From: Polaribacter sejongensis
GTDB lineage: Bacteria; Bacteroidota; Bacteroidia; Flavobacteriales; Flavobacteriaceae
Assembly: GCF_038024065.1 (NCBI RefSeq)
Contig: NZ_CP150667.1
Location: 2,487,501 to 2,551,500 of the forward strand
Length of the DNA: 64,000 nt
Direction of reading: 5' to 3'
The notes under the pieces are model-generated. The model saw nothing but the letters and a program-made list of their open reading frames with translations, did no database searches and had not been told where the DNA came from. The position numbers were made by a program, and so were the translations under genes. This document shows, one piece after another, positions 1 to 64,000 of the stretch (within the stretch, counting starts at the first letter, position 1; every line of letters starts with the position of its first letter).

Positions 1-183
1 AAATTCTAGGTGAGATTGTTCTTCTTTTGCAGCATGATATTCTGCATTTTCACTTAAATCTCCTTTATCTCGTGCATCTGCAATTTCTGTAGTTACTCTT
101 GGGCGCTCCACTTGCTCTAGTTGCACCAATTCATCTTTCAATTTCTTTAATCCTTCTGCTGAATAATAAGATATCTCGCTCAT
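1..183 (-). CDS. greA: Transcription elongation factor GreA, N-terminal part (runs off the window)
   Basis: GreA rescues backtracked RNA polymerase by stimulating transcript cleavage. The 61 visible codons start with [19 protein letters not shown] and contain the stretch [20 protein letters not shown], the hallmark acidic tip of the GreA/GreB N-terminal coiled coil. The ATG at 183 is the only sensible start, and the C-terminal FKBP-like domain lies outside the window. The gene is transcribed leftwards from a region shared with the divergent Rieske-like lipoprotein gene. A terminator-like hairpin lies in its leader (see 257-277). The identification is firm. Confidence 0.95.
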
Positions 184-256
184 TTTTTTTTATTTTAATT
201 TCTAACCTCAATTTAATAACTTCTTAATTTTATTAAAAACAAGTTGCTTTTACACT

Positions 257-277
257 AAAAAAACCCAACACGGGTTT
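257..277 (-). terminator. Terminator-like hairpin in the greA leader
   Basis: Read on the minus strand, AAACCC-gtgtt-GGGTTT is followed directly by a run of T (plus-strand A run 257-263). No minus-strand gene lies upstream for it to end, so it would act inside the leader of greA, about 75 nt before the start codon. It may be an attenuator or the end of a short leader RNA. The six-base-pair stem is modest. Confidence 0.4.
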
Positions 278-321
278 ATATTAAAAAATCCCATTGCCCT
301 AACAGGAATGAGATTGAATAA

Positions 322-329
322 CAAAGATA
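322..329 (-). promoter_or_regulatory. Candidate -7 box of the greA promoter
   Basis: On the minus strand the sequence is TATCTTTG, an exact match to the Bacteroidota TAnnTTTG box. It lies upstream of the leader hairpin at 257-277, so a transcript starting here would pass through the hairpin before reaching greA. No well-placed -33 TTG is visible. Confidence 0.4.
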
Positions 330-377
330 CAAAATATTTGTAACTTGCTAACGTTTTAAATAAAATGAAACTTTTGT

Positions 378-797
378 ATGATTAAAAAAATAGTATTATT
401 CTGCTGCTTTATGATTGTTATGTCATGCTCAGATAACACCCAAATTAATGATTGTTTTTTAGATGTAAACGTCTCTGAAGTTTTAAATACGAGGCTTCCA
501 TCCTACCAATTATTAACTATTAATGGTACTAGTAAAACATATTCAATTGGTGGCAGACAAATACATATTATTAGAAATAATGCTTCAGATTTTATAGCTT
601 TTGATTTAGAATGTCCGGATAGAAACTGCAATGCACCCTTAGATATCATTACAAATGCGCCAATTATAACTTGTACTTGCCATGATAGAAATTATAATTA
701 TTTACAAGGTGGTAAACTAATTGGAGAAGAAGGTTGTGGCATGTTAATGTACACTGTTAACCTAATTGGGAGCGACGGGGTTCAAATAAGAAATTAA
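378..797 (+). CDS. Rieske-like lipoprotein with Asp in place of the first His ligand
   Basis: This is a 139-residue protein with a signal peptide and a probable lipobox ending at Cys17 (VMSC). The rest resembles a Rieske [2Fe-2S] fold. Residues 99-102 are C-T-C-H, as in the second Rieske motif CPCH. Residues 79-84 are C-P-D-R-N-C, which lines up with the first motif C-x-H-x-x-C but has Asp81 where His is expected. Both would-be cluster Cys, both would-be disulfide Cys and the second His are kept. It could bind an unusual Cys/Asp-ligated cluster, bind another metal, or be a cluster-less relative. It stands alone between greA and purK. The fold assignment rests on motif reading only. Confidence 0.6.
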   Translation: MIKKIVLFCCFMIVMSCSDNTQINDCFLDVNVSEVLNTRLPSYQLLTINGTSKTYSIGGRQIHIIRNNASDFIAFDLECPDRNCNAPLDIITNAPIITCTCHDRNYNYLQGGKLIGEEGCGMLMYTVNLIGSDGVQIRN

Positions 798-799
798 AA

Positions 800-833
800 T
801 TGTAGATTAGTTAAATTGAGTTGCTTATTTTTG
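800..833 (+). promoter_or_regulatory. purK promoter (TTG-N23-TATTTTTG)
   Basis: TTG at 800-802 and TATTTTTG at 826-833 are separated by 23 bases, within the 17-23 range of the Bacteroidota TTG/TAnnTTTG consensus. The GTG start of purK follows 22 bases later. Confidence 0.55.
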
Positions 834-855
834 CCTAAACACAACAATTCTCAAC

Positions 856-2019
856 GTGAAAAACTATTATTCTTCAGATTTTAAATTAGGCGTTCTTGGT
901 GGAGGTCAATTAGGTAGAATGCTTTTAGCAGAAACTCAAAAATTAGACATTCATACTTCTATTTTAGAAACGAATAAAAATGCACCTTGTGCAGAAATTT
1001 GCAACACGTTTGTGGTTGGAGATTTATTAGATTTTGATGCCGTTTACAACTTTGGTAAAACCGTAGATGTTTTAACTATTGAAATTGAAAATGTAAACTT
1101 AGATGCTTTAGACAAATTAGAAGATGAAGGTTTAACCATTTTTCCAAAACCAAAAGATTTACGCATTATTCAAAATAAAGCTAGGCAAAAGAATTTTTAT
1201 GTAGACCATGAAATTCCTACGGCAGATTTTTCTCATTTTGCACATTCTACAGAGATTAAACATTCTTATGAAAATAATACGATAAATTTTCCTTTTGTTT
1301 GGAAAGCAGCTCGTTTTGGTTATGATGGTAATGGTGTTAAAATTGTTAGAAATATAGAGGATTTAGAGTCTTTACCAAATGTTGAATGTATTACTGAAAA
1401 ACTGATTCCATTTAAAAATGAATTGGCAGTAATTGTGGCAAGAAATGCGGATGGAGCAGTAAAAACCTATCCGGTTGTAGAAATGGAATTTCATCCAGAA
1501 GCAAACCAGGTTGAGTATGTAATCTGTCCTGCAAGAATAGATGCTCAAGTAGCAGAAAAAGCGAGAGAAATAGCTTTAAAAGTAGTAAGCGATTTAGATT
1601 TTGTTGGTTTGTTGGCTGTAGAAATGTTTCAGACAGTAGATGATAAGATCTTAGTAAATGAAGTAGCTCCAAGACCTCATAATTCTGGGCATTATTCTAT
1701 TGAAGCAAGTTATACCAATCAATTTGAACAACACATACGCTCAATCTTAAATCTTCCATTAGGAAATACAGATAGTAAAGTTGCCGGAATTATGGTGAAT
1801 TTAGTAGGTGAAGAAGGTTTTTCTGGTGATGTAATTTATGAAAACATAGAAGAAATTCTAAAAATTGACGGAGTTACGCCACATATTTATGGAAAAAAAG
1901 AAACACGTCCGTTTAGAAAAATGGGACATGTTACTATTGTAAATAAAGATATTGAAGTTGCTAGAAAAGTAGCACAAGAAGTTAAGGAGACTCTTAGAGT
2001 GATTAGTAAAAATAATTAA
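856..2019 (+). CDS. purK: N5-carboxyaminoimidazole ribonucleotide synthase PurK
   Basis: PurK converts AIR, ATP and bicarbonate to N5-CAIR in de novo purine synthesis. The 387-residue protein is of normal length. It has the N-terminal nucleotide-binding loop GGGQLGRM (15-22), the ATP-grasp stretch KAARFGYDGNGV and the catalytic-core signature NEVAPRPHNSGHYSIEA. The start codon is GTG; no ATG lies nearby in frame. purE follows after a hairpin-forming spacer, so the pair works on consecutive steps and is probably cotranscribed. Confidence 0.96.
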   Translation: MKNYYSSDFKLGVLGGGQLGRMLLAETQKLDIHTSILETNKNAPCAEICNTFVVGDLLDFDAVYNFGKTVDVLTIEIENVNLDALDKLEDEGLTIFPKPKDLRIIQNKARQKNFYVDHEIPTADFSHFAHSTEIKHSYENNTINFPFVWKAARFGYDGNGVKIVRNIEDLESLPNVECITEKLIPFKNELAVIVARNADGAVKTYPVVEMEFHPEANQVEYVICPARIDAQVAEKAREIALKVVSDLDFVGLLAVEMFQTVDDKILVNEVAPRPHNSGHYSIEASYTNQFEQHIRSILNLPLGNTDSKVAGIMVNLVGEEGFSGDVIYENIEEILKIDGVTPHIYGKKETRPFRKMGHVTIVNKDIEVARKVAQEVKETLRVISKNN

Positions 2020-2026
2020 CAGTAAA

Positions 2027-2059
2027 CAATTATTAGTTATCAATGATAACTGATAATTG
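2027..2059. repeat. Near-perfect 15-bp palindrome between purK and purE
   Basis: CAATTATTAGTTATC and GATAACTGATAATTG pair over 15 positions (14 Watson-Crick pairs and one T-G pair) around a three-base AAT loop. A further ATAATTG copy follows at 2060-2066. It has no T tract after it. It is either a member of the AT-rich dispersed repeats common in flavobacterial spacers or an RNA hairpin that separates the purK and purE messages. Confidence 0.75.
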
Positions 2060-2072
2060 ATAATTGAAAAAT

Positions 2073-2552
2073 ATGGTAGGAATAATAATGGGAAGCGATT
2101 CTGATCTTCCAATAATGCAAGAAGCAATAGACATTTTAGAGAGTTTTGATATTAAAATAGAAGTAGATATTGTGTCTGCTCACAGAACTCCAGAAAAATT
2201 AGTTGACTATTCTAAAAACGCACACAAAAGAGGTATAAAAGTAATTATTGCAGGTGCAGGTGGCGCAGCGCATTTACCAGGAATGGTAGCTTCTATGAGT
2301 CCGTTGCCAATAATTGGGGTTCCTGTAAAAAGCAGAAATTCTATTGATGGTTGGGATTCTGTTTTATCAATTTTACAAATGCCAGGTGGCGTACCAGTTG
2401 CAACCGTTGCTTTAGATGGTGCAAAAAATGCAGGTATTTTAGCAGCACAAATTATTGGTGCTTCAGACGAGCTTGTTTTAAATAAAATTATTGCTTACAA
2501 AGAAGAGTTGAAACTGAAAGTTGAACAAGCTTCTGCAAGAGTTAGAAAATAA
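2073..2552 (+). CDS. purE: N5-CAIR mutase PurE
   Basis: Class I PurE converts N5-CAIR to CAIR, the step after PurK. The signature motifs are all present: MGSDSDLPIM near the N-terminus, SAHRTPEKL, and AGAGGAAHLPGM around the active site. The ATG at 2073 gives a normal N-terminus (MVGIIMGSDSD). A TTG at 2064 in the same frame would add only three residues and overlaps the repeat-derived sequence, so I prefer the ATG. A strong terminator follows. Confidence 0.95.
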   Translation: MVGIIMGSDSDLPIMQEAIDILESFDIKIEVDIVSAHRTPEKLVDYSKNAHKRGIKVIIAGAGGAAHLPGMVASMSPLPIIGVPVKSRNSIDGWDSVLSILQMPGGVPVATVALDGAKNAGILAAQIIGASDELVLNKIIAYKEELKLKVEQASARVRK

Positions 2553-2565
2553 TTCTTTTTAAAAT

Positions 2566-2605
2566 AAAAAAAACTCAGAATTTATAGAAATTCTGAGTTT
2601 TTTTT
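2566..2605. terminator. Bidirectional terminator between purE and the LamG gene
   Basis: CTCAGAATTT (2574-2583) pairs perfectly with AAATTCTGAG (2588-2597) around a four-base loop. Eight A precede it and eight T follow it. It can therefore end purE on the plus strand and the convergent gene on the minus strand. Confidence 0.9.
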
Positions 2606-2621
2606 ATGCCTCTAAAACAGA

Positions 2622-5102
2622 CTAATTTGCAATTAATATTTTTTTATTCAAGGTGCTACTATCTTCCAATTTTACTTTTACAACATAAAACCCAGGTGAC
2701 AAATTAGAAGTGTTTTTTTGCTGACTTCCTTTATAAGAAGCTACTTTTCTTCCCTGAACATTAAACAAAGAAACCTCGTCTATATCATCTTTACTATTAT
2801 TGTATATTACTATTAATTCTTTTCCAGCATCGAGATACACAGAAAGTTCTTTGGCCTCAATCTCAATAGATTCGTTACTTAATGTTTTTAATTTGCCTTT
2901 AGAATAAACTACTTTAAATCTGGTATTATTTTCACCAACAGCATCAATAATAAAATCATATTCTGCTTGCTTTAAATCTACAGTCATTCCTTTTTCTGTA
3001 TCTACCAAATAAATATTATAGCCTTCTTCTATTTGCTCTTCTTGAATACCTATAGAGTAATCTCCTATTTTATCTGCCACAAACCCTACTCTAATTATTT
3101 TAGTATCCTCTTTTAAAACAGGCAAACCTTGTATGGTTGCTTTGTGTACATCTTCTACAAATGAGTAAAAGCCCATAGATTTTTTCTCTACATCAAAAGG
3201 AGCATCATACAACCGATCAAAACTCTCTGTTGCTCCTTCTAAGAAACCTATTAATATTGTTTTTGTAATATCATTATGATTAAAAGTAAACCAAGAACGA
3301 CCTTTCTTTTTTACATTACCATCATTATTAGTACTACTTTTAAGAAATTTTGTATTTAAACCAGCAACCTGATGTGTTGTTTTAAAGGTAATTTTTAAAT
3401 TAGGGTTTGCACTTGTTGTTTTTATAAAAAAACCTTGCCCAGAACCTATATTACTTGTTGTGGTATTGTTTGCACCACCTGTCATATTATACTCTAAGTA
3501 ATCTGCTTGTCTGTTTTCACCTATGTGAACTGAGTTCTGACTCCATAGATACATCGTTCCATCTATTTCATTATTATCTAAATCTGAAACTACTAAATCC
3601 CAATCTATCGCAGAAGAATATGGATTACCTATCAAATTATCTCCCTCTGTAGACCATACAATTCCGTCAAAATCTGACCCCGCTAAATTTGAGGTATTGT
3701 AAATATCTACTTCTATATCACCTTCATTAATTTTACCCGAGAAAGTTCTTAATTGTCCTCCCGCACTTTCATTACGAACAGCGTATCCAATACCTGTATT
3801 AAAATCTGAAGTACCTGCAGAAACCCAATCTGAATTTGAAGACGCCGCATCAAATTTATAAATAAGAGAAGCATCTGGAAAAACGGTTGCAATATTAGAG
3901 TCTGAAGAAATAACCGGGGAACTCCAATATGAGTAAAATTTATTGTCAGAATAAGTAGGCGTAACTCTTTTAATTTTAAACGTACCAGATCCTTGTATCG
4001 AAGAGTTACAAGCATGATATATTAACGAACCGCCATTTTCTACAGTTATAGTACCATTATTTATTAACGAATAATATACATTAAGAGTTCCTCCACTTTC
4101 AACAGTAATTTCCGCACCACTCTCTATTGTTAAATTACCAATATTAACAACACCAATAGAAGATGTTATACTTGGACTGTTAGTGCCATCATTAATAACT
4201 ACGGTTTGGGTTTTTGTAACAACTGGAGATGTACCAGACCAATTAGCATCATTAGAAAAATCTGTTGAATTACCACCAACCCAAGTGTAAGTAGTTCCAC
4301 TTCCATTCGCTGTTGCTGTTGCCCCAATAGAGGTACTTCCATTTCCTTTATATTTAATTTTATCTCCATCTTGATATGCCACTAAACTGGTTCCAGATGT
4401 TAAATATGTAGATTTATTAGCATTTATTTGAGTTTCACTTCTCGCTACATTCCATATTCTTAGCAAAGAAATGTTTCCATTATAATTATAACTAGAAGCT
4501 ATTTGACCTGTAAAACCACTGTTATAAGTTTCTGAAGTCGAAGACCCAACAGAACTTGTGGTCCAATTTGTAATTAAACTTGAAGGAAATCTCATATTCC
4601 CACCATTTCTACCTATAGAAATATTTCCAGAATGCGAACTTATTTGAACCCCATCCTGAACATCTTTTTCAACTCCATTTAAAAACCATTTAAAAGTTAA
4701 ATCGGGGCTTGCAGTATCCTCTAGAGTTAAAGCGATATGATTCCATTCATCAACCGCAATATCCCCTACCGATGATCTAAAAAAACGCCTATTTGCATTT
4801 GTACCAGCATTATCTCTAAAACCCCCAGCATATATTTGACCTCCTTCTATAAAAAATAAAATAGCATTAACCTGGGCCCCTTCCTCATATAATACTTGTC
4901 TTGTTGTTATATCTGAAGGTTTAAACCAAAATTCTATGGTTCTATTTCTTGTGTTCTGTAAGTTAATTGCATCTGTATTTCCTATGGTTATAAAGTCATC
5001 TATACCATTTGCATTAAAACCAGTAGAACAAGGTATTTGAGCAGATACTAAATTAACTATTAATAAAAATATAAGCAATAAGTTTCTATTTAAACTCTTC
5101 AT
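2622..5102 (-). CDS. Secreted LamG-domain protein with T9SS sorting domain
   Basis: This is an 826-residue protein with a signal peptide ending near VSAQ (residue 22). Residues about 30-220 look like a LamG/concanavalin-type domain (IEFWFKPSD, DEWNHIALTLED, NGVEKDVQDG). The middle is a repetitive beta-rich region with the phrases SGAEITVESGGTLNVY and ITVENGGSLIYH, typical of large flavobacterial surface proteins. The last ~75 residues (SLFNVQGRKVASYKG, LSPGFYVVKVKL, NKKILIAN) form a type A T9SS sorting domain, so it should reach the cell surface or medium. Adhesion or glycan binding is plausible. No catalytic motif is visible. Confidence 0.8.
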   Translation of the reverse strand: MKSLNRNLLLIFLLIVNLVSAQIPCSTGFNANGIDDFITIGNTDAINLQNTRNRTIEFWFKPSDITTRQVLYEEGAQVNAILFFIEGGQIYAGGFRDNAGTNANRRFFRSSVGDIAVDEWNHIALTLEDTASPDLTFKWFLNGVEKDVQDGVQISSHSGNISIGRNGGNMRFPSSLITNWTTSSVGSSTSETYNSGFTGQIASSYNYNGNISLLRIWNVARSETQINANKSTYLTSGTSLVAYQDGDKIKYKGNGSTSIGATATANGSGTTYTWVGGNSTDFSNDANWSGTSPVVTKTQTVVINDGTNSPSITSSIGVVNIGNLTIESGAEITVESGGTLNVYYSLINNGTITVENGGSLIYHACNSSIQGSGTFKIKRVTPTYSDNKFYSYWSSPVISSDSNIATVFPDASLIYKFDAASSNSDWVSAGTSDFNTGIGYAVRNESAGGQLRTFSGKINEGDIEVDIYNTSNLAGSDFDGIVWSTEGDNLIGNPYSSAIDWDLVVSDLDNNEIDGTMYLWSQNSVHIGENRQADYLEYNMTGGANNTTTSNIGSGQGFFIKTTSANPNLKITFKTTHQVAGLNTKFLKSSTNNDGNVKKKGRSWFTFNHNDITKTILIGFLEGATESFDRLYDAPFDVEKKSMGFYSFVEDVHKATIQGLPVLKEDTKIIRVGFVADKIGDYSIGIQEEQIEEGYNIYLVDTEKGMTVDLKQAEYDFIIDAVGENNTRFKVVYSKGKLKTLSNESIEIEAKELSVYLDAGKELIVIYNNSKDDIDEVSLFNVQGRKVASYKGSQQKNTSNLSPGFYVVKVKLEDSSTLNKKILIAN

Positions 5103-5239
5103 AATTAAGGGATATTAAATATTCATCTAAAGGTAACTCTAAAGCAAACCTTAATTTGTAAAATCTCGATAAAGTTAATAGTTTCTTTGGTAAATGGAAG
5201 TTTTTCTACTGATATTAACTATAAAATTGATAGAATTTC

Positions 5240-5247
5240 TATCTTTG
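5240..5247 (+). promoter_or_regulatory. Candidate -7 box of the M3 peptidase promoter
   Basis: TATCTTTG matches TAnnTTTG exactly and ends 19 bases before the ATG at 5267. A well-spaced TTG is not evident. Confidence 0.4.
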
Positions 5248-5266
5248 AACTATATATAAAGAACCT

Positions 5267-7282
5267 ATGAATCCACTTTTAAAAGATTTTAATACGCCTC
5301 CTTTTTCGAAAATTTCTAATGACGATTACAAACCTGCAATTAAAAAAGGGATTGAAATTGCAAAAGCAGAAATTGATGAAATTATAAACAATTCTGAGAC
5401 TCCAACTTTTAAAAACACAACAGTTGCTTTAGATTTTTCTGGTGAAAAACTGAATAAAATCACCAGTGTTTTTTTCAACCTGAATTCTGCAGAAACCAAT
5501 GATGAGATTCAGAAAATAGCACAAGAAGTTTCTCCTTGGTTAAGTGAGTTTAGTAACGACATTACTTTAAATGAGGAATTATTTAAAAGAGTAAAATCTG
5601 TTTTTGATGCTAAAGAAAATTTAGATTTAACCACAGAACAAAACATGCTTTTAGAGAAGCAATATAAAAGTTTTGCTAGAAATGGCGCTAATTTAAAAGA
5701 AGACAATAAAATTAAACTGCGTGAAATTGATGCGCAACTTTCTAAATTATCTTTAAAATTTGGAGAAAATGTTTTGGCAGAAACACATGCTTTCGAAATG
5801 CATTTAACGGATGAAAAAGATGTAGCTGGTTTGCCAGAAAGCGAAAAAGAAGCAGCTAAAGAAGTAGCAAAATCTAGAGATAAAGAAGGGTATGTTTTCA
5901 CTTTAGACTACCCAAGTTACATTCCTTTTTTAACGTATGTAGACAACAGAGAATTGCGTAAAGAAATGGCCATTGCTGCTGGTAAAAAAGCTTTTCAGGA
6001 CAATGAATTTAATAACGAACAAGTTGTTTTAGATATTGTAAATCTTCGTCAGAAAAGAGCTAATTTATTGGGTTATAAAACACACGCTCATTTTGTTCTA
6101 GAAGAAAGAATGGCAGAAACGCCAGAAAAAGTAATCGAATTTTCTAACAACCTTTTAGAAAAAGCAAAACCTGCTGCTTTAAAAGAGTTTGAAAATTTAG
6201 AAAATTTCGCTAAAAAATTAGACGGAATAGACCAGCTTCAGAAATGGGATGGTTCTTACTATTCAGAAAAACTGAAGAAAGAATTATTCGATTTAGATCA
6301 AGAAGCTTTAAAACCTTATTTTAAATTAGAAAATGTAATTGATGGTGTTTTTGAAATTGCCAGCAGATTGTATGATTTAAAATTTGAAGAAATAAATAAC
6401 ATCGACAAATACCATGAAGATGTTAAAACGTATAATGTAACAGATGCAGACGGAAATTTTGTATCGCATTTTTATGCTGATTTTCACCCTAGAAAAGGAA
6501 AAAGAAATGGTGCGTGGATGACAAGTTACAAATCGCAACAAATTAAAAACGGAATTAACGAAAGACCACAAGTTTCTATTGTTTGTAACTTTACCAAACC
6601 AACCGTAACCAAACCGTCTTTATTAACGTTTAATGAGGTTACCACCTTATTTCATGAATTCGGACATGCGTTACACGGAATGTTAGCAAACACCACTTAT
6701 AACAGCTTATCCGGAACGTCGGTTTCTTGGGATTTTGTGGAGTTGCCTAGTCAGGTTTTAGAAAACTGGTGTTTCGAAAAAGAAGCATTAGAATTGTTTG
6801 CAAAGCATTACGAAACCGGAGAAGTTATTCCGATGAAATATGTAGAAAAAATTAAAGAATCTGCTAGTTTTCATGAGGGAATGCAAACACTAAGACAATT
6901 AAGTTTCGGATTATTAGACATGCAATGGCATGGACAAGATCCATCAGAAATAAAATCTATTAAAGAGTTTGAAAATGCAGCTTTTGAAAACACAAAATTA
7001 TATCCTGATGTGGCAGAAAACTGTATGAGTACTGCTTTTTCTCATATTTTTCAAGGAGGATATTCAGCTGGATATTACTCTTACAAATGGGCTGAAGTTT
7101 TAGATGCTGATGCTTTTGAATATTTCTTAGAAGAAGGGATTTTTAATAAAGAAGTAGCTACAAAATTTAAAGACAACGTACTTTCTAAAGGTGGAACAGA
7201 AAAACCTATGGAATTGTACAAACGTTTTAGAGGAAAAGAACCAAAACCAGATGCACTTTTAAGAAGAGCAGGGTTAATTTAA
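5267..7282 (+). CDS. M3-family zinc metallopeptidase (oligopeptidase A / Dcp type)
   Basis: M3 peptidases cut short peptides in the cytoplasm or periplasm. The 671-residue protein has the zinc-binding HEFGH at residues 463-467 and the downstream family signature around LPSQVLENWCFE, which carries the third ligand region. No signal peptide is visible (MNPLLKDFNTPPF), so it should be cytoplasmic. The length and N-terminus fit the Dcp/OpdA branch. I cannot separate dipeptidyl carboxypeptidase from oligopeptidase by reading. Confidence 0.92.
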   Translation: MNPLLKDFNTPPFSKISNDDYKPAIKKGIEIAKAEIDEIINNSETPTFKNTTVALDFSGEKLNKITSVFFNLNSAETNDEIQKIAQEVSPWLSEFSNDITLNEELFKRVKSVFDAKENLDLTTEQNMLLEKQYKSFARNGANLKEDNKIKLREIDAQLSKLSLKFGENVLAETHAFEMHLTDEKDVAGLPESEKEAAKEVAKSRDKEGYVFTLDYPSYIPFLTYVDNRELRKEMAIAAGKKAFQDNEFNNEQVVLDIVNLRQKRANLLGYKTHAHFVLEERMAETPEKVIEFSNNLLEKAKPAALKEFENLENFAKKLDGIDQLQKWDGSYYSEKLKKELFDLDQEALKPYFKLENVIDGVFEIASRLYDLKFEEINNIDKYHEDVKTYNVTDADGNFVSHFYADFHPRKGKRNGAWMTSYKSQQIKNGINERPQVSIVCNFTKPTVTKPSLLTFNEVTTLFHEFGHALHGMLANTTYNSLSGTSVSWDFVELPSQVLENWCFEKEALELFAKHYETGEVIPMKYVEKIKESASFHEGMQTLRQLSFGLLDMQWHGQDPSEIKSIKEFENAAFENTKLYPDVAENCMSTAFSHIFQGGYSAGYYSYKWAEVLDADAFEYFLEEGIFNKEVATKFKDNVLSKGGTEKPMELYKRFRGKEPKPDALLRRAGLI

Positions 7283-7293
7283 TATTTAGTTTT

Positions 7294-7336
7294 CAGTCGC
7301 AGTATTCAGTAAATTATTTACTAAAAACTGCGACTG
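7294..7336. repeat. Palindromic hairpin between convergent genes
   Basis: CAGTCGCAGT (7294-7303) pairs with ACTGCGACTG (7327-7336), and inside it AGTAAA (7308-7313) pairs with TTTACT (7317-7322). It sits between the ends of the M3 peptidase and namZ-like genes and may serve as a terminator for either. Its start (AGTTTTCAGTC, 7288-7298) recurs inside the TPP riboswitch at 58831-58841, so it may belong to a dispersed repeat family. Confidence 0.7.
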
Positions 7337-7378
7337 AATATTTTTACTTTCTATCTTTTTGTATTTAACAACAAGTTG

Positions 7379-8587
7379 TTAATATAACACATACATTTTA
7401 CGAACTTCCTTAAAAAAAGTCAAGTCATTTTGCCAACTTAATTGTATTTCTTCAGACGATAAACCTGCTTCAATTTGCTGCTGTAATTCTTTTGTCCCTG
7501 CTAGCTTTAAAAAGAATTTATTAAAAAACTTTTCTTTATCAGCTGTTTGCGCATAAGATTCTATAAGCCATTCTAAATTTAAACTGCTTAATTTTTTATA
7601 AGTACGTAAATCTCTACCAAAACAAACTTCACCTTCGTGCTTTGGATGTTTTGCCCCAAAATTAGGTTTTGGTGTAAAACTGAAATCAAAAGAATCTTTT
7701 GCTAAAAAAGGCGAACCAAAAATTTGAAATTGCATTTCTGTACCTCTACCTGCACTTACATTTGTTCCTTCAAAAAAACATAAACTAGGATACAAATTAA
7801 TAGATTGTGCATTTGGTAAGTTTGGTGATGGTAAAATTGGTAAATCGTACTCAGAATTATGTGTGTAATTTTTTAAAGGAATTACTGTTAAATCACATTG
7901 AATTCCGTTTTCTAACCATTTTTCACCATTAATCATTTTCCCATACTCGCCAATTGTCATTCCGTAAACCGTAGGAACTGGATGCATGCCTACAAAGCTT
8001 TTTGCTTCTTCTTTTAACATCGGTCCATCTATATAATGCCCGTTAGGATTAGGACGATCTAACACAATAAGCGGAATATTTAACTCCGCACAAACCTCCA
8101 TAACATTATGCAAAGTAGAAATATACGTGTAGAAACGCACACCAACATCTTGTATATCGAACAGCATAACATCTAAACCCTTTAAATGCTCATGAGATGG
8201 TTTTCTGTTTGCGCCATATAAAGATATAATTGGTAAACCTGTAGTAGCATCAATACCATCCTCTACATGTTCGCCTGCATCTGCCTTCCCTCTAAAACCA
8301 TGTTCTGGAGCAAAAACTTTTGTGACATCCACATCTAAAGAAACTAAAGAATCTACCAAATGTACATGCGTATCACCTTTAAAAATAACACTTGTTTGGT
8401 TGGCAACAACACCCACTTTTTTACCTTTTAATAAATCTAAGTATTCTGCTGTTTGGTTAGCAGCAACAATAATTTTAACATCTTCTTTTACCTCAGTTAA
8501 ATTCGCAATTTCTGTTTCCTTTTCTTTATTTGGCTTAGCACTGCAGGAAACTAAAACAAGAGATATTAGTATTATTAAATTTTTCAT
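7379..8587 (-). CDS. namZ: DUF1343 lipoprotein, NamZ-type exo-beta-N-acetylmuramidase (GH171)
   Basis: NamZ of Bacillus subtilis removes MurNAc from the non-reducing end of peptidoglycan fragments and defines family GH171 (formerly DUF1343). This 402-residue protein has a lipoprotein signal (LVLVSCS). It carries the conserved stretches VVANQTSV, FAPEHGFRG, DAGEHVEDGID, LFDIQDVGVRFYTY and LDRPNPNG. It is the last gene of the minus-strand muramic acid locus, 9 bp after the GH18 gene. With the NagZ-like GH3 upstream it would degrade MurNAc-GlcNAc strands from the end. The family is certain; the activity is inferred from homology and from MurQ and a MurT-like transporter nearby. Confidence 0.85.
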   Translation of the reverse strand: MKNLIILISLVLVSCSAKPNKEKETEIANLTEVKEDVKIIVAANQTAEYLDLLKGKKVGVVANQTSVIFKGDTHVHLVDSLVSLDVDVTKVFAPEHGFRGKADAGEHVEDGIDATTGLPIISLYGANRKPSHEHLKGLDVMLFDIQDVGVRFYTYISTLHNVMEVCAELNIPLIVLDRPNPNGHYIDGPMLKEEAKSFVGMHPVPTVYGMTIGEYGKMINGEKWLENGIQCDLTVIPLKNYTHNSEYDLPILPSPNLPNAQSINLYPSLCFFEGTNVSAGRGTEMQFQIFGSPFLAKDSFDFSFTPKPNFGAKHPKHEGEVCFGRDLRTYKKLSSLNLEWLIESYAQTADKEKFFNKFFLKLAGTKELQQQIEAGLSSEEIQLSWQNDLTFFKEVRKMYVLY

Positions 8588-8596
8588 GATTGTAAA

Positions 8597-10063
8597 TTAT
8601 AAAGATGATTTTAAAATTTTTAATGTTGCTTGTTTTCCAGATTCATCAACAACTTTTAAGAAGTACACTCCATTTGAAAAATTAGAGATATCAATAGCTG
8701 TTTTTTGCAAATCGACTTCTTTAACTAATTCGCCTAAAATATTATAAACTCCAATTTTAGCGAATTTTATATTTTTTTCATTTGAAATATGAATACTATT
8801 ATTAGTAGGGTTAGGGTATACAGATATGATGTCATTCAAATAGGAATGTACATTAGCGGTTGAGCCAAACTTAGTATTGATTAACTCCCAAAGCTCTGGT
8901 CTTGTTCCATCATAATTTAAAGCCCAAATACCAACACCTCCTAAATTATTTTCTATTGCCAAATCGTATTTTTTTGAAATACTTAATTCATTATCTGCCC
9001 ATATTTGATTCCAATTTACACCATCATTCCAAGTATACCAAGGAACCTCAAAATCACTGTTCCAAATCCAACCTCCATAAGCACTTGCATCTACAGAAGT
9101 ATCTTTATATCTGGTTGATTTTACATGAGAAACTGTAGCTGATTCAGAAGTACTTGTTGCAGTTTTCCAATGTTGACCATAATACGGAATTGCCATCACC
9201 AACTTTTCTGGATTGTCTGTAACAGGCACTTTATAAGTTCCTGTTTCTATAGTTCTTTGAACAAATCTTTTCCAAGAAGTATGATGTGTTAAAGGCGCAA
9301 CTGGACCTGCATTGGCAGAAGATCCAGAAGTGTAATCGTATGCCATTATAATTAAATAATCTACACTATCTACTAAATCATCCATAATCCAACCTCCCCA
9401 ATTTACTGCCGGACCATCAAAAGAAACTTCTTTTCCTGGTAATTCTTGATGAATATAAGCAGTTAAAGCAGCCATAAACGTGTTTAACTCAGCACCTCTA
9501 TGCGCACTTGATATTCCTTCAAAATCGATATTAACTCCATCTAAATTATACGTTTCAATTAAATTTTTAACATTGGCGAAAAAAATATTTTTCTTAGCTG
9601 TATTTGTAAACAACTCCCAAGCCACTGCATCTGCACCGTCTGCTCCACCAAAATTTACAACAGTCATTATCACCTTTGTACCTGCTGCATGTGCTGCATT
9701 AATCTCTGTAGTCCAAGGCCAACCTGGAGGTGTAGAAATAGCAGCATCTAATTGTACTCTAAAATCAAAACAAGCCAAATGCGTTAATAAATTATACTGA
9801 ATATTATTGTGAGCGCCACTACTCTGCTCCCAATAAGGTAAAAAACCAAAAACTTTTTTAGACAATGCTTTAACAATTTTGCTTTGCAATGGAATAATTT
9901 CTGAAACAATTTTACCTGAACTTTTTTGATGTTTGGCTGAACCACCAAACTCTTCTGCTTGTAATTCATGAATTCCTTTCTTAATAATTTCTTGTGATAA
10001 AAGGCTATTACAAGAGAAAAAGACAAACAAGGAAAATACTGTGAAATGTAATAATTGTTTCAT
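8597..10063 (-). CDS. Secreted GH18 glycosidase with T9SS sorting domain
   Basis: GH18 enzymes cut beta-1,4 bonds next to GlcNAc in chitin or, in some members such as SleL, in peptidoglycan. Residues 70-395 form the barrel. The catalytic motif is D-G-V-N-I-D-F-E at 175-182, with Glu182 as the acid; it differs from the usual DGxDxDWE by Asn and Phe but keeps the essential acids. MAYDYTSG further on fits substrate-binding strand 6. Residues about 408-488 (VYPNPTNNSIHI, NFSNGVYFLKV) are a T9SS type A domain. The signal peptide is at the N-terminus. Given its place in a MurNAc locus I favour an endo-N-acetylglucosaminidase on peptidoglycan; chitinase is the alternative. Confidence 0.85.
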   Translation of the reverse strand: MKQLLHFTVFSLFVFFSCNSLLSQEIIKKGIHELQAEEFGGSAKHQKSSGKIVSEIIPLQSKIVKALSKKVFGFLPYWEQSSGAHNNIQYNLLTHLACFDFRVQLDAAISTPPGWPWTTEINAAHAAGTKVIMTVVNFGGADGADAVAWELFTNTAKKNIFFANVKNLIETYNLDGVNIDFEGISSAHRGAELNTFMAALTAYIHQELPGKEVSFDGPAVNWGGWIMDDLVDSVDYLIIMAYDYTSGSSANAGPVAPLTHHTSWKRFVQRTIETGTYKVPVTDNPEKLVMAIPYYGQHWKTATSTSESATVSHVKSTRYKDTSVDASAYGGWIWNSDFEVPWYTWNDGVNWNQIWADNELSISKKYDLAIENNLGGVGIWALNYDGTRPELWELINTKFGSTANVHSYLNDIISVYPNPTNNSIHISNEKNIKFAKIGVYNILGELVKEVDLQKTAIDISNFSNGVYFLKVVDESGKQATLKILKSSL

Positions 10064-10117
10064 AATTCTTGGTTTTAAGTTTTAGTTTTTTACAATACGA
10101 ATCTGTTTAAGTTATTT

Positions 10118-11809
10118 TTATTCTAAAATTTCAATTCCAGTACCTGCTATAAAATTTTCATTTAGCGATGCTGATAATTTTCCTTTTGTATCCTTATTCC
10201 CGATAATAATTTCTGCGGATACCTTTTGAGCTATATCTGTATTTTCATAAGAAATAACAGCTGCTTCTATATTTTCGAAGTCTAAATTTTCTAGACTGTA
10301 TTGACTTGCAAATACATCTAAAACAACCTTGTTACTTTTTGCTATTTCTTCTATTTTTAATTTATCTTCATCAGATATTTTTTTAGTCAATCGGCTATTC
10401 AATCGATGGTAACCAAGAATTACTTTATCATACGTTTTAAGCTTTATTAGCAATTCAGGTAGTTTTAAATCAGAAAAACCATCTACTTCAAAATGTGATT
10501 TTAAAGCGTTTAAAAAAGCAGCAGAATCTCCATCACCCAAACCTACAAATGCTATTTTTTCATTAGCATCCTTTTTAAGAGGAAGTATATTGTCATTCTT
10601 TAAAGCAGTAATAGCATCTATAAAAACAGCTTCATTTAAAACATCATTTGTTTCATCATTTAAATCGCTGATAAGATTTTCTATTTCAATTGGTTTAAAA
10701 TTATTTAAATCAACATCAAACTTAGATGCTAAAATCTTCTTTACAGAATGTGCCAATCTTTCTTCAGTTACCTCCTTATTATCATACGCTTCTACAATTT
10801 TAGAAATTCCTTTAGAAACATCTTCTCCCATTAATAAAACATCATTCCCTGCTTTAAATGCCGCTAAATCTACATCACCAGGTTCTTTAAAAGTAGACAC
10901 GCCTTTCATCTCTAATGCATCTGTAAATATTAACCCTTTAAATTGTAGTCTTCCCTTTAAAATATTGGTTACAATTTCGTGAGACAAAGAAGAAGGCAAA
11001 CCGTCGTTTTTTTCTAAACTTGGTACATTTAAGTGACCAACCATAACACCAGCCATATTGTTTTTAAATAATTTTTTATACGGATACATTTCTACCGAAT
11101 CTATTCGTTCTTTAGAAAGCGTAACAGTTGGTAGCGTTTTATGAGAATCTTTATCGGTATCTCCATGTCCTGGAAAATGTTTTGCACACGCCAATACATT
11201 CTGACTCTGCATACCTTCTGTATAAGCCAATGCTTTCTCTGTTACATTATACTTATCTTCAGAAAAAGAACGCACACCAATTATTGGGTTTTTAGAATTT
11301 GTATTGATATCTACCACAGGAGCAAAATTTATATGAACGCCTAAACGACTACAATGTTCGCCTATTTTCTCACCAACTTTCATTACCAAATCATTGTCTT
11401 GTACAGCACCCAACGTCATGTTATACGGAAACCTTGCTGTGCTATCTAAACGCATATTTAAACCCCATTCTGCATCCATTGCAATTAACAAAGGCACTTT
11501 AGAAGTAGCTTGATATAAATTTGTTTGCTTTGCCTGCCTTACTGGTCCTCCCTGAAAAAACACCAACCCTCCAATACCGTGTTCTTTAATTATTTTATTT
11601 AGATCATCTGTATGCTGTTGGTCTTTGTTAGAATAAGCTGCAATCATAAATAATTGCCCAACTCTTTCTTTTAAAGTCATTGTATTATAAATGCTATCTA
11701 CCCATTTTGTTCGTTCTGTATTTTCTGATGATTTGTTTACCGTTTGTTTTTTATCGCAACTTAAAACAACGAATAATAAGACTAAGAGTGTAGGAATTAA
11801 TTTTTTCAT
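10118..11809 (-). CDS. GH3 lipoprotein, NagZ-like beta-N-acetylglucosaminidase
   Basis: NagZ enzymes remove GlcNAc from GlcNAc-MurNAc disaccharides and muropeptides. The 563-residue protein has a lipobox (VVLSC, Cys18), the NagZ hallmark K-H-F-P-G-H-G with the D-S-H dyad (residues 210-223, His223 as acid/base) and the nucleophile region IFTDALEMKG (Asp297). A second alpha/beta domain follows. Unlike E. coli NagZ, which is cytoplasmic, this form is lipid-anchored and would act in the periplasm or at the surface before import. It lies in the operon between the NagX-like gene and GH18. Confidence 0.88.
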   Translation of the reverse strand: MKKLIPTLLVLLFVVLSCDKKQTVNKSSENTERTKWVDSIYNTMTLKERVGQLFMIAAYSNKDQQHTDDLNKIIKEHGIGGLVFFQGGPVRQAKQTNLYQATSKVPLLIAMDAEWGLNMRLDSTARFPYNMTLGAVQDNDLVMKVGEKIGEHCSRLGVHINFAPVVDINTNSKNPIIGVRSFSEDKYNVTEKALAYTEGMQSQNVLACAKHFPGHGDTDKDSHKTLPTVTLSKERIDSVEMYPYKKLFKNNMAGVMVGHLNVPSLEKNDGLPSSLSHEIVTNILKGRLQFKGLIFTDALEMKGVSTFKEPGDVDLAAFKAGNDVLLMGEDVSKGISKIVEAYDNKEVTEERLAHSVKKILASKFDVDLNNFKPIEIENLISDLNDETNDVLNEAVFIDAITALKNDNILPLKKDANEKIAFVGLGDGDSAAFLNALKSHFEVDGFSDLKLPELLIKLKTYDKVILGYHRLNSRLTKKISDEDKLKIEEIAKSNKVVLDVFASQYSLENLDFENIEAAVISYENTDIAQKVSAEIIIGNKDTKGKLSASLNENFIAGTGIEILE

Positions 11810-11818
11810 TTTTAGTAA

Positions 11819-12925
11819 TTAAATTTTTATAAATATTTTATTTCTGTGTAATAGGTACACTAAACACCAGAAAAAGACAATATGAGCAACTGCAAAAAGA
11901 AGTGATCCATTCATATTTCCGGCAATTGGAAAAAAAACATCTTGATACAAATATTGTTTTACTGATACTATTTCACCTTGTAAATTGGTGATTTTTATTA
12001 AATAAATAATCGTTTTTGCATACAAACCAGAAAACACAAAAATGAATAAAGGATTTGTACCAAAATGGATAAATGGTTTAGACCACGTTGTATATTTTTT
12101 TTCGTCGATAATCCATATTAAAAATGCCAAAAATAGCATTGCCCATCCTGCGGAAAAGCAAACGAAAGTACTTGACCAAAGCGATTTATTAATAGGAAAT
12201 ACAAAACCCCAAATGTAACCGAGCACAACAAGCCCAATTCCGAAGTTTAAAAGAGTTTTTATTTTAGTACTATTATCAGATCGTTTGCTTAAAAAATCAC
12301 CAGTTAGACTTCCAATAAGTACTGTTGCAATTGATGGTAACGTAGATAGTAATCCTTCCGGATCAAATGAGAAACCAAGTCCTTTCCAGATATGCTCTGG
12401 TCCAAATAAATACAAATCTATTTTACCTACTAAATTGGTTTGTGGACCATAAGGATTTTCAGGCATGAAGAAATATAAAATAGCCCAATAGCCAACTAAA
12501 ATTAATATGGTTATATAGATTAGATTTCTTTTATTGAAGAACAAACAAAGAGTAGCACCAATACCATAGGCAATTGCTATTCTTTGTAATACCCCAAAAT
12601 ACCGAACCGTTTCAAAATTAAATTTTGGGAATAAATTTAAAAACAATCCGATTACAAAAATTATTAAAGTTCTTTTAACAATCTTTTTGAGTGCCCTTTT
12701 ATACTCATTTTCTCTAAAGTTTTTAAAAGCATAATGTATGGACACCCCCACAATAAATAAAAAGAAAGGAAAAACAGCATCCGTTGGTGTAAAACCATGC
12801 CATTTTGCATGTAACAATGGCCAATAAACATAAGACCAACTCCCTGGTGTATTCACCAAAATCATGGAAGCAATTGTAATACCTCTCAGAACATCTAATG
12901 CTATTAATCTTTCTTTTAATGCCAT
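11819..12925 (-). CDS. NagX/HGSNAT-like membrane protein (DUF5009 type)
   Basis: This 368-residue protein has about ten hydrophobic segments and the family start LDVLRGITIASMILVN, then HAKWHGFTPTDAVFPFFLF. It belongs to the DUF1624/DUF5009 group related to lysosomal heparan-alpha-glucosaminide N-acetyltransferase, called NagX in bacterial GlcNAc gene clusters. It may carry acetyl groups across the membrane or take part in amino-sugar uptake; the biochemical role in bacteria is not settled. It sits 14 bp after murQ and 9 bp before the GH3 gene, so it is part of the muramic acid operon. Confidence 0.8.
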   Translation of the reverse strand: MALKERLIALDVLRGITIASMILVNTPGSWSYVYWPLLHAKWHGFTPTDAVFPFFLFIVGVSIHYAFKNFRENEYKRALKKIVKRTLIIFVIGLFLNLFPKFNFETVRYFGVLQRIAIAYGIGATLCLFFNKRNLIYITILILVGYWAILYFFMPENPYGPQTNLVGKIDLYLFGPEHIWKGLGFSFDPEGLLSTLPSIATVLIGSLTGDFLSKRSDNSTKIKTLLNFGIGLVVLGYIWGFVFPINKSLWSSTFVCFSAGWAMLFLAFLIWIIDEKKYTTWSKPFIHFGTNPLFIFVFSGLYAKTIIYLIKITNLQGEIVSVKQYLYQDVFFPIAGNMNGSLLFAVAHIVFFWCLVYLLHRNKIFIKI

Positions 12926-12939
12926 TTTTATAGAAAATA

Positions 12940-13761
12940 TTATTTTACCGCTTCTTTATAAGCTTCTATAGATTTCCGAACACTTTTATGTTGTTTCAAC
13001 AACTCACTTGCTAATTCTGTATCAATATTTAGTTCATCCATCACCATTTTTACACCTCTAGAAACTAGCTTTTTATTAGAAAGCTGCATGTCTACCATTT
13101 TGTTTCCTTTTACTCTACCTAGTTTTATCATAACCGTAGTAGAAATCATGTTTAAAGCCAATTTCTGAGCAGTTCCTGCTTTCATTCTTGTACTTCCTGT
13201 TACAAATTCTGGTCCTACTACTAATTCTATAGGGAAATCTGCTTCTAATGCAACAGGAGAACCTTCATTACACGTAATACAACCCGTAACTATGTTCTGC
13301 TCTTTTGCTTTTTGCATACCTCCTATTACGTAAGGTGTAGTACCAGAAGCTGCAATTCCTATTAAAACATCTTTATCTGAAATGTCATGTTCTTTTAAAG
13401 TTTCCCAAGCTAATTCTGTATCGTCTTCGGCATTTTCTACTGCTTTTCTAAGTGCAATATCTCCACCAGCAATAATTCCGATTACCCAATTATCAGAAAC
13501 GCCATAGGTTGGCGGACATTCAGAAGCATCTAACACTCCCAACCTTCCGCTTGTTCCTGCTCCAATATAAAACAGACGTCCTCCATTACTCATTTTTTCA
13601 TGAATTACATCTACAAGTTTATGTATGGATGGAATTGCCTTTTCAATTGCTAAAGGAACCAATTTATCCTCCGTATTCATATTTGTGAGTAACTCTGTGG
13701 TACTCATCTGCTCTAAGTTATTGTAATCTGATGCTTGTTCTGTAGTTAATTTATTCGTCAT
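12940..13761 (-). CDS. murQ: N-acetylmuramic acid 6-phosphate etherase MurQ
   Basis: MurQ splits MurNAc-6-phosphate into GlcNAc-6-phosphate and D-lactate in the cytoplasm. The SIS domain signature IGAGTSGRLGVLDASECPPTYG is split over residues 66-87, with the catalytic-type Glu81, and GSTRMKAGTAQKLALN follows. At 273 residues it is somewhat shorter than the ~300 of E. coli MurQ but lacks no visible motif. Its start overlaps the transporter gene by 11 bp, a sign of translational coupling. This is the gene that points the whole cluster to MurNAc. The kinase that should make its substrate is not nearby. Confidence 0.95.
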   Translation of the reverse strand: MTNKLTTEQASDYNNLEQMSTTELLTNMNTEDKLVPLAIEKAIPSIHKLVDVIHEKMSNGGRLFYIGAGTSGRLGVLDASECPPTYGVSDNWVIGIIAGGDIALRKAVENAEDDTELAWETLKEHDISDKDVLIGIAASGTTPYVIGGMQKAKEQNIVTGCITCNEGSPVALEADFPIELVVGPEFVTGSTRMKAGTAQKLALNMISTTVMIKLGRVKGNKMVDMQLSNKKLVSRGVKMVMDELNIDTELASELLKQHKSVRKSIEAYKEAVK

Positions 13762-15208
13762 TTTTGTTTCGTATAAGGATTAAACATAGTATAGTAAGGC
13801 ATGCATTTAATAAAATGTTCATAAAACCTAAATCAAATGAAAACTTAACTTTAACTATGTAATTTATGTAATAAGTAAGTAATGGCATTAAAACACAGAC
13901 ATAAGGTACCGCTGTATCTTTTATTTTTATTTTAGTAAAAATACCCAACAGGTAAAGCCCTAATAAAGGACCATACGTATAGCCTGCCACTTTAAAAATT
14001 GTTGTAATTACGTCTCCTTTACTTCCTGAAAACAACATTATAATAATGAAGATTACAATAGAGAAAGCTAGTAAAACATAATTTTTAAGACGTTTTTTTT
14101 CTTTTGAATTTTTATGAGTAATATCTAAAAAGTCATGTGTAAAAGATGTAGTTAACGCCGTTAATGACGAATCTACACTAGAAAATGAAGCAGCCGTAAT
14201 TCCTAAAATAAAACTGATTGCTGCTACTGTACCAAAACTCCCCAAAGAAAGCATTGGAAATAAGTTATCTGTATGAATAAATTGACCGTTTTCTGTTTCT
14301 AATTGAATTCCGAATTTTTCTGCATATAAATATAACATCACTCCTAAACCTAAAAATAAAAATTGTGCTAAGGCCAAGAATAAACTAAAGGTAAGAATGT
14401 TACGCTGCGCTTCCTTTTTACTTTTACAGGTTAATGTTTTTTGCATCATGTTTTGATCTAAACCAACCATGGCAACTGCAATTAAAATTCCTGAAATAAA
14501 CTGTTTAAAGAAATTGCTACCAGAATTAAAATCCCAATTAAAAACCTTAAAATATTTATGATTTGTCACAGATGTAATGGTTTCCGAAAAACTTAAATTT
14601 AAAGAATCTTTAATGATATATATAGATACAACTGCTGCCAATAATAGAAAAAATGTTTGCAACGTATCTGTCCAAACAATTGTTTTAATACCAGATTTGT
14701 TTGTGTACATCCATATTAAAATCAATATGATAATTACCGTTAAGAAAAACGGAATATTCAACGCATCAAAAACAGCATATTGTAAAATTTTTGCGGCTAA
14801 CAATAATCTTAAAGCAGCTCCAAACGATTGAGATATCAGAAAAAATAAGGAACCTGTTTTATAGGTTTTAGGACCAAATCTTGTTTCTAAATAACTATAA
14901 ATAGAAACGAGTTGTAAATTGTAATAAATAGGAATTAACACATAGGTGATAAAAATATATCCTACTACATTACCAAAAACAAATTGTAAATAATAGAAAT
15001 AATTATTACTTACCATTCCTGGAATAGAAACAAATGTAACACCAGACATTACGGCTCCAATCATTCCAAAAGCAACTACTTGCCATGGAGATTTTCTATC
15101 TCCGGTGTAAAAAGAATCATCACTTGTATTTTTTGAAGCAAAGTGAGATATTAACATTAATACTCCAAAATAAGAGATAATGATTAATAAAATTATGGTT
15201 GAATTCAT
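13751..15208 (-). CDS. Sodium:solute symporter, MurT-like (probable MurNAc importer)
   Basis: This is an inner-membrane protein of the SSS family: 485 residues, about 13 hydrophobic segments, start MNSTIILLIIISYFGVLMLISHFASKN split by polar turns, and the family stretch GITAASFSSVDSSLTALTT. In Tannerella forsythia an SSS-family protein (MurT) encoded with murK and murQ imports MurNAc without phosphorylating it. The 11-bp overlap with murQ supports the same job here. The family is firm; the substrate is inferred from the neighbours. Confidence 0.85.
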   Translation of the reverse strand: MNSTIILLIIISYFGVLMLISHFASKNTSDDSFYTGDRKSPWQVVAFGMIGAVMSGVTFVSIPGMVSNNYFYYLQFVFGNVVGYIFITYVLIPIYYNLQLVSIYSYLETRFGPKTYKTGSLFFLISQSFGAALRLLLAAKILQYAVFDALNIPFFLTVIIILILIWMYTNKSGIKTIVWTDTLQTFFLLLAAVVSIYIIKDSLNLSFSETITSVTNHKYFKVFNWDFNSGSNFFKQFISGILIAVAMVGLDQNMMQKTLTCKSKKEAQRNILTFSLFLALAQFLFLGLGVMLYLYAEKFGIQLETENGQFIHTDNLFPMLSLGSFGTVAAISFILGITAASFSSVDSSLTALTTSFTHDFLDITHKNSKEKKRLKNYVLLAFSIVIFIIIMLFSGSKGDVITTIFKVAGYTYGPLLGLYLLGIFTKIKIKDTAVPYVCVLMPLLTYYINYIVKVKFSFDLGFMNILLNACLTILCLILIRNKNDE

Positions 15209-15259
15209 GTACTTTATTGTTTAACGTTTTAAAATCTAAATCAGTCGATTAAAATATTT

Positions 15260-17269
15260 TTACTTTTTAATAATTCTAAAAACGGCTGTTTTATCTTCAT
15301 TACTCACCACTTTTAATAAATAGATTCCTTTGGATAATTCAGAAATATTAATTTTATTCAAATCAGTTGTACTTTCTTTTAGTAAACGCCCATTTAAATT
15401 ATAGATATAAAGCTTATTAATAACCAAGTTGATGTTTGCCTTTATATTTATGATGTCTGATGTAGGGTTTGGAAAAACACTTAATTGATTTTTAAATTGA
15501 TAATCTACATTCGCCAAAGCAGCATCTACCGTAATCTGAATACAATTGGTATTATTAACCTCATCACTTTCGGTTAATTTACCTTCATTATCAGCAGAAA
15601 ATAGGATAAAATAAGTTCCAGCAGCTGTAATACTAGGAATGGTAAGAGTTTCACTCTCGTTTTGAGAAGTACTATCACTACCAAGATTAGAACTACTCTC
15701 TCCAAGTAAAATATCATTTTCACTCAAATCACAATCCGTAGATAAATAATAACCAAGATTAAAACTAGGTAAATTAGCAGCTAATTGAGATCCTGAATAA
15801 CTTTGCGTAGCAGTAACATTAATATTATTTCCTGCATTTACAACCAATGGACTCACAACTGTATTTATCACCTTTATATCTTCAGGTTCTACAGAACTAT
15901 TTATTGTAATTTGTATGCAACTTGCATTATTAGTCTCATCTCTTTCTGTTAATTTATCTTCATTATCCGCGGAAAATAGAATAAAATAAGTTCCAGCAGT
16001 TGTATTGTTTGGTATGGTAAGAGTTTCACTCTCATTTTGAGTTGTATTATCACTACCTAAATTAGCACTACTCTCTCCAAGTAAAATATCATCTGAACTC
16101 AAATTACAATCAGTAGACAAATAATAACCTAAATGAATATTAGGTAAGTCTACAGCTAATTGAGACCCTGAATAACTTTGTGTCGCTGAAACCTCAATAT
16201 TTTCACCTGCGTTTACTGTTGTTAAATTTACAAGTCCATTAGAAATTATAATATCTTCAGTAATTACTGCTTCTGAATATGTTGCTACAATATCATACGC
16301 ACCTCCACTACCATCATCTGCATCTACAACTAAATAATACGTTTGTCCTGCAATACCATTTTCAAAAGTTGCTGAAGACGAACTTACAGCTCCTAAACAA
16401 TCTGAAGGATCGCAGCTTCCTAAAATATAAACATCTAAATCTCCTGAAAAATTAGATAAACTTACTGTTATTGTTCCGTCTGCTGTAGGAGTTATTTTAT
16501 GAACTCTCTCCGGACCTGTTTCTGTCCAAGAGTTGCACCCGAAAGTAGAAACTTTTGAACCTGCCGTAGAGCTACTTCCAGAATAGGTAACACCATTACT
16601 TAGTTCTATTGCACTTGAGCAATCTAAACCTGGCGCTGGAGTGGTATCTGTATAACATGAAAACGCACTTATAGAAGTTCTAATACTTGGTAACAAATCA
16701 TAAAGATCTGTACCAGGACAAGCAGTTGCTCCACCATCTTTATGACCTGAAACATTGTTTAAGCTAAGTCCCGATGACGCATGATAACTAGCACCTGTTA
16801 CATCTATATTTTTATCTGTTGCCTCCCAAGATATTATATTCTTTAAAGAAGTTAAGGCTTTTGCAGAAGGAGATTCTAAAGTAAAATCACCAATCATACA
16901 AACACCCATTGTACCCGCATTATGTCCGCTAAAATGTGCTCCTGCAACACCATTTCCTCTTCCTTCATAAATAACACCATTTCTATCAATTAACCAATTG
17001 TATCCAAGATCAGACCATCCGTTGGTGTTTACATGTAAATCCCAATAATACCTGATTTTTTCCGCGTAATTAGTATTCGCTGGAAAAACAATTCCATCTC
17101 CTGTATGATGTACTATAATATGAGTAGGTGTTGTGTAACTTGGACTTGTTTGAGCAGGACGCGTACCATTTGTATCCCAACAAGCTCTTCCACAAAAGTC
17201 GGGTTGCGTACAATCTGCAAAACAAAAATACGATGACATCAAAACCAATAAGAATACTATTTTTTTCAT
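15260..17269 (-). CDS. Secreted PGRP-type N-acetylmuramoyl-L-alanine amidase with PPC, two CARDB repeats and T9SS domain
   Basis: The enzyme should strip stem peptides from peptidoglycan. After a signal peptide (to about residue 18) comes an Amidase_2/PGRP domain (about 20-205) with IIVHHTG, the NWLIDRNGVIYEGRG strand and GHKDGGATACPG. His and Cys eight residues apart in the last motif match the zinc ligands of T7 lysozyme-type amidases. Next are a pre-peptidase C-terminal-like beta domain (about 215-330), two closely similar CARDB-like repeats of 125 residues, and a C-terminal T9SS sorting domain (VFPNPTSDIINI, ELSKGIYLLKV). It follows the small lipoprotein gene by only 8 bp. Its product, glycan without peptides, is the known substrate type of the DigH-like protein encoded divergently. 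Confidence 0.9.
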   Translation of the reverse strand: MKKIVFLLVLMSSYFCFADCTQPDFCGRACWDTNGTRPAQTSPSYTTPTHIIVHHTGDGIVFPANTNYAEKIRYYWDLHVNTNGWSDLGYNWLIDRNGVIYEGRGNGVAGAHFSGHNAGTMGVCMIGDFTLESPSAKALTSLKNIISWEATDKNIDVTGASYHASSGLSLNNVSGHKDGGATACPGTDLYDLLPSIRTSISAFSCYTDTTPAPGLDCSSAIELSNGVTYSGSSSTAGSKVSTFGCNSWTETGPERVHKITPTADGTITVSLSNFSGDLDVYILGSCDPSDCLGAVSSSSATFENGIAGQTYYLVVDADDGSGGAYDIVATYSEAVITEDIIISNGLVNLTTVNAGENIEVSATQSYSGSQLAVDLPNIHLGYYLSTDCNLSSDDILLGESSANLGSDNTTQNESETLTIPNNTTAGTYFILFSADNEDKLTERDETNNASCIQITINSSVEPEDIKVINTVVSPLVVNAGNNINVTATQSYSGSQLAANLPSFNLGYYLSTDCDLSENDILLGESSSNLGSDSTSQNESETLTIPSITAAGTYFILFSADNEGKLTESDEVNNTNCIQITVDAALANVDYQFKNQLSVFPNPTSDIINIKANINLVINKLYIYNLNGRLLKESTTDLNKINISELSKGIYLLKVVSNEDKTAVFRIIKK
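15530..16260 (-). repeat. 375-bp in-gene tandem duplication (CARDB domains)
   Basis: Two DNA copies about 375 bp apart share long near-identical stretches, for example the matching blocks beginning at 15597 and 15972. They encode repeats sharing TQSYSGSQLA, LGYYLSTDC, DILLGESS and AGTYFILFSADNE. The high nucleotide identity suggests a recent duplication or gene conversion inside the amidase gene. Boundaries are approximate. Confidence 0.8.
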
Positions 17270-17277
17270 AAAGAGGA

Positions 17278-17781
17278 TTATTTTTCAAATGTGTATATTC
17301 TAAATATCACTTCACTTTTTGTTATTTTACTTGATTTAAATTGGACTTTTTGTACCGAATTTTTTAAATTTTGTGGCGAAAAGACTTTGCGATTTGGATT
17401 TTCGACATGCTCATTTTCCTTCAATTCTACCCAATCAGACCAAGCGTCATTTTCTAGCGTTTTATAAAAAACGGTGTAATCATCATTATATTTAGAATAC
17501 GCTGAAAGCATAGCTCCTGATGTTGTTGATAAATCAACCTCTACAGGTTTTCCTATTATATTCTTTTGATCATCTTCCTTTGAAAAAGTTTGATCAATAA
17601 CAAAAACATTATCTTCTTTGACAATGGAAACTTCATTGTTGTTTGGTGTAGTTGGTGTAGTAACCTTCGGCTTAACCTCCACGTTACTCTCCTCCACTTT
17701 TTTCTTAGAATTATCTTTACAATTACTTACTAAAAGTAAAAGGATAATAAAGTAAGGTATTATTGATTTATGATTTTTCAT
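17278..17781 (-). CDS. Small lipoprotein preceding the amidase, function unknown
   Basis: This 167-residue protein has a lipoprotein signal (LLLLVSNC, Cys21), a charged Pro/Thr linker (VKPKVTTPTTPNN) and a ~100-residue beta-rich domain with AWSDWVELKENEHVENPNR and KVQFKSSKI. I do not recognise a named family. The W-x-x-W-x-x-L pattern recalls the beta domain often found in front of the amidase domain in flavobacterial PGRPs, so it could be that domain encoded as a separate, lipid-anchored subunit. It ends 8 bp before the amidase gene and is certainly in its operon. Confidence 0.7.
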   Translation of the reverse strand: MKNHKSIIPYFIILLLLVSNCKDNSKKKVEESNVEVKPKVTTPTTPNNNEVSIVKEDNVFVIDQTFSKEDDQKNIIGKPVEVDLSTTSGAMLSAYSKYNDDYTVFYKTLENDAWSDWVELKENEHVENPNRKVFSPQNLKNSVQKVQFKSSKITKSEVIFRIYTFEK

Positions 17782-17872
17782 ATGTATACAGTCTTAATTC
17801 TTACCCTCTTAAATAGTTATATATTAAAAATTAGTCCTCCTATATTTGACTTCAAATTACATTCTTTAAAAT

Positions 17873-17910
17873 AAGGAGTGAGAATCGACTTTCATACCAT
17901 CTCACCCCTT
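17873..17910 (-). terminator. Stem-loop between susD and the enzyme genes
   Basis: AAGGAGTGAGA (17873-17883) and TCTCACCCCTT (17900-17910) pair with one mismatch around a 16-base loop. On the minus strand it is followed by ATTTTAAAG. It lies in the 191-bp gap after SusC/SusD and could end most transcription there, giving more SusCD than enzymes. Such partial terminators are common after susCD pairs. Confidence 0.6.
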
Positions 17911-17972
17911 ACTAGTTCAAAAAAATAAAAAAAACAAACATTAAATTAATTATTGGGGGACTCGCTTTATAA

Positions 17973-19469
17973 TTAATTTTTATCCCACCACATTCTTGTG
18001 GTTAAAAGATCTCCTCCCTGTACAGCTATTGCAGCTTCAACATTGGTAGAATTATTTAATTTTTCGGATGCTGGATAAGGAAGTCTTCTAGGGATTTCTC
18101 CATTGGTAAGAGTTGCCGCAACATTTGCAGGTACTAAAGCTGGATATCCTGATCTTTTCCAGTTAGAAAAAGTCTCTAAACCATTACCAAAAGTTGCTAC
18201 CCAATATTGCTCATTTATCATTTTTAAAGCTTGCGCTGGCACAAACGGATTAGCACTTAAATAATCATTTATTTGAGTAGTTGTAATATCTGCAGCACTT
18301 CCATACATAGATAAATATTGCATTGCCGCTGTTACACCTGCATTATAATGCGTTTCTACATTTGATGCTCCTCCGGCTAAACCCCAACGTTCTGCAGATT
18401 CTGCTAACATAAACTCTACTTCTGCATAGGTTTGAAAGAAAAAAGGCGCATCATAAATGACAGTACCAGAACCTCCAAAAATGTTAATATTTGGCTTAGA
18501 ATTTGCTTCACCCCTTGTTTCATCGTTGATATCTTGTCCAAATTGTAGTGCAAAATCAGTATTTCCATCCACTGTAGATGCTAAAACAGAAACTCTTGGA
18601 TCGTTTCTTGTTTTCATAAAATCCATGAAAGTTTTAGAAATCTTAACCTGTGTAGATGCTCTAGAAGTAAAACCTTTTGTTAACGGGTTTACGTTTGGTC
18701 CTCCATCATTTGCCGAGTTTTCGTATTGAATATATGCAATATCTTCATTGCTTGTCATTACACCTCCATCAATTGCTTTGGTTGCCCAAGATTTAGCAGC
18801 AGCTTCATCTACTTTTACCATTCGCAGTGCTAAACGTAACATTAATGAATTTGCAAACTTATTCCATTTTGCAACATCACCAGAAAACATTAAATCTGCA
18901 GAACCAAAAGAACTTGTTCCGCCAGCACTTAAAGTTGCGGTTGCACTCTCTAAAGACAATAACATGTCTGCATAAATAGCACTTTGCTGATCATATTTAG
19001 GAAAACGAATTCCTTCTAAAAAACCTTTACCAGCTTCACTGTAAGGAATATCTCCATACACATCTGTAATTCTACTAAAAATTAATACTTTTTGCACTTT
19101 AGTAATTGCCAAATCCATCGTTGCTGTTGGCTCTGTACTTACCTCTAATTGTGCTTCTAAATCTACAATATTCTTTACCGTAGTTTTAAATTGCTCTTCA
19201 AATAACCAATGTGTATTTCCTTCTTTATATAAAAATGATGCATACGACGTATTATTTAAATGTTGTACGTTTTGCATTAAGTGAATTATATTCCAAAATA
19301 AATAGGCTACATAACTACTACCACCTGTATATAACTGAACATAGGTGAATTTTGTAGAAGGATCTAATTGTACTGGCTTTGTTGGATTTACATTAAGTTC
19401 TTCGAAACCATCGTCACAAGCACTTAAAGTAAACATTATAATTATGAATGAAATAAATATTTTTTTCAT
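17973..19469 (-). CDS. SusD/RagB-family outer-membrane lipoprotein (muramic acid locus)
   Basis: SusD proteins sit as substrate-binding lids on SusC channels. The 498-residue protein has a lipobox (TLSACDDGFEELNVNP, Cys18), the usual start of the SusD-like 2 family, and a typical C-terminus (NGLETFSNWKRSGYPALVP, GEIPRRLPYP). It is encoded 11 bp after SusC. The substrate is inferred from the downstream MurQ/NamZ set as peptidoglycan fragments or MurNAc-containing saccharides. Confidence 0.92.
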   Translation of the reverse strand: MKKIFISFIIIMFTLSACDDGFEELNVNPTKPVQLDPSTKFTYVQLYTGGSSYVAYLFWNIIHLMQNVQHLNNTSYASFLYKEGNTHWLFEEQFKTTVKNIVDLEAQLEVSTEPTATMDLAITKVQKVLIFSRITDVYGDIPYSEAGKGFLEGIRFPKYDQQSAIYADMLLSLESATATLSAGGTSSFGSADLMFSGDVAKWNKFANSLMLRLALRMVKVDEAAAKSWATKAIDGGVMTSNEDIAYIQYENSANDGGPNVNPLTKGFTSRASTQVKISKTFMDFMKTRNDPRVSVLASTVDGNTDFALQFGQDINDETRGEANSKPNINIFGGSGTVIYDAPFFFQTYAEVEFMLAESAERWGLAGGASNVETHYNAGVTAAMQYLSMYGSAADITTTQINDYLSANPFVPAQALKMINEQYWVATFGNGLETFSNWKRSGYPALVPANVAATLTNGEIPRRLPYPASEKLNNSTNVEAAIAVQGGDLLTTRMWWDKN

Positions 19470-19480
19470 GATCTATTTTT

Positions 19481-22400
19481 TTAAAATTTAACATTTATTG
19501 CGAATCCATAACTTCTAGTTGATGGTGTTCCGAATCTTTCTATACCCTGAGAATTTAAATTGTTTAATGAAGCTTCTGGGTCTACGTTATCTATTTTTTT
19601 AGAAATGTAAAATAGATTTCTTCCTATTAAAGAAAGTCTTACATCACTTACAAAAATATTTTCTAACGTTTTTTTCGGTAAACTATAAGCTATACTTAAT
19701 TCTCTAAATTTTATAAAATCTGTACTGTAAACAAACTCTTCTGAAATACCAGAGTTTTCTTCACCAATAAAACCATAATAAGTTCTTAAGTTTTCTGGTG
19801 CTACAGTCATTGTAAATGGGTTTCCTGTTGCATCATCTATGCCAGACACCACTAAACCATCTTCTCTACCTTCTAATGTTTTTTCATGTAAACCTCGCAT
19901 CATTAACTCTCTGTTAGTACCAGAATGAACACTTCCGCCAAACTTAGCATCAATTAAAAAGTTTAATGAAAAATCTTTGTATTTAAAAGAGTTAGAAAAA
20001 CCTAAAGTATATGGTGCAACACCTTGTCCTAAAATTTTATTTTCTCCCTGAATTGGTTTCGGAATAGACCCCGTTGTATTGTACATAATGTTACCATCAG
20101 CATCCCTCTTGTAAGAAGACCCCCAAATTACACCATAATTTTCGCCAACTATATGAGAAATAATTGCTGTTCTAGAACGCGTCTGGCTACCATCAACATT
20201 AATAGCAGTATCCTCATCATCTGTATGAACGATTTCACTGTCGTTATAACCAAAATTGAAAGAAGTGTACCATGAAAAATCTTCCGTTTTAATTGGAGTA
20301 CCACCTATTAAAAATTCAAAACCTTTATTTTGAAGTTCTCCAATATTAAGAATTGACGATGTAAAACCAGATGATTGAGATGCAGAAGCACTTACAATAT
20401 CATTAGTAGTTTGATTTTGATAATAAGCAACATCTAAATTTAAACGATTCTGAAAGAAACGTCCATCAAAACCTACTTCAAATTCATTCTTTTGAAAAGG
20501 AACTAAGTTAGGGTTAGGAATAGAATTACCATTTAATTGCCCAAAAGATTGTCCTTGAAAAGAACCTGTAATTGCATAATCTAAATTTAAACTATAAGCA
20601 TTACTAGCTCCACCCGCAACTTGCGCGTAACTTGCTCTAAATTTAGCATAATTAACTTGTTCTGGTAAATCAAACAATTCGTTTAATAATAAACTCTGAC
20701 TTAGAGACCAGTAAAAACCATTGTTTGGAGTTGTCTTTCCAGGAAAAGATAGTGTAGAAAACCAATCGTTTCTTCCTGTAAATGTTAAGTAAAAGTACTT
20801 GTCATAACTTACTTCAAAAGATCCATAAAGTGAATTTGTTTTTGTTTTAGAATATCCAAAACTTGGTTCTGGCAACGTTGTATTGTTAATATCTTCTAAA
20901 CCTTCAACAATAAAACCTCTACCCAATGCACTTAAAGATTCGAAAGATGATGTTCTTGTATTTGCTCCAATAATTGAGCTTGTAGAAATTTTTTCTGTTA
21001 AATCTTTATTAATACCTAACATTAAATCTCCATTAAACAGTGTATACGTAGATTTTGCTTCTGTCATTTCACCAGCTGGTCTGTATGCTGTTCCAAAAGG
21101 AGTTACTCTTCTTCTACTTAAATCATAGGTATCTATACCTGCACGACCTGTTAAATATAACCAATCATTAAAATCATATTTTAAAGATGTAGATGCTGTA
21201 AATCTATTTTTCTTATCATCATTATTAAAAGCATCTGTTGCCCAATATGGATTAGAAATAAACTGACTTGGTTGAAACAATAACTCTGTACCTTCTTCAT
21301 TAAAGCCTGGTTTTAAATCTGTAATATTAAGACTACTTGGCAACACATAGGCTACTGTATTTGCATTACCTGGTGTATCTCCAATATTAATACGATTATG
21401 TACTTTTTCAATAACATATTTTGCATTAACTGTAGATGTTAATTTAGGAGTAATATTTGCAGAAGCATTTAATGATATCGATTTTCTATTTAAAGTAGTA
21501 TTCGGAAAAATATCATCATTATCTAAATTAGAAAAAGACAAACGATAATTATATTCCTCTCCTCCTTTAGATAATGCTACTGTATTTATAACTGTAGAAC
21601 CTACGTTGTAAAATTTATCTAGGTTATTTCCTGTATTTGAATAAGGTCTTTTAGTACCATCCCAATTATAAACCATTGAGCCATCTAATTTATCTCCCCA
21701 AGACTGTAAAGAACTTACAAAAGAATCATCAATTGCATTGGCTATATTAGAAATTTCAACTGGCTGACCGCTACCATCATACTCATAACCTGGTTTTAAT
21801 CTATTATTTCCTTGTCCGTAAGTAGTTTGAAAATTTTGTAAATCAGTATTAATTTTATCAAAAGTAAAAGAACTAGAAAGCTCTACGCCCATTCTTTTTT
21901 GACCTTTTCCTGATTTTGTAGTAATCATAATAACACCGTTAGATGCTAAAGAACCGTAAAGTGCGGCAGCAGAACTTCCTTTTAAAACGGAAACACTTTC
22001 AATATCATCTGGGTTTAATGAAGAAATATCATCTCCTCCATCTCCTGTTCCATCATTGGTTGCACCAACTACAGAACCATTTGTGTTGTTAATAATAGGA
22101 ATTCCGTCAATTACATATAAAGGTTGGTTGTTTCCTGTTAATGAACTTGCTCCACGAATAATTACCCTACTAGATCCAGCAGCTCCTCCACTACCTGCAG
22201 AAATATTTACACCAGCAACTCTACCTTGTAAAGAATTAACAGCACTTGTGCTTTTTACCGCAGACATATCTTCTCCACCAACTTCCGTTAAAGAATACCC
22301 TAAAGATTTTGCCGCTCTTTTAATACCAAGTGCGGTAACCACAATCTCATCTAAACCAGTAGCATCTGCTTCTAACGCTGCGTTTATAACTTGATTTTCT

Positions 22401-22669
22401 CCAGTTAAGGTTATTGTAACCGTTTTATAACCAAGATAACTAAAGGCAATTGTTTTTCCTTTTAAATCCTCAGCCTTAATAGAATAATTCCCATCAAAGT
22501 CGGTAACACTACCCTTATTAATTTGACTAATAAAAACGCTAACTTCCGGCAATGGTATTTCACTGCCTTTCTCTGTAACAACTCCCGAAATAGTCCTTAA
22601 TTGAGCAAATGTACTTTGCACAATCAAAAACACTATCAAGGACAATGTTAGTTTGTAATTTTTTTTCAT
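19481..22669 (-). CDS. SusC/RagA-family TonB-linked outer-membrane transporter (muramic acid locus)
   Basis: This 1062-residue protein has a signal peptide, an N-terminal carboxypeptidase-D-like domain (about 24-105: ISGVVTEKGSEIPLPEVSV, FSYLGYKTVTITL), the TonB-dependent plug (about 110-240: LDEIVVTALGIKR, VIRGASSL, PLYVIDGIPI, SVLKGSSAAALYG) and a 22-strand barrel ending in the aromatic FAINVKF. It is the first gene of the minus-strand locus, with its own promoter in the divergent region. It likely imports muropeptides or amino-sugar saccharides with the SusD encoded after it. Confidence 0.94.
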   Translation of the reverse strand: MKKNYKLTLSLIVFLIVQSTFAQLRTISGVVTEKGSEIPLPEVSVFISQINKGSVTDFDGNYSIKAEDLKGKTIAFSYLGYKTVTITLTGENQVINAALEADATGLDEIVVTALGIKRAAKSLGYSLTEVGGEDMSAVKSTSAVNSLQGRVAGVNISAGSGGAAGSSRVIIRGASSLTGNNQPLYVIDGIPIINNTNGSVVGATNDGTGDGGDDISSLNPDDIESVSVLKGSSAAALYGSLASNGVIMITTKSGKGQKRMGVELSSSFTFDKINTDLQNFQTTYGQGNNRLKPGYEYDGSGQPVEISNIANAIDDSFVSSLQSWGDKLDGSMVYNWDGTKRPYSNTGNNLDKFYNVGSTVINTVALSKGGEEYNYRLSFSNLDNDDIFPNTTLNRKSISLNASANITPKLTSTVNAKYVIEKVHNRINIGDTPGNANTVAYVLPSSLNITDLKPGFNEEGTELLFQPSQFISNPYWATDAFNNDDKKNRFTASTSLKYDFNDWLYLTGRAGIDTYDLSRRRVTPFGTAYRPAGEMTEAKSTYTLFNGDLMLGINKDLTEKISTSSIIGANTRTSSFESLSALGRGFIVEGLEDINNTTLPEPSFGYSKTKTNSLYGSFEVSYDKYFYLTFTGRNDWFSTLSFPGKTTPNNGFYWSLSQSLLLNELFDLPEQVNYAKFRASYAQVAGGASNAYSLNLDYAITGSFQGQSFGQLNGNSIPNPNLVPFQKNEFEVGFDGRFFQNRLNLDVAYYQNQTTNDIVSASASQSSGFTSSILNIGELQNKGFEFLIGGTPIKTEDFSWYTSFNFGYNDSEIVHTDDEDTAINVDGSQTRSRTAIISHIVGENYGVIWGSSYKRDADGNIMYNTTGSIPKPIQGENKILGQGVAPYTLGFSNSFKYKDFSLNFLIDAKFGGSVHSGTNRELMMRGLHEKTLEGREDGLVVSGIDDATGNPFTMTVAPENLRTYYGFIGEENSGISEEFVYSTDFIKFRELSIAYSLPKKTLENIFVSDVRLSLIGRNLFYISKKIDNVDPEASLNNLNSQGIERFGTPSTRSYGFAINVKF

Positions 22670-22695
22670 CTAGTTTGAATTTGAATTATTTAAGG

Positions 22696-22725
22696 TAAAG
22701 ATATAAAAAAAACAAAAAGCTGCAA
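22696..22725 (-). promoter_or_regulatory. SusC promoter of the muramic acid locus
   Basis: On the minus strand TTG (22725-22723) and TATCTTTA (22703-22696) are 19 bases apart. This fits the Bacteroidota consensus with one mismatch (last base A instead of G). It lies 27 bp before the susC ATG. Confidence 0.5.
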
Positions 22726-22735
22726 GTTAATTGCA
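22721..22735. promoter_or_regulatory. TGCAA-N5-TTGCA palindrome over the SusC -33 region
   Basis: TGCAA-gttaa-TTGCA overlaps the -33 TTG of the susC promoter, and a further TTGCAA lies at about 22741-22746. Its place is right for a repressor site. The arms are only five bases, so chance is possible in this AT-rich spacer. Confidence 0.3.
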
Positions 22736-22931
22736 TGAATTTGCAATATTTAATAAAATTATTCGAAAAATTAAATATTTCAAGAAAAAAACACGCATCC
22801 ATTGCGATTTCAAGAATTATTAAAAATTACCAAATAAGCACAAAATCAATCAAATACAACAATAAATGAATGTATCACTAAGGAAAATGAACAAAAGCTA
22901 CTCTATTTAACATTAATTGTAAATTAGTTAA

Positions 22932-22963
22932 TTTTTGCGTTTTTAATTACAAAAACGCAAAAA
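22932..22963. promoter_or_regulatory. Perfect 13-bp inverted repeat, candidate DeoR operator
   Basis: TTTTTGCGTTTTT (22932-22944) and AAAAACGCAAAAA (22951-22963) form a perfect inverted repeat around six bases. A degenerate third arm, AAAAACGGCAAAAA, follows directly. It lies 34 bp upstream of the deoR-type gene's -33 element in the spacer shared with susC. As a hairpin it lacks a proper T tract for either strand, so an operator for the adjacent DeoR-family regulator is the better reading. Confidence 0.55.
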
Positions 22964-22996
22964 AACGGCAAAAAAAATCATTTTAAATAAAAAGCA

Positions 22997-23029
22997 TTTG
23001 CAAAATGGTTAAATAAAATCTTACTTTTG
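22997..23029 (+). promoter_or_regulatory. Promoter of the DeoR-family regulator gene
   Basis: TTTG (22997-23000), 21 bases, then TACTTTTG (23022-23029) is a full match to the Bacteroidota primary promoter. The ATG follows 16 bases later, giving a very short leader. Confidence 0.7.
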
Positions 23030-23045
23030 AAAAAATCATTTTTTT

Positions 23046-23795
23046 ATGAAAAAGAAAGAGAGACAGCAAAAAGTAGTAGACGAAGTAAGTATTAACAGAC
23101 AGGTTAGTTCCACTTTTTTGGCTGAAAAATTAAATGTTTCAGAAGACACTATTAGAAGAGATATAAAGGAGTTAGATAAAAAAGGACTACTAACCAAAGT
23201 ACATGGAGGAGCAATTTCTACCATGCAAAAACTCTATCATTATAATGAAGATGTAATCTACAAAAGAGAAGAAAAAGTTGTTATTGCTAAGAAAGCAATT
23301 ACTTTAGTAGAAGACGGAATGGTTATTATAATGAGTGGAGGTACTACAAATTTGATGTTAGCAAAATTATTTCCAAAAAATTTAAAAGCAACCATTTATA
23401 CATATAGCTTACCAATTGCAATGCAATTGGCAGAACACGCAACTATTGAAACTATTTTTATTGGTGGTAGAATACAAAGAAACTCGATGGTAACAACCGG
23501 TATAGATGTAATTCAATATTTATCTAACATTACCGCAAATCTTTGCTTTATAGGTGTAAGTGCTTTTAATGCTGAACAAGGAATTACCGGCGAAGGCTAC
23601 GAGGTTGCATTGGTTAAAAAAGCAATGATTGATTCTTCTGAACGCAATGTCTACCTATCTACTTCCAACAAACTAAATATCAGGCTAAATTACGATATCT
23701 GCCCTCTTAAAGAAATTGATATTGCCATTACAGATCTAGAACTAGACGATCCTATATTAAAACCCTATATTGACTCTGGCGTAGTTTTAATGTAA
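23046..23795 (+). CDS. DeoR-family transcriptional regulator of the muramic acid locus
   Basis: This 249-residue protein has an N-terminal DeoR helix-turn-helix (residues 3-57: VSSTFLAEKLNVSEDTIRRD, then the family signature KKGLLTKVHGGAIS). The C-terminal isomerase-like sensor domain (about 75-235) has MSGGTTNLMLAKLF and IFIGGRIQR. These domains usually bind sugar phosphates, so MurNAc-6-P or GlcNAc-6-P is a sensible effector. It is divergent from susC and 50 bp ahead of the GHL10 gene. It probably represses the divergent promoters. Confidence 0.9.
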   Translation: MKKKERQQKVVDEVSINRQVSSTFLAEKLNVSEDTIRRDIKELDKKGLLTKVHGGAISTMQKLYHYNEDVIYKREEKVVIAKKAITLVEDGMVIIMSGGTTNLMLAKLFPKNLKATIYTYSLPIAMQLAEHATIETIFIGGRIQRNSMVTTGIDVIQYLSNITANLCFIGVSAFNAEQGITGEGYEVALVKKAMIDSSERNVYLSTSNKLNIRLNYDICPLKEIDIAITDLELDDPILKPYIDSGVVLM

Positions 23796-23845
23796 TTTTC
23801 ATTAAGAAAAAAGGAGCGATTATTAGAATAAATACAACAACATCA

Positions 23846-25468
23846 ATGAAAATGCTTTTTTATAAAAACACCAAATCAATATATTTTATTGTTTTATTCA
23901 CTTTACTATTTATAAATTGTAGTAAAAAAGTCTATAATACAGAAATAAAAAAAGGCAATGAAACACAAAAAAACATTGAAATTGAAAAAAATGTTGATGT
24001 TGAAAAAATTATTGAAGCTAAAAAAATCATTGAGGTAAAAAAGCGGGTAGTTCCTGCTCCTGAAAGAGAATTTAGAGCTGCTTGGATTGCGAGTGTTGCT
24101 AATATAAATTGGCCAAGTAAACGTGGCCTTTCTAGCAAACAACAAAAAGAGGAAGCTATTAAATTATTAGACCTTCTTCATAAAAATAATTTTAACGCCG
24201 TTGTATTACAAGTTAGACCACAAGCAGACGCTATGTACAAAAGCGACTTAGAACCTTGGTCTTATTTTTTAACAGGAACGCAAGGCAAAGCGCCTTCTCC
24301 GTATTATGATCCTCTAGAATTTTGGATTAAAGAAGCACATAAAAGAGGACTAGAATTACACGCTTGGTTAAACCCTTATAGAGCACACCACACCACTGGA
24401 GGCGAAATAACCTCAGCCTCTATTGTTAGCAAACAACCAGAATTAGCTGTAAAACTAGAAACTGGTTTTTATTGGTTAGATCCAGGAAATAAAAAAACGC
24501 AAAACCATAGTTACAAAGTTGTTATGGACATTGTTGAAAGATATAATGTAGACGGAATTCATTTTGATGATTATTTTTACCCATACCCTTCTTACAACAA
24601 CAATAAAGATTTCCCTGATGATAAAAGCTGGAAAGCATACTTAAACACTGGTGGAAAATTAAAAAGAGATGATTGGAGACGAGACAATGTAAACCAATTT
24701 GTTAAAAGTATTTACACAAACATAAAAGAAACAAAACCTAACGTAAAATTCGGAATTAGTCCTTTTGGTTTTTGGAGACCAAATTATCCTGCATCAGTAA
24801 CTGCTGGTTTTGACCAATACAGCGACTTGTATGCAGACGCAAAATTATGGTTAAACGAAGGCTGGATAGATTATTTTACACCGCAATTGTATTGGCCAAT
24901 TAATAGAATGGATGTTAGTTTTCCTGTTTTATTAAATTGGTGGATAGGAGAAAACACCAAAGAAAGACATCTTTGGCCAGGAATGAGTATTGGCAGAAAA
25001 AAAGGAGAAGAAGCCATTGACGAAACCATCAATCAAATTATGATTACACGCGGAATGACCTCAAAATCTCCAGGAACGGTGCATTGGAGCATTGCGCCTT
25101 TAATTGATTCTCCAGAACTTACGGAAGCAATTTTTAACGGTCCTTATAAAAAACAAGCATTAACACCAAGTTACCCTTGGTTAAGTACAACAACACCAGA
25201 AGCACCAACGGTAAATTATTCGAAAGAAAAAAACAACTTACAGGTAACTTGGACGCATAAAAACATTGATAAAATTGCCAATTGGGTAGTGTACTACAAA
25301 TACAACTCTAAATGGGATTATAGCATTCATGGTAATTTCACAAACTCACAAAACATTCCATTAGTTAAGGTTGATGATAAAAATTCAAAAAGTATCTTAA
25401 AAGCAATTGCCATAACCGCTGTTGATAAATTTGGAAACGAGAGTATTGTAAAAGAGATTATTTTATAG
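23846..25468 (+). CDS. GHL10-family lipoprotein (DigH/YngK-like peptidoglycan glycosidase)
   Basis: The family (DUF187, PF02638) includes E. coli DigH (YddW), reported to cleave peptidoglycan strands already freed of stem peptides. The 540-residue protein has a lipoprotein signal (LLFINC) and a charged linker rich in Glu/Lys/Ile. The barrel (about 70-440) carries REFRAAWIASVANINWPS, VLQVRPQADAMY, LHAWLNPYRA, DGIHFDDYFYPYP and the strand SPFGFWRPNYP. A fibronectin-like tail follows (about 450-540). It lies behind the DeoR gene. Two Met codons (residues 1 and 3) are equally possible starts. The family is firm; activity on denuded glycan is inferred from DigH and from the amidase in the same locus. 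Confidence 0.85.
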   Translation: MKMLFYKNTKSIYFIVLFTLLFINCSKKVYNTEIKKGNETQKNIEIEKNVDVEKIIEAKKIIEVKKRVVPAPEREFRAAWIASVANINWPSKRGLSSKQQKEEAIKLLDLLHKNNFNAVVLQVRPQADAMYKSDLEPWSYFLTGTQGKAPSPYYDPLEFWIKEAHKRGLELHAWLNPYRAHHTTGGEITSASIVSKQPELAVKLETGFYWLDPGNKKTQNHSYKVVMDIVERYNVDGIHFDDYFYPYPSYNNNKDFPDDKSWKAYLNTGGKLKRDDWRRDNVNQFVKSIYTNIKETKPNVKFGISPFGFWRPNYPASVTAGFDQYSDLYADAKLWLNEGWIDYFTPQLYWPINRMDVSFPVLLNWWIGENTKERHLWPGMSIGRKKGEEAIDETINQIMITRGMTSKSPGTVHWSIAPLIDSPELTEAIFNGPYKKQALTPSYPWLSTTTPEAPTVNYSKEKNNLQVTWTHKNIDKIANWVVYYKYNSKWDYSIHGNFTNSQNIPLVKVDDKNSKSILKAIAITAVDKFGNESIVKEIIL

Positions 25469-25484
25469 AAATTAAATTCCTATT

Positions 25485-25508
25485 GTCAGTTCGAGCGCAG
25501 TCGAGAAC
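25485..25508 (+). repeat. Dispersed repeat fragment (GTCAGTTCGAGCGCAGTCGAG type)
   Basis: TCGAGCGCAGTCGAG at 25491-25505 is the exact reverse complement of the sequence at 49495-49509. It lies just after the GHL10 gene with degenerate inverted sequence to about 25555. This type of spacer repeat is common in flavobacteria. The GC-rich core stands out from the AT-rich surroundings. Confidence 0.6.
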
Positions 25509-25612
25509 TATTAGATCTCTAAAATAGGTTTCAACTGAGTTCAACCAGACATATTGCATTTATTTATGCAATTATAATATTTAAAAACAAGTACTGATCT
25601 CTTTAAAATAAA

Positions 25613-26878
25613 TTACTGAATACTGTTTTTAGCTTCAATCCATTTACTCATATATTTTGTGGCTTGTAACGTTTGATGTTGCAATAAATTTCCTAAAAAA
25701 TTCTGAGTTCTGTGTTGTTCTAAATTTTCTTGAATTTCTTTTATTTGATTGATAAAAAGCACACCTAATTTCTCTTTATCATATATTTCATTGATAATTT
25801 CAGCTCCTGTTAATTGATAACTTTTCCACAAATTTTTATTTCGATACAATTCTGCGGAAATCAATGCAAAATCAGAAAAATCATTTTCTACAAAACCATT
25901 CCAAGGAAATCTATCACACATACCTTCTGCACCAATTTCTGTAGTTACGCTTGGCGTTCCACAAATCATGGCTTCGGTTAACTTTCCTTTTATTCCTGCC
26001 CCAAAACGCAACGGAGCTAAAACAATTCTCGCATTTCTCACCACTTCTTTAGCGTCCTCTGCAAAACCTTTAATAATAAAACCTTCCTTTTTATTATGTA
26101 ATTGATTTATTTGTTGATTCGCATACGCTCCATAAATATGAACTTCTGCTTTTGGAAGCAGTTCTCTAATTTCACTCCAAATTTCAGTTTTCAAAGTTAA
26201 AACAGCGTCTACATTTGGTTTGTGAAAGAAATTACCGACAAACACAAAGTTTGCTCTTTCATCAAAAGATTTCCATTTTTCTTGTTGATGATCATCAATC
26301 TTATCTAATAAAAAAGGCAGATAATACAAGATTTTTTCATCTACCTTAAAAACAGATTTTAATAAATCCATTTCGTAGGTAGAAATAATCAAACTCATGT
26401 CGCAACGTAAAATAGCCGCAATTTCTCTTTTGGCATCATCAGATTTTAATAATGCTTCTGTTGTAAATTCTTCTCCTTTTTTTAATTGTTGATGACGTGT
26501 TTTTCGCAGAAAATGTAAATCTTCCGTATCTAAAATCCGAATTGCATTCGGGCAATTTTCCGCAACACGCCAACCAAATTGTTCTTCCATCATAAAACGA
26601 TCGAACATCACAATTGTTGGTTGTAACTCTTTTATAAAACCATCAAAAGAAGCATTGTTTAATTCAATAGAAACTTCATCAATCCCTAAAGAACTTAAAC
26701 TTGTAGCTTTTTCACTTTTTTGAGCAGGAGAAGCAAAAGTTATTTTAAAATTATGTTTTAAAAACTGCTCAATTAATTGCATCATTCTACTTCCGGCAGC
26801 AGAAGAATTTGGCTCAACCCAAACATAACCAATAATTAAGACATGTTGTTCTGTCAATTCTTTCAAATCATTTTTCAT
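25613..26878 (-). CDS. GT4-type glycosyltransferase
   Basis: This is a 421-residue protein of GT-B fold. The C-terminal half has the retaining GT4 signature APLRFGAGIKGKLTEAMICG, with the E-x7-E type spacing, preceded by FVFVGNFFHKPNVDAV and EVHIYG. The N-terminal half has GYVWVEPNSSAAGSRMMQL for acceptor binding. It has no signal peptide. It is a single gene between the muramic acid locus and lpd, so the acceptor cannot be told. Lipopolysaccharide or protein glycosylation are the usual roles. Confidence 0.82.
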   Translation of the reverse strand: MKNDLKELTEQHVLIIGYVWVEPNSSAAGSRMMQLIEQFLKHNFKITFASPAQKSEKATSLSSLGIDEVSIELNNASFDGFIKELQPTIVMFDRFMMEEQFGWRVAENCPNAIRILDTEDLHFLRKTRHQQLKKGEEFTTEALLKSDDAKREIAAILRCDMSLIISTYEMDLLKSVFKVDEKILYYLPFLLDKIDDHQQEKWKSFDERANFVFVGNFFHKPNVDAVLTLKTEIWSEIRELLPKAEVHIYGAYANQQINQLHNKKEGFIIKGFAEDAKEVVRNARIVLAPLRFGAGIKGKLTEAMICGTPSVTTEIGAEGMCDRFPWNGFVENDFSDFALISAELYRNKNLWKSYQLTGAEIINEIYDKEKLGVLFINQIKEIQENLEQHRTQNFLGNLLQHQTLQATKYMSKWIEAKNSIQ

Positions 26879-26976
26879 TTAAAACCCTTTTCTTTTTAAA
26901 ATTTATTTAGCTAAAATTTAAGAAATTCAGATTGGTAAAACTACTTATTTCTTACTTTATTCTATGAAAATATATG

Positions 26977-26984
26977 TATTTTTG
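26977..26984 (+). promoter_or_regulatory. Candidate -7 box of the lpd promoter
   Basis: TATTTTTG matches TAnnTTTG exactly, 56 bases before the lpd ATG. No TTG lies at the normal distance upstream. Confidence 0.4.
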
Positions 26985-27040
26985 TTCATCAATATAAGAA
27001 ACAAAGCGAAAGGTTACACTTTACGCAAAAAAACGCAATC

Positions 27041-28441
27041 ATGAAATACGATATTATTGTAATTGGATCTGGTCCTGGAGGATACATTTCTGCAGTTAGA
27101 GCATCTCAATTAGGTAAAAAAGTAGCAATTATTGAAAAATATTCAACTTTAGGAGGAACTTGTTTAAATGTTGGATGTATTCCTTCTAAAGCATTATTAG
27201 ATTCTTCTCATCATTATTATGATGCTGTTAACCATTTTGACGAGCATGGAATTTCTGTTGAAAACCCTACGTTCGATTTTGGAAAAATGGTAGAAAGAAA
27301 AGCCAAAGTTGTAGAAACAACTACAGGAGGAATCACATATTTAATGGACAAAAACAATGTTGATGTTTTTGAAGGTTTAGGTTCTTTTGAAGATGCAACA
27401 CATGTAAAAATTACTAAAAACGATGGTTCTTCAGAAATAATTGAAGGAACTAATATTATTATCGCAACAGGTTCTAAACCGTCTACTTTACCTTTTATTT
27501 CTTTAGACAAAGAGCGTGTAATTACTTCTACCGAAGCTTTAAAATTAACTGAAGTACCAAAACATTTAATTGTAATTGGTGGTGGAGTTATTGGTTTAGA
27601 GTTAGGTACTGTTTACAAACGTTTAGGAGCAAATGTAACTGTAGTAGAATACGCACCAAAAATTACACCAACTATGGATGCGGATGTTTCTAAAGAACTT
27701 ACTAAAGTTTTAAAGAAACAAGGTATTAAATTTGCTGTAAGTCATGGTGTTACTTCTGTAGAAAGAAACGGTGATGAAGTTATCGTAAAAGCAAATAACA
27801 AAAAAGGTGAAGAAGTTACTTTTACTGGAGATTATTGTTTGGTTGCTGTTGGTAGAAAAGCATATACAGAAGGTTTAGGTTTAGAAAAAATTGGTGTAGA
27901 AGTTAACGAACGTGGGCAAGTTACTACAAACGATCATTTACAAACCAATGTTTCTAATATTTACGCAATTGGTGATGTTGTTAAAGGGGCAATGTTAGCA
28001 CACAAAGCAGAAGAAGAAGGTGTTGTTGTAGCTGAATACTTAGCTGGCGAAAAACCACATATCGATTATAATTTAATTCCTGGTATTGTGTATACATGGC
28101 CAGAAGTTGCTGCTGTTGGTAAAACAGAACAAGAATTAAAAGATGCAAAAGTAGATTACAAAGTTGGTAAATTTTCTATGAGAGCTTTAGGTAGATCTCG
28201 TGCAAGTGGAGATACCGATGGTTTTGTAAAAGTTATTGCAGATAAAAATACAGATGAAATCTTAGGAGTTCACATGGTTGGTGCACGTGTTGCAGATTTA
28301 ATTATGGAAGCTGCAGTTGCAATGGAATACAGAGCATCGGCAGAAGACTTGGCAAGAATTTGTCATGGTCACCCAACGTATTCTGAAGCGGTAAAAGAAG
28401 CTGCAAAAGCTGCTTGGGACGGAAAGCCTTTAAATGCTTAA
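27041..28441 (+). CDS. lpd: Dihydrolipoyl dehydrogenase
   Basis: This is the E3 component of pyruvate and 2-oxoglutarate dehydrogenases and of the glycine cleavage system, reoxidising dihydrolipoamide with NAD. The 466-residue protein has the FAD loop IGSGPGGYISAVRA, the redox disulfide GGTCLNVGCIPSK (about residues 40-52), the NAD loop VIGGGVIGLELGTVY and the C-terminal His-Glu pair region CHGHPTYSEAVKEA. It is monocistronic with a strong terminator. Confidence 0.97.
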   Translation: MKYDIIVIGSGPGGYISAVRASQLGKKVAIIEKYSTLGGTCLNVGCIPSKALLDSSHHYYDAVNHFDEHGISVENPTFDFGKMVERKAKVVETTTGGITYLMDKNNVDVFEGLGSFEDATHVKITKNDGSSEIIEGTNIIIATGSKPSTLPFISLDKERVITSTEALKLTEVPKHLIVIGGGVIGLELGTVYKRLGANVTVVEYAPKITPTMDADVSKELTKVLKKQGIKFAVSHGVTSVERNGDEVIVKANNKKGEEVTFTGDYCLVAVGRKAYTEGLGLEKIGVEVNERGQVTTNDHLQTNVSNIYAIGDVVKGAMLAHKAEEEGVVVAEYLAGEKPHIDYNLIPGIVYTWPEVAAVGKTEQELKDAKVDYKVGKFSMRALGRSRASGDTDGFVKVIADKNTDEILGVHMVGARVADLIMEAAVAMEYRASAEDLARICHGHPTYSEAVKEAAKAAWDGKPLNA

Positions 28442-28463
28442 ACAGTAAAACATATAATTTTAA

Positions 28464-28499
28464 AAATCTCGAAATACATTTATTTCGAGATTTTTTTTT
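28464..28499. terminator. Terminator shared by lpd and the convergent DUF4230 gene
   Basis: AAATCTCGAAATA (28464-28476) pairs with TATTTCGAGATTT (28481-28493) and is followed by nine or more T on the plus strand. The stem also encodes the last codons and stop of the convergent gene. Confidence 0.9.
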
Positions 28500-29088
28500 G
28501 CGCTTCATTTTCTTCTAAAGCCGTATAATCTAGTTTCCAGCCAATAGTTTCTACGATGTTTTCCATTAATAAAATGGCTTCTAAAGCTTCTTTATTTGCC
28601 AATTTTATTAAATTACTTTCTGGTATTTTATTCAACACATGTTCTTTTGCGTCTTTATTTAAACTGGTAAAATCTTCTGTACCAAACTTATTTAAATAGC
28701 CATTTTTTATGTCGTAAAACTTAATATCGCATTCAATAGAAACTACTTCTGGCTGCGGAAAATTTGATAAAACAATTTCCTTTTTTTCTGTATTAGCTGC
28801 CAGTTTAATTTTTCTAAAGTCGAAACCAATGTGTGCTTTTGCCTGAATTAAAACAATCGCTTTTTTCTTACTACTAAATCCCCAAAAGTTTTCTTTGGTA
28901 TTTTCATGATGATAAATTTCAGAGAAATCGCCTTCTACAGTAATCAATTTAGACACTTTCTTTATTTTATCCAATAAAATAACAGATTGCTTTTCTACTA
29001 AATCTTTTTTCTTTGATACTGAAAATCGTTTCGATATCACATAGGAAATCCCTAAACCAATAATCAATCCTAAAATAATTAACTCCAT
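28480..29088 (-). CDS. DUF4230-family membrane-anchored protein
   Basis: This 202-residue protein has one N-terminal membrane segment (MELIILGLIIGLGISYVIS) and a DUF4230 domain (about 40-185: VSKLITVEGDFSEIYHHENT, KKAIVLIQAKAHIGFDFRK). The family is widespread in Bacteroidota and Firmicutes and has no settled function; membrane-associated stress or envelope roles have been guessed. Its stop codon and last residues (KKISK) lie within the stem of the lpd terminator, so the two genes are tightly packed. Confidence 0.85.
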   Translation of the reverse strand: MELIILGLIIGLGISYVISKRFSVSKKKDLVEKQSVILLDKIKKVSKLITVEGDFSEIYHHENTKENFWGFSSKKKAIVLIQAKAHIGFDFRKIKLAANTEKKEIVLSNFPQPEVVSIECDIKFYDIKNGYLNKFGTEDFTSLNKDAKEHVLNKIPESNLIKLANKEALEAILLMENIVETIGWKLDYTALEENEAQKKISK

Positions 29089-29199
29089 AATGTAAATATA
29101 CTACCAAAAAATAAATATAAAAAAAACATAATTGTCAATTCATATCAAGAGGCTTTTATCTTTCCTTTTTCTTTTTAAAAAGTTACTTACTTTTATAAC

Positions 29200-30423
29200 A
29201 TGAAAAAAAATATGCTGTTACTTTCTTTTTTAATGATTTTTTACAATCTGAATAGTCAAGAAAGTGAGACCCCAAAAACACAACCTTCTAAATTTTTATC
29301 AAACTTTTACTATAGTGTTAACTTTGGTGGTATTTTTTATCCTTTTTCTAATGATAACTTAATTGATGGTTATGAAACAGAAACCTTCAGTAAAAATTAT
29401 TTTTCAGGAAAATTAGGTTTTGGCTATAAAGTAAATGAAAACCTAGCATTACAATTTGGAGTTATTAGACCTGCTTCTTGGTTTAAATATGACAATGTAA
29501 ATAATATTGGTTATTTTAGAAGTGTGTGGATTAACGCTTGGTATTTGTCACTCAAAAAAAACATCAACATCACTAAAAAGCTATCCTTTTTTGGAGAAGT
29601 TGGCGCTGCAAATGTTACACGAAGTGGTTTTTCTATAGACGAAAAAGTAATTTATGACGATGCTCATTTTGGAAACTTACTCTATGGTTTTGGGTTCAAT
29701 TACCAATTAAATGACAGATGGAAACTGGCCCTAAACGGGACTTTCTTTCCGAAATCTAACAAACACAATCAACCTTCTATTTCGCAAGCTTCTGTTGGTT
29801 TTGAATATCACATTCAGAAAATACCTGAAGAGTTGGCTTTAGAGTACGAAAATGATGAAAGGTATTTCTTTCCAAATAACATTTTACAAGTCAGTTACGG
29901 AACCAGTAAAATTGGTTTTGGCGCAAACCAATTTTTCGGAATGAGCTTAAAAGTTGGTAATTTCGAAAGTTTCGGAATTCCAGTTTTTTGGGTTGGAGAT
30001 GTAAAAGCAGAAAATTCTTTTTCTATCACCTACCAAAGACTTGCTTTTAGAACACAAAAACTTTTTTCTCTAGATTGGGGTGTAAGTGTTACCGCTTTTA
30101 ACACAGAAGCCACCAATACAAATGTGTTTGCGTTTTCTATTTTCCCTACCATGCGTTTTTACTTAATGCGAAGAGATGGTTTTGACATGTACACCAATTA
30201 TTCTTTAATTGGGCCTACTTTTTTAACCAAAAGCAACATAGATAATCTAGAAACAGGACCTAAAATTACGTATCAAGATACGATGGGTTTAGGTGTTTTC
30301 TTTGGAGAAAAAAGAGCTTACAACGCAGAACTTAGAATTATGCATTACTCTAACGGAAATATTTTTACCAAAAATTCTGGTGTTGCAATTCCTATCCAAT
30401 TTACAATTGGAAAAACATTTTAA
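29200..30423 (+). CDS. Outer-membrane protein with PagL-like lipid A deacylase (acyloxyacyl hydrolase) C-terminal half
   Basis: This 407-residue protein has a signal peptide (to about residue 20). It then has what looks like two beta-barrel halves. Residues 30-210 resemble an OmpA/OMP-type barrel (YSVNFGGIFYPFSND, GYKVNENLALQFG, ASVGFEYHIQK). Residues 225-407 resemble PagL (VSYGTSKIGFGANQFFG, AELRIMHYSNGNIF, ending QFTIGKTF). The H-Y-S-N motif matches the catalytic His-x-Ser of PagL, which removes the 3-O acyl chain of lipid A. The arrangement is longer than PagL itself (~170 residues). A near-consensus TACTTTTA box lies 4 bases before the ATG. Confidence 0.72.
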   Translation: MKKNMLLLSFLMIFYNLNSQESETPKTQPSKFLSNFYYSVNFGGIFYPFSNDNLIDGYETETFSKNYFSGKLGFGYKVNENLALQFGVIRPASWFKYDNVNNIGYFRSVWINAWYLSLKKNINITKKLSFFGEVGAANVTRSGFSIDEKVIYDDAHFGNLLYGFGFNYQLNDRWKLALNGTFFPKSNKHNQPSISQASVGFEYHIQKIPEELALEYENDERYFFPNNILQVSYGTSKIGFGANQFFGMSLKVGNFESFGIPVFWVGDVKAENSFSITYQRLAFRTQKLFSLDWGVSVTAFNTEATNTNVFAFSIFPTMRFYLMRRDGFDMYTNYSLIGPTFLTKSNIDNLETGPKITYQDTMGLGVFFGEKRAYNAELRIMHYSNGNIFTKNSGVAIPIQFTIGKTF

Positions 30424-30474
30424 CATCAACATCAAATCAATTTAAAAATTTATACCTCAAAGAAATAAGAATTG

Positions 30475-30482
30475 TATTTTTG
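30475..30482 (+). promoter_or_regulatory. Candidate -7 box directly before pabB
   Basis: TATTTTTG matches TAnnTTTG and ends 8 bases before the pabB ATG. A transcript from it would be leaderless or nearly so. No -33 TTG at normal spacing. Confidence 0.35.
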
Positions 30483-30490
30483 AAGCGAAT

Positions 30491-31792
30491 ATGCAAAGAA
30501 CAACTCGCACTTTTTCTGTTGATAATACTATTGAGTTCAAAAACAATTTATTGTCTTGGGCGCAACAATTTGAAACTGTTATTTGGTTAGACTCCAACAA
30601 TTATCATCAAAAATACTCTAGTTTCGATGGTGCATTAGCAGCAGACGATTTTACTTCTATTAAAACAGATTATTACAACGCTTTTGAGAAATTAAAGGAA
30701 TACCAAACCATTACCAAAGATTATATTTTTGGTTACATTACCTATGATGTTAAAAATGATGTTGAGCAACTTTATTCCAAGAACTTTGATGGTTTAGATT
30801 TTGCCGATTTGTATTTTTTTCAACCTAAAAAGCTTGTTTTTATAAAGGGAAGTTCTGTAGAGTTTCAGTATTTAAGAATGGTAGATAATGAAATTGAAGG
30901 TGATTTTGATGAGATTCTTAAATCTAAAAATCCAACAATCCAGCAATCTAAAAGTGACATCAAAATAAAACTACGAATTCACAAGGATGAATACCATGCA
31001 AAAGTAACCGAAGTTTTAGAACATATAAAAAGAGGCGATATTTACGAAGCCAATTTTTGTCAAGAATTTTATGCAGAAAACGCTACTATAAATCCGATAG
31101 AAGTGTATAAACACCTCAACCAGATTTCCGAACCTCCTTTTGCTTCTTTTTTAAAGTTAGATAATCAATACGCCTTGTGCGCATCACCAGAAAGATATAT
31201 TAAAAAAGAAGGCACAAAAATAATTTCTCAACCTATAAAAGGAACCGCAAAAAGATTGGTAAGCGAATTTGATGACGCGCAATTAGCGTTAGATTTAACG
31301 CGAGACGAAAAAGAACGCGCAGAAAATGTAATGATTGTAGATTTGGTTAGAAATGACCTGTCTAAAACAGCCAAAATAGGAAGTGTAAAAGTAGAAGAAT
31401 TGTGCAAAGTATATTCTTTTAAACAAGTACATCAATTAATTTCTACAGTAGTTTCTGAAGTAGAAGAAAACACACATCCGATAGACGTGCTACAAAGTAC
31501 GTTTCCGATGGGAAGTATGACCGGAGCTCCTAAAGTTTCTGCCATGAAAATTATTGAAGATTTAGAAGAAACCAAACGCGGATTATACTCTGGAACGATT
31601 GGTTATTTTACACCAGAAAATGATTTTGACTTTAACGTAATTATAAGAAGTATCTTATATAATGAAGATAAAAAATACATCTCCTACTCTGTTGGTGGTG
31701 CCATTACAGCACAATCTGTAGTAGAAAAGGAATACGAAGAATGCTTACTGAAAGCAAAAGCAATGAAGTTTGCTTTATTGAATTCTAAGTAA
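30491..31792 (+). CDS. pabB: Aminodeoxychorismate synthase component I (PabB-like)
   Basis: The enzyme makes 4-amino-4-deoxychorismate from chorismate and ammonia for folate. The 433-residue protein has the chorismate-binding core with IKRGDIYEANFCQEF, QPIKGTAKR (the Lys of the PIKGT motif marks PabB rather than TrpE, which has PIAGT), the NVMIVDLVRND stretch and PMGSMTGAPKVSAM. The N-terminus MQRTTRTFSVDNTIEF looks complete, which supports the start at 30491. The next gene follows after 30 bp. Confidence 0.9.
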   Translation: MQRTTRTFSVDNTIEFKNNLLSWAQQFETVIWLDSNNYHQKYSSFDGALAADDFTSIKTDYYNAFEKLKEYQTITKDYIFGYITYDVKNDVEQLYSKNFDGLDFADLYFFQPKKLVFIKGSSVEFQYLRMVDNEIEGDFDEILKSKNPTIQQSKSDIKIKLRIHKDEYHAKVTEVLEHIKRGDIYEANFCQEFYAENATINPIEVYKHLNQISEPPFASFLKLDNQYALCASPERYIKKEGTKIISQPIKGTAKRLVSEFDDAQLALDLTRDEKERAENVMIVDLVRNDLSKTAKIGSVKVEELCKVYSFKQVHQLISTVVSEVEENTHPIDVLQSTFPMGSMTGAPKVSAMKIIEDLEETKRGLYSGTIGYFTPENDFDFNVIIRSILYNEDKKYISYSVGGAITAQSVVEKEYEECLLKAKAMKFALLNSK

Positions 31793-31822
31793 ACAGTAAT
31801 CATAAAATAATTATCAATAAAT

Positions 31823-33139
31823 ATGACAACATTTAAAAAAACAGCTACTTTACTGCTAATTGGGTTCTTATTTTTCTCACATTTTTCGATCGCTCAAAAT
31901 GAAAAAATCACTTACGGAAATCCTTCTGAAGTGGGTATGGACTCACTTTACATTTATACCAAGGTAGATTCTATTATGAATGTTGGCATACAGCAAGAAG
32001 CATTTCCTGGTGCCCAAATTTTAGTGGTAAAAGACAGTAAAATTATTTTTAATAAAGCCTATGGTTTTCATACCTATGATAGCATTCAGGCAGTAAGTTT
32101 AAATGACATTTATGATTTAGCTTCTGTAACAAAAATCACAGGACCTTTACCTGCATTAATGAAACTTCATTCTGAAGGAAAACTAGATTTAGACAGTCCT
32201 TTTAGCACATATTGGAAACCTTGGAAAAAAAGAAAAGACAAGAAAGAACTTACCGTTAGGGAAATTTTAGCGCATCAAGCAGGATTAAATCCTTATATTA
32301 TTTTCTTAAATGAAGTTTTAAAGAAAGATGGTAAAATAAAATCGCGTTTTATAAAAAGTAAGGCAAGCAGAAGGTTTAAAAATGAAGCTTACGACGGACT
32401 TTATATTAAGAATCGATTTAAAAATAAAGTCTTTAGACACATTAACAGATCTAAAGTTTCTGATGTAAAAAAATATAAATATTCCGGATTAAGCTTTTTA
32501 ATTTATCCTGATTTGATCAGTCAAATTACCAATAAAAATTACACAGAATATCTGCATGATAATTTTTATGGTCAATTAGAAGCAACCACTTTAGGTTACA
32601 GACCAAAATCTAAAAACTTTAATAATTTAATTGTGCCAACAGAAGTCGATAGCCTTTTTAGAAAAGGACTTACAAAAAACTGGGTTCATGATGAAAACGC
32701 CGCTCTTTTAGGTGGAGTTTCGGGTAATGCAGGTTTGTTTGGTACTTCATTAGATTTGGCAAAAATTATGCAGATGTATGCCAATTACGGAATCTATGGC
32801 GGAAAAAGATATATTTCTGAAAACACGGTACGAGAGTTTACTAAAATTCAATATCCAGAAAACGAAAACAGAAGAGGTTTAGGTTTTGACAAACCCTTAA
32901 TAGACAATGCTACATTATCTATAAAAGAGGCGTATCCTGCGCCAGAAGTGAGTCCAGAGAGTTTTGGACATAGTGGTTTTACAGGAACTTTTGTTTGGGC
33001 AGATCCAACAAATAACTTAGTTTTTATATTCTTATCAAATAGAGTGTATCCCAATAGAAACCATAGAAATATATACAATCTAAATATAAGACCAAAGCTG
33101 CAGCAAGTGTTTTATAAAGCAATAAAAGACAATCAATAA
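31823..33139 (+). CDS. Secreted serine beta-lactamase-fold hydrolase (class C / penicillin-binding type)
   Basis: This 438-residue protein has a signal peptide ending near IAQ. The nucleophile motif is S-V-T-K in LASVTKITGPLPALM, a Tyr motif lies around KYKYSGLSF, and the third box is HSGFTGTFVW. Relatives include esterases, D-aminopeptidases and transpeptidase-like proteins. In Bacteroidota the same domain is often fused to NagZ-type GH3 enzymes. The substrate cannot be read; a cell-wall role is one option. Confidence 0.82.
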   Translation: MTTFKKTATLLLIGFLFFSHFSIAQNEKITYGNPSEVGMDSLYIYTKVDSIMNVGIQQEAFPGAQILVVKDSKIIFNKAYGFHTYDSIQAVSLNDIYDLASVTKITGPLPALMKLHSEGKLDLDSPFSTYWKPWKKRKDKKELTVREILAHQAGLNPYIIFLNEVLKKDGKIKSRFIKSKASRRFKNEAYDGLYIKNRFKNKVFRHINRSKVSDVKKYKYSGLSFLIYPDLISQITNKNYTEYLHDNFYGQLEATTLGYRPKSKNFNNLIVPTEVDSLFRKGLTKNWVHDENAALLGGVSGNAGLFGTSLDLAKIMQMYANYGIYGGKRYISENTVREFTKIQYPENENRRGLGFDKPLIDNATLSIKEAYPAPEVSPESFGHSGFTGTFVWADPTNNLVFIFLSNRVYPNRNHRNIYNLNIRPKLQQVFYKAIKDNQ

Positions 33140-33155
33140 TTTTATTTAAATTTAC

Positions 33156-33392
33156 ATGATGATACCAAATCAAGAAGAACTTTTTAAAAAAACCTTAGAC
33201 AGTTTAGACGAAAAACCAACAGAACAAAATATGTTTAACATGTTTTTAAAGTTATACCCAAAGGAATGGAAAGATTTAAAAATTACCTTTTCTAAATTTA
33301 ACAGAAGTAAACAATTTGGTAGAACTATTCCGTTGCCAAAACCAGAAGTTTCTATCAGAAAAGAGATTCGTGCTTGGTTAAACAAACAATAA
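33156..33392 (+). CDS. Small conserved-looking protein of unknown function
   Basis: This 78-residue soluble protein starts MMIPNQEELFKKTLDSLDEKP and is rich in Lys and Phe, with no signal peptide or membrane segment. I do not recognise a family. It lies 16 bp after the hydrolase gene and ends 1 bp before the next gene, so it belongs to an operon leading towards tilS. Two ATG codons at 33156 and 33159 are both possible starts. Confidence 0.65.
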   Translation: MMIPNQEELFKKTLDSLDEKPTEQNMFNMFLKLYPKEWKDLKITFSKFNRSKQFGRTIPLPKPEVSIRKEIRAWLNKQ

Positions 33393-33393
33393 A

Positions 33394-33855
33394 ATGTTTG
33401 ATTTTATAGGATGTATTTTAGATACCTACTTAGACATCAAACATTGGTTTAAAACAAAAAAAAGAAGGAAGTATGAAAAAGAAAATAACCTCCCAAAAAG
33501 TATTGTGTGGCATCCAATGACAAAACCGTTGTTGATTTTCTTTATCATTATTACTCCTATTATCTTCCTATTTTCATTCTTCTTTTTTAAAAATGAGAAT
33601 AAAAAGAGAACTACAAAAAGAATGCTGGAAATTTCTAAACTTTTAGAAGCAGAAAAGAAACAATTTGGAAAATTTCCATCAGCATTAAAAGACATTATTA
33701 GAAACAACCCGTTAAGAAGCAATTTAACAACGGATTATTGGAAATCTACTTTTGTATATATCCCATCTAAAGATGGACAAAATTACCAATTGACTTCTTT
33801 AGGAGGAGATGGGAAATTGAATACAAAAGACGATATACAATACTCTTCAAATTAA
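33394..33855 (+). CDS. Membrane protein with a pseudopilin (GspG)-like C-terminal domain
   Basis: This 153-residue protein has a basic N-terminal cytoplasmic part (KTKKRRKYEKEN), one membrane segment at about 48-68 and a periplasmic helix (KRMLEISKLLEAEKKQFGKF). Its tail has the layout TDYWKSTFVYIPSKDGQ, YQLTSLGGDGKLNTKDDI. That tail matches the calcium-binding end of type II secretion pseudopilin G, where the D-G-x-x-x-T-x-D-D loop binds calcium. No prepilin peptidase site is visible, and no other secretion genes are near. The domain call rests on motif reading. Confidence 0.6.
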   Translation: MFDFIGCILDTYLDIKHWFKTKKRRKYEKENNLPKSIVWHPMTKPLLIFFIIITPIIFLFSFFFFKNENKKRTTKRMLEISKLLEAEKKQFGKFPSALKDIIRNNPLRSNLTTDYWKSTFVYIPSKDGQNYQLTSLGGDGKLNTKDDIQYSSN

Positions 33856-33880
33856 ACAACACTATCACATTTAAAATTGT

Positions 33881-33888
33881 TATTTTTG
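33881..33888 (+). promoter_or_regulatory. Candidate -7 box directly before tilS
   Basis: TATTTTTG ends 7 bases before the tilS ATG, the same arrangement as before pabB. It suggests a leaderless message or an internal promoter of the operon. Confidence 0.35.
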
Positions 33889-33895
33889 AGGTATA

Positions 33896-35206
33896 ATGCT
33901 AAAAAAACTAGAGAACCACATTCACAAAAATCTTCCTTTTTTAAAGGATAAAAAGTTATTAATCGCCATTTCTGGCGGAGTAGATTCTGTGGTTTTAGCA
34001 CATCTTTTATCAGCCTTAAAATTTAATATTTCTCTTGCACATTGCAACTTTAATTTAAGACCAATTGAGTGTGATATAGACGAAGAGTTTGTAAAAACCT
34101 TAGGTAAAAATCTAAATACCGAAGTTTTTACAATTCATTTTAATACAACAGAATTTGCCAAAGAAAACAAACAATCTACACAAATTGCAGCAAGAAATCT
34201 CCGTTATGATTGGTTTAATGAACTCATAGAAAAACACCAATTCGATTATATTTTAACAGCACATCATGCAGATGATAACTTAGAAACTTTTCTAATTAAT
34301 TTAACGCGTGGTGCCGGTTTAGATGGCTTAACCGGAATTCCGGAAATTAATGGAAATATTGTGCGTCCGCTTTTAAAATTTTCTAGAGAAGAAATTTTAG
34401 CTTTTGTAAAAGAAAATAATATTGCTTGGCGAGAAGACAAAAGCAATGCATCTACAAAATATATCAGAAATAAAATTAGACATCAAATTCTTCCCGTTTT
34501 AAAAGGAATTAACCCTAGTTTGCTAGAAACTTTTGAAAAAACAACGGCACATTTAAAGGAAAGTCAGCAAATCATTGAAGATAAAATTGGTGAAATATCA
34601 TCAGAAGCCATCGCATCAGAAAATAGTATTTCTAAAATAGATATTTCTAAAATCGAAAAATTATCGAATCCGAAGGCTTATTTATATCAGCTTTTAAAAG
34701 ACTATAATTTTACAGAATGGGACGATGTTGCTGATCTACTTTCTGCCCAATCTGGAAAACAAATTATCTCTAAAACACATACTTTATTAAAAGATAGAAG
34801 TTTTTTATTACTTTCTAAAAAAGTTTTCTCTGCTGTACCCAAAATAACAATTGAGATAGACGAAAATACGACCATAATTACAGCACCTATCCATTTAAAA
34901 ATTGAAGAAGTACAAGAAAAATCAATAGAAAATAAACAAACTATTTATGTCGATAAACAGCTTCTAAAATTCCCGTTAAAACTTAGAAGATGGCAAGATG
35001 GAGATTTCTTTTATCCATCTGGAATGACAGGAAAAAAGAAATTAAGCAAGTATTTTAAAGACGAAAAATTTTCGCTTTTACAAAAACAAAATACTTGGCT
35101 ACTCTGCAATAATGACAATGCCATTATTTGGATTATTGGATCTAGAAAAGACAATCGTTTTAACAAAAACGAAGCTACAGATGAACTTTTAAAAATTTCA
35201 ATATAA
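33896..35206 (+). CDS. tilS: tRNA(Ile)-lysidine synthase TilS
   Basis: TilS changes C34 of the tRNA-Ile with CAU anticodon to lysidine, so that it reads AUA and not AUG. It is essential. The 436-residue protein has the PP-loop ISGGVDSVVLAHLL (about residues 24-37), AHCNFNLR, TAHHADDNLETFL and the N-type signature RPLLKFSREEI, then the C-terminal substrate-binding domain with DGDFFYPSGMTGKKKLSKYF. Length is usual. It is followed 18 bp later by a TlpA-like lipoprotein gene. Confidence 0.95.
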   Translation: MLKKLENHIHKNLPFLKDKKLLIAISGGVDSVVLAHLLSALKFNISLAHCNFNLRPIECDIDEEFVKTLGKNLNTEVFTIHFNTTEFAKENKQSTQIAARNLRYDWFNELIEKHQFDYILTAHHADDNLETFLINLTRGAGLDGLTGIPEINGNIVRPLLKFSREEILAFVKENNIAWREDKSNASTKYIRNKIRHQILPVLKGINPSLLETFEKTTAHLKESQQIIEDKIGEISSEAIASENSISKIDISKIEKLSNPKAYLYQLLKDYNFTEWDDVADLLSAQSGKQIISKTHTLLKDRSFLLLSKKVFSAVPKITIEIDENTTIITAPIHLKIEEVQEKSIENKQTIYVDKQLLKFPLKLRRWQDGDFFYPSGMTGKKKLSKYFKDEKFSLLQKQNTWLLCNNDNAIIWIIGSRKDNRFNKNEATDELLKISI

Positions 35207-35224
35207 AATTAAACCAATAGAATT

Positions 35225-36607
35225 ATGAAAAAACTACTACTATTAATTGCTTTTACAACAATACTATCTTGTAAACCAGAAATCGAAAAAAATATAGATT
35301 ACGCTATTATTTCTGGTAAAATTGAAAATACAGATTCTAAAACAGCAATAATATATAACCAATTTACAAAGAATAAAATTGCTGATATAACCATTGCAGA
35401 GGATGGTACCTTTAGAGATACTTTAAAAATAACCACAGATTTGTACGCACTGCGTCAAGGTAAAAATTCTACTGAATTGTATCTTCCAAAAGGAAGCAAT
35501 CTAAAAATTGAATATGATGCAACAAAAAAAGATTCTACTTTACAGTTAACCGGTAGCTATAGCGCTATTAACAAATACCTATCTGATAAAGTATTAGTTA
35601 CAAAAACTGCAACTGGAGATCAAAAAGAAATGTTTTTAAAAGATGAAGCAGATTTTAAAACACACATATTAAAAATAAAAACTGCAGAAGAAGGGCTTTT
35701 ATCTAAAGCATCTGATATTCCGGAAGACTTTAAACAAAACGAACTTAAAAACATCCATTACAACTATTTGTCTATTTTAAACAATTACGCTCCTTATCAT
35801 GGATATTATTCTAAAGATAGAAGTTTTAAAACTTCAGAAAATTTCTTAGATGAATTAAAAAATATCGATTTAGAAAATGAAAATGATTTTCTATTCTCTG
35901 AAGGATATAGAAATATTGTAAGTAACTCAATAGCAATCAACGCAACAGAATTAGCTGAAAAAGATTCCATAGCCAATGACATTGCCTATTTAACATTGAC
36001 AGCAAAAGTTGAAAGCAATCAAATAAAAAATAAATTATTATTTGACACCGCTAAAGACGGAATAACCTACACAGACAATTTAGATGAGTTTTACACCCTT
36101 TTTGCGAACAATTCTACTGACGAAGAAAACAACAAAACAATTACAACTGCCTACAATAAATTGAAGGCTTTGGCTAAAGGAAGTATTTCTCCAAAATTTG
36201 TAGATTATGAAAATAACGCAGGTGGAACCACATCTTTAGATGACTTAAAAGGAAAATATTTGTATTTAGATATTTGGGCTACCTGGTGCGGACCTTGTAT
36301 TGCTGAGATTCCTTCTTTAAAGAAATTAGAAAAAGAGTATCATGGTAAAAACATTGAATTTATAAGTATTTCTATCGATAAAACGAAAGACCATGAAAAA
36401 TGGAAAAAAATGATTGTAGATAAAGAATTAAAAGGAATACAATTATTTGCTGACAATAATTGGGAATCTAAATTTGTTGAAGAATATATGATAAAAGGAA
36501 TTCCTCGTTTTATATTAATAGACCCACAGGGAAATATTGTGAATGCGAATGCTCCAAGACCGTCTGATGAAAAATTAGTTGAAACACTGCAGTCTTTTGA
36601 ATTATAA
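35225..36607 (+). CDS. TlpA-like thioredoxin lipoprotein with DUF4369-type N-terminal domain
   Basis: This 460-residue protein has a lipobox (TTILSC, Cys16). The N-terminal beta domain (about 25-115) is of the DUF4369 kind (YAIISGKIENTDSKTAII), followed by a helical middle and a thioredoxin fold (about 320-460) with active site WATWCGPCIAEIP. The C-terminal part is AhpC/TSA-like. It should reduce disulfides in the periplasm, facing either side of the membrane anchor. The cis-Pro loop GIPRFILID is present. Confidence 0.9.
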   Translation: MKKLLLLIAFTTILSCKPEIEKNIDYAIISGKIENTDSKTAIIYNQFTKNKIADITIAEDGTFRDTLKITTDLYALRQGKNSTELYLPKGSNLKIEYDATKKDSTLQLTGSYSAINKYLSDKVLVTKTATGDQKEMFLKDEADFKTHILKIKTAEEGLLSKASDIPEDFKQNELKNIHYNYLSILNNYAPYHGYYSKDRSFKTSENFLDELKNIDLENENDFLFSEGYRNIVSNSIAINATELAEKDSIANDIAYLTLTAKVESNQIKNKLLFDTAKDGITYTDNLDEFYTLFANNSTDEENNKTITTAYNKLKALAKGSISPKFVDYENNAGGTTSLDDLKGKYLYLDIWATWCGPCIAEIPSLKKLEKEYHGKNIEFISISIDKTKDHEKWKKMIVDKELKGIQLFADNNWESKFVEEYMIKGIPRFILIDPQGNIVNANAPRPSDEKLVETLQSFEL

Positions 36608-36631
36608 GCCTTAAGATTCTTAAAAAAACTT

Positions 36632-36763
36632 AAGAAATTGTCTAAAAAGGACTAAATGTTTTGATACTGATCTGGTTTCAAGATCTCTTCTTACTGAAAT
36701 TCAACCTTCATAAGAATTTGAAATTAATTCAGATTGACAAAAATACTTTTTAGACAACTTCTT
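36632..36763. repeat. 132-bp segment bounded by 18-bp imperfect inverted repeats (MITE-like)
   Basis: AAGAAATTGTCTAAAAAG (36632-36649) and CTTTTTAGACAACTTCTT (36746-36763) are inverted copies, with one mismatch in the 18 positions and a perfect 12-bp core. The inside, about 96 bp, has no coding capacity. It lies in the 366-bp gap between the lipoprotein gene and ppc. It may be a small non-autonomous element or a large RNA hairpin. The rest of that gap (36764-36973) shows only AT-rich sequence and presumably the ppc promoter. Confidence 0.55.
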
Positions 36764-36973
36764 TTATAGAAAACTTACGAGCATAAAGATTTATGCAAAC
36801 TATTTTTAATCTTATAAAAACAAAATTATCCAATAAGTTACAGAAAATAATGAATTCACGAAAAAGGAATGTAATTTATATCGTTTTCGCAAATAAAAAC
36901 ATGATTATTCATTAAAAAGTAGGTTTAATCATTTCCCTTTTTCGTAATTTTAATCCCGTAAAATCATAAGAAA

Positions 36974-39553
36974 ATGAACAATTTACCTAAGCTAGATAGA
37001 TTTAATGAAAACGTACTGTCTAAATATCAGATTTACAACAGTATTTTTTCAACGCTACCTTTTGACACCATAGACGATACTGGGGTTTTATTACCTCTTT
37101 TACATAAAGTTTGTAACAAAGGTTTTAAATTAGAAAAAAATCCTACAGAAATTGTAGAGCACTTTTTTGATAAATACCAAGACGAACCTTCAGAAAAAGA
37201 AAAATCAGATTTACTTTTTCGTTTTATTCAATTTATAGAACGTCAAGTAGTTTTATTTGATGCTGTAGAAGATGCTGCATATCCTATTGTAAATAATATG
37301 GATGGTTTTGGTACCCTAAGAAACTCTAAAGAGCTAGCGCTATTAAGTAATAAAAAAGACGAATTAAAAAAGCATTTAGAAGACTTTAAAGTACGTATTG
37401 TATTAACAGCACACCCAACACAATTTTACCCAGGGTCTGTTTTAGGTATCATTACAGATTTAGACAAAGCGATTCAAAATGATGATTTATTACTAATTAG
37501 AAAATTATTAGCTCAATTAGGGAAAACGCCTTTCTATAAAAAAGAAAAGCCTTCTCCTTTTGATGAAGCCGTAAGTTTAATTTGGTATTTAGAGCATGTT
37601 TTTTATCACTCTGTTCCTAAGATCTACAACTACATCCAACATCATATTTATGATGGTGAACCGATAGAAAATGAAATTATTGAACTTGGTTTTTGGCCAG
37701 GTGGAGATAGAGATGGAAATCCATTTGTAACTACTAAAATAACTTTAGATGTTGCAGAAAGACTACGTCAAACAATTTTAAGAAATTACTATAGAGACAT
37801 AAGACGTTTAAAAAGACGTTATACGTTTGATGGTGTTCAGGAAATTTTTGCAAAGCTAGAAAAGAGACTTTATAAGCATGTTGTAAGAAGTTATACAAAA
37901 GTTAATTTTTCTCAAAAAATCTTATTAGAAGAACTATATGCTGCAAGAGAAATTATTGTAAATGATCATCAATCTTTATTTGTAGAAGAATTGAATGACG
38001 TTATCAATAAAGTTAGAATTTTCGGTTTCCACTTTGCAACTTTAGATATTAGACAAGACAGTAGAGTGCATCACCAAGCATTTACACAAATTGTAGAAGA
38101 TTTACTTAAAACAGGAGATACCACATTCCCAGAAAACTATTTAAGACTTTCAGAAGAAGAACAAGTTGAAGTTTTATCTGTTGTAAAAGGAAGTATTGAC
38201 CCAAGTATTTTAACAGACGAAACTTCTGTTAAAACCATAGAGTCTATTTATGCTTTAAAAGAAATTCAACAAAGAAACGGAGAACGTGGAGCAAACCGTT
38301 ACATTATTAGTAACAACCAAAGTGCTTTACACGTAATGCAAACTTTTGCAATGCTAAACTTATGTGGTTTTGAAAACGAATTACCAGTAGATGTAATTCC
38401 GCTTTTTGAAACGGTAGATGATTTAGAAAATGCAGAAGAAGTAATGAGAACTTTATACACCAATAAAGTTTATAGACACCATGTTGCAAAAAGAAAAAAC
38501 AAACAAACTATTATGTTAGGTTTTTCTGATGGTACAAAAGATGGTGGTTACTTAATGGCTAACTGGGGTATTTTTAAAGCAAAAGAAGCTTTAACAAGAA
38601 TCTCTAGAGAATTTGATATTGAAGTAATTTTCTTTGACGGACGTGGTGGACCACCAGCACGTGGAGGAGGAAAAACGCACCAGTTTTATGCTTCTTTAGG
38701 CCCAACAATAGAGGATAAAGAAATACAATTAACCATACAAGGACAAACGATTAGTTCTAACTTTGGTACCTTAAACTCATCTCAATACAATCTAGAACAA
38801 TTATTAAGTTCTGGTATTAAAAATGATGTTTTTACCAAAGATCAATTAAATGATAGCCATAGAGAATTAATAAACGACATGGCTGCCACAAGTTATCAAA
38901 CGTATGTAGACTTTAAAAATCACGATAAATTTTTACCGTATTTAGAAAAAATGAGTACGTTAAAATATTATGCAAAAACCAATATTGGAAGTAGACCAAG
39001 TAAACGTGGTGGCTCTGACAAACTTGACTTTTCTGCATTAAGAGCAATCCCTTTTGTTGGAAGCTGGAGTCAGTTAAAACAAAACGTACCAGGTTTCTTT
39101 GGAGTGGGTACTGCACTTAAAAAATACGAAGATGCTGGTAGATTTGAAGAAGTAAAAGAATTTTATCACGCTTCAGATTTCTTTAGAACTTTGTTAGAAA
39201 ACAGTATGATGAGTTTAACCAAATCTTTCTTTGGTTTAACTTCTTATATGGCAGATGATGAAGAGTTTGGTGAATTTTGGACACTAATATTTACAGAGTA
39301 CGAAACCACTAAAAGACTACTTTTAAAGCTTACAGGAGAATCTGAATTAATGGAAAGTTTCCCTGTAGGAAAAGCATCTATAGAAATTAGAGAACAAATT
39401 GTATTACCTTTATTAACAATTCAACAATTTGCTTTAAAGAAAATTCAAGAACTTCAAAAAACTGGCGGAAGCGCAGAAGAAATTGAAGTATATGAAAAAA
39501 TGGTAATGCGTTCTTTATTTGGAAATATTAATGCAAGTAGAAACTCTGCTTAA
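36974..39553 (+). CDS. ppc: Phosphoenolpyruvate carboxylase
   Basis: Ppc adds bicarbonate to PEP to give oxaloacetate, refilling the TCA cycle. The 859-residue protein has RIVLTAHPTQFYPGSVLG (catalytic His region), FWPGGDRDGNPFVT, GFSDGTKDGGYLM and the glycine loop FFDGRGGPPARGGG. HPTQ and the PPAR loop differ slightly from the E. coli forms (HPTE, GGSVGRGG). Marine flavobacteria such as Polaribacter use this type of anaplerotic CO2 fixation. It is monocistronic with its own terminator. Confidence 0.95.
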   Translation: MNNLPKLDRFNENVLSKYQIYNSIFSTLPFDTIDDTGVLLPLLHKVCNKGFKLEKNPTEIVEHFFDKYQDEPSEKEKSDLLFRFIQFIERQVVLFDAVEDAAYPIVNNMDGFGTLRNSKELALLSNKKDELKKHLEDFKVRIVLTAHPTQFYPGSVLGIITDLDKAIQNDDLLLIRKLLAQLGKTPFYKKEKPSPFDEAVSLIWYLEHVFYHSVPKIYNYIQHHIYDGEPIENEIIELGFWPGGDRDGNPFVTTKITLDVAERLRQTILRNYYRDIRRLKRRYTFDGVQEIFAKLEKRLYKHVVRSYTKVNFSQKILLEELYAAREIIVNDHQSLFVEELNDVINKVRIFGFHFATLDIRQDSRVHHQAFTQIVEDLLKTGDTTFPENYLRLSEEEQVEVLSVVKGSIDPSILTDETSVKTIESIYALKEIQQRNGERGANRYIISNNQSALHVMQTFAMLNLCGFENELPVDVIPLFETVDDLENAEEVMRTLYTNKVYRHHVAKRKNKQTIMLGFSDGTKDGGYLMANWGIFKAKEALTRISREFDIEVIFFDGRGGPPARGGGKTHQFYASLGPTIEDKEIQLTIQGQTISSNFGTLNSSQYNLEQLLSSGIKNDVFTKDQLNDSHRELINDMAATSYQTYVDFKNHDKFLPYLEKMSTLKYYAKTNIGSRPSKRGGSDKLDFSALRAIPFVGSWSQLKQNVPGFFGVGTALKKYEDAGRFEEVKEFYHASDFFRTLLENSMMSLTKSFFGLTSYMADDEEFGEFWTLIFTEYETTKRLLLKLTGESELMESFPVGKASIEIREQIVLPLLTIQQFALKKIQELQKTGGSAEEIEVYEKMVMRSLFGNINASRNSA

Positions 39554-39580
39554 AATAGTATCAAAAAATAATTTATATTT

Positions 39581-39614
39581 AAAATGCACTCAACTTATGA
39601 GTGCATTTTTTTTT
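39581..39614 (+). terminator. ppc terminator
   Basis: AAAATGCACTCA pairs with TGAGTGCATTTT around a four-base loop and runs into nine T, 28 bp after the ppc stop. Confidence 0.92.
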
Positions 39615-39656
39615 GTGATATTAAAGTAGTATTTTTATAAAGTAAAATTACGTACT

Positions 39657-40040
39657 ATGAAAAAATACAATTTCTTACTTTTAACTTTATTTGTTGGTAG
39701 TTTTTGTTTTTCACAACAACAAACTACGAACAATAATTTTATTCCAGTTAGTATTTACACCTCTTCTTTTCAGCTTACAGCTGATGACACTCCTTCTTAT
39801 TCTTCCATTAACAAGGACTTAAATTTTAAAAAACGATATAAATTTTCAACGGTTTCTTTTGAAGAAATTGATGATAACCAATTTTTAATTTCTACTGAAA
39901 ACCTTACTACAAAAGCCACTAAGTTTATCTATGACGACTATAAAAGTTATAGAGATGAAAACTTATTAAAAGGCTTTTTACAAAAACACGACCCTACAAG
40001 ATGGGATCCTATTAATTTTAAGCAACCAAACCTTAATTAA
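39657..40040 (+). CDS. Small secreted protein of unknown function
   Basis: This 127-residue protein has a clear signal peptide (MKKYNFLLLTLFVGSFCFSQ) and no lipobox or recognisable domain. The mature part is polar and rich in Asn, Lys and Thr, with SFEEIDDNQFLISTENL and a C-terminal DPTRWDPINF. It lies 30 bp before the comM-like gene. No function can be given. Confidence 0.65.
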   Translation: MKKYNFLLLTLFVGSFCFSQQQTTNNNFIPVSIYTSSFQLTADDTPSYSSINKDLNFKKRYKFSTVSFEEIDDNQFLISTENLTTKATKFIYDDYKSYRDENLLKGFLQKHDPTRWDPINFKQPNLN

Positions 40041-40070
40041 TTTTCTTTATCTTTAGAAAAAAGAAAAAGA

Positions 40071-41606
40071 ATGCTTGTAAAAGTCTATGGCTCTGCCGTC
40101 TTCGGTATTGAGGCAACCACAATTACCGTAGAAGTAAATATTGATAAAGGTATTGGATACCATTTGGTCGGTTTACCTGACAATGCCGTTCGAGAAAGTT
40201 CATATCGAATTTCTGCTGCACTCAACAACAATAGCTACAAACTTCCAGGAAAGAAAATTATCATTAACATGGCGCCTGCCGATATTAGAAAAGAAGGTGC
40301 CTCTTATGATTTAACTTTAGCTGTTGGAATTTTAGCGGCTTCTAGTCAAATAAAATCTGATCATATTGATGAATACATTATTATGGGAGAACTTTCTTTA
40401 GACGGAAGTTTACAACCCATACGAGGTGCTTTACCTATTGCAATAAAAGCAAGAGAAGAAGGTTATAAATATTTAATTCTTCCGAAGGAAAACGCGAAAG
40501 AAGCTGCCATTGTAGATGATTTAGAAGTTTTAGGGGTAGAAAATATTTTAGAGGTTATCAATCATTTTAATGGTGATGAAAAAATTGAACCTACAATTGT
40601 AGATACAAGAGCGGAGTTTTATAAAAATATCGATTTCCCAGAATTCGATTTTTCTGATGTAAAAGGACAAGAATCTATTAAACGTTGTATGGAAATTGCC
40701 GCTGCAGGCGGACATAATATTATTTTAATTGGCCCTCCAGGATCTGGAAAAACCATGTTAGCAAAAAGATTGCCGTCTATTTTACCTCCAATGACGCTAC
40801 ATGAAGCGTTAGAGACTACAAAAATTCATTCTGTAGTAGGTAAAATTAAAAAGGAAGGTTTGCTATACCAACGTCCTTTTAGAAGCCCTCATCACACAAT
40901 TTCGAACGTCGCTTTAGTCGGCGGCGGACAATACCCTCGTCCAGGAGAAATTTCATTGTCTCATAACGGCGTTTTATTTTTAGATGAATTACCAGAATTT
41001 AAAAGAGATGTGTTGGAAGTTATGCGTCAACCCCTAGAAGACAGAGAAGTCACTATTTCTCGTGCAAAATTCACTGTTACCTACCCTAGTAGTTTTATGC
41101 TGGTTGCGAGTATGAATCCGAGTCCGAGTGGTTTTTTTAATGACCCAAACAGCCCGATGACCTCTTCTCCACAAGAAATGCAACGTTATCTCAGCAAAAT
41201 ATCCGGACCTTTATTAGACAGAATAGATATCCATATAGAAGTAACACCTGTTCCTTTTGCAAAACTGTCTGAAGAACGGAAAGGAGAATCATCCGTAGAA
41301 ATTAGAAAACGCGTTACCGCATCTAGAGAAATTCAATCTGAGCGTTTTACAGATTTTGAAAACGTACACTATAACGCGCAAATGAGCGTAAAACAGATTC
41401 GTGAATTTTGTAAATTATCCGAAGAAAGTTTGACGTTGCTTAAAACAGCTATGGAAAAACTAAACCTTTCCGCGAGAGCGTATGACCGAATTTTAAAAGT
41501 GTCTAGAACAATATCTGATTTAGCAGCTTCTAAAGATATTTCTCCAGATCATATTGCTGAGGCCATACAATATAGAAGTTTAGACAGAGATGGTTGGTTG
41601 GGATAA
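40071..41606 (+). CDS. comM: ComM/YifB-family Mg-chelatase-like AAA+ ATPase
   Basis: ComM is a helicase that promotes branch migration during natural transformation; YifB is the same family. The 511-residue protein has the N-terminal ChlI-like domain (GLPDNAVRESSYRISAALNN), Walker A LIGPPGSGKTMLAKRLPS, the family signature FRSPHHTISNVALVGGG, Walker B GVLFLDELPEF, sensor 1 VASMNPSP and the C-terminal lid (LSARAYDRILKVSRTISDLA). It ends 4 bp from the convergent EamA gene with no terminator between. Confidence 0.93.
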   Translation: MLVKVYGSAVFGIEATTITVEVNIDKGIGYHLVGLPDNAVRESSYRISAALNNNSYKLPGKKIIINMAPADIRKEGASYDLTLAVGILAASSQIKSDHIDEYIIMGELSLDGSLQPIRGALPIAIKAREEGYKYLILPKENAKEAAIVDDLEVLGVENILEVINHFNGDEKIEPTIVDTRAEFYKNIDFPEFDFSDVKGQESIKRCMEIAAAGGHNIILIGPPGSGKTMLAKRLPSILPPMTLHEALETTKIHSVVGKIKKEGLLYQRPFRSPHHTISNVALVGGGQYPRPGEISLSHNGVLFLDELPEFKRDVLEVMRQPLEDREVTISRAKFTVTYPSSFMLVASMNPSPSGFFNDPNSPMTSSPQEMQRYLSKISGPLLDRIDIHIEVTPVPFAKLSEERKGESSVEIRKRVTASREIQSERFTDFENVHYNAQMSVKQIREFCKLSEESLTLLKTAMEKLNLSARAYDRILKVSRTISDLAASKDISPDHIAEAIQYRSLDRDGWLG

Positions 41607-41610
41607 AATA

Positions 41611-42453
41611 TTAACTTCTTTTCCTCCTTAAATAGATATTATATATCAACCCAAACATAATTAAAAAGACTCCTAATATTGTCCATAAATTATAGATTTC
41701 TCCAAACCAGAAAGCTCCTATAGCAATCATAAAAACGACTTCTAAATATTTTAAAGGAGCAATTACATTTGTTTCGTGAGATTGCAATGCTTTGGTCATA
41801 TATATCTGGCCAACATAGCCAAAAACACCTAAACTTAATAACAGTAACCATTCTAATGAAGTAGGGTTTTTCCAGTTATTGATAGACATAATACCTCCAA
41901 AAACAAAAGCCATTACCATAAAATAATTGATAATTACTAATGGGTTTTCCGTGTCTCCTATTTTACGAATTACCACAAAAATAACACCTAAAGAAATTGC
42001 GGATAAAAGAACAAAAAGTATTCCTATAGAATTTACATCTACACCAAATCCTTTAATAATTAATACTCCTGCAAATGATAATAAAAATAAAAACCATTGA
42101 ACTGGTTTTATTTTTTCTTTTAAGAAAATAAGTGCTAAAATAGCAGCAAAAATAGGAGAAGTATATCTTAATGAAACTGCCGTGCCAATTGCTAAATAAT
42201 TTAAAGCCTGAAAAAAAGTTGTTAAGGAAATTACTCCTGCAAGCCCTCTAATAAACAACAGTTTTTTATTGTTACCCAGAATAGGAATCTTAGCTTTTAA
42301 AATTAATGGCACTGTAAAAAACAACGTACCAATAGATCTAAAAAACACAATTTGATAGGCACTAAAATCATTTAAATATTTTACAACTGTATTCATTAGT
42401 GAAAATGCAATGACACTAAAAATCATATAAAAAATTGCCTTTGAGCTTTTCAT
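41611..42453 (-). CDS. EamA-family (DMT) transporter
   Basis: This 280-residue membrane protein has ten hydrophobic segments in two EamA repeats of five. Family features are VVKYLNDFSAYQIVFFRSIG, LRYTSPIFAAILALIFLKEK and, in the second half, YLEVVFMIAIGAFWFGE. Such proteins export metabolites or amino acids, and the substrate cannot be told. The short basic C-terminus (RRKRS) ends against the comM stop. Confidence 0.88.
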   Translation of the reverse strand: MKSSKAIFYMIFSVIAFSLMNTVVKYLNDFSAYQIVFFRSIGTLFFTVPLILKAKIPILGNNKKLLFIRGLAGVISLTTFFQALNYLAIGTAVSLRYTSPIFAAILALIFLKEKIKPVQWFLFLLSFAGVLIIKGFGVDVNSIGILFVLLSAISLGVIFVVIRKIGDTENPLVIINYFMVMAFVFGGIMSINNWKNPTSLEWLLLLSLGVFGYVGQIYMTKALQSHETNVIAPLKYLEVVFMIAIGAFWFGEIYNLWTILGVFLIMFGLIYNIYLRRKRS

Positions 42454-42575
42454 AAAAAAGTACTTGTACTGTTTAGATTATAAGGTCACAAAAATAAGAT
42501 TAAAATAAGGAAAACCACCTTTGATTACTAAGAACCTTGCTTTAAAGTCTGAAAAGATTTTGATTACTTTTTCTA

Positions 42576-43382
42576 TTAAAAACTCCAGTTCTTATAACTG
42601 CTAGAACTTTCTAATTCTTCTTCTATAGTATCATCTAATTCAGCAAAGAAATCGATACCAGTTAAGGCTTCTATTTCATCTACCGAAACTACAAATTTAT
42701 ACAAAGGCAATTTTGATTCTATATGAGGCATTAAAAAAGCCAACATTTTAATTTTACCATTTGTTTTGTCTAAAATTACTTTATAAAACTGATTCGGAAC
42801 AGAAACAGATTCACTTCCAATCGTTTTTAAATTGTTTTCTAAAACACCACCTGTAATTACAAAAACACCATCATTTTTCTTTGCCCAATAACGTACTTTC
42901 TGTTCTAAACGATTCCAAACGCCTGCGTTAAATTTGTGTTCTTGCGGACTAATATTACTCGTTAAAAAGGTTTCATCGTGCGCTGCTTTGGTAAAACGTC
43001 TGTCTGCTGCCGGACATAAATGCCCTTTATCGTAACCAGACTTTTTATAATTCCGCCAATGTGCAGCTTTGGTTTTTACGGCATTGTCTATTTCAAAATA
43101 AGGTCTTTTGTAATTTGTACTGCTTAAATCGGATGCTTTTAACTCATACGCAACCCATTCTGCTTGTTCATGTTTCTCGCTATAGGACAATGAATAATTT
43201 TGATGATGCACCACTTGATTAGTGGTACTTGTTGGTAGAAAATATTGACTGCTAGTTGATTTTAGTGTTTTACCGTTTTCTATGATACTTTTTTCTTTTT
43301 TAGCATCTAAAAGCTCTTCAGAACCTAAAACAACTACTAGTATGATAATGGCTATGATGGATAGTATTTGTTTTTTCTTCAA
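42576..43382 (-). CDS. DNA/RNA non-specific endonuclease (NucA / Serratia nuclease family)
   Basis: This 268-residue protein has an N-terminal membrane or signal segment (ILSIIAIIILVVVLG), so it is exported or anchored. The nuclease motif is YDKGHLCPAADRR, with the catalytic His of the D-R-G-H-type motif (here D-K-G-H), followed by TSNISPQEHKFNAGVWNRLE, which carries the metal-binding Asn. It would degrade external nucleic acids, which fits nucleoside salvage elsewhere in the window, though it is not linked to it. It ends in an Asp/Glu/Ser-rich tail. Confidence 0.9.
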   Translation of the reverse strand: MKKKQILSIIAIIILVVVLGSEELLDAKKEKSIIENGKTLKSTSSQYFLPTSTTNQVVHHQNYSLSYSEKHEQAEWVAYELKASDLSSTNYKRPYFEIDNAVKTKAAHWRNYKKSGYDKGHLCPAADRRFTKAAHDETFLTSNISPQEHKFNAGVWNRLEQKVRYWAKKNDGVFVITGGVLENNLKTIGSESVSVPNQFYKVILDKTNGKIKMLAFLMPHIESKLPLYKFVVSVDEIEALTGIDFFAELDDTIEEELESSSSYKNWSF

Positions 43383-43440
43383 GGTGATTATTTTAAGTTG
43401 TAAAGATATGAAAGAAAGAGAAAAAAGGATTACGACTTTA

Positions 43441-43574
43441 TATGAGATTCCTCAATCACCTAAAAAGGCTCATTTTGGAATGACAGAAAAAAGAAAAACC
43501 CTCTCAAATTAATGAAAGGGTTTTGTTTATATGAAATTTCTCAATTACCTAAAAAGGCTAATTTCGAAATGACA
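43441..43574. repeat. Two direct copies of a ~46-bp spacer repeat around the ahcY terminator
   Basis: 43441-43486 and 43529-43574 align over 46 positions: both start TATGA, contain TCTCAAT or CCTCAAT and the block CCTAAAAAGGCT, and end in AATGACAG. The terminator hairpin of ahcY lies between them. The repeats share their ends with the larger palindromic units at 47818-48109 (TTTCGAAATGACA and CTCAAT). Confidence 0.75.
43494..43526 (-). terminator. ahcY terminator
   Basis: On the minus strand AAAACCCTTTCA-ttaatt-TGAGAGGGTTTTT forms a stem of about 11 pairs with one mismatch, followed by a T-rich tail. It lies about 75 bp after the ahcY stop. Confidence 0.75.
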
Positions 43575-43598
43575 GTTTTACTTTTTAGTTACTAATTA

Positions 43599-44912
43599 CT
43601 AGTATCTATAGTGTTCTGGTTTATAAGGACCGTCTACAGTTACACCAATATAAGATGCTTGCTCTTCGCGTAATTCAGTTAATTCAACACCGATTTTTGC
43701 TAAGTGTAATTTTGCTACTTTTTCATCTAGATATTTTGGTAACATGTATACTTCGTTTCCGTAAGCATCAGCGTTTTTCCATAATTCAATTTGCGCTAAA
43801 GTTTGGTTTGTAAATGAGTTACTCATTACAAAACTTGGGTGACCTGTAGCACAACCTAAGTTTACTAAACGTCCTTCTGCTAATAAAATAATATCGTTTC
43901 CGTTGATGTTGTATTTATCAACCTGAGGTTTGATCGTATCTTTTGTATTACCATGGTTTTTGTTTAACCAAGCCATGTCAATTTCATTATCAAAGTGCCC
44001 AATGTTACATACAATAACCTTGTCTTTCATTGCTTCGAAATGACGACCTTGAATAATATCTTTATTTCCTGTAGTTGTAATAACGATATCAGAATTACCA
44101 ACAACAGTTTCTAATTTCTTAACTTCAAAACCGTCCATTGCAGCTTGTAAAGCACAGATAGGATCGATTTCTGTAACAGTTACAATAGAACCTGCTCCTT
44201 TAAATGATGCTGCTGTACCTTTACCTACATCTCCATAACCACAAACAGTTACTCTTTTACCTGCTAACATAATATCTGTTGCTCTACGAATTGCATCTAC
44301 TGCAGATTCTTTACAACCATATTTGTTATCAAATTTAGACTTTGTAACAGAATCGTTTACGTTAATTGCTGGCATTGGTAAAGTTCCCGCTTTTACTCTT
44401 TCGTACAGTCTGTGAACTCCCGTTGTAGTTTCTTCTGATAAACCGTTGATTCCTGCAGCTAATTCTGGGTAACGATCCAAAACCATGTTCGTTAAATCTC
44501 CACCATCATCTAAAATCATGTTTAATGGTTTTCTATCTTCACCAAAGAATAAAGTTTGCTCTATACACCAGTCAAATTCTTCTTCAGTTAAACCTTTCCA
44601 AGCATAAACTGCTGTACCTGCTTCTGCAATTGCTGCTGCTGCTTGGTCTTGTGTAGAAAAAATATTACAAGAACTCCAAGTTACTTCTGCACCTAAAGCT
44701 TGTAAAGTTTCTATTAAAACTGCTGTTTGAATTGTCATGTGTAAACAACCTGCAATTCTAGCTCCTTTTAAAGGTTGCTCGTTTTTGTATTCTTCTCTTA
44801 AAGACATTAAACCTGGCATTTCTGCCTCTGCCAATAAAATTTCTTTTCTTCCCCAAGCTGCTAGAGAAATATCTTTAACTTTGTTTGGTACGTAAGCTAT
44901 TTTTGTGCTCAT
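43599..44912 (-). CDS. ahcY: Adenosylhomocysteinase (S-adenosylhomocysteine hydrolase)
   Basis: AhcY splits SAH into adenosine and homocysteine, removing the inhibitor left by methyl transfer. The 437-residue protein begins with [15 protein letters not shown], then [20 protein letters not shown], the catalytic [16 protein letters not shown], the NAD loop [10 protein letters not shown] and the C-terminal [14 protein letters not shown] with the Lys/Tyr that reach the partner's NAD. The NAD-dependent single-domain type is complete. Confidence 0.97.
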
Positions 44913-44946
44913 ATTATGTATATTTATATTCTAATTTTACGAACTG

Positions 44947-44954
44947 CAAAGTTA
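44947..44954 (-). promoter_or_regulatory. Candidate -7 box of the ahcY promoter
   Basis: Minus-strand TAACTTTG matches TAnnTTTG exactly, 34 bp before the ahcY ATG. It lies in the 62-bp space shared with the divergent phosphopantetheinyl transferase gene. Confidence 0.45.
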
Positions 44955-44974
44955 CAACATCCATTTTAAAAATT

Positions 44975-45601
44975 ATGGCTCTTTACAAAACATTAACTAT
45001 CAGCAACACAACTAAAGTTTTCATATGGAAAATTGAAGAAACTATTGCCGAGTTAAAACAAGGAATCTCTTTAACAGAAAGCAATGAAGCTAGATTAGCC
45101 TCTATGAAATCTGATATCCATCAGAAAGGTTTTCTAAGCATTAGACATCTCTTAAAAGAAGTTGGATTAACTGATGCCGATTTAATTTATGACGAACACG
45201 GCAAGCCCAACTTAACTAATGGACGTTTTATTTCTATTACACATTCTTTTGGATTTACGGGTATTATTTTTTCTTATGAGTCTGAAGTGGGAATAGATAT
45301 AGAAAAACAGCGTGATAAAATTTTAAAAATAGCCCATAAATTTACACCTGTAGAAGAATATAAAACCATTGCAAACCATGATGCTTTAATTAGTAAACTA
45401 ACCATTGTTTGGGGAGGAAAAGAGAGTTTGTATAAAATCTATGGAAAGAAAAAACTTAGATTTTTAGAAAATATTTATATTGACGATTTTAATTTTTCTG
45501 ATGAAAAGACAACTGGTGAAATTAGATATGACGGAGAAGAAACTTCTTATACTATAGAATTTTTAGAATTTGAAGGTTTTACGTGCGTGTTTGCACACTA
45601 A
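44975..45601 (+). CDS. 4'-phosphopantetheinyl transferase superfamily protein
   Basis: The enzyme attaches the phosphopantetheine arm of CoA to carrier proteins. I place the start at the ATG at 44975 (MALYKTLTISN). The longer open frame back to 44885 overlaps the divergent ahcY gene and has no plausible N-terminus. The 208-residue protein has the two metal and CoA motifs, EVGIDIEKQRD and WGGKESLYKIYG, and SITHSFGFTGIIFS. Its role as the fatty-acid (AcpS-like) or another transferase is open. Confidence 0.9.
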   Translation: MALYKTLTISNTTKVFIWKIEETIAELKQGISLTESNEARLASMKSDIHQKGFLSIRHLLKEVGLTDADLIYDEHGKPNLTNGRFISITHSFGFTGIIFSYESEVGIDIEKQRDKILKIAHKFTPVEEYKTIANHDALISKLTIVWGGKESLYKIYGKKKLRFLENIYIDDFNFSDEKTTGEIRYDGEETSYTIEFLEFEGFTCVFAH

Positions 45602-45676
45602 AAAATTAAAATTTAAAATTGTACCATTACTAAAATTAAACTTTTTTTTAGATATCTTTTCAGAATCAATTTTTTA

Positions 45677-46027
45677 TTAATCACTATAAAACATATAAAT
45701 CCAGATAGACCTAGAAATTCTTAGATTAAAGGTACTTAATAATACAATCGTTGTAATTGCTAAAAGCGCAACAGTTATATAAGAGAAACCTAATATAAAC
45801 TTAAATAAAACCATACCCGCTATCATTTCTGCCGATATAAGTGCATAAGTTACAAACATAGCTCCAAAAAAGAAACCTGGTTCTTTCTCGAATTTAAAAT
45901 GACACTCGCTACAAGTTGTATACATTTTAGGAGACCTAAACATAAGTAGATTCCCTAATTCACTATACATTTTCCCTTTTTTACAATTAGGACATTTACA
46001 TTTTAACATATCAATTACATTTGCCAT
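45677..46027 (-). CDS. DUF983-family membrane protein
   Basis: This 116-residue protein has an N-terminal zinc-ribbon-like part (CKCPNCKKGKMYSE and TTCSECHFKFEKEPGFFFG) and two membrane segments. DUF983 proteins occur widely in Bacteroidota and Proteobacteria and are often near heme-copper oxidase genes, but the function is unknown. The gene stands alone between the phosphopantetheinyl transferase and AraC genes. Confidence 0.85.
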   Translation of the reverse strand: MANVIDMLKCKCPNCKKGKMYSELGNLLMFRSPKMYTTCSECHFKFEKEPGFFFGAMFVTYALISAEMIAGMVLFKFILGFSYITVALLAITTIVLLSTFNLRISRSIWIYMFYSD

Positions 46028-46049
46028 ACTCTCTAATTTAATAATAGAA

Positions 46050-46057
46050 CAAAATTA
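46050..46057 (-). promoter_or_regulatory. Candidate -7 box of the DUF983 gene
   Basis: Minus-strand TAATTTTG matches TAnnTTTG, 22 bp before the ATG at 46027. No -33 TTG at normal distance. Confidence 0.4.
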
Positions 46058-46121
46058 AGTTGATAAAACTACATTTACCATATAGTATAATCGCCATTTT
46101 TTGTACTTTTAGGACATTATT

Positions 46122-46997
46122 ATGAAAATACCTGTTTTAAAAATTGATCAATTTCAAGAATCCGAGTCGTTAAATGATCTGTATATAAATTCGTTCTCAA
46201 ATCATATTGAGTTGAATAAGAAGTTAATTGACAAACCTCACAGTCATAATTTTTATTTATGTGTGCTTTTTACGGAAGGGTTTGGTAAACATGAAATTGA
46301 TTTTAACTCTTATCAAGTAAACCCAGGCAAGGTTTTCTTTTTAAAACCGGGACAAACTCATTCTTGGCAGTTTGATACAAAACCAGAAGGTTTTATCTTT
46401 TTTCACTCTCAAGAATTTTACGAAATTAAGTTTTTAGATCATACCCTTCACTCGTTTCCTTTTTATTATTCGAATCAGAATCCGCCTTTCTTAGAATTGT
46501 CTCCATTAAAAATGGATGTATTAAAACTAAAGTTTGAAGAAGTCTATGCAGAATATCAACAACAAAACCTGTTAAGAGAGTTAAAAATAATAAACCTTAT
46601 TAATAGTATTTACATAGATTTAACAAGGGCTTACACTGCAGATGTTAATTTAGAAAAACTCGTTTCTCCCAGTTATTCTATGATACTTGAAAATCTAGAA
46701 AACTTAATACATGAAAATTTTTATAAAGAGAAATTACCTAAATTTTATTCCGATCAATTAAACATCACCACCAAACACCTCAACAGGGTTGTAAAAAAAG
46801 CACTGAACAAAACTACAAGTCAATTAATTTCTGAAAGAATTATCTTAGAATCGAAAAGGTTAATTATTCATTCTGGAAATAATTTAGCTGCTATTGCAGA
46901 GACACTTCAATTTTCTGACTACGCTTATTTCTCAAGGTTCTTTAAATCTAAAACAGGCTTTACTCCTATGGATTTTAGAAAAAAATATACTTTCTAA
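46122..46997 (+). CDS. AraC-family transcriptional regulator
   Basis: This 291-residue protein has an N-terminal cupin-type sensor domain (KPHSHNFYLCVLFTEGFGKHEI, FFLKPGQTHSWQFD) and a C-terminal pair of helix-turn-helix motifs (FYSDQLNITTKHLNRVVKKA; LAAIAETLQFSDYAYFSRFFK, then KTGFTPMDFRKKY). The effector and targets are unknown. It stands next to, but is not clearly coupled with, the GGGP synthase gene. Confidence 0.92.
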   Translation: MKIPVLKIDQFQESESLNDLYINSFSNHIELNKKLIDKPHSHNFYLCVLFTEGFGKHEIDFNSYQVNPGKVFFLKPGQTHSWQFDTKPEGFIFFHSQEFYEIKFLDHTLHSFPFYYSNQNPPFLELSPLKMDVLKLKFEEVYAEYQQQNLLRELKIINLINSIYIDLTRAYTADVNLEKLVSPSYSMILENLENLIHENFYKEKLPKFYSDQLNITTKHLNRVVKKALNKTTSQLISERIILESKRLIIHSGNNLAAIAETLQFSDYAYFSRFFKSKTGFTPMDFRKKYTF

Positions 46998-47072
46998 ATA
47001 AGCGATTAGTACTACTTGTAAAAACAGATCACTTTAATATTAATCTGCTTGTAATTTCTTATTTTCGCAGTT

Positions 47073-47795
47073 GTGAATATTTATAAGAACATTTTATCAG
47101 CAAAAAAAGAAGGCAAAAAATTATTAGCAGTTTTAATCGATCCAGAAAAGATTGATTTAAAAAACATCGCTTCTTTTTTTGAAAAAGTACATCAATCTAT
47201 AACAACTCATATTTTTGTTGGTGGTAGTACAGATAAAGACAACGTAACGGATACAGTTGTTGCAGCAATTAAAAAAACAACGCATTTGCCTGTTATTCTT
47301 TTTCCGGGTGATGTTTCTCATATATCACAAAAAGCAGACGGAATTTTATTCTTAAGTTTACTTTCTGGCAGAAATCCGGAGTATTTAATTGAACAACAAA
47401 TAAGAAGTGTGCCTTTTTTAATAAACTCCTCTTTAGAAATTTTGCCAACGGGTTATATTTTAGTTGATGGTCAAAAAGAAACCGCAACACAAAAAGTAAG
47501 CAATACAAAACCAATAGCACAAGAAAATATAGAACTGATTTTAAACACCGCTTTAGCTGGCGAATTATCTGGTAAAAAACTCATTTATTTAGAAGCAGGA
47601 AGTGGCGCCAAAATACCTGTGGAAGCAAATATTATCACTCTTGTGGGTGAGAATTTAAACATTCCTTTAATTGTTGGTGGCGGAATTCGTTCTAAAAAAC
47701 AATTAGAAAATGCGTTTAATGCAGGTGCAGATTTAGTGGTTATTGGTACTGCTTTTGAAAATGATGAAGCGTTTTTTAATCAACTTAAAAAATAA
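47073..47795 (+). CDS. Geranylgeranylglyceryl phosphate synthase family protein (PcrB/GGGPS group II)
   Basis: Enzymes of this family join a polyprenyl diphosphate to glycerol-1-phosphate; flavobacterial group II members have been shown to make GGGP-type ether lipids precursors. The 240-residue TIM barrel has LLAVLIDPEKIDL, THIFVGGSTDKD, LPVILFPGD, ILFLSLLSGRNPEYL and the phosphate loop VGGGIRSKKQLENAFNAGADLVVIG. The start is GTG at 47073. A near-consensus TATTTTCG box ends 5 bp before it. What the product is used for in Bacteroidota is not established. Confidence 0.9.
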   Translation: MNIYKNILSAKKEGKKLLAVLIDPEKIDLKNIASFFEKVHQSITTHIFVGGSTDKDNVTDTVVAAIKKTTHLPVILFPGDVSHISQKADGILFLSLLSGRNPEYLIEQQIRSVPFLINSSLEILPTGYILVDGQKETATQKVSNTKPIAQENIELILNTALAGELSGKKLIYLEAGSGAKIPVEANIITLVGENLNIPLIVGGGIRSKKQLENAFNAGADLVVIGTAFENDEAFFNQLKK

Positions 47796-47817
47796 TACGC
47801 TATAATTTTTTCTCGCA

Positions 47818-48109
47818 GTTTGTCTTTTCGACGCAAGGATAAATCCCATAACAGTGATTCCACAACACTGAACCACAAACTTGTCATTTCGAAGTATTGA
47901 GAAATCTCATAACAATGATAACATAATAACAACCAAGCTTTATGTGATTTCTCCCAAAAGGTCGAAATGACAAAACTAGGTGTAGTAAAAACTGAACGTA
48001 AAAAGAAACCTCAACAATTGTCATTTCGAAGTATTGAGAAATCCCATAACAGTGATAACATAACAATTACCAAATTTCCTGAGATTTCCTCCCAAAAGGT
48101 CGAAATGAA
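47818..48109. repeat. Tandem ~92-bp palindromic repeat units filling the gap before pnuC
   Basis: Unit A (47881-47973) and unit B (48018-48109) both start TTGTCATTTCGAAGTATTGA, continue GAAATC(C/T)CATAACA(A/G)TGATAACATAA and end TTTCCTCCCAAAAGGTCGAAATGA or a close variant. Within each unit the ends are inverted (TTGTCATTTCGA / TCGAAATGACAA), so each can fold into a hairpin. A degenerate left half (from 47818, AAATCCCATAACAGTGAT) precedes them. They fill most of the 394-bp spacer; I see no gene or RNA gene in it. Confidence 0.85.
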
Positions 48110-48189
48110 AGTAGTTTTAAATGAATTCTACTTTTGCCTTTACTAATAAAAACTGAAAAGATTACATTTACAACATCAAATAAAACTAA

Positions 48190-48822
48190 ATGTCAGAAAT
48201 TATCGATTTCCTTTTCGGACAATACGAAACCTATTCTACTATTGATATCTCTTTAGAAATTATTGCCATAATTTTCGGATTTTTATCGGTTTGGTACTCT
48301 AAAAAAAATAAAATTTGGGTCTTTCCAACTGGAATGATTAGCACACTTATTTTTGTGTACCTACTTTATAAATGGGAACTTTTAGGTGATATGATGATAA
48401 ACGCATACTACTTTATTATGAGTATTTATGGCTGGTATATTTGGACTTATAAAAGTGATGGAGAAAATGAAACACCTATTTCGACCACAACCTTTAAAGA
48501 AAAAAAACAAAGTATTCTCATCTTTATAGCAACACTTATTTTTGTGTATGGCGTTTACAGCTATTTTGACAAATGGACAAGCTGGACCGCTTATGTTGAT
48601 ACTTTTACAACGGCAATTTTCTTTGTTGGTATGTGGTTAATGGCAAAACGAAAAATAGAAAATTGGATTTATTGGATTGTTGGAGACATTATTTCTGCTC
48701 CTTTGTATTTTTATAAAGGGTTTACTTTTACGAGTTTTCAATATTTAATATTTACTTTTATAGCGATATCTGGTTATTTAGCATGGAAAAAGAACTTAAA
48801 CAAGACCCAATTAACATCGTAA
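48190..48822 (+). CDS. pnuC: PnuC-family nicotinamide riboside transporter
   Basis: PnuC proteins take up nicotinamide riboside by facilitated diffusion driven by intracellular phosphorylation. The 210-residue protein has seven or so hydrophobic segments and the family core FGFLSVWYSKKNKIWVFPTG and YYFIMSIYGWYIWTY. The related PnuT carries thiamin, so the substrate must be judged from neighbours: the gene overlaps a NadR-type kinase gene by 40 bp, which favours nicotinamide riboside. No riboswitch is visible before it. Confidence 0.88.
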   Translation: MSEIIDFLFGQYETYSTIDISLEIIAIIFGFLSVWYSKKNKIWVFPTGMISTLIFVYLLYKWELLGDMMINAYYFIMSIYGWYIWTYKSDGENETPISTTTFKEKKQSILIFIATLIFVYGVYSYFDKWTSWTAYVDTFTTAIFFVGMWLMAKRKIENWIYWIVGDIISAPLYFYKGFTFTSFQYLIFTFIAISGYLAWKKNLNKTQLTS

Positions 48823-49442
48823 AAGTGGTGCTTTTTGGACCAGAATCTTCAGGAAAAACTACACTTTCTCGTCATTTAGCACGTTATTACCATACGGTTT
48901 GGGCACCAGAATTTGCACGTGAATATTTACAAGAAAAATGGAACAACGAGCGTAAAACGTGCGAAAAAGAAGATTTACTTCCTATTGCCATCGGACAAAT
49001 GAAATTAGAAAATTCTTTAGCAAAAAAGGCTGATAAAATTTTAATTTGCGATACCGATTTACTAGAAACCAAAGTATACTCAGAAGAGTTTTATGGTGGT
49101 TTTGTTGATGAAAGACTAAACGAAGCGGCAAGCGAAAATCAATATGATTTATATCTGTTAACGTACATTGATACACCTTGGGAAGAAGATGATTTACGAG
49201 ACAGACCAGAATTGCGTTTAGAAATGTTTAATGCATTCAAAAAATCTTTAATAGATAACAACAGACCCTATATTTTATTAAAAGGCGATAAAGAAACGCG
49301 CTTAAGAAATGCAACAGAAGTTATAGATAAAATAATTGCTAATAAAAACGACTTGCATTCTTTCTCTGATTCTTTACAAGATGTAGACATGCATTTTATG
49401 CATCAAAATACAGGTGATTTTGGCACTCCTTTTGAGTATTAA
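48783..49442 (+). CDS. NadR-type ribosylnicotinamide kinase domain protein (AAA_28)
   Basis: This 219-residue P-loop kinase resembles the C-terminal half of NadR, which phosphorylates nicotinamide riboside to NMN. Visible are Walker A VLFGPESSGKTTLSRHLA, the substrate region WAPEFAREYL, LICDTDLLETKVYSEEFYG and the lid DLRDRPELRLEMF. It has no repressor or adenylyltransferase domain. The ATG at 48783 lies inside pnuC (40-bp overlap), so translation is coupled. The pair is a compact uptake-and-trap module for nicotinamide riboside. Confidence 0.88.
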   Translation: MEKELKQDPINIVKVVLFGPESSGKTTLSRHLARYYHTVWAPEFAREYLQEKWNNERKTCEKEDLLPIAIGQMKLENSLAKKADKILICDTDLLETKVYSEEFYGGFVDERLNEAASENQYDLYLLTYIDTPWEEDDLRDRPELRLEMFNAFKKSLIDNNRPYILLKGDKETRLRNATEVIDKIIANKNDLHSFSDSLQDVDMHFMHQNTGDFGTPFEY

Positions 49443-49494
49443 AAAAGTTTTTTGATTAAGAACTCTTTAAGACTTCTCATAATTTAATAAACCT

Positions 49495-49509
49495 CTCGAC
49501 TGCGCTCGA
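49495..49509 (-). repeat. Second copy of the CTCGACTGCGCTCGA repeat core
   Basis: This is the exact reverse complement of 25491-25505. It lies in the short gap between the NadR-type kinase gene and arfB, only 12 bp before the arfB start. Confidence 0.6.
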
Positions 49510-49521
49510 GGTGATAAAAAA

Positions 49522-49926
49522 ATGGACAAAGAAAACATAGTAAAAGAACTCAATTTTAAAGGTATTAGAAGCTCTGGAGCTGGTGGCCAGCATGTAAATA
49601 AAACGTCTTCTAAAATTGAATTAACTTTCGATTTAGAAAACTCACTGTCTCTTTCTGATAACGAAAAAGACCTCTTAAAAACCAAACTTTCTAGTAAGCT
49701 AACAAAAGACAACAACCTCATCTTATTTTGTGAAGAATCTCGCTCTCAGCACAGAAATAAAGATTTGGCTATCAAACGTTTTTTAGAATTATTACGTGTC
49801 AATTTAATTCGTCCGAAAAAAAGAAGACCTACAAAACCAAGTAAATCTTCTGTTCGAAAAAATGCTGAAAAGAAAAAGAGAACTTCTGTAAAAAAAGCAT
49901 TGAGAAAAAAACCTGGGTTAGATTAA
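49522..49926 (+). CDS. arfB: Alternative ribosome-rescue factor ArfB (YaeJ)
   Basis: ArfB frees ribosomes stalled at broken mRNA ends by hydrolysing peptidyl-tRNA. The 134-residue protein has the release-factor GGQ motif in IRSSGAGGQHVNKTSSKIEL (Gly-Gly-Gln about residue 23) and ESRSQHRNKDLAIKRFLELL. Its tail is strongly basic (KRRPTKPSKSS, KKRTSVKKALRKKP) and enters the empty mRNA channel. Its stop codon overlaps the stop of the convergent kinase gene (TTAA). Confidence 0.94.
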   Translation: MDKENIVKELNFKGIRSSGAGGQHVNKTSSKIELTFDLENSLSLSDNEKDLLKTKLSSKLTKDNNLILFCEESRSQHRNKDLAIKRFLELLRVNLIRPKKRRPTKPSKSSVRKNAEKKKRTSVKKALRKKPGLD

Positions 49927-50894
49927 TCAACAATTAATAATCTCGCTATTTCTAGCAATTCTTTCTTTTCATCTAAAGTTCTATCCAACGGAAGTTGGGC
50001 TAAACCAATTAACCTTCTCATAATTTCAATTCCTGTTATTTGCAAGAAAAGACGTTCATCAAACTTTAATGTATATGCTTTTTTTACGGTAGAAATTAAT
50101 AGCTTATTTCCAGTTGCCATCACCATATGTGCTGCCATAACTCCCAAATCGAATTCTGGAAAACCTTTAAAACTAAATTCTGGATCAATTACAAATACAT
50201 CATCTTCTTTGGTCATCCAACTACCAGGATAATAATCTCCATGTAGTAAAGTTGTTCCTTCGGATAAATAACGCTCTCCAACTAAAGTGATTTGCTCTTT
50301 TAATTTTTCATCATTTTTATAAGTTTGAGAAACTTTTTCTAATCCATCTTGAATCGTATCTAAAGAAAAACCATTATCTGTAACAAAAGGTAAAACAAAT
50401 ATATGTTGATGATTTAACGCACGTAATTCTTTGTTTTCTGGATACGTATTAGAAATATCACTTTTATGAATATTAGAAAGAATATCTACCAAAAGTTGAA
50501 TTGATTCCGTTTCAATAACACGGTTTTTATAAAGAAAGCTCATGTCTTCGCAATTCCCTAAATCTTCTAAAATCAATACATAATTTTTTGCATCATAAGC
50601 AATAATTTTAGGAATATGAGAAGTAACAGCAGGACTTTCAATCGCTTTATAAAACTGATATTCTACATCAATTCTATCTTCTGGCGCAGGAATATCTTGA
50701 TATTTCTGTACAAAAGGACGCGATTGCTTTACAATAAAAGAACGCTGATTGGTTTTTACACGCAACACCACATTCATATTTCCTTCTCCTGGTTTTTCTA
50801 CGGATAAAATTTCTTCAGACTCCTTTAAAAAATTGATTTCTAATAGAAATTCTTTGATGACTTTTAAATCTGTATGTATATCAATATATTTCAT
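49923..50894 (-). CDS. APH-fold small-molecule kinase, MtnK-like
   Basis: This 323-residue protein has the choline-kinase/aminoglycoside phosphotransferase fold: the nucleotide Lys region RSFIVKQSRPFVQKY, the catalytic loop TTLLHGDYYPGSWM and the metal loop VFVIDPEFSFKGFPEFDLGVMAAH. The phrase HGD-(6)-S and IDPEFxFxGxxxFDLG is closest to 5-methylthioribose kinase (MtnK), which phosphorylates C1 of the sugar. It lies 1 bp after the nucleoside hydrolase gene, so it may phosphorylate the sugar that the hydrolase releases (ribose or methylthioribose). The fold is firm; the substrate is inferred. Confidence 0.75.
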   Translation of the reverse strand: MKYIDIHTDLKVIKEFLLEINFLKESEEILSVEKPGEGNMNVVLRVKTNQRSFIVKQSRPFVQKYQDIPAPEDRIDVEYQFYKAIESPAVTSHIPKIIAYDAKNYVLILEDLGNCEDMSFLYKNRVIETESIQLLVDILSNIHKSDISNTYPENKELRALNHQHIFVLPFVTDNGFSLDTIQDGLEKVSQTYKNDEKLKEQITLVGERYLSEGTTLLHGDYYPGSWMTKEDDVFVIDPEFSFKGFPEFDLGVMAAHMVMATGNKLLISTVKKAYTLKFDERLFLQITGIEIMRRLIGLAQLPLDRTLDEKKELLEIARLLIVD

Positions 50895-50895
50895 A

Positions 50896-51807
50896 TTAGA
50901 ACTTGTTAAGGTGTTTCCAAAATGCTTTTTCCATTGCTTTTTTATCTAAATCTGTGTACACACCAATAGTTCGTTTTGTGTTTTCTTTTGGCGTTTGTAA
51001 AGGCGTTATCGTTGCGTATTCTGGGTTTATTAAAGCCTCAATAAGAGCAACGTCCCACATTACCCATTTTTTCTTTTTAGGATCTTTTTTAGTCCACCAA
51101 CGGTTATACGTATCCCAACGATTTACTAAAATATCTTTAATGCCGCCTTTTCCTTTTAACTGCTTATCTATCGTTTTTTTCTTAAACACTAAATGCTGAG
51201 AAGTAGTTGCCGTCATTACATTAAACTCTAAATCTACCGTATTTAAAAGTACATCCACTGCAAAAGGATCATTACGAGAATTGAACTCTTTTTTGTTATA
51301 CGTATTCGTTTTTACCGTGTGCCAAAAACCAAGATAATTTACTCGGATTTTAGAAATGATAGAAGGATCCTCTAAAATTGCCGAAGCAACGTTGGTACAA
51401 GAACCCAAAATAACCAAATCTAATTTTTCGTTATCTTTCATTTCGTGAGCTTTCTCAATAATAAATTTAGAAGCTTCCGAAGGAGAAGGTGTTGTCATAG
51501 ACGCTAACGGAACATTACTACCTAAAGGCAATTTAATCTCTGGGCGGTTCATCACTTTAATGATTTGCTCATTAATAGCCTGACTTTCACCAACCGTATT
51601 ATCAGTTGCTTGTGGCGATGTATGAAACTGTGCAGAAGTAATACCTAAAAGATGAAGTGCAGGTTCATCTATAGCACGTACCAACGCAAAAAGATCATCC
51701 ACTTCATTTGCGGTGTCTGCATCTATAATTAAATGTATCGGTTTTTGTTGTGCTTCTGCAAAGGCAGAAACCAGCAAGAATAATATAAATGTGTATATCG
51801 TTTTCAT
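50896..51807 (-). CDS. Secreted inosine/uridine-preferring nucleoside hydrolase family protein
   Basis: The enzyme should cleave N-glycosidic bonds of nucleosides to base and ribose. I choose the ATG at 51807 because it gives a clean signal peptide (MKTIYTFILFLLVSAFAEAQ); the frame extends further upstream without support. The calcium/ribose loop is I-I-D-A-D-T-A-N-E-V-D-D near the mature N-terminus, with LVILGSCTNVASAIL and RNDPFAVDVLLN later, as in the family. Mature length is about 284 residues. The signal peptide places it in the periplasm or on the surface. It follows SusD and precedes the MtnK-like kinase. Confidence 0.88.
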   Translation of the reverse strand: MKTIYTFILFLLVSAFAEAQQKPIHLIIDADTANEVDDLFALVRAIDEPALHLLGITSAQFHTSPQATDNTVGESQAINEQIIKVMNRPEIKLPLGSNVPLASMTTPSPSEASKFIIEKAHEMKDNEKLDLVILGSCTNVASAILEDPSIISKIRVNYLGFWHTVKTNTYNKKEFNSRNDPFAVDVLLNTVDLEFNVMTATTSQHLVFKKKTIDKQLKGKGGIKDILVNRWDTYNRWWTKKDPKKKKWVMWDVALIEALINPEYATITPLQTPKENTKRTIGVYTDLDKKAMEKAFWKHLNKF

Positions 51808-51846
51808 GTAATTTGTCATTATATAATGATGTTTTATATTTCGATT

Positions 51847-51884
51847 GTAAACCCACATTTTTAAAGTATAAATTATGGGTTTAC
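51847..51884 (-). terminator. Hairpin between susD and the nucleoside hydrolase gene
   Basis: GTAAACCCA (51847-51855) and TGGGTTTAC (51876-51884) pair perfectly around a 20-base AT-rich loop. There is no T tract on the minus strand, so it is more likely a processing or message-stabilising stem between susCD and the enzyme genes than a full terminator. A second inverted repeat, AAAGATTA/TAATCTTT (51904-51925), covers the susD stop codon. Confidence 0.5.
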
Positions 51885-51916
51885 CTTTCTTTATTTCTAA
51901 TTTAAAGATTAAAAAA

Positions 51917-53365
51917 TTAATCTTTTTCCCACCAACCTTTACTATTAATATTGTCTCCACCAATCCTTTCTGCAGCTTCTTTATAATTAGCGTTATTAGA
52001 AGCTTGTTCAGACTCTGGATACAGATAACGAACTGGGTAACGATCTTGATTAAAATTATCTGGACCAGCTACTAGATTAGGAATTCCTGTTCTGCGAACA
52101 TTAAACCAAGCTTCATGACCTACAGAAATTAAACTCAACCATTTTTGAGTCATAATTTTTGTGATATCATCTTCACTTCCGTCTAAAGCAATAGCAGTTC
52201 TTGTAAAATAATCTGCAGGAATTTCTGTGTTATAATAAGCAAAACTAGCGGCAATTCCGTTTTGGTAATACATATTTGCATCACCAGAAATAAAACCTTT
52301 TACAACAGCTTCTGCCAAAGCAAATTGAGTTTCGGAATATTGCATGTATTGTGCATCTACGCCGTTAGGAGTATCTCTAAAAATACTTCCGAATAAAGAA
52401 ATATTATTTAAGTCTACACCACTAGCGGCAATACTATTATTCGATTGTCCGTTTAATAAACCATGAAATTCTGCGGTTGTATTAGCAGTTGCATTTGTTG
52501 CTTTATATAAAACTGCCATTCTAGGATCGTTCCAAGATTTTAAAATTTCTTCTACAGTAATCGTCATAGTATGTTCATTATTAATACCAGAAGCAGCATT
52601 AAATAAAGGAAACTGATTTGGTGATGTACTTAAATAAGGAAGAACCGCATTATCGTTGTTAGATTGCATGATGTTACCGGAATCTGCCAAAGCTTGTAAG
52701 TCTGAAAAATCACTTAAACGCTTACTAATACGCATTAAATAACGGACTTGTAAAGAGTTGGCAAATTTTATCCATTTACTTAAATCTCCATTAAATAAAA
52801 CATCACCTTCAATAATAGCATTGTTGTTTTCTAATGTTGTGGCAGCATTTTTTAAAGTCGCCAAAATACCTGTTTCAGGATCTGTATAAATACTTTCTTG
52901 TGTATCGTATTTAGGAGAAAAAACACCATCAACAGCTCCTAAAGCTTCAGAATACGGAACATCATTCCATAAATCGGTAAGTTGAGAGAATAAATAACTT
53001 TTCATAATATCACCAACCGCATTATAAGCACTGTTTGTGGTTTCTGAATTTTGTATCGATTCAATATCAGAAAGTAAACCAAAAATAGCATTCCAATACC
53101 CACTATTAGATCCCATTTCATAACGATCAATACGTTCAAACTCAATACTAGCCGAAAATTGAGCTAAATAATTGGCTTGTCTAAAGCCTTGGTCGTATGC
53201 ATTTAAATCGGAAGAAACCGAAAGAACATTGGTTAATAAAAATTGCGGAGCAACAGATTCTGGATTATTATTATTTGTATTAATTTCTTCGAAACCGCTA
53301 GTACACGCAGTAAAAAATGTACTAAAAACGAAGATTGCTAAAAATATATTTTTATAATTTTTCAT
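51917..53365 (-). CDS. SusD/RagB-family lipoprotein (nucleoside locus)
   Basis: The start is set at the ATG at 53365 (MKNYKNIFLAIFVFSTFFTAC), which gives a normal lipoprotein signal and leaves 4 bp after susC; the open frame running back into susC is not needed. The 482-residue protein has the SusD-like 2 beginning CTSGFEEINTNNNNP, QLTDLWNDVPYSEALG and the end GHEAWFNVRRTGIPNL, RYLYPESEQA. It would bind ligand for the SusC encoded upstream. Nucleosides or nucleotides are the likely cargo by neighbourhood. Confidence 0.9.
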   Translation of the reverse strand: MKNYKNIFLAIFVFSTFFTACTSGFEEINTNNNNPESVAPQFLLTNVLSVSSDLNAYDQGFRQANYLAQFSASIEFERIDRYEMGSNSGYWNAIFGLLSDIESIQNSETTNSAYNAVGDIMKSYLFSQLTDLWNDVPYSEALGAVDGVFSPKYDTQESIYTDPETGILATLKNAATTLENNNAIIEGDVLFNGDLSKWIKFANSLQVRYLMRISKRLSDFSDLQALADSGNIMQSNNDNAVLPYLSTSPNQFPLFNAASGINNEHTMTITVEEILKSWNDPRMAVLYKATNATANTTAEFHGLLNGQSNNSIAASGVDLNNISLFGSIFRDTPNGVDAQYMQYSETQFALAEAVVKGFISGDANMYYQNGIAASFAYYNTEIPADYFTRTAIALDGSEDDITKIMTQKWLSLISVGHEAWFNVRRTGIPNLVAGPDNFNQDRYPVRYLYPESEQASNNANYKEAAERIGGDNINSKGWWEKD

Positions 53366-53369
53366 TTTC

Positions 53370-56300
53370 TTAAAATTCAGTTTTAATACTAATTCCGAAA
53401 CTTCTTGTAGATGGGTATGAGAAATCTTCAACACCCTGTGTTACACTTTGTCCTTGTAAAGCATTTAGTTCTGGATCAAAGTGAGGGTTTTCTGTAAATA
53501 AGAATAAATTACTACCTGTTAACCCAATTTTTATTTTTTGGAAACCAATTCTATTGACTAAGCTCTTATTAAATTTATAATAAATACTTAGTTGTCTTAA
53601 CTTTAAATAAGAAGCATCATACAATGCACTTGCTTCATTACCACGATCAAAAAAGCTATTATTGTATGTTTGTGCAGAAACATTAGTAGTATTTGCAACA
53701 TACTGTGGAGCTGCATCTGTACCAACATTAACTACACCGTTACCTACAATACCTGTTTCTCTGCCTATTAAAGTTTCTTTTAATACACCAGAAGTACTTC
53801 CTAAAGCTTTAGTTCTTGAAACGATTGTTCCACCTTGTCTCCAGTCGAATAAAAAGGATAGGTTTATATTTTTATAGGTGAAGTTATTATTAAAACCTAC
53901 TTGAAAATCTGGATTATAATTTCCTAATAAGCGTAAATTAGGATCTTGTACAGGTAGACCATTAGCATTGTGAAGAATCTCTCCATCAATTTCTACAAAA
54001 CCAGTACCAAACATATCTCCAACTCTACCACCTTCTTGAGCAATATAAAAAACACTATTAGAACCTCCAGAACCAGAAAACACGTCTGCTGAACCCGTTA
54101 CAAATTGATCTACTCCTTCTGGTAACTCTGTTACAATACTTTTAGAAGTAGAGAAATTTACAGAACTTTCCCATTTAAAATCTTTATTTTTAATTAGAAT
54201 ACTACTCAATAAAATTTCTAAACCTCTCGTACGAACTTCTCCACCGTTTATGTTAAAATTACCGAAACCACTTGCTTGAGAAATAGGACTAGATATAATT
54301 TGGTCTACACTCGTATTTTGATAGGCAGAAAGATCTACTTGTAAACGATTGTTTAAAAACCAAGCTTCTAAACCAGTTTCTAAAGCATTTAATCTTTCTG
54401 GTTTTAAATTGGAATTCTTTAGCACATTCTCATTGGTTACACGAAAATTGGTTCCGTAATTTTGATTTAATAAATAGTTCTGGTTGTTTTGATAAGGATC
54501 TGTATCATTACCAACACTTGCGCCACTAAAACGAAGTTTTAAGAAAGAGATTGCTTCAGGTAATGTCACTAACTTACTAATTACAGCACTTACACCGGCA
54601 GAATAATATCCAAAAGAATTGTTATTGGCAGGTAAAGTACTACTCCAGTCATTTCTATAAGAAACATCAAAATAAAAAGCATCTTTATAGTTTAGATTAC
54701 CAGTAGCATATACACTATTTATTCTTTTAGTAAACGTATTACTTTCTGCAACCAAAGCAGCTTTAGAGTTTGCAAGTGTAAAAATATCTGGAATAGCTAA
54801 TTGAGGCGCTAAAGTATAACTGTATTCTATTTCTTGATCAAAACGGTTAGCACCTGCACTTACATTATATTTCCAATTTTCATTAATTACATCATCATAA
54901 GAGATTAATACATCTGTGTTTAATTCTTTAAAAAACACATTGTCTTCTCTATAAGATCCTTCTAGATTTGCATTGGTACTTACAGCACGTCTAAATTCTC
55001 GCTTATCATTATAGGTATCTAAACCAGTACGTACAGTTGCAGTTAATTTGTCTGTAATATTGTAAACAGCGGCAGCGTTTCCTAAAAATCTGTTTTTATT
55101 AAAACTGTTGGTGTTTTCAAAAACAGTTAAATAAGGGTTTGTTAACCAGTTGTAGTTAATATCAAAATGTTGAGAACCTTCTTGTCCTGCTTGCCAATAA
55201 TTTCTAAAAGAATTAATATCTGCTTGTCTACCTGTCCAATTAAAACCATAAAGAGGGTTTTCGTATCCGTATCCTAAATTAGGACGGTTTCCACTTCTTG
55301 TATTAATATAATTAACAAAAGCATTTACATGTAACTTTTTGTGTAATTCTTGGTTTAAACTTATAGAAATACCATCTCTTTTTAAATCGGTATTAGGTAC
55401 AATTCCTTCGTTTATTAAATTACTATACGAAAATCTACTACTTCCTTTATCGCCAGAAGAGCTAATAGCAATATTATTTTGCTTCGTAATTCCGGTTTTA
55501 AAAAAATCACGTACATTATTAGGATTAGAAACCCAAGCAGTTGGTGTAATAGGCGTTAAAGTTCCGTCTGCTTGTGTTCTTGCAATAACGTCTCCAGCAC
55601 GAACTGTATTTCCATTAATATCTACAGATGGACTATCAAATTGATTGATTAAAAAACCTTGATCTAAACGCGGACCATAACTACTTAAACCACCATCATT
55701 AACGCCAGCTCCAGCACCATTTTGAAAAGAATATTCACCATTAGAACCTCCACCATATACATTTTGATAATCTGGTAAGGTTAATAAAGTTTCTATAGTT
55801 AAAGAGCTATTAATGCTAATACCTAAACCTTTTTTCTTTTCACCTCTTTTGGTAGTAATTAATACCACTCCGTTAGCGGCTCTAGCACCATATAAAGCAG
55901 CAGAACCTGCTCCTTTTAAAATAGAGATAGAAGCAATATCATCCGGACTAATTTCAGATGCTCCATTACCATAATCCACTTCTTGTAACGAACCATCGTT
56001 TACTAAATCACTTGTAATTTGCTCATTACTAATAGGCACACCATCAACAACAAATAAAGGTTGATTGGAGCTGCTTAAAGAATTCTCTCCACGAATAACA
56101 ATACGAGAAGAAGATCCTACACCAGAAGAACCATTGGTAACTTTTACACCAGCAACTTGTCCTGCAAGGCTATTTACCACGTTCGTAAGCGTAACTTCTG
56201 TAAGAGCCGCAGGTTTTATAGTAGTTACGGAAGAAACTAAAGATTGTTTTTCTCTTTTAATACCTAAAGCAGTAACAACAACTTCGTTTAATATTTCTTG

Positions 56301-56630
56301 CTGAAACGAAGCCGGAAACAATAACAATTTGACTACTGATTCTTCATTAGAACGCACATCTACCATATCAGAAATAGTGGTTCCGTATGTTTTGTTTCCA
56401 TCAAAAATAACTTGGTAACCGTTTGCAGCGACAATGGAATTAAAAGAGGCTTTACCTACTTCGTTTGTAGTCTTTTTTGCTTCATAACCTTGCTGATCAT
56501 TCACAAGCGTAACAGTTATGTTTTTAATTGGTGCTTTGGTCTCATAATCTATAACGTAGACGACAAGATCTTCTTGAGCACTTAGGCTAATAGTAAATAG
56601 CGCAAGTAACCCGAAAAATAAATTTTTCAT
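53370..56630 (-). CDS. SusC/RagA-family TonB-linked transporter (nucleoside locus)
   Basis: This 1086-residue protein has a signal peptide (to SAQ) and a less typical N-terminal Ig-like extension (LVVYVIDYETKAPIKNITV, about 22-110). The TonB plug is at about 115-265 (LNEVVVTALGIKREKQSL, IVIRGENSL, PLFVVDGVPIS, ISILKGAGSAALYGARAANGV) and the barrel ends FGISIKTEF. It is followed by SusD, a nucleoside hydrolase and a kinase within a few bases each, apart from one 109-bp gap. That context, not its own sequence, suggests nucleoside uptake. Confidence 0.93.
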   Translation of the reverse strand: MKNLFFGLLALFTISLSAQEDLVVYVIDYETKAPIKNITVTLVNDQQGYEAKKTTNEVGKASFNSIVAANGYQVIFDGNKTYGTTISDMVDVRSNEESVVKLLLFPASFQQEILNEVVVTALGIKREKQSLVSSVTTIKPAALTEVTLTNVVNSLAGQVAGVKVTNGSSGVGSSSRIVIRGENSLSSSNQPLFVVDGVPISNEQITSDLVNDGSLQEVDYGNGASEISPDDIASISILKGAGSAALYGARAANGVVLITTKRGEKKKGLGISINSSLTIETLLTLPDYQNVYGGGSNGEYSFQNGAGAGVNDGGLSSYGPRLDQGFLINQFDSPSVDINGNTVRAGDVIARTQADGTLTPITPTAWVSNPNNVRDFFKTGITKQNNIAISSSGDKGSSRFSYSNLINEGIVPNTDLKRDGISISLNQELHKKLHVNAFVNYINTRSGNRPNLGYGYENPLYGFNWTGRQADINSFRNYWQAGQEGSQHFDINYNWLTNPYLTVFENTNSFNKNRFLGNAAAVYNITDKLTATVRTGLDTYNDKREFRRAVSTNANLEGSYREDNVFFKELNTDVLISYDDVINENWKYNVSAGANRFDQEIEYSYTLAPQLAIPDIFTLANSKAALVAESNTFTKRINSVYATGNLNYKDAFYFDVSYRNDWSSTLPANNNSFGYYSAGVSAVISKLVTLPEAISFLKLRFSGASVGNDTDPYQNNQNYLLNQNYGTNFRVTNENVLKNSNLKPERLNALETGLEAWFLNNRLQVDLSAYQNTSVDQIISSPISQASGFGNFNINGGEVRTRGLEILLSSILIKNKDFKWESSVNFSTSKSIVTELPEGVDQFVTGSADVFSGSGGSNSVFYIAQEGGRVGDMFGTGFVEIDGEILHNANGLPVQDPNLRLLGNYNPDFQVGFNNNFTYKNINLSFLFDWRQGGTIVSRTKALGSTSGVLKETLIGRETGIVGNGVVNVGTDAAPQYVANTTNVSAQTYNNSFFDRGNEASALYDASYLKLRQLSIYYKFNKSLVNRIGFQKIKIGLTGSNLFLFTENPHFDPELNALQGQSVTQGVEDFSYPSTRSFGISIKTEF

Positions 56631-56693
56631 TAGTTTGAGTTAAAATGTATGTAAAATAATAAGTCCTGTTTTTACAGAAAATTGTACTTATAA

Positions 56694-57386
56694 TTAATTA
56701 CAAACCAATGGAGGTCCTTTATTGTATGGGTGATTTAATGAAGCTTCTTTAAATTGTTGAAGAATGTATTTGCTTACTTTTAAAATTACTACTTGTAGGT
56801 TTTGTAATAATTTAAGTGCTTTTATTTTTAGAAAAGAAAGTGTCGCAATGTTTTTAGAAATATCTAACTCTTCATCTAAATCGTATAAATAAGGAAGTGT
56901 AGCAGTTGCTATTTCTTTTTCTGATAAAAGTGTTTTTAACTCTTTATATAATGTTGATGACTCCCAAGGAAGTGAAAGAAATTCTGAGGCTTTAAATTGA
57001 TCTTTACGTATACCCAAAAGATAAAAACCACCATCATAAGAAGGTCCAACAGGTATTTGATTGTTTTCTACGGATTCTATGGCGGCACGAAGATGCTTTT
57101 TTTCTAAACCTAAAGTATCGTTACCAACTGTTATAACATTATTATACCCTTTCTTAAAAATGTCTGAAACGGTATTTACATAACGTTCTCCAAAATTATT
57201 TCCTTTTTGATCTTTCTCTGTATAATGAAAGTAGTCTACATCTAAAGAACTAACTTTTTCTTTAATTAAAGCATTCAGTTTGCTAGCCGTATCCTTTTTT
57301 TGAAGGAAAGGCTTACGTAAATTTTCGGCTTCTTGCGAAAGCGAAAAGATAAGAATAGCAGTTTTAGAATGTTTTAAATTGATCAA
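56694..57386 (-). CDS. DUF2064 / TIGR04282-like glycosyltransferase-fold protein
   Basis: This 230-residue protein has a GT-A-like core: AILIFSLSQEAENLRKPF, YNNVITVGNDTLGL, PVGPSYDGGFYLLGI and LPWESSTLYKELKTLL. DUF2064 proteins are related to nucleotidyl or glycosyl transferases, and some act in arsenosugar biosynthesis. The C-terminal ~40 residues (LLQNLQVVILKVSKYILQQF, ending NKGPPLVCN) go beyond the core. It lies 63 bp before the second susC, and cotranscription is possible. No substrate can be named. Confidence 0.75.
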   Translation of the reverse strand: MINLKHSKTAILIFSLSQEAENLRKPFLQKKDTASKLNALIKEKVSSLDVDYFHYTEKDQKGNNFGERYVNTVSDIFKKGYNNVITVGNDTLGLEKKHLRAAIESVENNQIPVGPSYDGGFYLLGIRKDQFKASEFLSLPWESSTLYKELKTLLSEKEIATATLPYLYDLDEELDISKNIATLSFLKIKALKLLQNLQVVILKVSKYILQQFKEASLNHPYNKGPPLVCN

Positions 57387-57473
57387 AAGTTTGTTTTAGA
57401 TTTTAGCAGTCGTAATATAATAAAGCAAATTACAAAAGCTAAAATAATAAATAGGATGATGTATAATTTAAAT

Positions 57474-58562
57474 TTACTCTATACCCAATAAAACTTTATC
57501 CAATTCTTTTTCTAAATCATCATCATACTCAACGCGTTTTAACACTTTACCTTCTTCACTAATAATAAAAGTAATTGGTATGGATGATATATTATATTGT
57601 AGAGCTACCGGATCGATATTAATCTTAGTTAGTTTAGAAAAATTTGGCCAACTTATTTGTAATTTATCACTTGCATTTTTCCACATTTCTCTTCTTATAT
57701 CAAATGAATAACTTACAATCTGAAAATTTTTGTCTTTGTATTTTTCTATTAACGGAGGAAATTCTTCTTTTATTTGTTTTATACACGGAGGACACCAACC
57801 TGCCCAAAAATCTAACAGCACTACTTTTCCTTTAAAATCACTTAATTTTATTTCTTCTCCATCTAAGTTTTTTCCGATAATATCTACAATATCATCTCCT
57901 TCTTTAACTCGTTTTAAGTGTAAAAAATCATCCAATATTTTTCCGTAACTAGATTTTTTTAATTCTAAAGGAAGTTGACTGAAATAATCTTCTAGTTTTT
58001 CTTTTTTTAAATCAAACCTGTAATCTAAGATTTCTGATAAAGAAAAATAATTATTAGGATTCTCGAATAGAAATTTAGTAGAAGTATTTGTAATTGAATC
58101 TCTATATGCTTTATATGCTTCTTCTGAAATAAGTTTTTTATTAAATTTTTTATACGTTTCTGCTTGTCTGCCTCTAAAAGGCTTCAAAAGTTTTTCATGA
58201 CGAAGTGCAATTTTATTTGTTTCACTACCTGTAATAATTTTACTAAAGTCATTATTTTTTTCTAATAGTTCTTCTTTAGAAGAATTTATCGTAATTTTTT
58301 TATTTTCTAACCAAAAACCAATAGATACATCAGAAATATAAATACCAACAGGTGTAGGATCATTTAATTTTCCTTTAAAAGTAAATTTATTATTTATGAT
58401 GATTGTAGAATCTAATTCTTTCCAAGTATTAGAATTAAATAAAAGTACTTTTGTACTGTCTTTTAAACCTGTAATATCTGCTTCTACAATATAACCACTT
58501 TGTTTTTTTTGACAAGATATTAAGCCAATTATAAGACATAAAATTACAATACTTTTTTTCAT
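57474..58562 (-). CDS. TlpA-like thioredoxin lipoprotein with DUF4369-type N-terminal domain
   Basis: This 362-residue protein has a lipobox (IGLISC, Cys17), an N-terminal DUF4369-like beta domain (about 25-115: YIVEADITGLKDSTKVLLF, KFTFKGKLND), a helical middle and a C-terminal thioredoxin fold (about 230-362) with active site WAGWCPPCIKQIKEEF and cis-Pro loop SSIPITFIISEEG. It acts on periplasmic disulfides. The architecture is the same as at 35225-36607 but about 100 residues shorter in the middle. Confidence 0.9.
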   Translation of the reverse strand: MKKSIVILCLIIGLISCQKKQSGYIVEADITGLKDSTKVLLFNSNTWKELDSTIIINNKFTFKGKLNDPTPVGIYISDVSIGFWLENKKITINSSKEELLEKNNDFSKIITGSETNKIALRHEKLLKPFRGRQAETYKKFNKKLISEEAYKAYRDSITNTSTKFLFENPNNYFSLSEILDYRFDLKKEKLEDYFSQLPLELKKSSYGKILDDFLHLKRVKEGDDIVDIIGKNLDGEEIKLSDFKGKVVLLDFWAGWCPPCIKQIKEEFPPLIEKYKDKNFQIVSYSFDIRREMWKNASDKLQISWPNFSKLTKINIDPVALQYNISSIPITFIISEEGKVLKRVEYDDDLEKELDKVLLGIE

Positions 58563-58642
58563 TTTGATGATTTTGGTTTTCTAAAGATAGAAAAAAACAT
58601 TAACTACTAATTACAATTTTATTTTAATAAAGTTAGCAAACA

Positions 58643-58737
58643 AATGTAGCCCTGATTGAACGACATGTTTGAGCTCTTTTTTATCCCTTTTTAGGATAAA
58701 AAAAGCGAGTAGTGAAAGCAGGAAATAGCTTCAAAAA
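58643..58737 (+). ncRNA. Candidate conserved structured RNA element
   Basis: An outer stem pairs AGC-CCTG (58648-58654) with CAGG (58719-58722) and GCT (58728-58730), leaving an AAATA bulge. A perfect 10-bp inner stem pairs TTTTTTATCC (58677-58686) with GGATAAAAAA (58694-58703). The layout GCCCTGAT ... GCAGGAAATAGC recurs in flavobacterial spacers as I remember them, and it might be the Flavo-1 motif; I cannot confirm that name. It lies between the TlpA-like lipoprotein gene (minus) and the TPP riboswitch (plus). The strand is not certain. Confidence 0.45.
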
Positions 58738-58787
58738 AAAAAGCTTTTGTTATTCTTTATGTCAAAAAACTGAGGTAATTTTGCAGC

Positions 58788-58945
58788 GTTCTCATAAAGG
58801 GGTGCTTTTTAGTTGGCAGTTTCAGTTATCAGTTTTCAGTCTCAACAGACTTTTTATACTTTTAACGATATAAACTTTCAACTTTTTAAGGCTGAGATCA
58901 TACCCAATGAACCTAGAACAGGTAATGCTGTTTAGGGAGGCGATA
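58788..58945 (+). promoter_or_regulatory. TPP (THI-box) riboswitch
   Basis: The conserved parts of the thiamin pyrophosphate aptamer are present: AAAGGGGTGC (58796-58805), GGCTGAGATCATACCCAATG with GAACCT (58890-58913), and AGGTAATGCTGTTTAGGGA (58920-58938). The P3 region (about 58806-58890) is unusually long and holds a repeat-like sequence (CAGTTTTCAGTC type) that can form AGTCT-caac-AGACT. About 150 nt of leader remain before the TonB receptor gene, so TPP binding should reduce its expression when thiamin is plentiful. Confidence 0.93.
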
Positions 58946-59097
58946 ATCGCCATTTTGCATAACATATCGTTATGTAGCGTAAAACAATTTAACTGAAAAT
59001 TATTTTGTTCTTATTTTACATAAATGATAAACACTAATTATTCAACATAAATCACAAGAATAATTACCTCTTTTTATTCGTTTTAAATTATTTTAAA

Positions 59098-61446
59098 ATG
59101 AAAAAAATCACATTTTTTTTATTCTTGTTTGCAGGTATATTTGCAAACGCCCAGTCGTTAACTTTAAAAGGAAAAGTAGTAGACGAACACAATGAATCTT
59201 TGCCAGGAGCCACTATTTTGGTGAAAGAAAACAACAAAGGAACTTCTACCGATTTTGATGGAAAGTTTCAATTAAATCTACTAAAAGGAGACTACACCAT
59301 TCAGGTTTCATATATTGGTTATAACACCGTTTCTAAAGAAATTTCTTTAGACAAAAACAAGGAAATTGAATTTACTTTAGTACCAAATGCAACTGTTTTA
59401 GAAGAAGTTTTGGTTTCTGCAGTTCGTGTAAATGCTGATGTGCCAGTAACGTTTTCTAATCTTTCTAAAAAGGAAATTGCAACCCGTAATTTAGGTCAGG
59501 ATATTCCTATTCTGCTTAATTATATGCCTTCTGTGGTTTCATCATCAGATGCTGGTGCAGGTGTTGGTTATACCTACATGAGCGTGCGTGGTTCTAACGG
59601 AGAGCGAATTAATGTTACCGTAAACGGAATACCTTATAATGATGCTGAAAGTCATGGTTCTTTTTGGGTGAATTTAGGAGACTTTGCTTCTTCTACAGAA
59701 AATTTACAACTGCAACGTGGTGTTGGAACCTCAACCAATGGTTCTGGTGCTTTTGGTGCGAGTTTAAATATTTTAACGGATGCTGTTTCCGAGGAAGCTG
59801 GTGGAGAAATATCCAACTCTTTTGGTTCTTACGGAACTAGAAAACATACCGTAAAATTTACAACAGGTAAAATTAACGACCACATAGAAATTGCAGGTCG
59901 TTTGTCTAATATTTATTCTGATGGTTATGTAGATAGAGCAAGCTCTGATATAAAATCGTACTATTTACAAGGTAGTTATACCGATGAAAACACGTTGATA
60001 AAAGCGGTTACTTTTGGTGGAAAAGAAGTTACGTACCAAGCTTGGGAAGGTTTAACGGCAGATCAACTTAAAGAAGATAGAAGACAGAATCCTTATACGT
60101 ATGACAATGAAGTAGATGATTATGACCAAAACCATTACCAATTACATTGGAATGAAAAATTAAACGAAAACTGGTCTACTAATTTAGCGTTGAACTACAC
60201 AAAAGGTGCTGGTTTTTTTGAGCAATATAAAGCGGAAGAAGATGCTGCTGATTTTGGAAATTTAATTGTAGATGGTTCTGATGTGATTGTAAGACGTTGG
60301 TTAGAGAACGATTTTTATGTTGTAAATTTTAATACGAATTACAAAACTGATAAACTGAATTTAATTTCTGGAATTTCGTATTCTAATTATTCTGGAGATC
60401 ATTTTGGTGAAGTTATTTGGGGTTCTGATTTAGCAGAAAATGTAAATATTAGAGATCAATATTATTTTTCTGATGCTAAGAAAACAGATTTTTCAATCTT
60501 TGCAAAAGCAACTTTTGATATTAGTGAGAAATTATCAGGTTATGCAGATGTACAAGGGCGTTTTGTAAATTATGAAACCAAAGGAATTACTTCTAAAAGA
60601 GCACCAATTGATGTGGATGCAAACTTTAATTTCTTTAACCCGAAGGTTGGTTTAACCTATAAAATTAACAACGATAATAATTTATATACTTCTTTTGCTG
60701 TTGCAAACAGAGAGCCAAACAGAAATGATTTTGAAGCTGGCGTTACCACACACGAAACTTTAAATGATTTAGAATTTGGTTGGAGGTTTAAGTCGGAGAA
60801 CTTTAAATTAAACTCCAACATTTATTATATGAATTATAAAAACCAGTTGGTATTAACTGGTGCTTTAGATGATGTTGGCGCGCCTGTAAGAGCAACTTCT
60901 GGAGACAGTTATCGTTTAGGTTTAGAAATTGATGCAGATATTACGGTTTCAGATCAGTTTTCTATAAAACCGAATGTAGCTTTTAGCTCTAATAAAAACA
61001 GAGACTTTTTTATAACAAGAGATGGAACCCCAACTCCGCAAGCTTTAGGAAATACAGATTTGTCTTTTTCTCCGGATATTATTGCAGGAAACATGTTTAT
61101 TTTTAAACCAATAGACAATTTACAGTTCTCTTTCTTATCTAAATTTGTTGGCAAACAATACATGAGTAATTTTGGAAGTGCTATTTCTGATAACGATGTT
61201 TTAAACGATTATTTTACGTCTGATTTTAATATTGTGTATCAAATAACACCAAACAAAGTTTTTAAATCGATTGTATTTTCTGCTTTGGTAAATAATATTT
61301 TTAATACCGAATATGTAGACAGAGGTTATTATTATACATATGATGATGATTGGTCTGACCCAAACCAAATTACTACGGTAGATGGTGCAGGTTATTATCC
61401 GCAAGCAACTAGAAATTTCTTAGTTGGCGTTACCTTAAAGTTTTAA
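59098..61446 (+). CDS. TonB-dependent outer-membrane receptor under TPP control (probable thiamin transporter)
   Basis: This 782-residue protein has a signal peptide (to NAQ), a CarboxypepD_reg domain (about 22-105: LKGKVVDEHNESLPGATILV, VSYIGYNTVSKEI), a TonB plug (about 115-225: LEEVLVSAVRVNADVPV, MSVRGSNGERINVTVNGIP, LQRGVGTSTNGSGAFGASLN) and a barrel ending FLVGVTLKF. The TPP riboswitch upstream is the reason to call thiamin, or a phosphorylated or precursor form, the substrate. In many Bacteroidota such receptors are followed by pnuT and a thiamin pyrophosphokinase gene; here they are absent. Confidence 0.9.
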   Translation: MKKITFFLFLFAGIFANAQSLTLKGKVVDEHNESLPGATILVKENNKGTSTDFDGKFQLNLLKGDYTIQVSYIGYNTVSKEISLDKNKEIEFTLVPNATVLEEVLVSAVRVNADVPVTFSNLSKKEIATRNLGQDIPILLNYMPSVVSSSDAGAGVGYTYMSVRGSNGERINVTVNGIPYNDAESHGSFWVNLGDFASSTENLQLQRGVGTSTNGSGAFGASLNILTDAVSEEAGGEISNSFGSYGTRKHTVKFTTGKINDHIEIAGRLSNIYSDGYVDRASSDIKSYYLQGSYTDENTLIKAVTFGGKEVTYQAWEGLTADQLKEDRRQNPYTYDNEVDDYDQNHYQLHWNEKLNENWSTNLALNYTKGAGFFEQYKAEEDAADFGNLIVDGSDVIVRRWLENDFYVVNFNTNYKTDKLNLISGISYSNYSGDHFGEVIWGSDLAENVNIRDQYYFSDAKKTDFSIFAKATFDISEKLSGYADVQGRFVNYETKGITSKRAPIDVDANFNFFNPKVGLTYKINNDNNLYTSFAVANREPNRNDFEAGVTTHETLNDLEFGWRFKSENFKLNSNIYYMNYKNQLVLTGALDDVGAPVRATSGDSYRLGLEIDADITVSDQFSIKPNVAFSSNKNRDFFITRDGTPTPQALGNTDLSFSPDIIAGNMFIFKPIDNLQFSFLSKFVGKQYMSNFGSAISDNDVLNDYFTSDFNIVYQITPNKVFKSIVFSALVNNIFNTEYVDRGYYYTYDDDWSDPNQITTVDGAGYYPQATRNFLVGVTLKF

Positions 61447-61553
61447 TCGCAGGGCGATAACCAAGGATTTATTCTCTTATTCTTACATCGAGGTTTTTGA
61501 TTAAAAACTTCATTTTTTAATAGTTTTTGATTAAAATTGATCAAAAAACAAAC

Positions 61554-61588
61554 AAAACGAGCATTTTCTATTGAAAATTGCTCGTTTT
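61554..61588 (+). terminator. Terminator after the TonB receptor gene
   Basis: AAAACGAGCATTTTC pairs with GAAAATTGCTCGTTTT around a four-base loop, with one bulged T. The T tail is only four bases before GTCG, so efficiency may be moderate. It lies 108 bp after the stop. The space between it and 61770 shows nothing I can support. Confidence 0.7.
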
Positions 61589-61769
61589 GTCGTATATTGG
61601 AAATTATGAAAAATTCATTTTTATACATCAATAATAACACAAGCATTTATAGTCTCGCTTTTTACTATCTAAAAGGTCATTCTAATAAATCAATTGCACT
61701 CGCTTTCTAGTTTTTCTATTCCTTAATTTTTTAAGAAAATTAAACCCGTATTAATCTTCAACTTCATAT

Positions 61770-61787
61770 TAAGTGTTCTTACACTTA
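61770..61787. promoter_or_regulatory. TAAGTGT-N4-ACACTTA palindrome before the sigma factor operon
   Basis: This perfect 7-bp inverted repeat with a four-base centre lies 16 bp before the small gene that precedes the sigma factor. Its size and place fit a dimeric repressor site. It could also be a short hairpin in the leader. Confidence 0.35.
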
Positions 61788-61802
61788 TTTAAAACTGTAC
61801 AT

Positions 61803-61994
61803 ATGAAAATAATTAAAATACAAAGAAAAACTAAATATCAAAAATACTATTCCTCTGCAATGGGAACTTTAAATTCTAGAGTAACTTATATTAAAAAATA
61901 TTTTTTAGGAATTCCTATTAAAACTATCCATGAATACCGAGAAACGTATTATGGAGAAGTGAAAACGTGTGATGATTGCAATTTATTTATTTAA
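61803..61994 (+). CDS. Small basic protein preceding the sigma factor gene, function unknown
   Basis: This 63-residue protein (start [20 protein letters not shown]) is rich in Lys, Tyr and Ile, with C-D-D-C (TCDDCNLF) near its C-terminus, possibly half of a metal site. A start further up at 61773 would include the palindrome region, so I prefer the ATG at 61803. It ends 29 bp before the sigma factor start and is probably cotranscribed. I recognise no family. Confidence 0.55.
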
Positions 61995-62023
61995 AATTAA
62001 TCTTTAAAAAACCGAAACAATAT

Positions 62024-62887
62024 ATGAGACAACTTAAAATTGTAAAACAAGTAACCAATCGTGACGCCAAATCTTTAGAAAAATATTTTCAAGAAATTAG
62101 TAAAATTGGGTTAATTACTGCTGATGAAGAAGTAGAATTAGCTTTAGAAATAAAGAAAGGAAACAACAGAGCATTGGATAAACTTGTAAAAGCAAATTTA
62201 AGGTTTGTAGTTTCTGTTGCAAAACAATATCAAGGTCAGGGTTTAAAGCTATCTGACTTAATCAATGAAGGGAATTTAGGCCTTGTAAAAGCTGCAAAAC
62301 GTTTTGACGAAACAAGAGGTTTTAAATTTATCTCTTATGCTGTTTGGTGGATTCGTCAGGCAATTATGTCTGCTTTGGCAGAACAATCTCGTATAGTACG
62401 TTTGCCTTTAAATAAAATTGGTAGTATTAATAAAATACGAAAAATCTATGCTCGTTTAGAACAAGGAGAACAGCGTATGCCTACCAACAAAGAAATTGCA
62501 AAGCAGTTAGACATGACAGAGGATGAAGTTGAGCAATCTTTAAAAAATTCTGGTAGACATGTTTCTATGGATGCACCTTTTAAAGAAGGAGAAGATTCTA
62601 ACTTATACAACGTATTACAGTCTGACGAGTCTCCAAGACCCGATAAAGACTTAATGAGTCAATCTTTATCCATTGAAATAAACAGAGCTTTAGACACGCT
62701 TTCTAACAAGGAAGCTAAAGTGATAAAAATGTTTTACGGCATTAATCTTCCGAGTCCTTATAGTTTAACCGAAATTGGGGCAACTATTGATTTATCTAGA
62801 GAGAGAGTTCGCCAAGTAAAGCAAAAAGCAATTAGACGCTTACAACATCAATCTAAAACACATCTTTTAAAAACATATTTAGGGTAA
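62024..62887 (+). CDS. RpoD/SigA-type sigma-70 factor, diverged paralogue
   Basis: The 287-residue protein has the short Bacteroidota primary-sigma layout: region 1.2 ([20 protein letters not shown]), 2.1-2.4 ([60 protein letters not shown]), 3 ([17 protein letters not shown]) and 4.2 ([19 protein letters not shown]). The ATG at 62024 gives the usual start MRQLKI; the frame upstream is not needed. The C-terminal part ([36 protein letters not shown]) departs from the form I expect of the housekeeping factor, which suggests a group 2-like paralogue. An Hsp20 gene lies about 1 kb further on. Confidence 0.88.
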
Positions 62888-62917
62888 ACCGTTTGTTTCC
62901 TTAATGAAATTACTTTT

Positions 62918-62949
62918 TAAAATCTCAAGCTTTTGCTTGGGATTTTTTT
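62918..62949 (+). terminator. Sigma factor gene terminator
   Basis: AAATCTCAAGC pairs with GCTTGGGATTT (one G-T pair) around TTTT and is followed by a run of T, about 31 bp after the stop. Confidence 0.85.
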
Positions 62950-63020
62950 GGTTTAAAAAACAGAACTTAGTCTGACGACTGATATAAATTGTGTGTAAAG
63001 CAAGAAGAATTCGACCTAAC

Positions 63021-63055
63021 AAAAAAAAAGACGAAAACCATTTAGTTTTCGTCTT
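63021..63055 (-). terminator. Terminator overlapping the 3' end of the lipoprotein gene
   Basis: On the minus strand AAGACGAAAA pairs with TTTTCGTCTT around an eight-base loop, followed by nine T (plus-strand A run 63021-63029). The stop codon TAA and the last three codons (Glu-Asp-Glu before Asn) lie inside the hairpin. Confidence 0.88.
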
Positions 63056-63542
63056 CAACTTCACCTTCAGGTTTGATAAGTTTCGACTGATATTTTTCTA
63101 AAAACTTCTTTTGTCTCGCAATCATTTGCTCTCTTAATTTATCAATATCCATAAAGTCATTTCCAAAATTACTTCCAAAGAAATCATCATTAAAGAATTG
63201 TTTACTAAAAAGTGAATCTTGAGAAAAAACATCTTCAAATCCTTGATTTTCAAATCCTGAATAATTTGAGAAAAAACGTGATTTAAAAGATTGCATCAAA
63301 CTATCTTTATCAGACATTGAGAGATTACCTAATTTATCATTTGAAGACCATGAATAAACACTATCATATCTAATTAAATTTCCGTTTTCATCAAATTCTT
63401 TATCAACTTTCCAAGTGCCTTTAGGCTCTTCAACTATATCCGTTTTATTATTTTCTTTTTCAACTTTTTTAGTTTCATTCGCTTGTCCTTTACAACTAAT
63501 ACTTAATAAGCAAACCATAAATAATAAAATATACTTATTCAT
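63042..63542 (-). CDS. Small lipoprotein of unknown function
   Basis: This 166-residue protein (start MNKYILLFMVCLLSISCKGQ; ATG at 63542 preferred over the GTG at 63545) has a lipobox at ISC (Cys17) and a charged linker. The central part is rich in Phe, Ser and Asp (SRFFSNYSGFENQGFEDVFS, FFNDDFFGSNFGNDFMD), followed by a basic helix (LREQMIARQKKFLEKYQSK). No family is recognised. Its place between the sigma paralogue and hsp20 may mean a role in envelope stress. Confidence 0.7.
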   Translation of the reverse strand: MNKYILLFMVCLLSISCKGQANETKKVEKENNKTDIVEEPKGTWKVDKEFDENGNLIRYDSVYSWSSNDKLGNLSMSDKDSLMQSFKSRFFSNYSGFENQGFEDVFSQDSLFSKQFFNDDFFGSNFGNDFMDIDKLREQMIARQKKFLEKYQSKLIKPEGEVEDEN

Positions 63543-63757
63543 CACTTTACATTTTATGTTAAACTTAATTTTGAATTTGTTCTAAATGTTTTGAACAAAC
63601 TACTAGTTTCTATCATTTTTAATCAATTTGTTTTTGAAATATATTTGATAACTTGCATTTTTGGTGAGGTAAATTTTCCTTTAACCGTTACCCATCCCCT
63701 GATTTAAAATTTCTTGGCATAACATTATAATTTTAAAGAATTAAACTTATTGTTAAG

Positions 63758-63783
63758 AGGATGCTGAAAAAAATCAGCATCCT
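63758..63783 (-). terminator. Perfect 10-bp hairpin after the Hsp20 gene
   Basis: AGGATGCTGA (63758-63767) and TCAGCATCCT (63774-63783) pair perfectly around six A. It is 35 bp beyond the Hsp20 stop on the minus strand. No strong T tract follows on that strand (CTTAACAAT). The rest of 63543-63757 shows nothing coding. Confidence 0.65.
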
Positions 63784-63817
63784 TCTTAATACTTTGCTCT
63801 AAAATTTAGTGAAACAA

Positions 63818-64000
63818 TTATGAAATATTAATGCTTCTGGCAGGCTTTTGTTTAGCCTCTTCTTTTTTTGGTAAAAGAATATTTAAAATACCATTATCAT
63901 AATTTGCATTAATCTTTTCATCGTTTACACTTTCCGGTAAATTAAAGGTTCTCTTGAACGAAGAATAACCAAATTCTCTACGAGTATAATTTTCTTCCTT
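63818..64000 (-). CDS. Hsp20/alpha-crystallin small heat-shock protein, C-terminal part (runs off the window)
   Basis: The 60 visible residues read EFGYSSFKRTFNLPESVN, then INANYDNGILNILLPKKEEA and the end KPARSINIS. The stretch YDNGILNILLPKK is the conserved A-x-x-x-N-G-V-L-x-I-x-x-P core of the alpha-crystallin domain, and S-I-N-I is the C-terminal I-x-I-type anchor. Small heat-shock proteins hold unfolding proteins as ATP-independent chaperones. Confidence 0.93.
   Translation of the reverse strand, partial: KEENYTRREFGYSSFKRTFNLPESVNDEKINANYDNGILNILLPKKEEAKQKPARSINIS

Follow-up and report, generated by a model that had tools for sequence, protein, structure and literature searches.

Which polymer does a SusCD-linked, twelve-gene locus in Polaribacter sejongensis serve: the walls of other bacteria, the cell's own wall, or chitin? 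The locus occupies positions 7379..25468 of the window, the whole stretch of 64 000 nucleotides that was analysed. Our preferred answer, to which we give a probability of about 0.75, is that it is a regulated system of the polysaccharide-utilisation-locus (PUL) type, importing and degrading glycan fragments of exogenous peptidoglycan. Gene content, protein families, conservation, paralogy and a repeat element are read from the sequence, and from these we infer every reaction, location, substrate and regulatory role discussed below.

A divergent locus built around a SusCD pair

A preliminary description of this DNA had proposed a single divergent unit of twelve genes. The open reading frame list and profile searches recovered 12 of 12 at the coordinates and on the strands claimed, and most members recur together in relatives. 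The genes for the DeoR-family regulator and the GHL10 protein lie on the plus strand; all others, like the putative operator, lie on the minus strand. Intergenic gaps on the minus strand measure 8–54 bp, with the exception of 191 bp between SusD and the small lipoprotein-like gene, and the MurQ and SSF genes overlap by 11 bp. The divergent gap is 376 bp, and 50 bp separate DeoR from GHL10. A SusC-like TonB-dependent transporter (19481..22669, domain match) and a SusD-like outer-membrane lipoprotein (17973..19469, SusD-like_2 268.6 bits) form the tandem susC-susD pair expected of a PUL, with 11 bp between them, and are linked to glycoside hydrolases (GH3, GH18, NamZ and GHL10) and to the regulator.

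Hydrolases and the probable link to peptidoglycan

The locus had been described as devoted to peptidoglycan and N-acetylmuramic acid (MurNAc), a reading that MurQ, NamZ, a Cwp19-like GHL10 and a PGRP-type amidase support. MurQ (12940..13761) scores 382.7 bits against NF003915 (cut-off 168) and is assigned by this and by its tree position as a MurNAc-6-phosphate etherase; such enzymes convert MurNAc-6-P to GlcNAc-6-P and D-lactate. NamZ (7379..8587), a GH171-type exo-beta-N-acetylmuramidase by family, matches Pfam NamZ_N (271.5 bits) and NamZ_C (115.1 bits), both above cut-off, and PDB 4jja at 5.5e-111. For the GHL10 glycoside hydrolase-like protein (23846..25468; GHL10 207.6 bits), which the preliminary description likened to DigH, the only solved structure above threshold in the structure-database search was Cwp19 (PDB 5oq2, 8.4e-77), an enzyme with lytic-transglycosylase activity. 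The GH3 enzyme (10118..11809), a predicted beta-N-acetylglucosaminidase with N and C domains, carries KHFPGHGDTDKDSH at residue 210, in agreement with the NagZ-type motif, KH(F/I)PG(H/L)GxxxxD(S/T)H, together with FTDALEM; KHFPGHG and DSH are kept in all 15 GH3 proteins among the matches listed. Three glycosidases, GHL10, GH3 and NamZ, have lipoprotein-like N-termini. The GH18 protein (8597..10063; domain and structure matches, motif DGVNIDFE) has a T9SS C-terminal tail, and its solved relatives are led by YdhD, followed by chitinases and, lower, by cortex-lytic enzymes.

The PGRP-type amidase (Amidase_2; 15260..17269) is predicted to be secreted and, by domain matches, combines a CARDB match with a T9SS tail. 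The adjacent small lipoprotein-like protein (17278..17781; 167 aa) belongs to no family and is a predicted beta-sandwich; it has 13 relatives among the matches listed, one of them sourceless and probably the window's own, and the named ones are from Polaribacter atrinae. Neither the amidase nor this lipoprotein was found in the 16 other PUL-type loci tabulated, several of which are short contigs, and these loci lend no support to the amidase as a general first step.

Conservation in relatives and the chitin alternative

We compared eight near-relative loci, picked by a MurQ of at least 75% identity. Most of the set recurs in them, most members at 58–87% protein identity (G129 and L011 being exceptions), which argues that the genes are grouped beyond chance. 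The gene order, which the preliminary description had suggested seeking in other Flavobacteriaceae, is shared only in part. The most constant members are MurQ (8/8, by construction), the SSF symporter (8/8) and NamZ (7/8); GH18 and GHL10 each occur in three of the eight, placing GH18 among the least constant. Some loci also include genes for a NagB/PIG-L fusion, an FAD-linked oxidase, an MFS transporter or AnmK, as expected if the products of MurQ are catabolised.

This pattern bears on the possibility that chitin or another GlcNAc polymer is the substrate, MurQ and NamZ being passengers. The likeness of GH18 to chitinases as well as to YdhD would suit such a role; moreover, in the parts of the sources available, a NagZ-type GH3 can act on chitobiose (RmNag3, PMC6987092) and NagX is frequent in chitin operons (PMC9007349). 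Yet it is MurQ, SSF and NamZ rather than GH18 that are most constant, it is hard to see what the amidase and the Cwp19-like GHL10 would do on chitin, and the genome holds a separate SusCD cluster with a BadF kinase, NagB/PIG-L and MFS genes at C1:366000-384000. We therefore regard a chitin locus as highly improbable.

Paralogy of MurQ and NamZ and the recycling alternative

The genome encodes two MurQ and two NamZ proteins, in each case a core copy and a SusCD-linked copy. Of 149 same-family genomes, 141 have NamZ_N, usually as a single copy, and 142 have MurQ, whereas only seven (our genome included) have a MurQ at least 75% identical to that of the window. In all six of the other genomes NamZ is on the same contig, at most 12 kb away. 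The clade of the MurQ tree that contains the locus protein has 25 rows, of which 21 are labelled PUL (support 99/95); the second MurQ of the same genome lies outside it. By these sequence comparisons the locus MurQ is an accessory paralogue in a mostly SusCD- or symporter-linked clade, apart from the core copy. A further genome, G131, scored as the same genus, has one MurQ only, at 62% identity, so the locus version is not general in the genus.

The preliminary description had allowed either feeding on the walls of others or recovery of the cell's own. Recovery would mean that shed wall fragments are recycled and that SusCD recaptures leakage. The enzymes are indeed the same as a recycling set, and the three lipoprotein-like glycosidases may be periplasmic. 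In addition, eight of the genes occur in the close relative L010, with no SusCD within the 20.8 kb examined, so some of them may function without the pair. Set against this, a separate MurQ and NamZ already exist in this genome and in nearly all sampled family genomes, the MurQ of the locus is the rarer accessory copy, and SusCD and the T9SS enzymes point outward. The core copies elsewhere thus favour an exogenous substrate, and plain recycling appears unlikely.

Two candidates for the MurNAc importer

The SSF sodium:solute symporter (13751..15208), assigned by its domain, is a candidate importer of MurNAc, GlcNAc or small fragments, and SSF adjoins MurQ in other families also. It had earlier been termed a 'MurT-like symporter', a label that is not supported: in the relatives G372 and G380 the position next to murK-murQ is occupied by homologues (41–42% identical) of the window's NagX-like protein, and NagX is distantly related to Tannerella forsythia MurT according to part of PMC9007349. 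The NagX-like protein (11819..12925) itself adjoins MurQ, its possible MurT likeness being judged by the murK-murQ slot. It is an HGSNAT-like integral membrane protein (PDB HGSNAT, 4.3e-21) that scores 164.4 bits against NCBIfam NF046061, below the equivalog cut-off of 480, and matches no Pfam family at E 1e-3. Residues N25, H39 and D49 align with HGSNAT N286, H297 and D307, the catalytic residues given in part of PMC11199644, and these positions are invariant in 11/11 proteins of one alignment and 16/16 of another.

It is possible, though we are doubtful, that MurNAc is imported by the NagX-like protein, which would then be a true MurT in the same pathway, and that SSF carries GlcNAc or another product. 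The occupied murK-murQ slot speaks for this, as does the growth on MurNAc of an E. coli murP mutant given T. forsythia MurT and MurK (PMC5790795, in part). Speaking against it are the invariant HGSNAT-type residues, the argument of Price et al. that NagX is an acetyltransferase (PMC9007349, in part), and the adjacency of SSF and MurQ even where a locus has no NagX match. A bolder conjecture, which we hold to be rather unlikely, is that Tannerella 'MurT' is an acetyltransferase rather than, or besides, a MurNAc transporter and that SSF is the true flavobacterial MurNAc importer. Since the locus encodes both an SSF symporter and a MurT/NagX-type protein, it is well suited to deciding which of the two transports MurNAc and whether MurT is a transporter or an acetyltransferase.

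Steps assigned to genes elsewhere and a proposed route

The preliminary description spoke of a complete route, which overstated the case: a MurNAc kinase, a GlcNAc-6-P deacetylase or deaminase and a D-lactate oxidase are all lacking among the 12 genes, and candidates for them lie elsewhere in the genome. We rejected a kinase inside the locus, where no BadF-family match occurs, and searched the genome for the BadF and AnmK families; the compared PULs gave no BadF-type match either. Two BadF-family candidate kinases encoded elsewhere (C1:1981253-1982101 and C1:374588-375442) resemble solved MurK. The former is more MurK-like, falling under the Pfam cut-off yet matching MurK at 2.4e-54, although the alignment places Glu at the MurK T94 position and V-P-S-L in place of V-S-P-L; at 1e-60, 146 of the 149 family genomes have a homologue of it. 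Further candidates are AnmK (near C1:2020952), a NagB/PIG-L fusion (C1:375777-377705) and an FAD-linked oxidase (C1:1014782-1017652).

We postulate that the secreted T9SS amidase would remove peptides and the T9SS GH18 would shorten the strands, whereupon SusCD would take oligosaccharides across the outer membrane. The lipoprotein-like GHL10, NagZ-type GH3 and NamZ could then dismantle them to GlcNAc and MurNAc, to be carried inward by SSF or, alternatively, by the NagX/MurT-like protein. A kinase encoded elsewhere would yield MurNAc-6-P, and MurQ would produce GlcNAc-6-P and D-lactate from it; phosphorylation and later steps would thus draw on outside genes for BadF kinases, AnmK, the NagB/PIG-L fusion and the FAD-linked oxidase.

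A putative operator in the divergent promoter region

A pattern search located a putative operator, TGCA-N6-TGCA-N7-TGCA, upstream of SusC at 22721..22745, and a relaxed element, YGCA-N6-TGCW-N7-TRCR, precedes SusC in relatives. The shuffle test of this element is optimistic, as the relaxed pattern was drawn up with these sequences already in view, the stretch from L010 was selected because it contains the motif, and the SusC start in G125 was shifted 69 bases downstream by homology. The three-box pattern has two exact matches in the genome, the second inside a 458-codon open frame. Allowing one mismatch adds 23, for a total of 25 against 7 for the reversed pattern; four of these are identical copies of one repeat, and for this reason we set the list aside. 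No three-box match occurred in L007, L008 or L009, where sharing with kinase genes was tested. The divergent DeoR-family regulator (23046..23795, domain match) probably acts on the divergent promoters by way of this TGCA-type repeat element.

Relation to known systems

The earlier assertion that no such locus had been described is contradicted by a marine Flavobacteriaceae PUL of nearly equal content, which a 2023 paper lists for a Urechidicola symbiont (PMC10199937, Fig. 5B legend and section 17). By family names, it shares with the twelve-gene locus susCD, deoR, a Na+ symporter, murQ, an amidase, GH3, GH18, GH171 and a GH10 that is probably GHL10. In that legend and section it has two susCD pairs and nagB, ampG, bioF, ycgG, dacA and nhaC, whereas the window's 12 genes include one pair and none of these six, and add NagX, the small lipoprotein and the T9SS tail on the amidase. 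The nine-gene cluster of T. forsythia (ampG, murTKQ), as given in parts of PMC7670621 and PMC5790795, resembles the locus in MurQ and, by inferred homology, in a MurT-type NagX-like protein; the 12 genes of the window differ in lacking a kinase and AmpG and in including SusCD, DeoR, an SSF-family gene and hydrolases predicted to be secreted. NagX of chitin and glucosamine operons is likewise an HGSNAT-like membrane protein with a catalytic histidine (PMC9007349, in part), but the window's protein lies between MurQ and the NagZ-type GH3 and reaches only 164 of the 480 bits required. A literature search combining peptidoglycan, PUL and NamZ gave no paper, and further descriptions in other wording may be missed. 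Two features are new here: the element YGCA-N6-TGCW-N7-TRCR, which precedes SusC in relatives, and the amidase with a T9SS tail, which none of the 16 other loci in the comparison has.

Implications for wall use by marine Bacteroidota

The bacterial wall is a common marine polymer, and in our view how marine Bacteroidota take it up has received little study. With its relatives, the locus provides a set of genes that is well delimited, together with a predicted regulatory element and, as an internal control, a core paralogous copy, by which uptake of foreign wall can be separated from recycling.

Gene content and enzyme identities of the locus

Our analysis recovers all twelve open reading frames of the preliminary description (7379..25468), and the locus is a real, conserved, accessory polysaccharide utilisation locus (PUL) of the peptidoglycan type, with the amidase as a local variant. 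The type is already known, since a murein-type PUL of a Urechidicola symbiont is in print (PMC10199937, section 17), given there as a gene list with no functional tests of the locus; its likeness to ours is one of listed gene content. Pfam and NCBIfam scans assign to the minus strand NamZ, GH18 with a T9SS tail, GH3, a NagX-like protein, MurQ, an SSF symporter, Amidase_2 with a T9SS tail, a 167-aa protein without a family, SusD and SusC, and to the plus strand DeoR and GHL10. Minus-strand genes are spaced by 8–54 bp except for 191 bp before SusD, the MurQ and SSF genes overlap by 11 bp, and the divergent SusC/DeoR gap measures 376 bp. Read by eye, the N-termini of NamZ, GH3, GHL10, SusD and the small protein carry a lipobox-like cysteine.

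Comparison with solved structures matched the locus NamZ to PDB 4jja (5.5e-111), and GHL10 to Cwp19 (8.4e-77), its sole solved relative at a threshold of 0.001. The amidase resembles PGRP proteins (best 1.7e-21), while GH3, which retains the motif KHFPGHGDTDKDSH, resembles GH3 N-acetylglucosaminidases and NagZ (best 2.1e-61). GH18 is the locus enzyme with the least certain substrate, because YdhD (best, 2.4e-13), a chitinase (5.1e-11) and a cortex-lytic enzyme (2.7e-8) all match; its active-site motif, DGVN(I/M)DFE, is present in all four locus members shown.

Elsewhere in the window, one protein (29200-30423) matches an OmpA-like barrel over residues 60-205 and PagL over residues 278-395, and a second SusC/SusD-type pair (51917-56630) lies near a redoxin/DUF4369 protein.

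Core and accessory copies of MurQ and NamZ

MurQ is present in 142 and NamZ_N in 141 of 149 same-family genomes (taken as Flavobacteriaceae; 148 genera). Our genome has two copies of each, one in the window and the other at C1:4429965 (MurQ) and C1:1563764 (NamZ) of its contig. Identity to the window MurQ falls into two groups, 75–79% in six other genomes and at most 72% in the rest. Among the NamZ matches listed, all six genomes of the first group have a NamZ within 12 kb on the same contig; the other same-genus genome, G131, has one MurQ (62%) and one NamZ among the matches listed. In a tree of 90 MurQ sequences (80 gathered homologues, eight from sampled genomes, the window copy and our second copy), the window MurQ falls in a 25-row clade with support 99/95, the bootstrap being not fully settled. 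This clade comprises 21 rows labelled PUL, two symporter-only and two ‘lone’ (L023 and L054), which nonetheless carry SusC/SusD beside MurQ. Our second MurQ lies outside it, among lone copies. Also outside the clade are four rows labelled PUL, two of them from Pontibacter and one each from Sphingobacterium and a Bacteroidales bacterium. In a 25-row NamZ tree the window NamZ falls in a group of PUL copies (nine rows, 100/99), with our second NamZ just outside. The gene after the core MurQ, on the same strand, encodes a protein that carries TseH-like and DUF6695 domains (L110:7724-8725; C1:4428723-4429724), perhaps a wall peptidase of the recycling set.

Conservation in relatives

Eight loci were chosen for comparison by MurQ identity of at least 75% (G014, G133, G125, G024, G013, G129, L010 and L011), so that MurQ is in all eight by choice. 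SSF is likewise found in 8/8, GH3 in 7/8, NagX in 5/8, and GHL10 and GH18 in 3/8 each. NamZ is kept at 58% or more in seven, the 15-kb contig L011 having the distant type only (39%). SusC/SusD at 72% or more and DeoR at 73% or more each occur in six; the G129 SusC and DeoR are at 25% and 44%. The amidase and small lipoprotein were found in none of the eight, nor in any of the 16 loci tabulated, some of them short contigs; the best named relatives of the small lipoprotein and of the NagX-like protein are from Polaribacter. L010, from an uncultured Polaribacter, keeps GHL10, DeoR, SSF, MurQ, NagX, GH3, GH18 and NamZ at 69–87% and has no SusCD in its 20.8-kb stretch. At L010:7738-8553 it nevertheless retains the upstream repeat element, followed by a very short frame starting with ATG, which looks as if SusCD had been lost.

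Extra genes in relatives' loci include a second, distant NamZ, DUF6259, an FAD-linked oxidase with 4Fe-4S, MFS and a NagB/PIG-L fusion. The DUF6259-type protein (~760 aa) occurs in murein-type PULs of five relatives (L098:16930-19224, L096:5585-7873, L100:14373-16700, L011:7693-9987 and L105:1434-3713), in four of them between SSF and MurQ. The second NamZ clade, very divergent with a long branch in the NamZ tree, is found in PULs (L098:14169-15356 and relatives in G014, G133, G129, L011, L085 and L012), often immediately ahead of SSF, a position that the amidase and small lipoprotein take in the window. AnmK lies inside the PULs of G134 (L107:2080-3288) and of Flavobacterium phragmitis (L086:15603-16808), both with GHL10.

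A putative regulatory element

A three-box element, YGCA-N6-TGC(A/T)-N7-T(A/G)C(A/G), precedes SusC in the window (22721..22745, minus strand), G133, G125, G024 and G013, its 5' end 76–79 bp upstream of the start codon. In G014 it precedes a second SusC that is more distant, the orthologous SusC having no element with full spacing, and in L010, without SusC, it precedes the SSF gene. Seven of eight stretches carry the element compared with none in 300 shuffling rounds, a result to be read with caution as the pattern was derived from the same sequences and the L010 stretch was chosen for having it. The exact TGCA form occurs twice in our genome, and only the window's occurrence is outside an open frame of at least 120 codons. 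DeoR would be the obvious candidate binder.

Candidate genes outside the locus for the missing steps

There is no kinase among the twelve genes. Elsewhere our genome encodes a single AnmK and two proteins that match the BadF family, one of them scoring below the Pfam cut-off. One BadF-type kinase (C1:1981253-1982101) resembles solved MurK (2.4e-54) and has a homologue in 146 of the 149 family genomes at 1e-60. The other is encoded at C1:366000-384000 (L007) alongside a SusC/SusD pair, an MFS gene and a NagB/PIG-L fusion, likely a GlcNAc-type cluster, which could supply missing steps of the route. The MurQ reaction releases D-lactate, which an FAD-linked, putatively lactate-type oxidase would fit; a 67% homologue of the oxidase in relatives' PULs is at C1:1014782.

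The putative MurT homologue and the symporter

The preliminary description took the SSF protein for a MurT-like symporter, a reading that gene order does not bear out. A MurK sequence search of 395 genomes of the phylum gave five matches at 1e-75 or better in four genomes. In G372 and G380 the kinase is flanked by MurQ and a NagX-like protein (41–42% identical to ours), and NamZ follows this set directly in G372 but after one intervening gene in G380; no MurQ lies beside the second G372 kinase or the MurK matches of G489 and G332. Because NagX-like proteins stand next to the kinase and MurQ in these two genomes, synteny points to the NagX-like gene (11819-12925) as the putative MurT homologue of the window. 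T. forsythia MurT has been placed both in the sodium symporter superfamily and, at another point of the same paper, in the major facilitator superfamily (PMC5790795), and NagX is described as distantly related to it (PMC9007349). Residues aligned with N286, H297 and D307 of the acetyltransferase HGSNAT (PMC11199644) are retained in the window NagX-like protein and invariant in 11/11 and 16/16 sequences of two alignments, the G024 locus protein being left out of scoring as an incomplete ORF. The SSF symporter stays a good candidate for MurNAc import, since SSF also neighbours MurQ in Pontibacter, Sphingobacterium and a Bacteroidales bacterium (SSF 45–51% identical). The most useful by-product of our analysis is this conflict over MurT and NagX, which the locus makes testable.
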